From: a virus
Length of the DNA stretch: 27,019 nucleotides
IMG/VR virus record: IMGVR_UViG_3300037963_005302
Location: 16,972-43,990 of that record
Reading direction: 5' to 3' (one strand)
Made by a program: the position numbers and the translations under genes. Of the stretch, positions 1 to 27,019 are shown one piece after another. Each line of letters starts with the position of its first letter. Within the stretch, counting starts at the first letter, position 1. The notes below the pieces were generated by a model, which saw only the letters and a list, made by a program, of their open reading frames with translations, was not told where the DNA came from and ran no database searches.

Positions 1-3000
1 CTTCCAAGTAGTCTATCTCAGCAGACGAAAGGTTTTGAAGCTCGCTATCTAGAGAGAGGTCACTGAGAAGATTCGCTGCTGATCTTCCTTCAATACCATT
101 CGCAGTAAAACGAGCATACTGATCGTCACTTGGACTGCCGTCGATTTTAACAGCGTTAGTGTCAGCTATTCCAAACGTAAGGGATGCTTGCTTGGCATCT
201 AGTTGAGTTTGAATATTTGATGAAACACCATTGAGATAACCGTATTCAGTGTTTGAGATGTTTCCATTGGCTCCAATTAAAGTAGCACTTAAACGATTAG
301 ATGCGGTGATTGCATCTTCGTATTTTCCATCGAGATCAACTGTTACTGTTCCCGCATCATTACGGCTTAAAGTAAGAACTCCGTCTGATGTTCCAAACGA
401 TGCGCCAGTTACAAAAGTATTAGTATCGGGGATTACAGTATTATCAACATAATCCTTAACGGCGGCTGAAGTGGGAACACTGGTGTCATTATCACTTGAA
501 CTTATCCCCTCTGACTCAGTAACTATTGCGCTTGCTTTGAAGTTATCGACCTCTAGGTTCGATACAGTAACGCTATCAGCATCGACTGCACTGAGGGTAG
601 CGAGAGACCCCAATGATAGGTCACTACGGACATTGCTTGCGGAACGTCCCTCAAGACCATCAGCCGTAAACCTTGCAAACTGATCGTCACTTGGACTACC
701 GTCGATTTTAACTGCATTCGTGTTAGATATACCAAATGTTAAAGTAGCTTGCTTACCATCAAGTTGAGTTTGAATATTTGACGTTACTCCATCTATATAA
801 TCGAACTCCGTATTTGAGACGCTACCCGCACTGATAAGGTTTGCGTTTAATCTGTTCGAAGACGTAATCGCATCTTGCTTTGCATTCCAAGTGCTTGCAC
901 TGGAAATATAGTTATCATCTATAGCTGTCCCCCCCCATTCTCCCGCCGTGATAGAACCAAGGGTAGTTATGTTGGTCGAGCCAGCAAAGGTGGAGATCGC
1001 GGTATTTTCAACATTATTTAAGCTTAAGTCTGTTTTTACATCGCTTGTGGAGCGTCCCTCCAAACCGTTAGAAGTAAACCTCGCGTATTGATCATCAGCT
1101 ACCGAAGCACTGTCAATCTTTACCGCATTTGTATTTGAGATACCAAACGTAAGAGACGCTTGTTTACCATCAAGTTGCGTCTGAATATTTGATGTAACGC
1201 CATCTAAGTAATCAAATTCGGTGCTTGTTACGTCAGTTGCATATAAAGCCTCCAAGTAATCTATCTCATCAGAATCAAGATTTTGAAGTTCTGTATCTAA
1301 AGATAAGTCTCCTAAAACTTGAGTCGCAGATCTCCCCTCAAGACCGTTAGCTGTAAACTTTGCAAACTCATCGTCACTTGGACTGCCGTCGATTTTAACA
1401 GCGTTTGTGTCTGCAATACCAAAGGTTAGCGAGTTTTGTTTTGCATTTAATTGAGTTTGAATTGCACTGGTAACCCCGTCGAGATAATCAAATTCTGTAT
1501 TGGATACACTACCTGCGCTGATAAGGTTTGCGTTTAACCTGTTTGAAGAATTTATCGTCGCTTGCTTCGCATCTAATTGTGTTTGGATATTTGACGTTAC
1601 TCCGTCTATGTAATCGAATTCCGTATTTGATACGCTACCAGCACTGATAAGATTAGCGTTCAATCTATTTGAAGACGTAATTTCGTCTTGGTATCTTCCG
1701 TCAAGATCGACGGTTACCGTTGCAGAGTCTGTCCGAGTCAACGTTAGAACTCCGTCATCCGTTCCAAATGCGGCACTCGATACATAAATATTTCCATCGT
1801 TGCTATCGACGTAATCTTTAACAGCAGCCGATGTTGGAATCGTTGTGTCGTTATCATTAGAAGCAATCCCCTCAGACTCAGTTACGATTGTTGCAGCCTT
1901 GAAGTTATCGACCTCTAAATTTGATACTGTGACGCTATCAGCGTCCACCGCACTAAGAGTAGCGAGAGACCCTAATGAGAGGTCACTACGGACATTACTA
2001 GCAGATCTTCCCTCAATTCCATTAGCGGTAAAGCGAGCATATTGATCATCACTTGCGCTACCATCAATTTTAACTGCATTTGTGTCAGCTATACCAAACG
2101 TTAAAGTGTTTTGCTTAGCGTTAAGTTGTGTCTGGATTGCGCTAGTCACGCCGTCCAAATAATCAAATTCTGTATTTGAGACACTTCCTGCGCTAATAAG
2201 GTTTGCGTTTAATCTATTAGAAGCAGTAATTGCGTCTTGTTTTGCATTCCAAGTGGATGCGCTAGAAATGTAAGCATCTGCTATAGCAGTTCCCGCCCAC
2301 TCCCCCGCTGTGATAGAACCAACAGTTGTTATATTGCTGGACCCAGGCCAAGTAGATAAAGCCGTGTTTTCGACATTATTTAAACTTAAGTCGGTTTTTA
2401 CTTCTGAAGTGGATCGTCCTTCTATCTTTGTTCCATCGACTTTAAGGAACTCGTTATCAGCCATTGTGCCATTTGACTGAAGCACATTGTTAGAGGCTAT
2501 CCCGAAGGTAAGAGTATCTTGCTTACCGTTAATTTGCGTCTGGATCGCACTGGTAACACCGTCCAGATAATCAAATTCCGTATTGGATACGTTACCCGCA
2601 GAGATAAGATTAGCGTTTAATCTGTTGGAAGAGGTAATCTCGTCTTGATACCTTCCATCAAGATCAACTGTTACTGTCCCTGCGTCATTACGGGTTAATG
2701 TTAAAACTCCGTTGGAGGTTCCGAAAGCCGCACTCGTTACAAAAGTGTTGGTATCAGGAATAACAGTGTTATCCACATAGTCTTTAACAGCAGCCGAAGT
2801 TGGAAGGCTTGTGTCATTATCGTGAGAGCTAATTCCTTCTGACTCAGTAACTATTGCACTATCTTTAAAGTTATCAACTTCAAGGTTGGATACAGTTACA
2901 CTATCAGCATCTACTGCACTGAGTAAGGCTAGTGATCCCAAAGACAAATCACTTCTAACATCAGAGGCAGAACGACCTTCGTAGGTAGTTCCATTTACCC

Positions 3001-4714
3001 TAACAAAATCATCATCAGAAAGACCGCCAGCACCTACCTTGGTTACATCACCCGCTGAAATACCAAAAGTAATAGTGGAGGGAACATCGCTAGCTAAAGC
3101 ATAATCTACACCTCCTGGGCCTGTAGCCCTTCCTGCTGTTCCACCTCCAACTAGGTTTCCATTAACGCTCATACGCGCACCCCCGAGCATCGCTGCGGAA
3201 GTTCCAATACCTACATGTCCCTCATGAGTTTTTATGGCGAATGGGTAGGTGTAATCTTCTGGGCCAATTTCAATACAATCAGCAGTTACATAACCACCTT
3301 CTCCGTTGTGTGCTCTTTTAACTACTATATCACCCTCCAATTGAGCGTTGCCCTTGTTAGGCATAAAGTTCATATTGGGTAGAGGAACCTGCGCGAGAGT
3401 GTAGTCTCCAAGAAAATATACGGGAGCACCACTTCCCGCTGCGTTGTTATCAAATCCAACAGGACTATCAATCATCATCGCGTAATACCGAGGCTCATCC
3501 ACTGGGATTCCATTACCCTCATAAAGCGTAATCGTTTGACCCTCCTGTATCTGCTCTAGTGGAAACTTACCCACTAAACTTCCCTCGTTAGTAGAAAATA
3601 AAGCGTTGTCCCCCGCAAAAATAAGCAAGTCCCCATAAGTGCATCTAGAAGGCTTTTGAAGCATAGAAAGAGTGAACTCAATTTTTCCGCTTACTGGCTC
3701 AGAATTTCCATCACTATCATAAACTGGTTGGTGATTATGATATCTTAACGCCTCCTTTGCGTCTTCAAAACTTCCAATATTTCCTGTGGGCGGTCCCTCT
3801 AATTCTTTATCACTTTCATTTAACCAAGTTCCACTACCATCTTGAACTCTAACTTTCGCTACTTCAGCGGGATTCGTATAAACAAAGTAATCATTTATGT
3901 TTCTAGTGCCATCATAGCTAACAACTGTATTTCTTACTCCATAGTTGTTGGTATATTGTCCGAATATATCTTTATTAGCTCTCCTATCAATAGTGACAGA
4001 TGAACCATCATAGTTCCTAAATCTAGGAAACCTCATGCTTCCATCTGCATTTAAAATACTTATTTCTTGTCCACTAATGAATGGGTCTGCAACTATTTGT
4101 GCGCTTGTATTTAATTGCTCCCCCATGGGATTCATTATTTCAAACTCCAGAGTTACATCTGAACTCATGTATATACCACTTCCTGTGGTAGTAGCCGCAA
4201 GGTCTCCAGTGTCACCTGAAAAGAAGTTATCAAAATCATGAACTTCTTTCGTGGTAAAAACCCCATCGTAATACCCATAGTCTGTAAAGTCACCAGCGGT
4301 TGTGCCGATACCCACTTTTCCCGTTAAAGAACTTCCAGCCCCTTCGTAAACCGCGTAATAAGCAGCCCTGTAACTTTGGTTCCTATCCAAACTAGCATCA
4401 GTGAGGGCTACTCCAGCTTTATATCCCGTTCCAGCGCCTCTTATATCTCCAATTGGAGTTGCTCCACCTACGACATATCCCGTGGAGAAAAATATACCGT
4501 TTAGATCATGTAGACCTGTAGGTAATGCAGATGTTGATACACCTTGCAAAAATTTTACACTATGCCATCCGCTAGCAGTGGCAATTGCATTATATATACC
4601 TACACTTCCAGTTGCTCCAGTAGCAAAATCGTAAGCTCCCGAACCATAAGTCCACGCTCCTTCATCAGCAGTTATATTGAGGACTTGAAATGATGCATCT
4701 CCCTTATTAATCAT
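1..4714 (-). CDS. Giant repetitive tail fibre protein (partial, runs off left edge)
   Basis: The frame that opens with ATG two bases after the J stop stays open for more than 1,570 codons to the window edge, so the C-terminus is missing. The first ~550 residues are non-repetitive and include a GHVGIGTSAA-type motif seen in many tail fibres. From about position 3060 leftward the protein is a mosaic of repeated modules: an EGRS(A/T)S box seven times (near 2974, 2415, 2008, 1330, 1048, 645 and 82), DDQ(Y/F)ARFTANG(I/L), LTFGI(A/S)(D/S)TNAVKIDG, and NTEFDYLDGVTSAIQTQL. Such modules are common in marine phage fibres. The role is probably receptor binding at the tail tip, as the last gene of the L-K-I-J operon. 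Start choice: ATG at 4714, tightly following the J stop (TAA at 4718-4716). All plus-strand reading frames here are antisense shadows. Confidence 0.85.
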   Translation of the reverse strand, partial: MINKGDASFQVLNITADEGAWTYGSGAYDFATGATGSVGIYNAIATASGWHSVKFLQGVSTSALPTGLHDLNGIFFSTGYVVGGATPIGDIRGAGTGYKAGVALTDASLDRNQSYRAAYYAVYEGAGSSLTGKVGIGTTAGDFTDYGYYDGVFTTKEVHDFDNFFSGDTGDLAATTTGSGIYMSSDVTLEFEIMNPMGEQLNTSAQIVADPFISGQEISILNADGSMRFPRFRNYDGSSVTIDRRANKDIFGQYTNNYGVRNTVVSYDGTRNINDYFVYTNPAEVAKVRVQDGSGTWLNESDKELEGPPTGNIGSFEDAKEALRYHNHQPVYDSDGNSEPVSGKIEFTLSMLQKPSRCTYGDLLIFAGDNALFSTNEGSLVGKFPLEQIQEGQTITLYEGNGIPVDEPRYYAMMIDSPVGFDNNAAGSGAPVYFLGDYTLAQVPLPNMNFMPNKGNAQLEGDIVVKRAHNGEGGYVTADCIEIGPEDYTYPFAIKTHEGHVGIGTSAAMLGGARMSVNGNLVGGGTAGRATGPGGVDYALASDVPSTITFGISAGDVTKVGAGGLSDDDFVRVNGTTYEGRSASDVRSDLSLGSLALLSAVDADSVTVSNLEVDNFKDSAIVTESEGISSHDNDTSLPTSAAVKDYVDNTVIPDTNTFVTSAAFGTSNGVLTLTRNDAGTVTVDLDGRYQDEITSSNRLNANLISAGNVSNTEFDYLDGVTSAIQTQINGKQDTLTFGIASNNVLQSNGTMADNEFLKVDGTKIEGRSTSEVKTDLSLNNVENTALSTWPGSSNITTVGSITAGEWAGTAIADAYISSASTWNAKQDAITASNRLNANLISAGSVSNTEFDYLDGVTSAIQTQLNAKQNTLTFGIADTNAVKIDGSASDDQYARFTANGIEGRSASNVRSDLSLGSLATLSAVDADSVTVSNLEVDNFKAATIVTESEGIASNDNDTTIPTSAAVKDYVDSNDGNIYVSSAAFGTDDGVLTLTRTDSATVTVDLDGRYQDEITSSNRLNANLISAGSVSNTEFDYIDGVTSNIQTQLDAKQATINSSNRLNANLISAGSVSNTEFDYLDGVTSAIQTQLNAKQNSLTFGIADTNAVKIDGSPSDDEFAKFTANGLEGRSATQVLGDLSLDTELQNLDSDEIDYLEALYATDVTSTEFDYLDGVTSNIQTQLDGKQASLTFGISNTNAVKIDSASVADDQYARFTSNGLEGRSTSDVKTDLSLNNVENTAISTFAGSTNITTLGSITAGEWGGTAIDDNYISSASTWNAKQDAITSSNRLNANLISAGSVSNTEFDYIDGVTSNIQTQLDGKQATLTFGISNTNAVKIDGSPSDDQFARFTADGLEGRSASNVRSDLSLGSLATLSAVDADSVTVSNLEVDNFKASAIVTESEGISSSDNDTSVPTSAAVKDYVDNTVIPDTNTFVTGASFGTSDGVLTLSRNDAGTVTVDLDGKYEDAITASNRLSATLIGANGNISNTEYGYLNGVSSNIQTQLDAKQASLTFGIADTNAVKIDGSPSDDQYARFTANGIEGRSAANLLSDLSLDSELQNLSSAEIDYLE

Positions 4715-4715
4715 A

Positions 4716-7700
4716 TTACATTAAAGTTATTTGTTCAAGAAATGGCCTATTAAAAGTAAATAATTCATCATAGACCACAAACATTCCTGAGCAGTTATAT
4801 ACAGAATCGAAGTATGCATTTTGGTTGGCTATTCCTCCGTTATTTCCAAGTGCATTTACACACAATTTAAATACTCCAACCTGAGCTAACCCAGTAAATT
4901 CATGCCCAGTGGTGGTCACATCGTCTTCTTCAGTTTCCCCATTTGGATAAGTTAAAATAACATTGTAACCCGTAGAGTTTTCAACATTATTCCACATACC
5001 AGTAACACTAAAAGTTTGAGAGGCTACATTTGGAACACCCGTGGTTAATGAGTCAATTATAGGCGACTCTAGAGTTGTATAGGTAATTCCGTTAATTTCT
5101 TGAGCGACTTGATAACTATAGGTATCAACTTGGTCCTCGATTGAGATATTTTTTTCAATTAAATTAAATTTTCCAGTATTATATTTTGTAGCACTAACTA
5201 AATATTGATTTGGTTGTTGCTCCTTAAGAGAAATAACTTTGTAAATAAAAGGGCTTGCATCTTTTATTTCGAATTTAGCTGGACTTCCTAGTTTCACAAA
5301 TGGAAGCAGGTGTGGTTTATCAAATCCAGAAACCAAACTTCCGTAGGGGTTAAGTCCAGAGGCTTTTAGTTGTGAAGGGGTGCTTAATATTCCACCTGTT
5401 ACATTCAACACTGAAATTTGTTCTGGAGAACTCCCTGAAATTTCAGCGTTCATGACTCCCTGATATGGGCCAACCATAGTTTCTTGATCAAAACCAGTGA
5501 AGGGGACGAATGACCCCCTTCTATCGCTGACGGTTCCGTCCCACGTTGACAAAAAGTTTCCTCCAGATATGTCACCAGTATCAAAAGAAAGTAATGTTTG
5601 GTTCCCAGTGTAAGGAGAGATAAAATCTCCAGAGTATGAAAGTCTTTGAGAACCTGATGCAAACACCCAACCAGTTACGCCAGTTTCAAAGTAAATTTCC
5701 GTTTGCCTTCTTGGTCCTCCTCCTATTCCAGTGGTAAATCCCGAATAAACAGCATATTGTTCATACCTTTCTTCTCCGTTACCTTCTACAGCGTCAGGGA
5801 AACCTTGTATATATCCCGAAAAACCGTAGTCACCCGTATAACCCGCCCATGTTTCCGTTCCAGCCCCAGTTAAAGTGAAACTAGCATATCGAGTTCTATG
5901 AAGTTCTGCAAATTGATCTATATCCTGAATAGTGTCTCTTCCCGTAGGATTAAAAATAGTAAGCTTACCCGTCATTGTAGCCTCAGAGAAGGTATTACTT
6001 AATCTGATGGTTTCTTCTTCAAGATTTACAGCCAACACCTTACCAAAGTTAGCTTTATTAGTTTTCAGTTCATCCTCAATAATAACTAGATCCCCAGGCT
6101 GACATAAAAGAGTTTCCAATCCTGCGGTAAATGCAACGGTTTGATTTTCCTCAATAGAATGAAACATTTGATGCTGTCCCATTCTTCTGGCCATAGCTCT
6201 GGAAGTAATTCCTACTCCTTCTATCCTTTTTTTGAATATACCTCTTTGTTTAATGTCATCCTCATCTTCAATAACCTCAACCTTAGGAGAAAAGTTATCA
6301 AAGCGATCTCTAAACCCGACTTCAATTGTATTGTATTGTTCGTCGCGGCGATTATTAGAATAAAAAAACAATCCATCTTTTACTGACTCGTTTGTAAAAA
6401 GGTTAACTGGTCTTCTGGGTCTATCATCTACAAAATTTATTTCAGAATTACCAAAAAATACTCTACCTCTAAATAGGCCAGCAATAGTATTAATCGCATC
6501 ATAAATTTTTTGCCCCTGATCGAAAACAATATTACATGAGAATCTAGGTTCTCTTCCTCCACGCCCATCGGTAACTCCCTCAAAATAACCATTATCATCT
6601 ACTGCATCGCAAAATCTCCCTATCTTGTATAACTGCCATTTATTAATGGTGTTTACATCAATATGCGCCCCCATTCCATATCGTTGATTAGTCAAGAGAT
6701 CATATAAAATCCATGCAGGATTATCTGTCCATTGCAACTCTTCATTCCATTCGCCATCCCAGTCACCGTCATAAACAAGCAGGGATTCAGGGTTCTTAGC
6801 TTTTGTATAATAATAAGATCCTCTTTGCGAATTAGCTGCCCCCAGCGCTTCGTCCCCGACATTCTTAAAGTATCTTTTATCAACACCACCTATTGTTGGA
6901 TAATAATTACTTGGAACTTTTACCTTCTTGAGTTTTAGGTCATAACTTCTTCTAGGAATTGCTCCGAATGCTCTAGAATCTAATTTAGTTCCAATAATTG
7001 CGGAGAAAGGGTAAGGTAGGTTTACTTCAATAATTTCTGTTACTTTATTAAGTGCAACTTCCTTACTCAACAAAACAGAATTAGTTTCAAAGGATAACTT
7101 AGTTACCCTGATATAACGTTCTTCAACACTATCTTGGTCAATTGTCCCTGCCTCAATACCTCTTTCACCATCCGCTGTTAAGACCTCATTATGTTTAATG
7201 CTGACAGGTGGTAATTCAAAAGGCATCCACAATCTATTTCTTCTTTCGTCTTTATTTAATCCAATTACAAAATCCCTATCACTTTTTTGATTTCTTAAAT
7301 CGGGATTACCTATATCAATTAGAGTGTCTCCTTCGATGAGGGCTACAATTCTATAATGATAAGTTCTAAAGGGTTCTTCTTGCCCTCCCATCTTATCAAT
7401 TGTGCCTGTTTCAACTTTTATATTCAATACGGTTGGAAAAGTAGTTCCCACTTTTAAGTCGGCGCTACTGTTACCTCCTACGTTGTCAACCTCAGTTACC
7501 AAAGTGTCCCTCAAATTCGAAACATTTAATGTAATAAAACAGGACTTTACGTTAGGATTGTATATAGTATGGGTTGCTGGGATTGCTTGTTCATCCCATC
7601 TAATCAGAGAGTTATTTGCCCACGATGAGTAATCTCTAGTGTCTCCTCCCGCATCTACTCTTTCATCATCACTACCTTCATTAAGAGGTAACTTAGTGTT

Positions 7701-9395
7701 ACTATCTAAATCTAAGTTATAGTTATCAGCATCTTTCGTCAAAACCTTGCTCCTTGTGAGCATGTCTGTATTTGGATTTATTCGTTGGGGGAAGATTTTA
7801 GCCTTTGATGAGAAAGGACCAAATAATTTAGCGTTATAAGGGTGGTCTATAAAAACATGCTTGAAATAATTTAACGGTAATTGATCTTCTTCGCCCTTTC
7901 TCACTTCAGCAAGAACATTGCTAAAGTTATATTTCAAATTACTAGTTTCAAATTCATTGACATGATGGACTTCCCTTATCTCCCTAGTATAACGAAGTTC
8001 TTTGATATCCTTTAAAGCGTCCTTAACTTTCTTTGGAACAGCTACGGTATAAGATCTCGCAAACTCCCCTTGACCACATCTTTGTTTAGTTCTCCACTGA
8101 AGGTGTTTAAATTGATAAACAATGAAGCCGTGCATCTTTCCATTCATTATTCCGTTAGAGTCAACCTCAGGACATGTAACGTCTGCAAATCTAATATCCG
8201 CACTTTTTAGCACTTTTTCTAAATTCCAACCCTGCCTTTGCCCATATGAGTAAGTTCTCATTGGTGCAACCTCTCCGTTTTCTAACACGGTCTTACCAAC
8301 TAATTGGGAGTTGAAAGATTCTACCCTCACAACTACATGGCATTTTCTTCCATTACTTTTTTCCAACCAATTGGTAAATAATCCATTACCTGCACCAGCC
8401 CCAGGATGTAATTGACTACCGTTCCAATTAAGTCTGCTTAGCGCCATTTCCGCAAGTTGGCGTTGATAGATATTAGCGTCAGGATTTAATGGATCATTAT
8501 TATTATTCCATAGATCAATAATCGTCTGTATGTCATTGTAGACCATCTGCTCAGAGGCATCCGAAGTCTTTTTCCAAAGTTGTCTAGACCAAAAACCTCC
8601 TCCTGAGCGGTGACCAAAACCAAAAAAGAATTTTGTTGAAGATCTTAACGAGTTAGTATCAAGCCAGTAAAGTTTTTCAAATCGGCCTACTGGCTTATTG
8701 CGAGCCGAATAACGAGCGTTTCCTTGGCTATTAAGATTCAAATCATCACGACGATTTCCATTAATAAACCAATAATATCTCTGGTCAGTGCCTCCATCAT
8801 ATCTAATGTAAGCTCTCACCATCGTGAGATATTTACTTTTACTTTTTGGGTCTAAGTGCTTACATCTGTTGGACTTTCTTCTCCATCTCAATAGAAACAT
8901 TGAAACGTGGGGGTCTGTCATTTTTTCCCCAGTTAAATAATTTCCCCTGCTTCCATTGATTTTTAAGGTGCTAATATAACCACCTCTGCTATGTCTTTTC
9001 TGTTGATTAAGAGCTTGAAAGAATCTTCTACAGCTTTTAACTCCCGTGCCTGAAGAACTATCTAATGTAGCAGGTCGAATTTGAAGAACTTCTTGTTCAG
9101 TCTCAGTCCTTTCCTCAACCATTGGGTTGTCTTCATTAGTTATGGAAACTGCAACAGGTGTATCATCAAGATAAATACCTTGGAAGATTCCATCTGCATC
9201 CTGAACGACCCCGTATTTATTACACAACCCCTCGATAGGCCCATCACTAACCAAATCTAAAGTTTCTGCATAACTAAAGGAAGAGCCATATTGCAATTCA
9301 CCCAATACGGGCGGTTTATAAATAGGCGGTTCAGGCTCTTGGTTCTTTCCCCCTCCTGCTCCCGCAATAGCTATCTTTTTTAAAATATGACTCAT
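4716..9395 (-). CDS. J: Tail tip / host specificity protein J homologue
   Basis: A 1,559-residue protein in the position and style of lambda gpJ, the central tail-tip protein that contacts the receptor and seals the tail tube. The N-terminal stretch has a glycine-rich start (AGAGGGK) and the DLVSDGPIEGL motif typical of J proteins. A middle region (about residues 900-1100, including QRYGMGAHID and ITSRAMARRMGQ) also matches the tail-hub part of the family. The last ~120 residues look like a fibronectin type III-like beta domain (WNNVENSTGYNVILTYPNG). It is longer than lambda gpJ (about 1,130 residues). The start codon overlaps the stop of the upstream I gene (ATGA), indicating translational coupling. 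Family assignment is by motif recognition and gene order. Confidence 0.88.
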   Translation of the reverse strand: MSHILKKIAIAGAGGGKNQEPEPPIYKPPVLGELQYGSSFSYAETLDLVSDGPIEGLCNKYGVVQDADGIFQGIYLDDTPVAVSITNEDNPMVEERTETEQEVLQIRPATLDSSSGTGVKSCRRFFQALNQQKRHSRGGYISTLKINGSRGNYLTGEKMTDPHVSMFLLRWRRKSNRCKHLDPKSKSKYLTMVRAYIRYDGGTDQRYYWFINGNRRDDLNLNSQGNARYSARNKPVGRFEKLYWLDTNSLRSSTKFFFGFGHRSGGGFWSRQLWKKTSDASEQMVYNDIQTIIDLWNNNNDPLNPDANIYQRQLAEMALSRLNWNGSQLHPGAGAGNGLFTNWLEKSNGRKCHVVVRVESFNSQLVGKTVLENGEVAPMRTYSYGQRQGWNLEKVLKSADIRFADVTCPEVDSNGIMNGKMHGFIVYQFKHLQWRTKQRCGQGEFARSYTVAVPKKVKDALKDIKELRYTREIREVHHVNEFETSNLKYNFSNVLAEVRKGEEDQLPLNYFKHVFIDHPYNAKLFGPFSSKAKIFPQRINPNTDMLTRSKVLTKDADNYNLDLDSNTKLPLNEGSDDERVDAGGDTRDYSSWANNSLIRWDEQAIPATHTIYNPNVKSCFITLNVSNLRDTLVTEVDNVGGNSSADLKVGTTFPTVLNIKVETGTIDKMGGQEEPFRTYHYRIVALIEGDTLIDIGNPDLRNQKSDRDFVIGLNKDERRNRLWMPFELPPVSIKHNEVLTADGERGIEAGTIDQDSVEERYIRVTKLSFETNSVLLSKEVALNKVTEIIEVNLPYPFSAIIGTKLDSRAFGAIPRRSYDLKLKKVKVPSNYYPTIGGVDKRYFKNVGDEALGAANSQRGSYYYTKAKNPESLLVYDGDWDGEWNEELQWTDNPAWILYDLLTNQRYGMGAHIDVNTINKWQLYKIGRFCDAVDDNGYFEGVTDGRGGREPRFSCNIVFDQGQKIYDAINTIAGLFRGRVFFGNSEINFVDDRPRRPVNLFTNESVKDGLFFYSNNRRDEQYNTIEVGFRDRFDNFSPKVEVIEDEDDIKQRGIFKKRIEGVGITSRAMARRMGQHQMFHSIEENQTVAFTAGLETLLCQPGDLVIIEDELKTNKANFGKVLAVNLEEETIRLSNTFSEATMTGKLTIFNPTGRDTIQDIDQFAELHRTRYASFTLTGAGTETWAGYTGDYGFSGYIQGFPDAVEGNGEERYEQYAVYSGFTTGIGGGPRRQTEIYFETGVTGWVFASGSQRLSYSGDFISPYTGNQTLLSFDTGDISGGNFLSTWDGTVSDRRGSFVPFTGFDQETMVGPYQGVMNAEISGSSPEQISVLNVTGGILSTPSQLKASGLNPYGSLVSGFDKPHLLPFVKLGSPAKFEIKDASPFIYKVISLKEQQPNQYLVSATKYNTGKFNLIEKNISIEDQVDTYSYQVAQEINGITYTTLESPIIDSLTTGVPNVASQTFSVTGMWNNVENSTGYNVILTYPNGETEEDDVTTTGHEFTGLAQVGVFKLCVNALGNNGGIANQNAYFDSVYNCSGMFVVYDELFTFNRPFLEQITLM

Positions 9396-10036
9396 GATCT
9401 TCCAAATCTCTGATCAGTTACTTTATTTGTTCGTAAGGAAGCATTGGTATCATTCAAAGCTCCCAGTCCTGGGTTAAGTGCGTCCCTAGTTTTTTCGCTT
9501 CGTGGGAATGACTTAATACTTGCTTGTATAACCTGCGATCCCACTTTAAGTCTCCCATATCCAACTGGAACTGCTGCTCCTTGAGTGGCAACATTTACGG
9601 TATTGGTAAAAATTAAAGATTGGGTAGAGGCACCCGCTGTAATTTCTAATTGCTCTACCTCTGGTTTTGGAGTGAGTGCGTATGATATGGCTGCAAATAG
9701 AACAGCTTTAGCAATAGCCGCCAGAAATGTTCCGCTTCCCAAAAAACCAATAATAGCGCTAGCAGCCGCTACAAGACCACTACCTGTTATCGCAGGAACT
9801 AAATCAATAGTTTCGGGGTCTCTGTGGTTTTCCATCTCAGTTGAACTATGAACCCTTTGTTTGTTAATAATTATTTCATACAGAAATCCCTCCTTCTGGA
9901 GTTCTATAATCCTAGCGATGAAATCCCTCCTGTTTGCATCAATAGCATGTAAAATATCTTTGGGGTTTTCGACACGCATACTAAAGGTGTCCCCAAACTC
10001 TCTCGCCAAGATTCCATGTAACATTATCTGTGTCAT
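9392..10036 (-). CDS. I: Tail assembly protein I homologue
   Basis: A 214-residue protein with the layout of lambda gpI: an N-terminal beta-grasp-like region (residues 1-80, MLHGILAREFGDTF) followed by a glycine/alanine-rich hydrophobic segment (about 85-118) ending in the family hallmark ALTPKP, then a TQGAAVPVGYGRLKVGS segment. In lambda, gpI takes part in tail-tip assembly and is not found in the mature tail. It lies between K and J and overlaps both by four bases, so the operon is coupled. Opposite-strand frames at 9585 and 9861 are shadows. Confidence 0.85.
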   Translation of the reverse strand: MTQIMLHGILAREFGDTFSMRVENPKDILHAIDANRRDFIARIIELQKEGFLYEIIINKQRVHSSTEMENHRDPETIDLVPAITGSGLVAAASAIIGFLGSGTFLAAIAKAVLFAAISYALTPKPEVEQLEITAGASTQSLIFTNTVNVATQGAAVPVGYGRLKVGSQVIQASIKSFPRSEKTRDALNPGLGALNDTNASLRTNKVTDQRFGRS

Positions 10037-10440
10037 ATCAATTCCTTAATCCGTTCTAATATATTTACATTCGCCTCAACTGTTTTGGGTGTATAAATAT
10101 TTATTTTTTTTGTATTTAAACTGTATATTAAAAACGGCTGACAACAATTATCTGCCATTTTGATATCAAATTCAGATGCGGTTTCATCTCCGACTATATG
10201 ACTATGGAAAATAGCCACCATTTCATATTGATCTTTAAACAATAAATAATTAAGTGGATTTATTAAAAAGTGAGTGGAGGGATTGGGAGCTATGTTTTCC
10301 TCATGTTGAATGAGATAAGTCTTTTCTTCAGAATCATAGCCCACAAAGCCACAAATCTCTTTTGTGAAATGCTTTCGGGAAACCTCTTTAATGTATTTTA
10401 TGAGTTCCTTTGGGTTTTTAATTACTTTTATATCCTTCAT
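10033..10440 (-). CDS. K: Tail assembly protein K-like JAMM metallopeptidase
   Basis: A 135-residue protein with a JAMM/MPN metalloprotease core: an upstream Glu in KEICGFVG and the zinc motif HSH-x7-SEFD (FHSHIVGDETASEFD). Lambda gpK carries this domain plus a C-terminal NlpC/P60 peptidase; here only the JAMM domain is present. A longer frame opens at 10566, but it would overlap the L gene by 125 bases and add residues unrelated to the family. The ATG at 10440 sits one base after the L stop codon and fits the domain start, so it is preferred. It presumably processes or assists tail-tip assembly. Confidence 0.82.
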   Translation of the reverse strand: MKDIKVIKNPKELIKYIKEVSRKHFTKEICGFVGYDSEEKTYLIQHEENIAPNPSTHFLINPLNYLLFKDQYEMVAIFHSHIVGDETASEFDIKMADNCCQPFLIYSLNTKKINIYTPKTVEANVNILERIKELI

Positions 10441-10441
10441 G

Positions 10442-12598
10442 CTAGCTTGATAAATTAACCCTCCTACCGTAACTAAATCCATCTGTTCCTGGGAATCCTC
10501 CAAAGCGTGGATTGGCTGGAGTTGGATTAGGAACTGATTCCAATGTTCCTTCATAATAGGTTTCACTTCTTCCCGTGAATTGACCGCTACCTGTTAAATG
10601 AAAACCTCCTGTGTGTATGTCAATCATCCCAATGTCTGTTGTAGAGGGGATTAATCCAGTTGTTCCATCCCACCATGCAACAAGACTGTCTTTCGCATAT
10701 AGCAATGGAGCATGTTCTCCTATTAGACCGTCCCCCGTGCCACCAGTTAAGGTAGAAAAAAGACCAGTGCATTCGTAATAATTAGTAGGAACGAAAGGAA
10801 GATTGCTATTAATATCAGGTGGAGTCAGAACAGGTCTCCTTAAATAATCTCTTTCCTGTTCGTTTAATGCCCTGTTCCACAATGCCCACGTTGCCAACTG
10901 TCCATTCATGGATGAGACCTGCATAGATTCATTATTCTCATATCCATTTCTGGTTGTAAAATATTCTACCGCCCCAAGCATAAAGGTCTGAGGAAGAGCG
11001 TTACTTCCAGCATCCCAAGTCATACCTGTCCTCTCGGCATAACTGGCGAAATTACCAAGGTTATTAATTAATCTCCCCTCATCTCTTCCTTCCTCGTTGT
11101 ATTCCATGCCGCCATCGACATATATCTTCAAAAGAGTATCTTCATCTACGCCTTGTCCATTAAGAAAAACAGCGGTTCCAGTCTGGTGAGTAATAATATA
11201 ACAGTGCCAACGCGAGACAGTCCTATCAACCCTCTCGCAAGAATGTAGTTGGTCACTCCGAAAAGCGGTGTTACTACTGCTTGTCTTATTAATGACATAA
11301 CTAACATAGTCAGCAGAAACGGTATTTAGATCAAAACCTGCAAGGCTATTTCCCCTATTTGAAGTATCTACTCCTATATTTAAATACCTTGCGCTTGGCC
11401 AACTACCATCATCTTTTTGCGAAGTGCTAAAAATACCAGCGCCCAAAGGAGAAGCTTCATTAATATTAACCCAACCCAGTATTGTCCACTCCCCTGTAGG
11501 GGTAAGGGTTCCTGTGATATCTGCTTCAGTTGTATGAAATAATCCTGTAGAACTAGGAACTACGCGACTTTCAGCGCTCTCTGCTCCAGATATTCTAACT
11601 GTAGGAAAAGTTTTTTGTTCTGTATCTCCTGCAATCAGAACGTTCTTATCGAATGTATTAAATCTTTTTTTACATGCGTTTAACTTTTTAGAGCACCCAT
11701 CTTTTTGCCAATAGCTGGGGTTTTTCTCTGGATGTTGTCCTATATTGTCATCTTTAATAGAAACATATACGGTTTTTAAAGGGACTCCAGATTCGTTTAT
11801 GTCTTCCTGTAACGGGGGAACGAGAATACTTGGACTCTCGACCCATACCATTCCACTCTTTGGGTAAACTCTTCCATCACTCCATTTTGCGGCAGGATCG
11901 AATAAAAAATCAACGGGTGAATTAGTCCTGCCCGCCGTGGCGTTTGCAGGAGAATCATAAGTGGGGACAATCCTATTTCCCTCCGCATCTAAAAACGGAG
12001 ATCCATCTTCTTTTTCAATGGGTTGCCCCTGATACCTGCAACCCTCGCCCCGATACTGCCAGTAGCAAAATTTAGAAATTACATTTCTTGAATTTACGGT
12101 AAAATTTTCTAGGTCAAGCGGCGAATTAAGTTCGAATTCAACAAATAATTTTGATTCTTGCGTTTTTCTTCCCATTAACCATGTTTCATTTGCTAATTCT
12201 GCCTTAGAATCAGCGATGCCAAAGGGGTTTCCTCCATCAAAATTTGAATCATCAAGGAATTTAACCTGAACTTTCTTTCTTACAATCTTAGCATTTATTA
12301 AATCCTTATTGTTTTGCAGGAAGTTAGTAATAAGATTGTTTTTATTAGATACCCTGAGTTTTGGTCGAGGTAATTTACCATCACCCAAAATGTCAAAACC
12401 CTCAGTTTCCATTGCCAAAGGGAGATATTGAACCCCCTGCCACTTAACCGACTGGTTATAGAGAGCACCTCCATGAAACCCCAGAAATAAGGTAGGTTTG
12501 TTTATTCTATCAGGAAAAATCCTAAACAGTTCTAACACAGCAGTTGGCTGTAAGTCCAATAAACTCTGTGCTACTTTATTTTTTCCTTCTGCCGCCAT
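10442..12598 (-). CDS. L: Minor tail protein L with inserted LamG-like lectin domain
   Basis: A 718-residue protein. Residues 1-190 match the phage minor tail protein L family (LDLQPTAVLELFRI, LFLGFHGG, FCYWQYRGEGCRY). Four cysteines, C178, C187, C302 and C309 (in GCSKKLNACKKRF), match the spacing style of the iron-sulfur cysteines of lambda gpL. The usual family ending (RF followed shortly by FGGFPG) is split: after KKRF comes a ~380-residue insertion before RFGGFPGTDGF at the C-terminus. Within it, about residues 355-640 (WTILGWVNI, WHCYIITHQ, LKIYVDGG, ATWALWNRAL) look like a LamG/concanavalin-like jelly roll, probably for glycan binding. It is the first gene of the tail-tip operon, started by its own GTGTAAAT motif. 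Lambda gpL is about 230 residues. Confidence 0.85.
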   Translation of the reverse strand: MAAEGKNKVAQSLLDLQPTAVLELFRIFPDRINKPTLFLGFHGGALYNQSVKWQGVQYLPLAMETEGFDILGDGKLPRPKLRVSNKNNLITNFLQNNKDLINAKIVRKKVQVKFLDDSNFDGGNPFGIADSKAELANETWLMGRKTQESKLFVEFELNSPLDLENFTVNSRNVISKFCYWQYRGEGCRYQGQPIEKEDGSPFLDAEGNRIVPTYDSPANATAGRTNSPVDFLFDPAAKWSDGRVYPKSGMVWVESPSILVPPLQEDINESGVPLKTVYVSIKDDNIGQHPEKNPSYWQKDGCSKKLNACKKRFNTFDKNVLIAGDTEQKTFPTVRISGAESAESRVVPSSTGLFHTTEADITGTLTPTGEWTILGWVNINEASPLGAGIFSTSQKDDGSWPSARYLNIGVDTSNRGNSLAGFDLNTVSADYVSYVINKTSSSNTAFRSDQLHSCERVDRTVSRWHCYIITHQTGTAVFLNGQGVDEDTLLKIYVDGGMEYNEEGRDEGRLINNLGNFASYAERTGMTWDAGSNALPQTFMLGAVEYFTTRNGYENNESMQVSSMNGQLATWALWNRALNEQERDYLRRPVLTPPDINSNLPFVPTNYYECTGLFSTLTGGTGDGLIGEHAPLLYAKDSLVAWWDGTTGLIPSTTDIGMIDIHTGGFHLTGSGQFTGRSETYYEGTLESVPNPTPANPRFGGFPGTDGFSYGRRVNLSS

Positions 12599-12603
12599 GT
12601 TTA

Positions 12604-12612
12604 GATTTACAC
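12604..12612 (-). promoter_or_regulatory. Putative late promoter motif of the tail-tip operon
   Basis: On the minus strand this reads GTGTAAATC and lies 14 bases before the ATG of L. The same GTGTAA-type element occurs before five other transcription units in this window at 14 or 16 bases. It resembles the T4 late promoter element TATAAATA. It overlaps the -35 box of the opposite-strand promoter. Confidence 0.6.
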
Positions 12613-12634
12613 TTTTATTATTATATAATATAAT
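12606..12634 (+). promoter_or_regulatory. Sigma70-like promoter, predicted leaderless, for 12641 gene
   Basis: TTTACA at 12606-12611, a 17-base spacer and TATAAT at 12629-12634. The seventh base after the -10 box is the G of the GTG start codon at 12641, so the transcript should be leaderless. No Shine-Dalgarno sequence is present. The -35 box lies inside the reverse complement of the late motif of the L operon. Confidence 0.65.
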
Positions 12635-12640
12635 AAAGAT

Positions 12641-13366
12641 GTGAAAATTACACAGTTAAAACAGGACGACTTTAAGCTTTGGCCTTATTTCATAGATTTC
12701 TTTATCAAGTCTCAACCATATGATTTAACAAAGTTGCGAAGCCCTCATTTAAAAAGAGAAAAAATTAGAAGGACGTTTGAGTTTTACATGAAAAATTGCA
12801 TCACTTACATGGCTGAGAATGATTCAAAAATTGCGGCGGCTGTTTTTTTAGACCCATCGAAATCCTACTTCGATGTAAGTTTCCTTTTTGGAATTAGAGA
12901 AAACTTCTCAAGCTCTACCTTGATAACCGCACTTCACGATATTTTCGATAAAGCCATAACAACATACAATAAAAACTACATTAAAAGCGAAATAAGGAGA
13001 AAATACAAAGTAGAGACTTATAAGAAATGGATTGAAAGATACGACAAAACAGCCATAATATTTAATGACCCACCAAATACTGTAGTTTGGTGTAAAAGTA
13101 ACCGTATGAATGCTAAATTTAAAGTAGTAGGCACTAATAATACTACTGAGCACCTGATAGAGAAAAAAGCTTCTCTGGGAAAGGTCTACCCTGATAAAAA
13201 CAATCCACCTTCTAGACTCAGAGAACTTATCTTTGAAGATGGAATTTACATTTTAGATGAAAAAAAGGTTGACTTTCTTGCGGATCGTGTTTTAATTCAC
13301 GGGTTCCTGTCCGATAATCAAAACAACGTGGGCAGGGTAGCACTTGAATTCATACCTCAAAAATGA
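12641..13366 (+). CDS. Hypothetical protein, possible GNAT-type acetyltransferase
   Basis: A 241-residue cytoplasmic protein without signal peptide or membrane segment. It starts at GTG; the overlapping ATG two bases earlier is followed at once by TGA. The first ~150 residues show an order of secondary structure compatible with the GNAT fold: a strand (YFDVSFLFGI) after an earlier strand (KIAAAVFLDP), a long helix, then a YKKWIERYDKTAIIF helix-to-strand segment like the end of GNAT domains. I see no clear acetyl-CoA loop (Q/RxxGxG/A), so the assignment is weak. The C-terminal ~80 residues are unassigned. It heads a group with overlapping junctions leading to the spanin-like genes. Confidence 0.55.
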   Translation: MKITQLKQDDFKLWPYFIDFFIKSQPYDLTKLRSPHLKREKIRRTFEFYMKNCITYMAENDSKIAAAVFLDPSKSYFDVSFLFGIRENFSSSTLITALHDIFDKAITTYNKNYIKSEIRRKYKVETYKKWIERYDKTAIIFNDPPNTVVWCKSNRMNAKFKVVGTNNTTEHLIEKKASLGKVYPDKNNPPSRLRELIFEDGIYILDEKKVDFLADRVLIHGFLSDNQNNVGRVALEFIPQK

Positions 13367-13563
13367 AAAGTAAAGCCACTCTTTACAGAGTATACAATCG
13401 CAAAGGAGAATACCATCATGCCTATAGCCCCTCTTTAGAAGGAGCGTTGGTTTGGGCCATCGACTGCGCTAAAACAGTCAACGGTTCAGTCAGAGAGGTC
13501 TTTGAAGATGGGACCGAAAAAGAAGTTTTCACCTTCAAAAAGGAGGCAAAATGTTCGCGCTAA
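13363..13563 (+). CDS. Small hypothetical protein
   Basis: A 66-residue soluble protein of unknown function. Its ATG overlaps the stop of the previous gene (ATGA), and its last bases overlap the next start at 13551, so the three genes are probably translated from one mRNA. The composition is mixed, with aromatic residues near the N-terminus (YRVYNRKGEYHHAYSP) and a basic C-terminus (FKKEAKCSR). No known domain recognised. Confidence 0.6.
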   Translation: MKSKATLYRVYNRKGEYHHAYSPSLEGALVWAIDCAKTVNGSVREVFEDGTEKEVFTFKKEAKCSR

Positions 13564-13805
13564 TTAAATCTATTTTCAAATCTTTAGAACTTTTTCTTAG
13601 TTTAAAAAATAAAAAATTTTATTATGACTTATACTGGCAGCACAAAGAGACAGAGCAAGAGCTTATTTACCAAATTGAAGAGCTTAGGGAGAGTGGGGAT
13701 AGCAACGATGCTGATCGGGCTGACCTCCTGCGTAAGCAACTCAAATATGAGCGTGAACAATTTGAACATATATCAGCCTTCTACTCTAAGGCTCAAGAAG
13801 AATAG
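13551..13805 (+). CDS. Probable i-spanin (Rz-like), coiled-coil membrane-associated
   Basis: An 84-residue protein with a strong Shine-Dalgarno sequence (AGGAGG at 13541-13546). The N-terminus (FALIKSIFKSLELFLSL) is a hydrophobic or amphipathic helix, less hydrophobic than a usual signal anchor because of two lysines. The rest (residues 25-84) is charged and strongly helical, as expected for a periplasmic coiled coil. The +1 frame inside it carries a lipoprotein gene, the arrangement known for Rz/Rz1 spanins, which link inner and outer membranes in the last step of Gram-negative lysis. The pairing is the main argument; the weak membrane anchor is the main doubt. An alternative is another small coiled-coil protein. 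Confidence 0.6.
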   Translation: MFALIKSIFKSLELFLSLKNKKFYYDLYWQHKETEQELIYQIEELRESGDSNDADRADLLRKQLKYEREQFEHISAFYSKAQEE

Positions 13806-13908
13806 TCCTATTCAAACAATAGATGGAGTCTATACCCCTCAAACTGATGAGGTGTGGCACTCTGATGCTCGCTATAGGAGACTCGAAAGAGAAATTTATT
13901 CCAAATAA
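13624..13908 (+). CDS. Probable o-spanin lipoprotein (Rz1-like), overlapping out of frame
   Basis: A 94-residue protein whose first two thirds lie in a different frame inside the i-spanin gene, while the last 34 residues extend beyond it. A lysine-rich n-region (KRQSKSLFTKLKSLGR), hydrophobic core (VGIATMLIGL) and a good lipobox (LTSC, Cys36) predict cleavage and lipidation by the Lsp/Lgt pathway. The mature ~59 residues include polar stretches and a TPQTDEVWHSDARYRRLE tail. As an o-spanin it would sit in the outer membrane and pair with the i-spanin to fuse membranes at lysis. ATG at 13624 is the first start; an internal GTG or ATG closer to the hydrophobic core is possible. Confidence 0.62.
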   Translation: MTYTGSTKRQSKSLFTKLKSLGRVGIATMLIGLTSCVSNSNMSVNNLNIYQPSTLRLKKNSPIQTIDGVYTPQTDEVWHSDARYRRLEREIYSK

Positions 13909-13957
13909 CGAAAAAATTTAATTGACCCGTTGCCTCGCGTAGACCTGGAGGATTACT

Positions 13958-14365
13958 ATGAGAATTTCATGGGAACAATACGCTTTAAATATAGCTAAAA
14001 CTGCCTCTGAACGAAGCGAAGACCCCTTCATGAAGGTTGGCGCATGCGCTTTAAATAAAGATAATATGGTCTTAGCTGTTGGCTATAATGGTTTAGCTAC
14101 AGGAAAAAAAGTAGATAAATACTTTTGGGCGGTAAGGCGAGATAGGAGACCTTACATGATTCATGCAGAAGCTAATTGTTTAAGCTTGGTGAAGAGGGGA
14201 GAGGTGGAATTATTAGCTGTTACTCTTTTGCCGTGCGCTTCATGTGCTACTTTAATAGCATCTTATAATATCCCTAAAGTTGTTTATGGCCAAGAATATG
14301 AACGAGACATGAAGGCTTTAGACATTTTTGACTTTTATAACATAGAATGTGTAAAATTGAGTTGA
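13958..14365 (+). CDS. Deoxycytidylate deaminase-like zinc deaminase
   Basis: A 135-residue member of the cytidine/deoxycytidylate deaminase superfamily. The zinc site is complete: H69-A-E71 (IHAEANC) and P92-C93-x-x-C96 (LPCASC). The N-terminal SEDPFMKVGACAL and VGYNG segments are typical of dCMP deaminases of the ComE/Dcd type. The likely reaction is dCMP to dUMP, feeding dTTP synthesis for phage DNA. It has a good Shine-Dalgarno sequence (GGAGG at 13947-13951). The allosteric dCTP/dTTP site of larger relatives cannot be judged. It may act on dCMP or on another cytosine nucleotide. Confidence 0.8.
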   Translation: MRISWEQYALNIAKTASERSEDPFMKVGACALNKDNMVLAVGYNGLATGKKVDKYFWAVRRDRRPYMIHAEANCLSLVKRGEVELLAVTLLPCASCATLIASYNIPKVVYGQEYERDMKALDIFDFYNIECVKLS

Positions 14366-14391
14366 CAAAGATGAAAAAACTGTAATAATAG
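14362..14391 (+). promoter_or_regulatory. Sigma70-like promoter for the outer-membrane protein gene
   Basis: A perfect -35 (TTGACA, 14362-14367) and an A/T-rich -10 region; TAATAG at 14386-14391 gives an 18-base spacer. The seventh base after it is the A of the ATG at 14398, predicting a leaderless mRNA. A -10 variant TAATAA at 14383 would have a short 15-base spacer. A weak GTGTAAAAT element at 14349-14357 lies inside the preceding gene. Confidence 0.6.
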
Positions 14392-14397
14392 ACAAAT

Positions 14398-15090
14398 ATG
14401 AAGAAATTAATTCTTACAACACTACTGATGGGCGCTGCTATGGTTGGCGCAGTTAAAGCCACCACTCTCGCAGATGTCTCTGTAGAAGGTGGTGTTTCAT
14501 ACAGCACTCTTTCCACTAGTGGAGGAGTCGGAATCAGAGATGACGCATTTAGCTATTCTCTCACACTCTCTGCTCCAGTAAAAGCGGGAGGGACTGCTTC
14601 AGTTGGCATTGACATTTTCGATGTTGACGGAGGCTATGAACAAGACATTTCCTTGTCTTATTCCAGAGGTATTAGTCTTTTAGGTCAAGACCTTGAAGCT
14701 GACTTCTACTTCCAAAGGATTGATTCTTCCTTTGGTGGTTGGGATGAAGTCGGAGCAAGCCTTACTTACAGTCACGCCCTTGCAGATCTTACAGCTACTC
14801 TATGGCATGAAGTAGGCGGTGGTTCTGGCGGTGCATATGGAGTAGAGTTTATTCTTTCTCGCGATATTGACACTCCAGTAGACGGTTTAGTATTGACACC
14901 TTTTGCTGGACTTAATCTTGCTGATGAATATACAGCTTTTGAAGCTGGCTTAGCGGCCTCTTACAAAATCACTGAAGCAGCTTCTGTTTTTGTAAAAGGA
15001 GGTTATAACGATAACGATCTTGATTCTTCTAGCGCATACAGCTTAGATAATGAGTGGTCGATTGGAGCAGGAGTTTCATACAAATTCTAA
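14398..15090 (+). CDS. Phage-encoded outer-membrane beta-barrel (porin-like) protein
   Basis: A 230-residue protein with a Sec signal peptide (KK n-region, LILTTLLMGAAMVGA core, cleavage after AVKA near residue 21). The mature part is rich in alternating hydrophobic/polar strands and Gly/Ser turns and ends in YKF, the C-terminal Phe signature recognised by the BAM machinery. Eight to ten strands are plausible (SYSLTLSAPV, DLEADFYFQRID, VGASLTYSHAL, SIGAGVSYKF). It is monocistronic, between its own promoter and a strong terminator. By analogy with lambda Lom and other phage outer-membrane proteins it may alter the infected cell surface, for instance by blocking receptors or changing permeability; this role is inference. 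Confidence 0.82.
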   Translation: MKKLILTTLLMGAAMVGAVKATTLADVSVEGGVSYSTLSTSGGVGIRDDAFSYSLTLSAPVKAGGTASVGIDIFDVDGGYEQDISLSYSRGISLLGQDLEADFYFQRIDSSFGGWDEVGASLTYSHALADLTATLWHEVGGGSGGAYGVEFILSRDIDTPVDGLVLTPFAGLNLADEYTAFEAGLAASYKITEAASVFVKGGYNDNDLDSSSAYSLDNEWSIGAGVSYKF

Positions 15091-15120
15091 TAACTCTACG
15101 TTTTTAAAAAAGTAAAAGAA

Positions 15121-15147
15121 AAGCCTCCCGCAAGGGGGGCTTTTTTT
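15121..15147 (+). terminator. Rho-independent terminator after the outer-membrane protein gene
   Basis: Stem AAGCCTCCC / GGGGGGCTT (one G-T wobble) closed by a GCAA tetraloop and followed by a run of T. It separates the beta-barrel gene from the lysis cassette. Confidence 0.92.
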
Positions 15148-15154
15148 GTATCCC

Positions 15155-15163
15155 GTGTAAATA
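15155..15163 (+). promoter_or_regulatory. Putative late promoter motif of the lysis cassette
   Basis: GTGTAAATA directly after the terminator, 16 bases before the holin ATG. There is no Shine-Dalgarno sequence between motif and ATG. It is one of six such elements in the window, three of them exact GTGTAAATA. Confidence 0.6.
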
Positions 15164-15170
15164 AATAAAC

Positions 15171-15488
15171 ATGGAACCTGAAAAATCTATTTTAAAAGAG
15201 TTTTTAAACGGGGGTTGGCTTGTGCCATTGGTTGGCGCAGCAGCAATGTTTGCAAGGCTATTATCGGGGAATAGTGGTCTTTCATTAAAACAACAATTTA
15301 AAAGAGTGCTTACGGCGGCTATAGCCGCTGGAATTGCTTGGTTTGTATTAGAACAAACAGACGTATCCTCACTTACAAAAGCGATCACTTATGGTATCAT
15401 TGGTGTAATTAGCCCAGAAGTAATTAGCGGTATCGTGCGATTAGGGGAAAAATTCGCCAAGAACCCAGAAAAATTTATTAAAAAATGA
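15171..15488 (+). CDS. Holin, three-transmembrane (LydA-like)
   Basis: A 105-residue protein with three hydrophobic segments (about 15-33, GWLVPLVGAAAMFARLL; 44-62, VLTAAIAAGIAWFVL; 69-88, LTKAITYGIIGVISPEVI) and a short basic C-terminus (KNPEKFIKK), a layout typical of class I / LydA-type holins. It would form inner-membrane lesions that release the endolysin. It is the first gene of a cassette in which each stop overlaps the next start (ATGA), and it has its own GTGTAAATA motif. The family is recognised from topology and context. Confidence 0.75.
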   Translation: MEPEKSILKEFLNGGWLVPLVGAAAMFARLLSGNSGLSLKQQFKRVLTAAIAAGIAWFVLEQTDVSSLTKAITYGIIGVISPEVISGIVRLGEKFAKNPEKFIKK

Positions 15489-16090
15489 GACCTAAGTTTA
15501 TTGTTTATTGCCTAGCGGCAATTTGTTTAACGTTTGGCTGGAGAGGCGCTACTCTCACAGAGGATATAAATAAGACCCTAGCAGAAAACGCTCGTCAATC
15601 AGAGTCGTCCATCATGGAGATTGGAATGTGCTTTGATTGGTATGGTGTAATTATCGTAGACTCTGTTATAAAAACTTCGCATGGTATTATATCTCCCAGT
15701 GAAATGGTTGAGGTTCTAGAGGAGGAAAGAGCAAATAAAGATGAATATCTAGAGGGCTACAAGAAAGATATTACTCCCGATGAGACCGAGTATGCAGATT
15801 TTGTTTTTGAGCAAGAGGAGAAAATAAACTCTTATGTTAGTCAATTGATTGAGTGGGGAAATAAAGAAGAAGTTGATAGCATTAAAGCTTCTATTCCTCA
15901 CATGTATACGATGACCGATCCAACTATCGAGGCTATCAATAACATTATGGATACTAAGATGTATTATAATGAAAGAAAGTCTGAGGAACTACATGAAAGA
16001 ATACATAATTTTAGAGACTTTATGATTCTGGCTATTGTTTTATCGGTTGTAATGTCAATATGTGCGTCATTTAGTAGGAGGTGTAGATGA
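15485..16090 (+). CDS. Two-TM helical protein between holin and endolysin, possible antiholin
   Basis: A 201-residue protein: N-terminal transmembrane or signal-anchor segment (residues 4-22, FIVYCLAAICLTFGW), a ~150-residue acidic all-helical region that should face the periplasm, and a second transmembrane segment (about 176-196, MILAIVLSVVMSICASF) ending in SRRCR. This TM-helical bundle-TM layout resembles the four-helix-bundle sensor domain of chemoreceptors without a signalling domain. It overlaps the holin stop (ATGA) and the endolysin start (ATGA). Its position suggests a lysis regulator or antiholin that senses the periplasm; that is inference. No sequence family is firmly recognised. 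Confidence 0.6.
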   Translation: MRPKFIVYCLAAICLTFGWRGATLTEDINKTLAENARQSESSIMEIGMCFDWYGVIIVDSVIKTSHGIISPSEMVEVLEEERANKDEYLEGYKKDITPDETEYADFVFEQEEKINSYVSQLIEWGNKEEVDSIKASIPHMYTMTDPTIEAINNIMDTKMYYNERKSEELHERIHNFRDFMILAIVLSVVMSICASFSRRCR

Positions 16091-16707
16091 ATTTTAAAGG
16101 AAAAAAAGAGGTAGTTAAGGCAGTCCAAAAGATTTTGGGAGTTTCTGCGGATGGTGCAGATGGTCCCGTTACATGGAATGCTATCTTAGCCAAACTCTCC
16201 ACAAAGGAAACTACTGCGCCCAAAGGAACCATTCCTGAAAAAATGGTTTCATTAGCAAGGGAAGAAATAGGGGTATCTGAAGTGGATGGTAGTAATTGTG
16301 GGCCAAGGGTAGATGAATACAAAGCGGCTACATGGTTAGATGCTGATAAGGGATGGCCGTGGTGTGCTGCTTTTATTTGTTGGTTAGTCAGGGAAGCCAT
16401 AGAGGGAGAGGATGTGTCCTTTAAACGTCCCAGAACCGCAGGAGCGTGGGACTTTGAAAACTGGGCTAAACAAGAATCAAATAGAGGAATAGAATTGCGT
16501 AAACCTACAAACGAAGATATTAAAGCTGGCGATATTGTTGTGTTTACTTTTTCTCATATTGGAATCGCGGTAAAAGACGTAGATTCAAGCGGTTATGTAG
16601 TCACCATTGAAGGTAATACTAATGGTGCTGGCAGTAGAGAGGGTGGTTCTGTCCTAGAAAAAAAACGTCACGTTTCAAAAATTCGCAGTAGAATAAGAAT
16701 TCTGTAG
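16087..16707 (+). CDS. Endolysin: N-terminal PG-binding-like region plus CHAP amidase/peptidase
   Basis: A 206-residue protein. Residues 5-35 (VVKAVQKILGVSADGADGPV) look like a peptidoglycan_binding_1 repeat. Residues ~48-206 form a CHAP-type cysteine peptidase/amidase with catalytic Cys93 in WPWCAAF, His157 in SHIGIAV and a polar third residue in IEGNTN (Glu175 or Asn177). There is no signal peptide, so it depends on the holin for export. An AGGAGG Shine-Dalgarno sequence lies at 16076-16081, and the start overlaps the stop of the two-TM gene. It cleaves peptidoglycan at the end of infection. Confidence 0.88.
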   Translation: MNFKGKKEVVKAVQKILGVSADGADGPVTWNAILAKLSTKETTAPKGTIPEKMVSLAREEIGVSEVDGSNCGPRVDEYKAATWLDADKGWPWCAAFICWLVREAIEGEDVSFKRPRTAGAWDFENWAKQESNRGIELRKPTNEDIKAGDIVVFTFSHIGIAVKDVDSSGYVVTIEGNTNGAGSREGGSVLEKKRHVSKIRSRIRIL

Positions 16708-16726
16708 ATTAACTTTACCTTCCCAC

Positions 16727-16732
16727 TATAAT
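16727..16732 (+). promoter_or_regulatory. TATAAT -10 box, predicted leaderless start at 16739
   Basis: A perfect TATAAT whose seventh following base is the A of the ATG at 16739. There is no good -35 at 16-18 bases, so strength is uncertain. No Shine-Dalgarno sequence can fit between a start site here and the ATG. Confidence 0.5.
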
Positions 16733-16738
16733 AGGGAA

Positions 16739-17029
16739 ATGGAGAAAGTTAACATTAAGGTTAGTCGTCACGACATCTTTAATTATGTTGTTGGTCATTC
16801 TGTCTTTGACCCAATTGAAAAATGCATTGACCCCACAAGGTATGAAGTCTTGGACGGTTTTATTTACGATTCTAAAACGAAGCAACAGATAACACAAAGT
16901 CACGAATACCAGAGGTTTTGTTGGGAGGTAAGCAAACTTAAGCAGTTTACCGAAAAAATGAATAGGCGCGAAATTGAAAGCGTCTGCGAAGAAATCGAGG
17001 AGATCGCTCCAACCTACGTTTTACTTTAA
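16739..17029 (+). CDS. Hypothetical protein
   Basis: A 96-residue acidic soluble protein without recognised domain. The segment YEVLDGFIYDSKTKQQI and the charged helical C-terminus (NRREIESVCEEIEEI) suggest a small mixed fold. It starts a plus-strand unit that continues through the basic protein to the pyrophosphatase. Its predicted promoter places the transcription start at the ATG. Confidence 0.6.
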   Translation: MEKVNIKVSRHDIFNYVVGHSVFDPIEKCIDPTRYEVLDGFIYDSKTKQQITQSHEYQRFCWEVSKLKQFTEKMNRREIESVCEEIEEIAPTYVLL

Positions 17030-17030
17030 T

Positions 17031-17171
17031 ATGGCTAAAAAAACAACATCAGTATATTCCCTTAAGAAACAAAAGAGGAATAAAGGGGTTCACGCTAAAA
17101 GCAAAAGCTCTAATAATAAACAAAGTAAGCTCTATAAGAAAAAATATAGAGGGCAAGGTAAGAAGAGATGA
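17031..17171 (+). CDS. Small, highly basic protein
   Basis: A 46-residue protein with about 40 percent Lys/Arg (GVHAKSKSSNNKQSKLYKKK, then RGQGKKR). Short basic proteins with the KGVHAKSK...YKKKYRGQG pattern recur in marine phages; their function is unknown, and nucleic-acid binding is likely. The frame is open from 16974, but the ATG at 17031, two bases after the preceding stop, is the sensible start. Its stop overlaps the pyrophosphatase start (ATGA), so the two are coupled. Confidence 0.65.
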   Translation: MAKKTTSVYSLKKQKRNKGVHAKSKSSNNKQSKLYKKKYRGQGKKR

Positions 17172-17767
17172 ACTTAGTAAATGACATACCGATTACCACA
17201 GATGATTACGATCATATAAATTGTATTGTCGAGATTCCTAAGGGAACCAATACAAAATACGAGTATGATGAGAAATTAAATATATTTAAATTAGATAGAT
17301 GTTTAGTTTCTTCCCTAAAATATCCGATTAATTATGGTTTTGTCCCACAGACTATTGCATTGGATGATGATCCACTTGATGTTTTAGTTTTTAATCATGA
17401 CCCTATTGATAGGGGTAGTTTAGTTTCGTGTAGGGTTTTGGGGGTATTGGGTTTTGTTGATGGTGGGCAAATAGACAATAAAATTATTGCCGTTCCACAC
17501 TGGTCACCCATAGAAAAATATAAAACAGTTCATGATATTGAGTCTTCGCACCTTAAGATATATAGGCAATTTTTCAAAATATACAAGATAGACAGAGATT
17601 CTGATACCAAAGTGGGCGATTGGAGGTCTAGAAATGTTGCCCTCCAAATAACAAAAGATTCTTATGAAAGGTGGAAAAAAGCCAATAAAGAAAGATTTCA
17701 AGAAGAGTGGGCTGACAGAAATTTTTGGCAAAAAATGAGAAACTCAAGCCACGTTCAGCCCGATTAG
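17168..17767 (+). CDS. ppa: Family I soluble inorganic pyrophosphatase
   Basis: A 199-residue protein that hydrolyses pyrophosphate to phosphate. The family I signature D-x-D-P-x-D is present (DDDPLDVLV). All thirteen active-site residues of the E. coli enzyme can be aligned: E22, K30, E32, R44, Y56, D66, D68, D71, D98, D103, K105, Y139 and K140, so it should be active. Length is close to the bacterial enzymes (about 175 residues), with a C-terminal extension of ~25 residues (RFQEEWADRNFWQKM). It overlaps the small basic gene by four bases. In a phage it could pull DNA synthesis forward by removing pyrophosphate, or act in nucleotide supply; the physiological role is inference. Confidence 0.92.
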   Translation: MNLVNDIPITTDDYDHINCIVEIPKGTNTKYEYDEKLNIFKLDRCLVSSLKYPINYGFVPQTIALDDDPLDVLVFNHDPIDRGSLVSCRVLGVLGFVDGGQIDNKIIAVPHWSPIEKYKTVHDIESSHLKIYRQFFKIYKIDRDSDTKVGDWRSRNVALQITKDSYERWKKANKERFQEEWADRNFWQKMRNSSHVQPD

Positions 17768-17776
17768 GTGTAAATA
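17768..17776 (+). promoter_or_regulatory. Putative late promoter motif for 17782 gene
   Basis: GTGTAAATA immediately after the pyrophosphatase stop, 14 bases before ATG 17782. An AAGGA sequence lies only two bases before the ATG, too close for normal use. It is one of three exact copies of the motif. Confidence 0.55.
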
Positions 17777-17781
17777 AGGAC

Positions 17782-17964
17782 ATGGATACTATTCTACAAC
17801 TAGTTCAGGATAACCCTTGGTTTGGTGTAGTTGCGTCTGTTATCGCTCTTGCGTCAGCAGTTGCGGCTGCAACCCCTACCCCTAAAGAGGGGACTTTTCT
17901 GTCCAAATTATATAAATTAATTGATTGGGCGGCTTTAAATATTGGGAAAGCCAAGCAGAAGTAA
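17782..17964 (+). CDS. Small one-TM protein, possible second holin
   Basis: A 60-residue protein with one hydrophobic segment (about residues 12-30, WFGVVASVIALASAVAA), a PTPKEGT linker and a C-terminal amphipathic helix rich in lysine (LYKLIDWAALNIGKAKQK). Proteins with this ATPTPKEG pattern are frequent in marine phages and are candidates for small holins or holin partners. It is monocistronic, between a GTGTAAATA motif and a terminator. The frame extends back to 17725, but that part lies inside the pyrophosphatase gene upstream of the motif, so ATG 17782 is chosen. Confidence 0.68.
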   Translation: MDTILQLVQDNPWFGVVASVIALASAVAAATPTPKEGTFLSKLYKLIDWAALNIGKAKQK

Positions 17965-17999
17965 GTCTACAGATTTGTCTTAGGACTCAAGCTCTAGAC

Positions 18000-18025
18000 A
18001 CCTCCATCCTTGGATGGGGGTTTTT
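18000..18025 (+). terminator. Rho-independent terminator after the 17782 gene
   Basis: Stem ACCTCCATC / GATGGGGGT with one G-T wobble and loop CTTG, followed by TTTTT. It lies 36 bases after the stop codon and insulates the next promoter. Confidence 0.88.
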
Positions 18026-18039
18026 GCTCTATATTATGC

Positions 18040-18067
18040 TTGAACAAATTCGTTGTTGAGGTAATAT
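18040..18067 (+). promoter_or_regulatory. Sigma70-like promoter for the 18074 gene
   Basis: TTGAAC (18040-18045), 16-base spacer and TAATAT (18062-18067). The seventh base after the -10 box is the A of ATG 18074, predicting a leaderless transcript. Confidence 0.5.
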
Positions 18068-18073
18068 ATTCTT

Positions 18074-18607
18074 ATGATTTCAAATAAGGCCAAAGGCTTA
18101 TCGGGTTCCACCCATGTAGCCCACACCCAAAAACTAATAGACGAATCTACAGAGAGATATCACCACTCCTGTCTCTCTGCTGGCCTAACCATAAAAAAGA
18201 CTGGTAAGGTTCAAGATATAGGTCATGTTGATTTCGTGGTAAATGGAGAAACCGTCGATTTAAAAGGATTAAAAAACTCAACGCGGGAGGGTAAAATATT
18301 ATTGGAGTTTCTAAATGTGAATGGAAAGACAGGGTGGTGTAACGAAAATGGCACTCCCCTCTGGATAGCTTTTGATTTTGGGGCTTTCTTTCTTCATGCA
18401 AAAAATGTAGATTTATATAACCTAGCGAAAGAAAAATGCAATCTACGAGAAACTGTTAGTAGGGTCGATTCATGCCTTTATAAAGGATATAGACGCAAAG
18501 GAAGAAAAGATATGATGTCTATGGTTTTACTTAAAGATGTTTTAGATAACTGCGAGCACTGGTTCTTACCCTATGCCAAGTATCATATTCCCTTAGAGCA
18601 GGTTTAA
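18074..18607 (+). CDS. PD-(D/E)XK nuclease-like protein
   Basis: A 177-residue protein with a nuclease-like core: HVDFVVNGETVDLKGLK contains D53 and D62-x-K64, the D-(x)n-(D/E)-x-K arrangement of the PD-(D/E)XK fold, preceded by a helix carrying Glu/His (TQKLIDESTERYHHSC). The following strands (LLEFLNVN, PLWIAFDFGAFFL) fit the same fold. The role could be restriction of host DNA, resection or packaging help; the target cannot be read. It ends head-to-head with the minus-strand 18604 gene, and the two share four bases. Confidence 0.6.
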   Translation: MISNKAKGLSGSTHVAHTQKLIDESTERYHHSCLSAGLTIKKTGKVQDIGHVDFVVNGETVDLKGLKNSTREGKILLEFLNVNGKTGWCNENGTPLWIAFDFGAFFLHAKNVDLYNLAKEKCNLRETVSRVDSCLYKGYRRKGRKDMMSMVLLKDVLDNCEHWFLPYAKYHIPLEQV

Positions 18608-18888
18608 GGATAATTTCTGAAGTCCCCTGTTCCTTGATAGCTAAAACCTGCGTCATAAGGTTCTATCAATAATCCCGTGGTTACTGGTGCGTTTCCTGTC
18701 CAGCTTGTATGAAGCTCATCAACTTTGCGATTATACTCTTTTATTAAGTGCTGTTCAAACCACCCACCGTTTAGAGATAAACCACCACTTAGTGTATACA
18801 TTCCTGTTACCTCACTCCTAAAGGTGGCCCAGTCCCCCGACCCCGATGAGTGACTGTAGTGAATTTCTCCTAGTAAATCTAACGGCAT
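18604..18888 (-). CDS. Hypothetical protein on the opposite strand, late-type expression
   Basis: A 94-residue protein of unknown function, rich in Gly, Ser and aromatic residues (HYSHSSGSGDWATFRSEVTG, GGLSLNGGW, YQGTGDFRNYP), a composition closer to structural or tail proteins than to enzymes. It is a single minus-strand gene inside a plus-strand region and is preceded by a GTGTAACTT element 16 bases before the ATG plus an AGAGG sequence, so it is probably expressed late with the tail genes. Its 3' end overlaps that of the 18074 gene. Confidence 0.62.
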   Translation of the reverse strand: MPLDLLGEIHYSHSSGSGDWATFRSEVTGMYTLSGGLSLNGGWFEQHLIKEYNRKVDELHTSWTGNAPVTTGLLIEPYDAGFSYQGTGDFRNYP

Positions 18889-18895
18889 ACCTCTT

Positions 18896-18904
18896 AAGTT
18901 ACAC
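18896..18904 (-). promoter_or_regulatory. Putative late promoter motif (minus strand)
   Basis: Minus strand reads GTGTAACTT, 16 bases before the ATG at 18888. It is the most divergent of the six copies, sharing GTGTAA and the upstream A-run (AAAAA) with the L copy. It stands back to back with the plus-strand promoter at 18932. Confidence 0.5.
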
Positions 18905-18931
18905 TTTTTTCAAGAATCTGGAAAAAATCTC

Positions 18932-18959
18932 TTGACGGGGATTTCATCTGCATTATAAT
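18932..18959 (+). promoter_or_regulatory. Strong sigma70-like promoter for the small-membrane-protein operon
   Basis: TTGACG (18932-18937), 16-base spacer and a perfect TATAAT (18954-18959). The seventh base after the -10 is the G of GTG 18966, which opens a 40-codon membrane protein frame. It probably drives the long plus-strand series up to about 23296. Confidence 0.75.
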
Positions 18960-18965
18960 GACAAC

Positions 18966-19088
18966 GTGTTAACATGGATATTAATTATTACCGCCTGGAT
19001 AGCGTTCATGCTTTTACTGTGCCGCTTCTTAGGGATTAACACCGACCAAGAACGTGAACTCCTAGAGAAAGAAAAAGAAAAGAAATGA
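18966..19088 (+). CDS. Tiny one-TM protein (GTG start)
   Basis: A 40-residue protein that starts at the predicted transcription start site. Residues 2-23 (LTWILIITAWIAFMLLLCRF) form a transmembrane helix; the C-terminal half is very charged (QERELLEKEKEKK). Its stop overlaps the ATG of the next gene (ATGA), which supports translation of this frame. A competing 20-codon ATG frame at 18974 lacks such coupling. Function unknown. Confidence 0.6.
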   Translation: MLTWILIITAWIAFMLLLCRFLGINTDQERELLEKEKEKK

Positions 19089-19324
19089 AACCAGAACTAT
19101 TTAGAATGCTGAAGTCTGCCGCTGAAGCAGATAAAAGCAAAGCTCTACTCAGCCTCGAAATCCTTTCAGAGAACCCCGCTGGCATTGGCGACCACTCTAC
19201 CAGCGACTTCTGGGATAATGCAAATGAGGCTCTTGAATTGCTAGTGTCTGCTGACGACAGACTAACTGCCTTGGCAAAATACTTTCCTGAGCAGGATATG
19301 GCGCATCAATCGACATTATTCTAG
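19085..19324 (+). CDS. Conserved phage hypothetical protein
   Basis: A 79-residue acidic helical protein. The segment SLEILSENPAGIGDHSTSDF followed by an ALELLVSADDRL helix recalls small conserved proteins in many phage genomes, without known function. It is translationally coupled to the tiny membrane protein before it (ATGA overlap). Confidence 0.68.
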   Translation: MKPELFRMLKSAAEADKSKALLSLEILSENPAGIGDHSTSDFWDNANEALELLVSADDRLTALAKYFPEQDMAHQSTLF

Positions 19325-19354
19325 AATGTGTCGAAAAAATAAAAATAAATCGAC

Positions 19355-19435
19355 ATGTCTAGGTTTGAGTCTATTATTCACCTGTTGCTTTTCGTGTTTG
19401 CTTTTTTTATGTTAATGATTTTCCTTTCTAAGTAA
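19355..19435 (+). CDS. Tiny 26-residue membrane protein
   Basis: A short frame, almost entirely one transmembrane helix (residues 6-24, SIIHLLLFVFAFFMLMIFL), flanked by polar ends (SRFE, SK). Its stop overlaps the next start (TAATG), the same junction type found elsewhere in this operon, which supports that it is real. No family recognised. Confidence 0.5.
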   Translation: MSRFESIIHLLLFVFAFFMLMIFLSK

Positions 19436-19704
19436 TGGCAAACTACACAAAAATACTCCATATCTCAGTATCAATCATAGCCGCATTAACAGTGGGGGTT
19501 TTGTTATCCCTTTTTATTGGTGTGGTCTCTTTGGTTGATTCATTTTTTAAATTTCCTGTGCAAGTTTATCGCAATCTTCAACAGCAAGAAAAACTGCGTA
19601 GACTTTCACAAGTTTTCACCCCTACTCCAGATCAGGAAAATATTTGGGATAAACATATCCGTAGAATGGAAGAGAAGAATAAACACAATAGTAACCATGA
19701 ATAA
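19435..19704 (+). CDS. One-TM hypothetical protein
   Basis: An 89-residue protein with an N-terminal hydrophobic segment (residues 8-35, LHISVSIIAALTVGVLLSLFIGVV) and a charged cytoplasmic-type tail (QQQEKLRRLSQVF, DKHIRRMEEKNK). It overlaps the upstream tiny gene (TAATG) and the downstream 19697 gene by eight bases. Function unknown; part of a series of small membrane proteins. Confidence 0.65.
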   Translation: MANYTKILHISVSIIAALTVGVLLSLFIGVVSLVDSFFKFPVQVYRNLQQQEKLRRLSQVFTPTPDQENIWDKHIRRMEEKNKHNSNHE

Positions 19705-20206
19705 AAAAGATTTAATTGAAGCTTTGGGGGCAGGAGTTGCCTTCGGAGTAATAGTTTATTGTTTCATGATGGTCGCCATCCACTTCATCGACATAGAGTC
19801 GGAGACTGAAATGTTGATGCCCGATTTTAATGACCTAGATTACAAGGTTCTGCCACAAGAGGGGGGCGCACCAGTTAAGCCGATGCCCCTACCGATCCAG
19901 CAAGAGGGGTTTGATCTCGCCATGGTGACGTTCAAATATGAGATCAGAATACAAAATAGCTATGACGATGAGATGTTGGAGAAGACTGAGACTCTTGATC
20001 AAGCAATAGAATATATTTTAGAGTATTCTAGATTTCATGATGACCTATATGTATATGATTTAGAAACAAAAGAATTAATGATTGACTCTGCGACTGTTAA
20101 TGAGACAATGAGATCTCTACAGACAAAAGAGCAACAGTTGATTGAAGCGGCCCAATACCCCCAAACATTTTCTGATGTTGAAATTTTTAACTTACTAGTA
20201 GACTAA
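19697..20206 (+). CDS. One-TM hypothetical protein with acidic helical domain
   Basis: A 169-residue protein with one N-terminal membrane segment (about residues 10-30, GAGVAFGVIVYCFMMVAIHF), a proline-rich linker (PVKPMPLPIQQ) and an acidic helical C-terminal domain (about 65-169). The frame is open from 19517, but that part lies inside the 19435 gene; ATG 19697 gives a normal eight-base overlap and puts the membrane segment at the N-terminus. Its stop overlaps the next start (TAATG). Function unknown. Confidence 0.68.
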   Translation: MNKKDLIEALGAGVAFGVIVYCFMMVAIHFIDIESETEMLMPDFNDLDYKVLPQEGGAPVKPMPLPIQQEGFDLAMVTFKYEIRIQNSYDDEMLEKTETLDQAIEYILEYSRFHDDLYVYDLETKELMIDSATVNETMRSLQTKEQQLIEAAQYPQTFSDVEIFNLLVD

Positions 20207-20541
20207 TGAATAAAAAAACACTAATCATTCTATCCTGTTGTTTTATTTTAACCCTCTTCTGTGTTAGCCTAATACTGGCAAATAACACGGAGACTAAGGT
20301 TGATAAAATAACAGTCACTTACGAGAATAAAAAACAAAAAGAATTCCCAGTGACAGTAACTCTCACCAAATATCAACTGTGCAAAATGTTAGAAACACTT
20401 GAGGAAGAGAGAGGTTATGGTCGTCCTGCTGACCCACAAGACAGCTTCACCTACACTTCAATTGCCAAAGGCAATCAACACTCCGAACAATACAGCATCT
20501 CCTCGACTCATTTAGCTAAAAAACCACTATCAGATGATTGA
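20206..20541 (+). CDS. One-TM or secreted hypothetical protein
   Basis: A 111-residue protein whose N-terminus (MNKKTLIILSCCFILTLFCV) is a signal peptide or signal anchor, with a possible cleavage after LILA near residue 25. The rest is polar, with a TVTYENKKQKEFPVTVTLTK beta-like segment. It is coupled to both neighbours: TAATG before, and an eight-base overlap with the next start at 20534. No domain recognised. Confidence 0.65.
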   Translation: MNKKTLIILSCCFILTLFCVSLILANNTETKVDKITVTYENKKQKEFPVTVTLTKYQLCKMLETLEEERGYGRPADPQDSFTYTSIAKGNQHSEQYSISSTHLAKKPLSDD

Positions 20542-21076
20542 GGTTTCGCTCTCAGACAAACAGCTAAAATGGTGTAGGGACCATGCCCAAAAAATAGTGG
20601 ATTATTACGGCGGTAATAACACGCTAGGGTCTGGTTCCTACAACCACAATAAAATAAGTAGTAATTTAGTTGGCGTTAAGTCTGAGGTTGCAACTACAGT
20701 GTGGCTCAAAAGACACATTGATAATAGGGGGATCACCCCCAACTTCGTTGATTTTAAAAATAAAAAATTAAAGGGCGATTTAGATATAGTAGGTAGGTGC
20801 ATAGAAATAAAAGGTCTACGACCTCACCAGTGGGATGATTTCAAGAGATGCATCCCCCCAAAACAATTGAAGTCTTATGTCAGAGATGACGCTATTGTTG
20901 TTTGGACAACGACAGCAGGAGACACAAAAGATTTTAAAGTAATACTACAGGGATGGAACTATGCTAAAGACGTAGATGATAACGGGGTCTATCGCAAAAC
21001 AATTTGCGATAATATTTGGTTAAAGGAAGACTCCCAAATGAGAGACATGGAAAGTTTAATAAAAGAATTAAAATGA
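20534..21076 (+). CDS. PD-(D/E)XK nuclease-like protein
   Basis: A 180-residue protein with a restriction-endonuclease-like core: E51 in VKSEVATTVWL, D82/D84 in GDLDIVGRC and E91-I-K93 (CIEIKG), followed by a strand DDAIVVWTT and an ILQGWNYAKDV tail found in several type II restriction-like families. It is likely a DNA endonuclease; substrate unknown. It overlaps the next gene by four bases (ATGA). The resemblance to the 18074 gene is only at fold-motif level. Confidence 0.68.
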   Translation: MIEVSLSDKQLKWCRDHAQKIVDYYGGNNTLGSGSYNHNKISSNLVGVKSEVATTVWLKRHIDNRGITPNFVDFKNKKLKGDLDIVGRCIEIKGLRPHQWDDFKRCIPPKQLKSYVRDDAIVVWTTTAGDTKDFKVILQGWNYAKDVDDNGVYRKTICDNIWLKEDSQMRDMESLIKELK

Positions 21077-21507
21077 ATACCAAAGAACTGCTTAAACTTC
21101 ACGATGATACCTGCAAAGCTTGCAGGGTAATCATGCAAAAGAAAAACAGCGATTACACTGGTGGCAAGGGTGCTACCGATCCCTTCGCTAATTTTAATGC
21201 ATCCAAGATACTGGACATCCACCCTGTGCAGGGTTTGCTTCTCCGTGTAATCGACAAAATAAAAAGAATCTATTCGTTCACCAATGACAGTGAATTATCT
21301 GTCCCAAATGAAACTGTAGAAGATGCTTGTGATGATATAGTGAACTATGCTATATTAGCTAAAGCAATGCTTTTAGAAGAGAGAGGTTCGACAAAACGCT
21401 TGACGGAAGAACAGGAACTTCAAGGAGAAAAACGCATTGATATCATTGGACGTAATGGCAATGATGGGTTACATTACTCCCAGATCGAAGAAGAGAACGC
21501 TAAATAA
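21073..21507 (+). CDS. Nmad1/DUF1599-like nucleotide-modification-associated protein
   Basis: A 144-residue protein with the pattern KNSDYTGGKGATDPFANF, VQGLLLRVIDKIKRI and EDACDDIVNYAILAKAM, which I recognise as DUF1599, also called nucleotide modification associated domain 1. The helical, acidic-residue-rich core resembles MazG/dUTPase-type nucleotide hydrolases. A role in handling modified or unwanted nucleotides during phage DNA synthesis is suggested by the family name; the reaction is not known to me. The ATG at 21073 (ATGA overlap with the previous gene) is preferred over the open frame from 21016. Confidence 0.75.
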   Translation: MNTKELLKLHDDTCKACRVIMQKKNSDYTGGKGATDPFANFNASKILDIHPVQGLLLRVIDKIKRIYSFTNDSELSVPNETVEDACDDIVNYAILAKAMLLEERGSTKRLTEEQELQGEKRIDIIGRNGNDGLHYSQIEEENAK

Positions 21508-21509
21508 AC

Positions 21510-21974
21510 ATGAATATATTTGCAGTAGACACTGACCCTAAGACCGCCGCACAACAGTTGTGCGATAAGCACGTTGTTAAAATGATTTTAGAATCAGCGC
21601 AGATGCTCTGCTCTGTGTTCCCGAATGGTGACGCACCATACAGGAGAGCATTCTACAATCACCCTTGCACTAAGTGGGCTAGAGAGTCAGCAGAGAACTA
21701 CGAGTGGTTGCTAGACCATGCTTATGCCATGTGTCAAGAGTATACCAGACGCTATGGTAAGGTTCATAAGTCTCTAGATGCTATCGGGTGGTGCGGATCT
21801 AATTACCACAAACTAAATATACCACGCAAAGGGTTGACTAAATTCGCACAAGCCATGCCAGAACAATACAAAAACGATTGTTCTGTTACTGCTTACAGGT
21901 CATACTATAACGGAGAGAAAGCTTACTTTGCTAAGTGGAGTAAGAGAGAGACACCATCTTGGTTCCATGCTTAA
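21510..21974 (+). CDS. Conserved phage protein of unknown function
   Basis: A 154-residue protein with a strongly patterned sequence: MNIFAVDTDP, LCDKHVVKMILESAQML, HPCTKWARES, NYEWLLDHAYAMCQEY, FAQAMPEQYK and AYRSYYNGEKAYFAKW. The same pattern recurs in many marine tailed phages and I know no proven function. Conserved Asp, His, Cys and Arg residues suggest an enzyme. It sits between the Nmad1-like gene and a short conserved unknown gene with which it overlaps by eight bases. Confidence 0.75.
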   Translation: MNIFAVDTDPKTAAQQLCDKHVVKMILESAQMLCSVFPNGDAPYRRAFYNHPCTKWARESAENYEWLLDHAYAMCQEYTRRYGKVHKSLDAIGWCGSNYHKLNIPRKGLTKFAQAMPEQYKNDCSVTAYRSYYNGEKAYFAKWSKRETPSWFHA

Positions 21975-22185
21975 AGACGGAGCTTTAATACTACACGGCT
22001 TAGAGGATGCTGTAGCGGGGGTATCGGACGGCGGGTTGTTAATTTATGACTACAACAAGGTGGTTAAGGTTTTTGAAAAGCAGGGAATGACTGTGGAGGA
22101 GGCCGTTGAGTGGATTGATTATAACGTAATGGGTGTGCAATGCAATGGAGAGGGATTTATTATGATGTATGAACATTTAAATTAA
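21967..22185 (+). CDS. Small conserved phage hypothetical protein
   Basis: A 72-residue acidic protein (LKDGALILHGLEDAVAGVSD, EEAVEWIDYNVMG). Proteins with the GLEDAxxGVS...Y-(D/N)-x(3)-V...EEAxEWxxYN pattern are common in phages, function unknown. The frame opens at 21928, but ATG 21967 gives a short overlap with the preceding gene and starts the conserved part. Confidence 0.68.
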   Translation: MLKDGALILHGLEDAVAGVSDGGLLIYDYNKVVKVFEKQGMTVEEAVEWIDYNVMGVQCNGEGFIMMYEHLN

Positions 22186-22191
22186 TTTTAA

Positions 22192-22623
22192 ATGAAAGAA
22201 GACCAGCTAAATCTATTTAATATCAATGATTATGATCTGGTTTTTCATTTAGACCCCGATGATCCCAATACCAAAACCTGCAAAATCTGTGGAACAACAA
22301 AACCTTTAGAGCAATTTCCAAAACATTGTCATTACGCTGACAATTTAGATGTTAGGTGTAGAACTTGTATAAAAGAACACACGGAGTTAAGAAATTATTT
22401 AAAAAAAATATCTCCACCTCCTCCAGAACGGTGCGAGTGCTGTGGAGAAAAGTCAGACAAAAGCCTTCACTTAGATCACTGCCACACTACAAAAGAGTTT
22501 CGTGGCTGGCTTTGTGAGTCATGTAATACTGGACTTGGCAAGCTAGGAGACAACCTTAAGGGAGTTCAGAAAGCAGTATCTTATCTAAAAAGAGTCGAGA
22601 GCAAACAAAACGATGCAGGATGA
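22192..22623 (+). CDS. Recombination endonuclease VII-like HNH nuclease
   Basis: A 143-residue protein. The C-terminal half has the endonuclease VII (T4 gp49) fold signature: zinc cysteines C81/C84 and C108/C111, catalytic D95-H96 (LHLDHCHTT) and N112 (CESCNTGLG). The N-terminal half carries a second zinc-ribbon-like set (C30/C33, C56/C59). T4 endonuclease VII resolves branched DNA during packaging, while many stand-alone phage relatives act as free-standing homing nucleases; the sequence cannot tell which applies. It overlaps the sulfotransferase start by eleven bases. Confidence 0.83.
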   Translation: MKEDQLNLFNINDYDLVFHLDPDDPNTKTCKICGTTKPLEQFPKHCHYADNLDVRCRTCIKEHTELRNYLKKISPPPPERCECCGEKSDKSLHLDHCHTTKEFRGWLCESCNTGLGKLGDNLKGVQKAVSYLKRVESKQNDAG

Positions 22624-23296
22624 TTTTTTAAATTTTTTTAAAGCCGCCATAAAGGTGAGGCAAGATGATAGTCTTTTGAACAAAGATCACTTGTTGTTTT
22701 TGCGGATACCTAAAAACGCTAGCTCATCCATTATGCAGGTTCTAGGCACCCGAAATATAGTAAAAAGGTATGAGTCGGAGTTAACGGAGAAGTTAGACCA
22801 TAACATCTATAAGAAAGTCTTTGATGTAACTCATGCTCGCCCAGAAGAACTTCGGTCTGTCATAAATCCTCTTGAGCTTGATTGTTTTTCTTTTGCTGTT
22901 GTAAGAAATCCTTGGGATAGGGTTGTATCTATGTATCACTTTGGCAAAAAACTAGGTTTAGCCTACTTGTTTGGCTTAAAAAACGATTTATCTTTTAGTG
23001 GTTTCTGTAAAATTCTGAAAGATAGAGAGGGAGACCCTTTCTTTTTGCCCGTTTTCAAGCAGACAGAGTGGACAAATACTTCTTTGGGGTTAAACTGCAT
23101 ATTAAAATTCGAAAATCTCAGGGAAGACTACAAGTCTATGGTAGAAAAAAACAATATCTCTTGTGTTTCTTCTGATCTGCCTCACACCAATAAGAGTAAG
23201 CACTCGCATTATAAGGATTACTTTACTATTGAGGATAAAAAGTTAATTAAATCTATCTTTGAAGAAGACTGCGACACTTTTAGATATAGTTTTTAA
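22613..23296 (+). CDS. PAPS-dependent carbohydrate sulfotransferase-like protein
   Basis: A 227-residue protein of the sulfotransferase superfamily (Sulfotransfer_2 type). The 5'-phosphosulfate-binding loop is RIPKNASSS (K34, S37-S39) and the 3'-phosphate-binding motif is RNPWDRVVSMY (R98, S106). The end of the domain has LKFENLREDY, which recurs in this family. It has no signal peptide or membrane anchor, so it would act in the cytoplasm, moving sulfate from PAPS to a sugar or another acceptor. Possible targets are host surface glycans, to change receptors, or phage structures. It is the last gene of the long operon, before a GTGTAAATA element. Confidence 0.83.
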   Translation: MQDDFLNFFKAAIKVRQDDSLLNKDHLLFLRIPKNASSSIMQVLGTRNIVKRYESELTEKLDHNIYKKVFDVTHARPEELRSVINPLELDCFSFAVVRNPWDRVVSMYHFGKKLGLAYLFGLKNDLSFSGFCKILKDREGDPFFLPVFKQTEWTNTSLGLNCILKFENLREDYKSMVEKNNISCVSSDLPHTNKSKHSHYKDYFTIEDKKLIKSIFEEDCDTFRYSF

Positions 23297-23316
23297 CTAC
23301 ATTACTCCCCACACAA

Positions 23317-23325
23317 GTGTAAATA
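23317..23325 (+). promoter_or_regulatory. Putative late promoter motif for the secreted protein gene
   Basis: GTGTAAATA, 16 bases before the GTG start at 23333. It is the third exact copy. An inverted ACAC/GTGT pair and flanking CCCCA/TGGGG surround it. Confidence 0.58.
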
Positions 23326-23332
23326 GTATGGG

Positions 23333-24463
23333 GTGACTAGGAAAAATACATATTTTGCGGGTTTAATTTTATTTTTATTGTCTGCGTTTGCGGTAAACGC
23401 AGAAAGAGCTTACTCTCAAACGAGTTACTCTACTTCTGATTATGTTGGTTTCCACGTTGAGACTATAAAAGCTAATAGCTTTACTCACGTTGCATATAAT
23501 GTTAGTAGAACTCCAAATGGTCGTCACAATCGCAGCATAAACGAGGCATTTGGACCTAATAATGAGATAGGTTTGGTTGCACATCCTTACTGGAGGGATG
23601 CTGACATAGTGTGGGTGAAGTATGGTGATGAGTGGATTCAGTTCTATTATAACGATCAAGACCTAATCAACGATCCCGAGGGACTTTCAGTAGGATGGAA
23701 GGGGGTTGGTTGGGGAGACACCGATCTTGGTGACTATTACATACCTGAAACCAGTGGCTTTTGGATTGAATCAAAGAGATCAGAGGATTATGTTGTTGCT
23801 TTTAGTGGATATGTCAGAAGGTTACCGATGGTATACAGGGTAACTAGAGGTTTTAATTCTTTAAATAGGGGCTATCCTATTCCGATTACTCTAGACCAGT
23901 CACTAATTCACAAATCCTCTGGCTTTAAAACAGGTATCAATGGAGATATTGTGTGGCTCCAAAGAGAAGACACAGGCAAATACGATCAATATTACTATTC
24001 TAATAAAAAAGAATTTCCATTTCTGCCTGATGGGTGGCGCAAGATAGGGTCAGAGATGGATGATGCGGGTGGTGATTACATTCCTTCTGCGTTTGCAATT
24101 CAAGTCAAGCACAGAGGAGGCAGAGTAACCCTGCATCCACCTGTTGATTTTGTTGGCAAAAAAACATTAACAAGAGTTGGTATACAACCACCGCCTGAGC
24201 CTCCATACATAACCCCTTTCATAGAGGTGTGGCCTAACGATTTACAGCCCTACTTCTACGCTTACTGGTATACCAATCAAAAAGTTAAATACACCACTGA
24301 GGTTTACGAACCTTGGAGCGGTTGGTTTACAATAAATGAAAGAGTTCCCCCGCATCCAAAGCCTAGCACATTTGATTTTGCTAGAATATTATCTTTAAGA
24401 TGGGGAGTTGCTAGAATTATTTCAGAATGGTCTAATCCCATCGCACCACCCGACGAAAAATAG
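23333..24463 (+). CDS. Secreted protein with duplicated TIGR02597-like domain
   Basis: A 376-residue protein starting at GTG. Residues 1-23 are a Sec signal peptide (RKN n-region, YFAGLILFLLSAFAV core, cleavage after VNA). Two related domains follow: about 39-155 (DIVWVKYGDEWIQFYYN, GWKGVGWGD, GDYYIPETSGFWIESK, FSGYV) and about 165-275 (DIVWLQREDTGKYDQYYYS, GWRKIGSEMDDAGGDYIPSAF). They resemble TIGR02597, a secreted-protein family known mainly from Verrucomicrobiota. The last ~90 residues (WPNDLQPYFYAYW, SLRWGVARIISEW) may be an fnIII-like beta domain after a proline-rich linker. Expression is probably late. Function unknown; envelope or cell-surface binding is possible. Confidence 0.72.
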   Translation: MTRKNTYFAGLILFLLSAFAVNAERAYSQTSYSTSDYVGFHVETIKANSFTHVAYNVSRTPNGRHNRSINEAFGPNNEIGLVAHPYWRDADIVWVKYGDEWIQFYYNDQDLINDPEGLSVGWKGVGWGDTDLGDYYIPETSGFWIESKRSEDYVVAFSGYVRRLPMVYRVTRGFNSLNRGYPIPITLDQSLIHKSSGFKTGINGDIVWLQREDTGKYDQYYYSNKKEFPFLPDGWRKIGSEMDDAGGDYIPSAFAIQVKHRGGRVTLHPPVDFVGKKTLTRVGIQPPPEPPYITPFIEVWPNDLQPYFYAYWYTNQKVKYTTEVYEPWSGWFTINERVPPHPKPSTFDFARILSLRWGVARIISEWSNPIAPPDEK

Positions 24464-24545
24464 CCCAGATCGACTGCGATTTTGCCAAATAAGCGCGTAA
24501 AACCCCCAGATCGAATGATTTTTTTCCAAATAAGTGCGCGTAGAT
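24464..24545. repeat. Two 41-bp imperfect tandem direct repeats between convergent genes
   Basis: Unit 1 (24464-24504) and unit 2 (24505-24545) share CCCAGATCGA, then TG, then TTTT, then CCAAATAAG at identical spacing, and a GCG-rich end (GCGCGTA / GTGCGCGTA). The middle is diverged. The repeat fills the space between the convergent 23333 and 24556 genes. There is no hairpin with a T-run, so it is not a typical terminator. Confidence 0.8.
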
Positions 24546-24555
24546 AGCCGAACAT

Positions 24556-24885
24556 TTAAATTGATTCTTTTATTTTCGCTAATAACTTAATTTTATTTAT
24601 TAGTTCTGACACGTTAATCACAGAAATCTTTTGTGTCGTTACGGTGAGTGGGTAATTCATCTCCGTATCTAATCTTATTCCTTCTTCTTTTATCTCTGGG
24701 TAGATAATCTCTGACACATAATCGTATAAACCTTTTCGTTTTAATATAGAATAATAGTAATCTATTTGTTCTTTCTGTGCCTCCACAATAACATCCATGC
24801 TGTAATCGAATCTCATCACGTTGGTGAGATACCTAAAATATAATCCTTCGTTTGTAGTGAGTGCAGAAACCACTATGAGGGTCAT
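24556..24885 (-). CDS. Hypothetical protein on the opposite strand
   Basis: A 109-residue soluble helical/mixed protein without recognised domain (LIVVSALTTNEG, MDVIVEAQKEQIDYYYSILK, GIRLDTEMNYPL). The frame is open from 24927, but the added residues (HFNDFFFFCVIKY) come from a T-rich stretch and the GTGTAATTA element lies between the two ATGs, so ATG 24885, 14 bases after the motif, is chosen. It is a single minus-strand gene within plus-strand DNA, like the 18604 gene. Function unknown. Confidence 0.62.
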   Translation of the reverse strand: MTLIVVSALTTNEGLYFRYLTNVMRFDYSMDVIVEAQKEQIDYYYSILKRKGLYDYVSEIIYPEIKEEGIRLDTEMNYPLTVTTQKISVINVSELINKIKLLAKIKESI

Positions 24886-24890
24886 ATATT

Positions 24891-24899
24891 TAATTACAC
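24891..24899 (-). promoter_or_regulatory. Putative late promoter motif (minus strand)
   Basis: Minus strand GTGTAATTA, 14 bases before ATG 24885, the same distance as the L and 17782 copies. A T-rich stretch precedes it on that strand. A plus-strand sigma70-like promoter stands back to back with it. Confidence 0.52.
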
Positions 24900-24935
24900 A
24901 AAAGAAAAAAAAATCATTAAAATGCAAAAAAAGTC

Positions 24936-24963
24936 TTGCACCCCCTGTTTATATGGATATAAT
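24936..24963 (+). promoter_or_regulatory. Sigma70-like promoter for the AT-hook/RuvB-like operon
   Basis: TTGCAC at 24936-24941 (or CTTGCA one base earlier), spacer 16 and a perfect TATAAT (24958-24963). The predicted start is near 24970, giving a leader of only about three bases before ATG 24973. Confidence 0.62.
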
Positions 24964-24972
24964 ACCCAACAT

Positions 24973-25206
24973 ATGAACGAAACACCTAAGAAAAGAGGTC
25001 GCCCCAGAGGTTCCACTTCCTTTACTAGAGTCCTTCTCAGTGACCTAGCAAAGCAGTTGGGTTCTGAAGCGACCATAGTTGTCTCTAAACGTTGGTTGGA
25101 AGAAATTGGCTTGACTGTCGATCCCGCCCCTGTTAAAAGAGAACCTCTCCGTGAAGTAGCGGAACCAGAAGAGAAGATTCAATTCTCTGTAAACACGTTT
25201 GAGTAA
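24973..25206 (+). CDS. Small AT-hook DNA-binding protein
   Basis: A 77-residue protein with an AT-hook-like basic motif near the N-terminus (PKKRGRPRGSTS, core RGRPRG), which binds the minor groove of AT-rich DNA. The remainder has a short helix (LSDLAKQLGSEATIVVSKRW) and an acidic tail. The frame begins at 24922, but the promoter -10 box lies at 24958, downstream of that codon, so the ATG at 24973 is the likely start. Its stop overlaps the start of the AAA+ gene (TAATG), suggesting joint work on DNA. Confidence 0.72.
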   Translation: MNETPKKRGRPRGSTSFTRVLLSDLAKQLGSEATIVVSKRWLEEIGLTVDPAPVKREPLREVAEPEEKIQFSVNTFE

Positions 25207-26126
25207 TGAGCGAAACCACTGATATGTTTGAAGGTCTTGTCGGACAAGACACTCTTAAGAGTCGCCTTAACTTTTATAGCGATGCTAAGAAAGCTACAGG
25301 CACACTCCCTTTTCTTCTGTTCAATGGAGCGAAGGGATTAGGTAAGACAGAGTTTGCAAAAGCATTTGCTAAGTCTCTGGGTAAACCCATGATCGAAATT
25401 AATTGTTCTACCATTCGTAATGCAGAGCAGTTCTTTGAACAGGTTTTTATTCCTGCGATTCTGGACAAGGATGTTACCATCCTGTTGGATGAGGCTCATG
25501 CCTTACCGAAAGATTTGGAAATGGCTTTTCTGACCATCTTCAATATCGAGGGTGCTAAGACCAAACGATTTGAATTTGGTGAATCCAGTCTCTTGTTTGA
25601 GTTCGAAAGGCAGACTTTCTTGTTTGCTACTACCGAACTGGACAAACTGTTTCCTCCTTTTAAGGATCGTCTTACACAACTGGACTTCGAACCATACAGT
25701 GGAAAAGAGTTGGGTAGCATTATCCAGAAGAAGATGGATTGGATTGACTTCAAGGATAACATCCTTGATGAAATCTGTGAGACGGTGAGGGGTAATGCTC
25801 GCTCCGCAATCAAACGTGCATTGGAAGTCAGTGCATATGCAGAGGTTAATAACACCTCCACTTTCGGTAAGAAAGAATGGAAGAGTTTGTGTGATCTCCT
25901 GGGTATCATGCCATACGGTATCAATGCCACTGAGTTGCAGGTCATGCGTATCCTCAAGGAACGTGGAGCTTGCACCTTGCAGATGCTCTCTGCTGTGACA
26001 GGGATGTCGAGAACAGCACTCCAGAAGGATGCAGAGGTCTTCCTGCTGAAGAACGGTTTCATGCGAATCGACGGCAAGCGGGAGATCACTGGCAAGGGAG
26101 CTAAAGCACTCGAAAGGATAAGCTAA
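25206..26126 (+). CDS. RuvB-like AAA+ ATPase with winged-helix C-terminus
   Basis: A 306-residue AAA+ protein resembling RuvB, the Holliday-junction branch-migration motor. Walker A is GAKGLGKT (41-48), Walker B TILLDEAH (D95, E96), sensor 1 FATTEL (142-143), arginine finger in KDRL (R155) and sensor 2 in GNARSAIKRAL (R199). Residues ~235-306 (LQVMRILKERGACTLQMLSA, SRTALQKDAEVFLLKNGFM) form a winged-helix-like domain as in RuvB. It begins VGQDTLKSRL like RuvB's IGQ segment. No RuvA is seen. It may move branched DNA with the endonuclease VII-like protein, or load other factors. Third codon positions look more G/C-rich than in the neighbours, which may mean later acquisition. Confidence 0.82.
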   Translation: MSETTDMFEGLVGQDTLKSRLNFYSDAKKATGTLPFLLFNGAKGLGKTEFAKAFAKSLGKPMIEINCSTIRNAEQFFEQVFIPAILDKDVTILLDEAHALPKDLEMAFLTIFNIEGAKTKRFEFGESSLLFEFERQTFLFATTELDKLFPPFKDRLTQLDFEPYSGKELGSIIQKKMDWIDFKDNILDEICETVRGNARSAIKRALEVSAYAEVNNTSTFGKKEWKSLCDLLGIMPYGINATELQVMRILKERGACTLQMLSAVTGMSRTALQKDAEVFLLKNGFMRIDGKREITGKGAKALERIS

Positions 26127-26446
26127 TGCCAAGAAAGAAAACATCATACTCTCTTCCCCCTACCATAACAGTGGGGGGTATGCAATTTAAAATTGTTTTA
26201 AAAGACATGGAGGACTTTGGGGAAATGGATTTTGATAAGAAAGTTATCTATATCCGCAAGGGACTGACTCAGGAAGAGGAGTTGGATACCTTGATTCACG
26301 AAGTCCACCATGTTGCTCTTGGTATCAGTGGCTTATCTAACATTATGGATGATGAGAACACTGAGGAGGCACTGGTCAGGATAGTAGACTATCTGGTCAT
26401 GCCTATTGTAAAACAAGAATATAAAAGATTCATTCAAGGAAAATAA
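26126..26446 (+). CDS. HEVHH zinc-metallopeptidase-like protein
   Basis: A 106-residue protein with an HExxH zinc site (HEVHH, residues 58-62) in a helix (LDTLIHEVHHVALGIS), followed by a conserved acidic helix (NTEEALVRIVDYL) that could give the third ligand. Small phage proteins with HEVxH belong to ImmA/IrrE- or SprT-like families. It overlaps the AAA+ stop by one base (TAATG), so it is coupled to it. It may cleave a regulator or host protein; target unknown. Confidence 0.72.
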   Translation: MPRKKTSYSLPPTITVGGMQFKIVLKDMEDFGEMDFDKKVIYIRKGLTQEEELDTLIHEVHHVALGISGLSNIMDDENTEEALVRIVDYLVMPIVKQEYKRFIQGK

Positions 26447-26452
26447 AAACCC

Positions 26453-26481
26453 TTGACTCTGAATTTAAATTAATTTAAATT
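26453..26481 (+). promoter_or_regulatory. Sigma70-like promoter for the small acidic gene series
   Basis: TTGACT (26453-26458) and TAAATT (26476-26481; spacer 17) or TTAAAT one base earlier. The seventh base after 26481 is the A of ATG 26488: again leaderless. The region is an AATTTAAATTAATTTAAATT near-palindrome. Confidence 0.55.
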
Positions 26482-26487
26482 ACCGAC

Positions 26488-26634
26488 ATGAAGTTTAAAG
26501 TTACTTTTGAAGACGTAATCGAAGCTGAGACTGAAGAGGATGCTTACGCTGAGATGATAAAATATTGTCATGACATTGTCTATACTGCTGATGTTTCAGT
26601 ATTTAATTTTGAGGAGATAAAAGATGAAGTATAA
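26488..26634 (+). CDS. Tiny acidic hypothetical protein
   Basis: A 48-residue acidic protein that begins MKFKVTFEDVIEAETEEDAY, a pattern of small phage proteins of unknown function (strand followed by a helix with EAxTEEDA). It ends in KDEV, and its last eleven bases overlap the start of the next gene. Its promoter predicts a start site at the ATG. Confidence 0.58.
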   Translation: MKFKVTFEDVIEAETEEDAYAEMIKYCHDIVYTADVSVFNFEEIKDEV

Positions 26635-26830
26635 AACTGAGATTATGGAGATGGCAAGGATTGCTTGTGCAACCGTCCCCGATGATCTGCAAGATCAGAT
26701 GGACATATCGGATGATTTCTTTATTGAGATTAGGGATTACATACAGGAGGAGATGAAGCAGGTGACTCCTGAAGTATTAACAGAATCTGTTTTAGAAGAT
26801 ATAAGCAACGATTATTTAGATGAAGTATAA
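26624..26830 (+). CDS. Small acidic hypothetical protein
   Basis: A 68-residue acidic helical protein (IACATVPDDLQDQMDISDDF, IQEEMKQVTPEVL). Its start lies within GATGAAGTATAA, where the previous gene ends, and its own end uses the identical twelve bases, in which the next gene starts. Its net charge is strongly negative; no known domain. Possibly a small inhibitor or DNA mimic, without further support. Confidence 0.58.
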   Translation: MKYKTEIMEMARIACATVPDDLQDQMDISDDFFIEIRDYIQEEMKQVTPEVLTESVLEDISNDYLDEV

Positions 26831-26972
26831 AGTAGAATTAATAGTAGACGTTTCGGAGAGGCAACTGCAAGATGGGCATATCTACGATTGGAATTGGAAT
26901 GATGTCATTGGACTTGATGAGGATGGTATAGTTTTAGATTCTAGATGCGAAGAGGTAAAAGAAGATGAATAA
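26820..26972 (+). CDS. Tiny acidic hypothetical protein
   Basis: A 50-residue protein beginning MKYKVELIVDVSERQLQ, similar in its first residues to its two upstream neighbours (MKFKVTFED, MKYKTEIME). Acidic and aromatic middle (YDWNWNDVIGLDEDG). It overlaps both neighbours: eleven bases upstream, eight downstream. The chain of overlaps is the main support. Confidence 0.52.
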   Translation: MKYKVELIVDVSERQLQDGHIYDWNWNDVIGLDEDGIVLDSRCEEVKEDE

Positions 26973-27019
26973 AACAGAAGATTTTTTAGCGAAGCTTGAG
27001 GAACTCCTTGAGAAAGAAG
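26965..27019 (+). CDS. Partial gene at right edge
   Basis: ATG at 26965 inside the end of the previous gene opens a frame (MNKTEDFLAKLEELLEKE) that runs off the window. The first residues form a charged amphipathic helix. Too short to assign. Confidence 0.45.
   Translation, partial: MNKTEDFLAKLEELLEKE

Follow-up and report, generated by a model that had tools for sequence, protein, structure and literature searches.

A GTGTAA element set close to start codons in an uncultured phage group is probably the promoter core of a phage-encoded ECF-like sigma factor

What reads the short GTGTAA element that stands just before six transcription units in this stretch of phage DNA? The stretch (the window, 27,019 nucleotides) is bases 16972-43990 of a fragment-like record of 43,990 bases. 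Its minus strand carries the lambda-like tail genes J, I, K and L, and the rest holds a lysis cluster, numerous small genes and a clamp loader subunit (25206-26126). The left part of the record (L009) encodes a DnaE-type polymerase and a Clp-type ATPase, and Rfam gave no match in the window or in L009. The original prediction proposed the element as a phage late promoter, and all six copies were recovered at the coordinates and on the strands given there. These are listed below with the tail gene and the terminator that bear on their reading.

10442..12598, minus strand: tail protein L, which opens the L-K-I-J operon (phrog_18 minor tail protein, E 3.5e-51)
12604..12612, minus strand: late-type element GTGTAAATC, upstream of tail gene L (10442-12598, minus), spacing 14 to the ATG at 12598
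15124..15146, plus strand: intrinsic terminator, directly upstream of the candidate holin promoter
15155..15163, plus strand: late-type element GTGTAAATA, upstream of the putative holin (15171-15488), spacing 16 to the ATG at 15171
17768..17776, plus strand: late-type element GTGTAAATA, upstream of a 60-aa membrane-type gene (17782-17964), spacing 14 to the ATG at 17782
18896..18904, minus strand: late-type element GTGTAACTT, upstream of a 94-aa gene (18604-18888, minus), spacing 16 to the ATG at 18888
23317..23325, plus strand: late-type element GTGTAAATA, upstream of a putative secreted protein (23333-24463), spacing 16 to the GTG at 23333
24891..24899, minus strand: late-type element GTGTAATTA, upstream of the gene 24556-24885 (minus), spacing 14 to the ATG at 24885

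All six follow the pattern first described, GTGTAA(A/T/C)T(A/C/T), with the first G exactly 14 or 16 bases before the start codon. Neither description carries over unaltered to the relatives, in which the spacing is mainly 14 to 19 and the motif is broader than GTGTAAHTH, with a core of GTGTAA followed mostly by A or T. The window contains nine GTGTAAHTH matches against 2.5 +/- 1.4 in dinucleotide shuffles, and none of 100 shuffles reached nine. At +14..16 of six of these matches, a start codon opens a frame of 50 codons or more; the other three, at 12653 (minus), 15403 (plus) and 15645 (plus), were rejected as promoters because they lie inside coding sequence. An extra site is found beyond the window at record position 2276, upstream of the Clp-type ATPase, where the second ATG is probably the start and gives a spacing of 15 instead of the apparent 12. 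For GTGTAA with such a start codon, the 44-kb record has eight sites, while the mean over all 90 arrangements of the same six letters, GTGTAA among them, is 0.56 and the next-best arrangement has five.

Relatives were gathered through L (70 loci), terminase (80 more) and Clp (42 more), and 17 related contigs of up to 104 kb were assembled for analysis; the enrichment scan used 18 contigs. The phage group is large and uncultured and is seen here in metagenomes alone. No close relatives of the terminase, the sigma factor described below or the capsid candidate were found among 50,697 annotated phage records, and J and DnaE queries against the annotated phage collection returned distant relatives or none, and no isolate or host. 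The group is probably marine, on our own reading of the sample sets. In the 18 contigs, GTGTAA is the top-enriched 6-mer 13-17 bases upstream of ATG starts (96 versus 2.72 expected), and a de novo scan that counted upstream 6-mers at each offset, with no motif set beforehand, ranks GTGTAA at -16 and -14 first. It again comes first when the more distant clade is analysed alone (10 versus 0.33 expected). As had been anticipated, the motif is far commoner before genes than elsewhere, relatives included, and is conserved. An origin in chance or A/T-rich composition has an AT-rich genome in its favor and nothing else; enrichment and conservation refute it, and we consider its probability negligible.

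Conservation is most evident when orthologous genes are compared. GTGTAA is present upstream in 30 of 439 orthologue groups, 15 of which have it in at least two members and usually in all, and in aligned upstream regions it forms an invariant island amid diverging flanks. The L element is kept at spacing 14 in 31/31 unique orthologous upstreams retained by the ortholog scan, and GTGTAA lies exactly 14 bases from the L start in every L locus listed with its upstream region. The element also precedes the holin in 32/32 orthologues, the gene at 17782 in 22/24, the gene at 18888 in 18/19 (spacing 14-17), the gene at 24885 in 6/7 and the secreted-protein gene at 23333 in 2/3, the other at spacing 14. 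Outside the window, it stands before a 281-aa gene heading the structural operon (47/47), PhoH (59/60), a 161-aa gene (27/27), a 155-aa gene (8/8), ribonucleotide reductase beta (7/7) and Clp (30/35). One clade has GCGTAA/GTATAA upstream of Clp instead. For six control genes, GTGTAA was found in 1 of 166 relatives, and it is missing from the operon-internal genes J (0/49) and endolysin (0/33).

The genes with the element thus span tail gene L, the holin, the heads of the structural operon, ribonucleotide reductase, the Clp-type ATPase and others. The expectation that the motif would precede capsid and other tail genes is borne out insofar as it heads structural units absent from the window, but neither the major capsid candidate nor the terminase has its own copy. 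Besides tail, lysis and structural genes, the regulon takes in a ribonucleotide reductase subunit, PhoH and the Clp ATPase. These three carry GTGTAA and are not classic late genes, which counts against the reading of GTGTAA as a late promoter of a phage sigma, as does the missing copy at the terminase and the capsid candidate. Late timing of the GTGTAA genes as a set is suggested by their gene content.

Several features make the element look like a promoter: its copies face into transcription units, it follows a terminator, and it is missing from the operon-internal genes tested. The order of terminator and then GTGTAA at the holin recurs in relatives. To a sigma factor, it would present a -10-like element only. 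The six window sites have no good -35, with at best 2-4 of 6 matches to TTGACA, and no conserved -35 appears in a logo of 30 groups, in agreement with the claim that a usual -35 box is lacking. The logo shows GTGTAA with A/T-rich flanks, of which only the flanks are informative since the sites were picked for GTGTAA. A faint A-richness around -36 to -39 from the proposed start site was treated as noise.

Transcription probably starts at the purine that follows the first G of GTGTAA by 14 bases. Among the 22 gene groups with a start codon at another position, 95% have a purine here (G at a frequency of 0.59), and its persistence regardless of the start codon is what points to initiation there. 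For the L element, the start would coincide with the A of the ATG, and leaders would run from 0 nt at spacing 14 to about 4 nt at spacing 18. The fixed purine thus backs the earlier proposal that these messages would have almost no leader. In every gene class, Shine-Dalgarno matches stay at the background level or close to it, and Shine-Dalgarno as a hidden explanation of the pattern was rejected on this ground. The scarcity of such pairing and the fixed closeness to start codons could be taken to mean that GTGTAA is a translation-initiation signal and no promoter at all. This is very improbable, because the spacing varies among orthologues (14, 16, 17) and the purine is fixed at motif +14, not to the start codon; moreover, operon-internal genes do without GTGTAA, and the element comes after a terminator.

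The same genomes contain a second class of promoter-like sequences. In the 18 contigs, TATAAT peaks 11-12 bases and TTGACA 35-36 bases upstream of start codons, and paired TTGACA-N16/17-TATAAT boxes are present before other genes. Two examples are found in the window.

12606..12634, plus strand: sigma70-like TTTACA-N17-TATAAT, facing the divergent gene 12641-13366 (GTG start), with the -10 lying 12 bases before the start codon
18932..18959, plus strand: sigma70-like TTGACG-N16-TATAAT, with the -10 lying 12 bases upstream of the GTG at 18966

The second of these is kept in 6/6 orthologues, and the -35 of the first overlaps the opposite-strand late element of L. In bacteria, a -10-like signal about 12 bases upstream of a start codon has been taken to mark a leaderless gene (PMC3160421). 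The TATAAT class described here has the same geometry of about 12 bases as those TA-led genes, and the GTGTAA class adds to it a phage-specific class with the same geometry. The closeness of TATAAT to start codons, together with Shine-Dalgarno matches near background, suggests that these phages may generally make near-leaderless messages, the GTGTAA class included. Bacteroidota promoters are of a type different from TTGACA/TATAAT. One contig was binned as Flavobacteriaceae; it was not taken to prove the host, because the assignment comes from a MAG bin and the early-type promoters are unlike the Bacteroidota type.

The vegetative sigma70 arrangement, TTGACA and TATAAT 16-18 bases apart, is not found at the GTGTAA sites. 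A host sigma70 redirected by a phage activator or anti-sigma might still read GTGTAA as a degenerate -10, as in the Thermus phage P23-45, and the element does sit at the -10 position. The middle and late promoters of P23-45 belong to the extended -10 class, and it is the host sigma-A holoenzyme, with phage gp39 present, that reads them (PMC7403470). The two cases are alike in that late phage promoters depend less on a -35, but P23-45 uses no phage sigma. We regard such redirection as quite improbable here. An invariant G stands where the -10 has its second-position A, a base central to sigma70, TGTAAW is a poor match to TATAAT, clear TTGACA/TATAAT promoters stand before other genes in the same genomes, and a phage sigma gene is present.

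This sigma gene had been predicted to lie outside the window, and in the relatives it is found 3' of the PhoH gene and just 5' of the terminase gene. A Pfam search for sigma region 2 detected it in 6 of 10 large relatives, a sequence search found it in 7/7 long contigs carrying the terminase module, and 306 sigma relatives were confirmed in one IMG/VR scan. No sigma gene occurs in the window's own 43,990-base record, which is a fragment, and its presence in the window's species is predicted from the relatives. By L identities, the species is bracketed by relatives that carry the sigma, as L of relative contig G001 is 54% identical to the window's L and 52% to that of G015.

The predicted protein is about 228 aa long. 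All 21 members examined match PF04542 (sigma region 2; best E 2.8e-5) and TIGR02937 (sigma70-ECF; best E 1.7e-8, alignment residues 37-192). These matches are weak, and for member 1 the Pfam and NCBIfam scores are under the curated cut-offs. The sigma-2 region is almost invariant among members, and a Cys-containing segment of variable length separates the two domains. An AlphaFold model of moderate quality (mean pLDDT 71.5) gave Foldseek matches in the PDB that are mostly sigma factors, chiefly ECF, with probabilities of up to 1.00. The nearest folds are SigH, SigL, SigW, AlgU and phage sigma24 homologues, and many phage sigma factors are among the viral structural neighbors. The two-domain fold aligns with ECF sigmas, with low whole-chain TM scores. 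A region-4 domain of a sigma factor normally contacts the -35. The presence of a region-4-like domain in this sigma, at promoters with no conserved -35, counts against pairing it with GTGTAA.

The most likely reading is nevertheless that the ECF-like phage sigma reads GTGTAA, the pairing being one of association. The genes heading the sigma operon carry GTGTAA promoters, while the gene directly before sigma has another conserved promoter-like element, a GAAAA box plus TATAAATATATAGT before the ATG. This second element could be the target of the phage sigma, with GTGTAA read instead by an alternative sigma of the host, and the associative pairing and the record that has no sigma gene of its own would also allow this. 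We judge it unlikely. Among phages with L proteins sharing only 37-61% identity, GTGTAA does not change, as would be expected if its reader were carried by the phage itself, and the phage sigma with its near-invariant sigma-2 region is in every long contig that has the structural module. The polymerase would probably be that of the host. Cellular-type RNA polymerase beta (PF00562) was absent from 13 contigs in a search whose control matched; a search for T7-like RNA polymerase (PF00940) gave no match, its control likewise giving none.

To our reading, the system appears to work like a T4 late promoter but to belong outside the T4/gp55 system. In T4, gp55 reads late promoters that consist of TATAAATA, located from -13 to -6 (PMC1524935). 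The present element shares with them a single -10-like element of about eight bases without a -35, in the same register, with TGTAAWW beginning at -13 from the proposed start. Also in common are control of tail and lysis genes and a phage-encoded sigma, here the predicted reader. It differs in an invariant G for A at -12, in an added invariant G at -14 (GTGTAAWW), and in leaders that would be 0-4 nt. The resemblance to T4 first noted is therefore one of layout and register and does not extend to the added G or to the sigma, which is no detectable kin of gp55. It has no phrog_234 match, and hhalign of the phage sigma against seven gp55 sequences gave a probability of 0.3; on these results, a gp55 homologue was rejected as the sigma. 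T4 late transcription also depends on a sliding clamp and the gp33 co-activator. In the present phages, a clamp loader subunit is encoded, and no PF00712 (DnaN-type) clamp was found in 13 contig records. With ECF sigmas (TIGR02937, and RpoE-like proteins annotated in uncultured Caudovirales phages), the phage protein shares the sequence match of all 21 members and probably the sigma-2/sigma-4 layout. Typical ECF promoters have a conserved -35, whereas the GTGTAA targets do not. No paper describing GTGTAA as a phage promoter was found in the literature.

Taken together, we think it probable, from the sequences compared, that GTGTAA(W)(W) is the promoter core for a phage-encoded ECF-like sigma that reprograms the host RNA polymerase. 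Host sigma70, acting at promoters of the TTGACA-N16/17-TATAAT type, would drive the earliest genes, probably including the sigma gene. The phage sigma would then open the -10-only promoters, in which GTGTAA would occupy -14 to -9 relative to the start site, before tail, lysis, packaging/structural and some metabolic genes. Transcription would begin at a purine 14 bases after the first G, so that the message would open with the start codon or reach it after about 1-4 bases. The sigma would also activate the two genes heading its own operon, a feedback that would make the switch self-reinforcing. We put forward a more extended version only tentatively, and consider it doubtful as a whole. In it, nearly the whole infection would run on leaderless or near-leaderless messages, from host sigma70 early and from the ECF-like phage sigma with -10-only GTGTAA late, at the same distance from the start codon; at divergent pairs, the late element would overlap the opposing early -35, and loading of the phage sigma would silence the early gene.

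For this group of phages, sequence analysis on its own yields a testable regulatory programme, made up of a sigma, the promoter that it likely uses and some 15-20 target units. These findings suggest that a single -10-like element paired with a phage sigma, as in T4, need not involve a sigma with detectable kinship to gp55, and they offer a clean system for leaderless translation in phage infection. GTGTAA provides a tag for spotting late genes of unknown function, and it could serve to read the stage of infection from ocean metatranscriptomes.

Shine-Dalgarno motifs occur at about background frequency in each gene class, operon-internal genes included, across all 18 phage contigs compared, and may not be used by the host. 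A 14.9-kb phage contig (L313, CAKZOO010000020.1) with a terminase 78% identical is assigned to a Flavobacteriaceae MAG, a binning that hints weakly at the host but is at odds with the TTGACA/TATAAT promoters.

Several further features, some of them involving the late element (GTGTAA core), occur in the window, in the left part of its record (L009) and in contigs of related phages (G001, L080, L081, L085):

Window 12599-12640; G001 20301-20347: late element back to back with a sigma70-like promoter
L080 18252-18272 (-); L085 8554-8574 (-): a tandem pair of GTGTAA elements (12 bases apart)
L081 4372-4821 (-) and relatives: variant element AGTGTATATAATATTGT-ATG
L081 15097-15447 (-) and related upstreams: zinc-ribbon-like gene immediately preceding the sigma gene
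Window 2-4714; L009 13930-17500 (-): very long tail fibre-type genes with internal repeats

Few convincing genes lie between the structural and small-gene modules (related contigs L081/L082; G001, about 37550-43390). The variant element seems to combine features of the late element with those of a TATAAT box. The tandem pair, kept in two contigs, lies a few tens of bases upstream of the tape measure gene, which may thus have a longer leader. Upstream of the zinc-ribbon-like gene we observe a conserved GAAAA ... TATAAATATATAGT-ATG, distinct from the late element; this conserved element may be the host-type promoter from which the sigma gene is transcribed.

Between tail gene L and the divergent gene, a sigma70-like promoter directed at the latter has a -35 that overlaps the late element on the other strand, and this back-to-back layout recurs in relatives at a different locus. 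Such an overlap of a late element with an opposing -35 could act as an early/late switch.

Follow-up and report, generated by a model that had tools for sequence, protein, structure and literature searches.

Known Phage Pyrophosphatases

Family I inorganic pyrophosphatases (PPases) hydrolyze pyrophosphate in a Mg-dependent manner, and their prokaryotic members are hexameric. Their genes have been reported from viruses before. In a study of soil viromes, ppa was listed among the phosphorus genes of phages, and two phage PPases, one from family I and the other from family II, were found to hydrolyze pyrophosphate in vitro (PMC10987575, 2024). Ppa genes were also noted in viromes in a paper on cellular contamination (PMC3877843). 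An exact-phrase literature search for phage-encoded or viral inorganic pyrophosphatase returned nothing. Here we analyzed a ppa gene located in a window of 27,019 nucleotides, which corresponds to bases 16,972 to 43,990 of a 43,990-base IMG/VR record. Compared by description, PPa1 of the soil viromes is, like the window ppa product, a phage-encoded family I enzyme with a complete active site. However, the soil-virome genes are sporadic auxiliary genes that were read as phosphorus acquisition (PMC10987575), whereas the window ppa is carried by a whole lineage. With cellular family I PPases (E. coli Ppa, Neisseria 5tea, plant 6mt1 and 4lug, archaeal 1twl and 3i98), the window enzyme shares the full domain, the active-site residues and the predicted fold, but it is at most about 40% identical to any cellular enzyme found, carries an extra tail of approximately 25 aa and is encoded by a phage. 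Phage PPases are thus already known; the present one has a better documented distribution in a lineage and belongs to a separate virus-only branch.

Identity, Fold, and Active Site of the Predicted Enzyme

The ppa product matched PF00719 over the entire profile (positions 1 to 153 of 153, residues 19 to 170) in a Pfam profile search, with an E-value of 3.2e-46 and 157.4 bits, exceeding the curated cut-off of 23.5 bits. Many solved family I PPases also matched the protein by sequence (best E-value 5e-31). The NCBIfam equivalog PRK01250 (bacterial Ppa) scored 135.8 bits, below its cut-off of 200; on these scores, the product would belong to the family of PRK01250 and lie outside that bacterial equivalog. 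An AlphaFold2 (AF2) model (pLDDT 84, pTM 0.80), built from an alignment that contained cellular homologues, adopted the OB-type beta-barrel fold of PPases. All top Foldseek matches to this model were PPases (E-values down to 4e-17), and the TM-scores against solved PPases ranged from 0.73 to 0.80 when normalized by query length. The open frame, the full PF00719 match and the predicted fold confirm the phage family I PPase proposed for this position in a preliminary description.

That description also stated that all metal- and pyrophosphate-binding residues of the E. coli enzyme were present, which we verified by alignment. The 14 residues, which we take to be E20, K29, E31, R43, Y51, Y55, D65, D67, D70, D97, D102, K104, Y141, and K142 of E. 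coli Ppa, correspond in this order to E22, K30, E32, R44, Y52, Y56, D66, D68, D71, D98, D103, K105, Y139, and K140. All 14 were identical to E. coli and did not vary among 24 viral homologues, and the same columns were obtained in a broader alignment that included an E. coli sequence from a database. When the alignment was enlarged with cellular enzymes, 13 of the 14 residues remained invariant, the exception being Y52, replaced by K in two rows (Neisseria and Moraxella). E98 of E. coli is not kept, as the phage protein has G99 instead. The window ppa is intact and its enzyme probably working, and pyrophosphate hydrolysis is the activity expected of its product.

The C-terminal extension of about 25 residues, previously singled out as unusual, is indeed present, but it proved to be a lineage-dependent and weakly constrained tail. 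The homologues ranged from 175 to 200 aa according to lineage, and since those of 175 aa have no tail, it is dispensable for the PPase family. In the AF2 model it forms a low-confidence helix in which block pLDDT drops from 72 to 52. The pN/pS ratio, computed on pairs differing by 3 to 25% in DNA, was 0.12 to 0.13 for residues 1 to 171, where synonymous change was near-saturated, and 0.32 to 0.41 for the tail. The core of ppa is under purifying selection, and the tail is apparently translated and weakly constrained.

Gene Neighborhood

The setting of ppa looks like a lysis region (Table 1), and the gene is flanked, as described earlier, by a basic peptide upstream and a holin-like gene downstream. 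The holin-like protein matched phrog_9685 (E-value 2e-7), which is annotated as of unknown function. Over 68 loci, the usual order was endolysin, the homologue of the 96-aa protein, basic peptide, ppa and holin-like gene, and it was kept in most of them. The ATGA-type overlap between basic peptide and ppa was found in 24 of 69 loci. Many relatives have insertions between these two genes, coding for a 166-aa protein (no Pfam match) or for proteins labeled by eye as glycosyltransferase-like or SET-like. The gene sits elsewhere in five relatives (L058, L059, L060, L063, and L065), where it is distant from the lysis genes and has a RuvB-like gene nearby. The basic peptide (...YKKKYRGQG...) has a conserved ending, directly precedes ppa in many relatives, and is retained without ppa in L221 and L248. 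It had no similarity match in deposited phages, the low-complexity filter having probably masked the query.

The record also carries tail genes of lambda-like type, and the phage encodes a DNA polymerase III alpha (DnaE-type) of its own. Since ppa shares its record with these tail and polymerase genes and with the endolysin gene, it lies among phage genes, as an auxiliary metabolic gene would, and its synteny extends over 68 loci. This conserved phage synteny argues against contamination for this ppa.

Table 1. Position of ppa, its neighbors, and other genes observed in the window.
Feature	Position	Strand	Basis or remark
Overlapping ORFs resembling inner/outer spanins	13551-13805 / 13624-13908		By eye; second with lipobox-like GLTSC
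dCMP/cytidine deaminase	13958-14365		
Endolysin (CHAP domain)	16087-16707	+	PF05257, PHROG endolysins; homologue in 59/68 loci
Conserved 96-aa protein, upstream of basic peptide	16739-17029	+	Homologue in 62/68 loci; no Pfam match
Very basic 46-aa peptide ORF (...KLYKKKYRGQGKKR), directly upstream of ppa	17031-17171	+	Stop overlaps ppa start (ATGA)
ppa, family I inorganic pyrophosphatase, 199 aa	17168-17767	+	ATG-to-TAG open frame; PF00719, active site, AF2/Foldseek, pN/pS
Lineage-specific C-terminal extension, residues 172-199	17681-17764	+	Missing in 175-aa homologues; pN/pS; low-confidence helix
Holin-like membrane protein, 60 aa, directly downstream of ppa	17782-17964	+	Hydrophobic stretch; homologue in 58/68 loci
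Intrinsic-terminator-like hairpin after holin-like gene	18000-18025	+	9-pair stem and T run; consensus match only
Pyrimidine-dimer glycosylase	21510-21974		
Endonuclease VII	22192-22623		
Sulfotransferase, 5 kb downstream of ppa	22613-23296		PF03567, E 1e-14
RuvB/clamp-loader-like ATPase	25206-26126		

Distribution of ppa in Deposited and Uncultured Phages

A scan of IMG/VR proteins returned 68 ppa relatives with 69 to 100% identity, and an alignment scan of the same database found relatives on at least 98 contigs, 80 of which were retained, down to 66% identity and on contigs of up to 106 kb. Among deposited phages (INPHARED, 50,697 records), there were 10 PPase matches, every one below 41% identity. 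No PHROG profile matched ppa, and neither the ppa group of this lineage nor a sister viral group was present in the deposited phage genomes searched. The rarity of the gene in phages, as first claimed, therefore holds for the deposited records, which contain no close copy, but not for IMG/VR.

Several of the INPHARED matches were discarded. Those from Moraxella and Acinetobacter were rejected as phage ppa because they sit in host DNA (at an attR end; on a contig with fadD and oprD). The PPases of records KR093641 and CAKLQH020000037, situated on a host-like contig or, in a prophage record, at its attR end, are a possible source of false reports of phage ppa. The Salmonella and E. coli matches were rejected as close copies, being less than 41% identical and resembling host ppa, as were the fetched gut-scaffold PPases, which clustered with cellular enzymes in the tree.

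The preliminary description had considered that ppa might turn out to be a standard gene of related phages. Many of them do carry it (68 to 98 loci), yet among 50 queried records of the lineage, many of them short fragments, 25 had exactly one PPase and 25 had none. The ppa-lacking contigs include some of 82, 80, and 78 kb. Contig L244 aligned with L159 at 88 to 90% identity on both sides of a stretch of approximately 545 bases of ppa that is missing in L244, leaving a deletion scar (L244:5403-5480) in which the first bases of ppa are joined to about its last 45 to 50. A gap of approximately 550 bases at ppa separates L248 and L221 from L066-L069, with flanks about 87 to 95% identical. In L213, L217, L222, and others, the ppa slot is occupied by genes that are glycosyltransferase-like by eye. 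Given the deletion scar, the gene-sized gaps and the unrelated genes in the slot, ppa appears to be an accessory gene carried at a site of variable content. We rejected ppa as an essential core gene, since it was absent from 25 of the 50 records and clearly so in L244, L248, and L221. It is a common but non-universal accessory gene of an uncultured phage lineage, and some close relatives have lost it.

Two further observations concern the ppa-lacking relatives. After the same holin-like gene, L213, L217, L222, L223, and L225 carry cupin, PfkB kinase, cytidylyltransferase-like and HAD genes, a combination reminiscent of pathways that make heptose or sugar nucleotides. A 113-aa neighbor in L221 was dismissed as MazG, its likeness being by eye and without a Pfam match.

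Phylogeny of the Viral Pyrophosphatases

Scans with a broader alignment recovered further viral PPases about 41 to 51% identical to the window PPase, the best cellular enzyme reaching about 40%. A tree was built from 65 sequences. It placed 36 viral PPases on one side (support 97/95) and 29 others on the opposite side, where archaeal, plant, Bacteroidota, Bdellovibrionota, and proteobacterial enzymes represented the cells. An earlier tree without PDB sequences gave the viral side a support of 99/99. Three viral or gut-scaffold PPases were placed among the cellular ones. The stem leading to this lineage was long (1.49), and midpoint rooting was used for drawing. The same side of the tree holds other IMG/VR viral PPases (L342, L346, L359, L368, L371, L376, L389, L392, and others, on contigs of up to 195 kb), which we refer to as the sister group. 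Their neighborhoods are unlike that of the window, several having cytidylyltransferases, APS kinase, and sulfotransferases.

Judged from this phylogeny, the window PPase sits in a virus-only branch, separate from the sampled cellular enzymes. The search for a donor, proposed with the first description of the gene, thus revealed no recent cellular source among the sampled groups. For these groups we rejected a recent host donor, given the best cellular identity of about 40% and the separate viral branch. The cellular sampling consisted of pattern-based scans, plasmid records and solved structures and left out SAR11, cyanobacterial and other marine hosts, so that unsampled hosts could change this verdict.

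Possible Functions

We propose that the soluble phage PPase acts as a pyrophosphate sink that pulls polymerase and nucleotidyl-transfer reactions forward, its gene being an accessory gene of a virus-specific branch and no recent capture from the sampled cells; we give this reading a probability of roughly 0.62. A soluble Mg-dependent family I PPase would be made by the phage, probably late, from the endolysin/holin block. It would split the pyrophosphate arising from phage DNA replication, RNA synthesis and nucleotidyl transfer into two phosphates, and this removal would relieve product inhibition and draw polymerization and transfer reactions forward. In this proposal we infer the PPase activity, its timing and which reaction benefits. 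A sink for polymerization is the simplest reading of the role of ppa, and a role in DNA synthesis is plausible. DNA polymerase III alpha was found in 8/8 ppa-lacking and 7/13 ppa-bearing records (some of them fragments) and so does not separate the two groups. Since several relatives of 50 to 82 kb have the same polymerase and no PPase in the contig, replication seemingly needs no ppa. Nor does the location suggest DNA synthesis, as ppa sits in a lysis block and not beside the replication genes. The host probably has its own PPase, which leaves the need for a phage copy unexplained.

The PPase could instead drive nucleotide activation for modification, providing PAPS for sulfation or NDP- and CDP-sugars for glycosylation. 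The sulfotransferase invoked in the preliminary description does exist in the window, and the record carries several glycosyltransferases. However, the PAPS-supply role suggested there did not fit this lineage, in which APS kinase was absent from all 21 records searched and sulfotransferase was found in only 2 of 13 ppa-bearing ones (some records being fragments); the search for a sulfation module covered APS kinase and sulfotransferase. Contrary to the prediction, cytidylyltransferase-like genes were commoner without ppa (7/8) than with it (4/13; some records being fragments), and a coupling of the two genes within the lineage was thus not supported. The PAPS role does fit the sister group: APS kinase occurs together with 3 to 11 sulfotransferases in 5 of its 8 records. 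In this group, moreover, ppa overlaps a cytidylyltransferase gene in L376 and L389, and an APS kinase-like gene follows ppa in L392. For the window ppa we consider nucleotide activation unlikely. The sister contigs L376, L379, L389, L392, and L359 (G059, G061, G064, G065, and G055), of 106 to 195 kb, each carry one APS kinase-like gene and 3 to 11 sulfotransferases plus cytidylyltransferases, an apparent phage sulfation program; L389 has an additional Inositol_P (CysQ-like) gene.

Phosphate scavenging, in which, at limiting phosphorus, the PPase would supply phosphate to DNA synthesis by the phage or to growth of the host, a role proposed for soil phages, appears quite improbable here. The classification of ppa as a phosphorus-acquisition auxiliary gene and the in vitro activity of a phage family I PPase speak for it (PMC10987575), but an unsystematic look noticed no phosphate-uptake gene beside ppa, no export signal was apparent by eye in its product, and the host enzyme normally recycles intracellular pyrophosphate. 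Finally, a role in lysis or host takeover, with a late PPase co-translated with the basic peptide and the holin-like protein shifting the energy or pyrophosphate balance of the host before lysis, agrees with the usual position between endolysin and holin-like gene and with the ATGA-type overlaps, but is made very improbable by the five relatives with ppa away from the lysis genes and by the unrelated genes in the slot of others, which suggest a variable cargo site and no functional lysis unit.

Implications for Phage Biology

As a member of a virus-only branch that many uncultured phages carry and some close relatives have lost, ppa is best seen as a helpful accessory gene and no new kind of system. 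We advance tentatively, and as somewhat doubtful, the wider idea that viruses keep an old PPase branch apart from cells, common to distinct large uncultured lineages, because pyrophosphate removal limits phage production; these lineages would couple the PPase to different pathways, namely to polymerization here, and in the sister group to sulfation together with the making of sugar nucleotides. Since otherwise similar phages occur naturally in pairs with and without ppa, the advantage it confers can be put to the test. The presence of a virus-only branch widespread in uncultured phages suggests that phage PPases are more than sporadic captures from their hosts.
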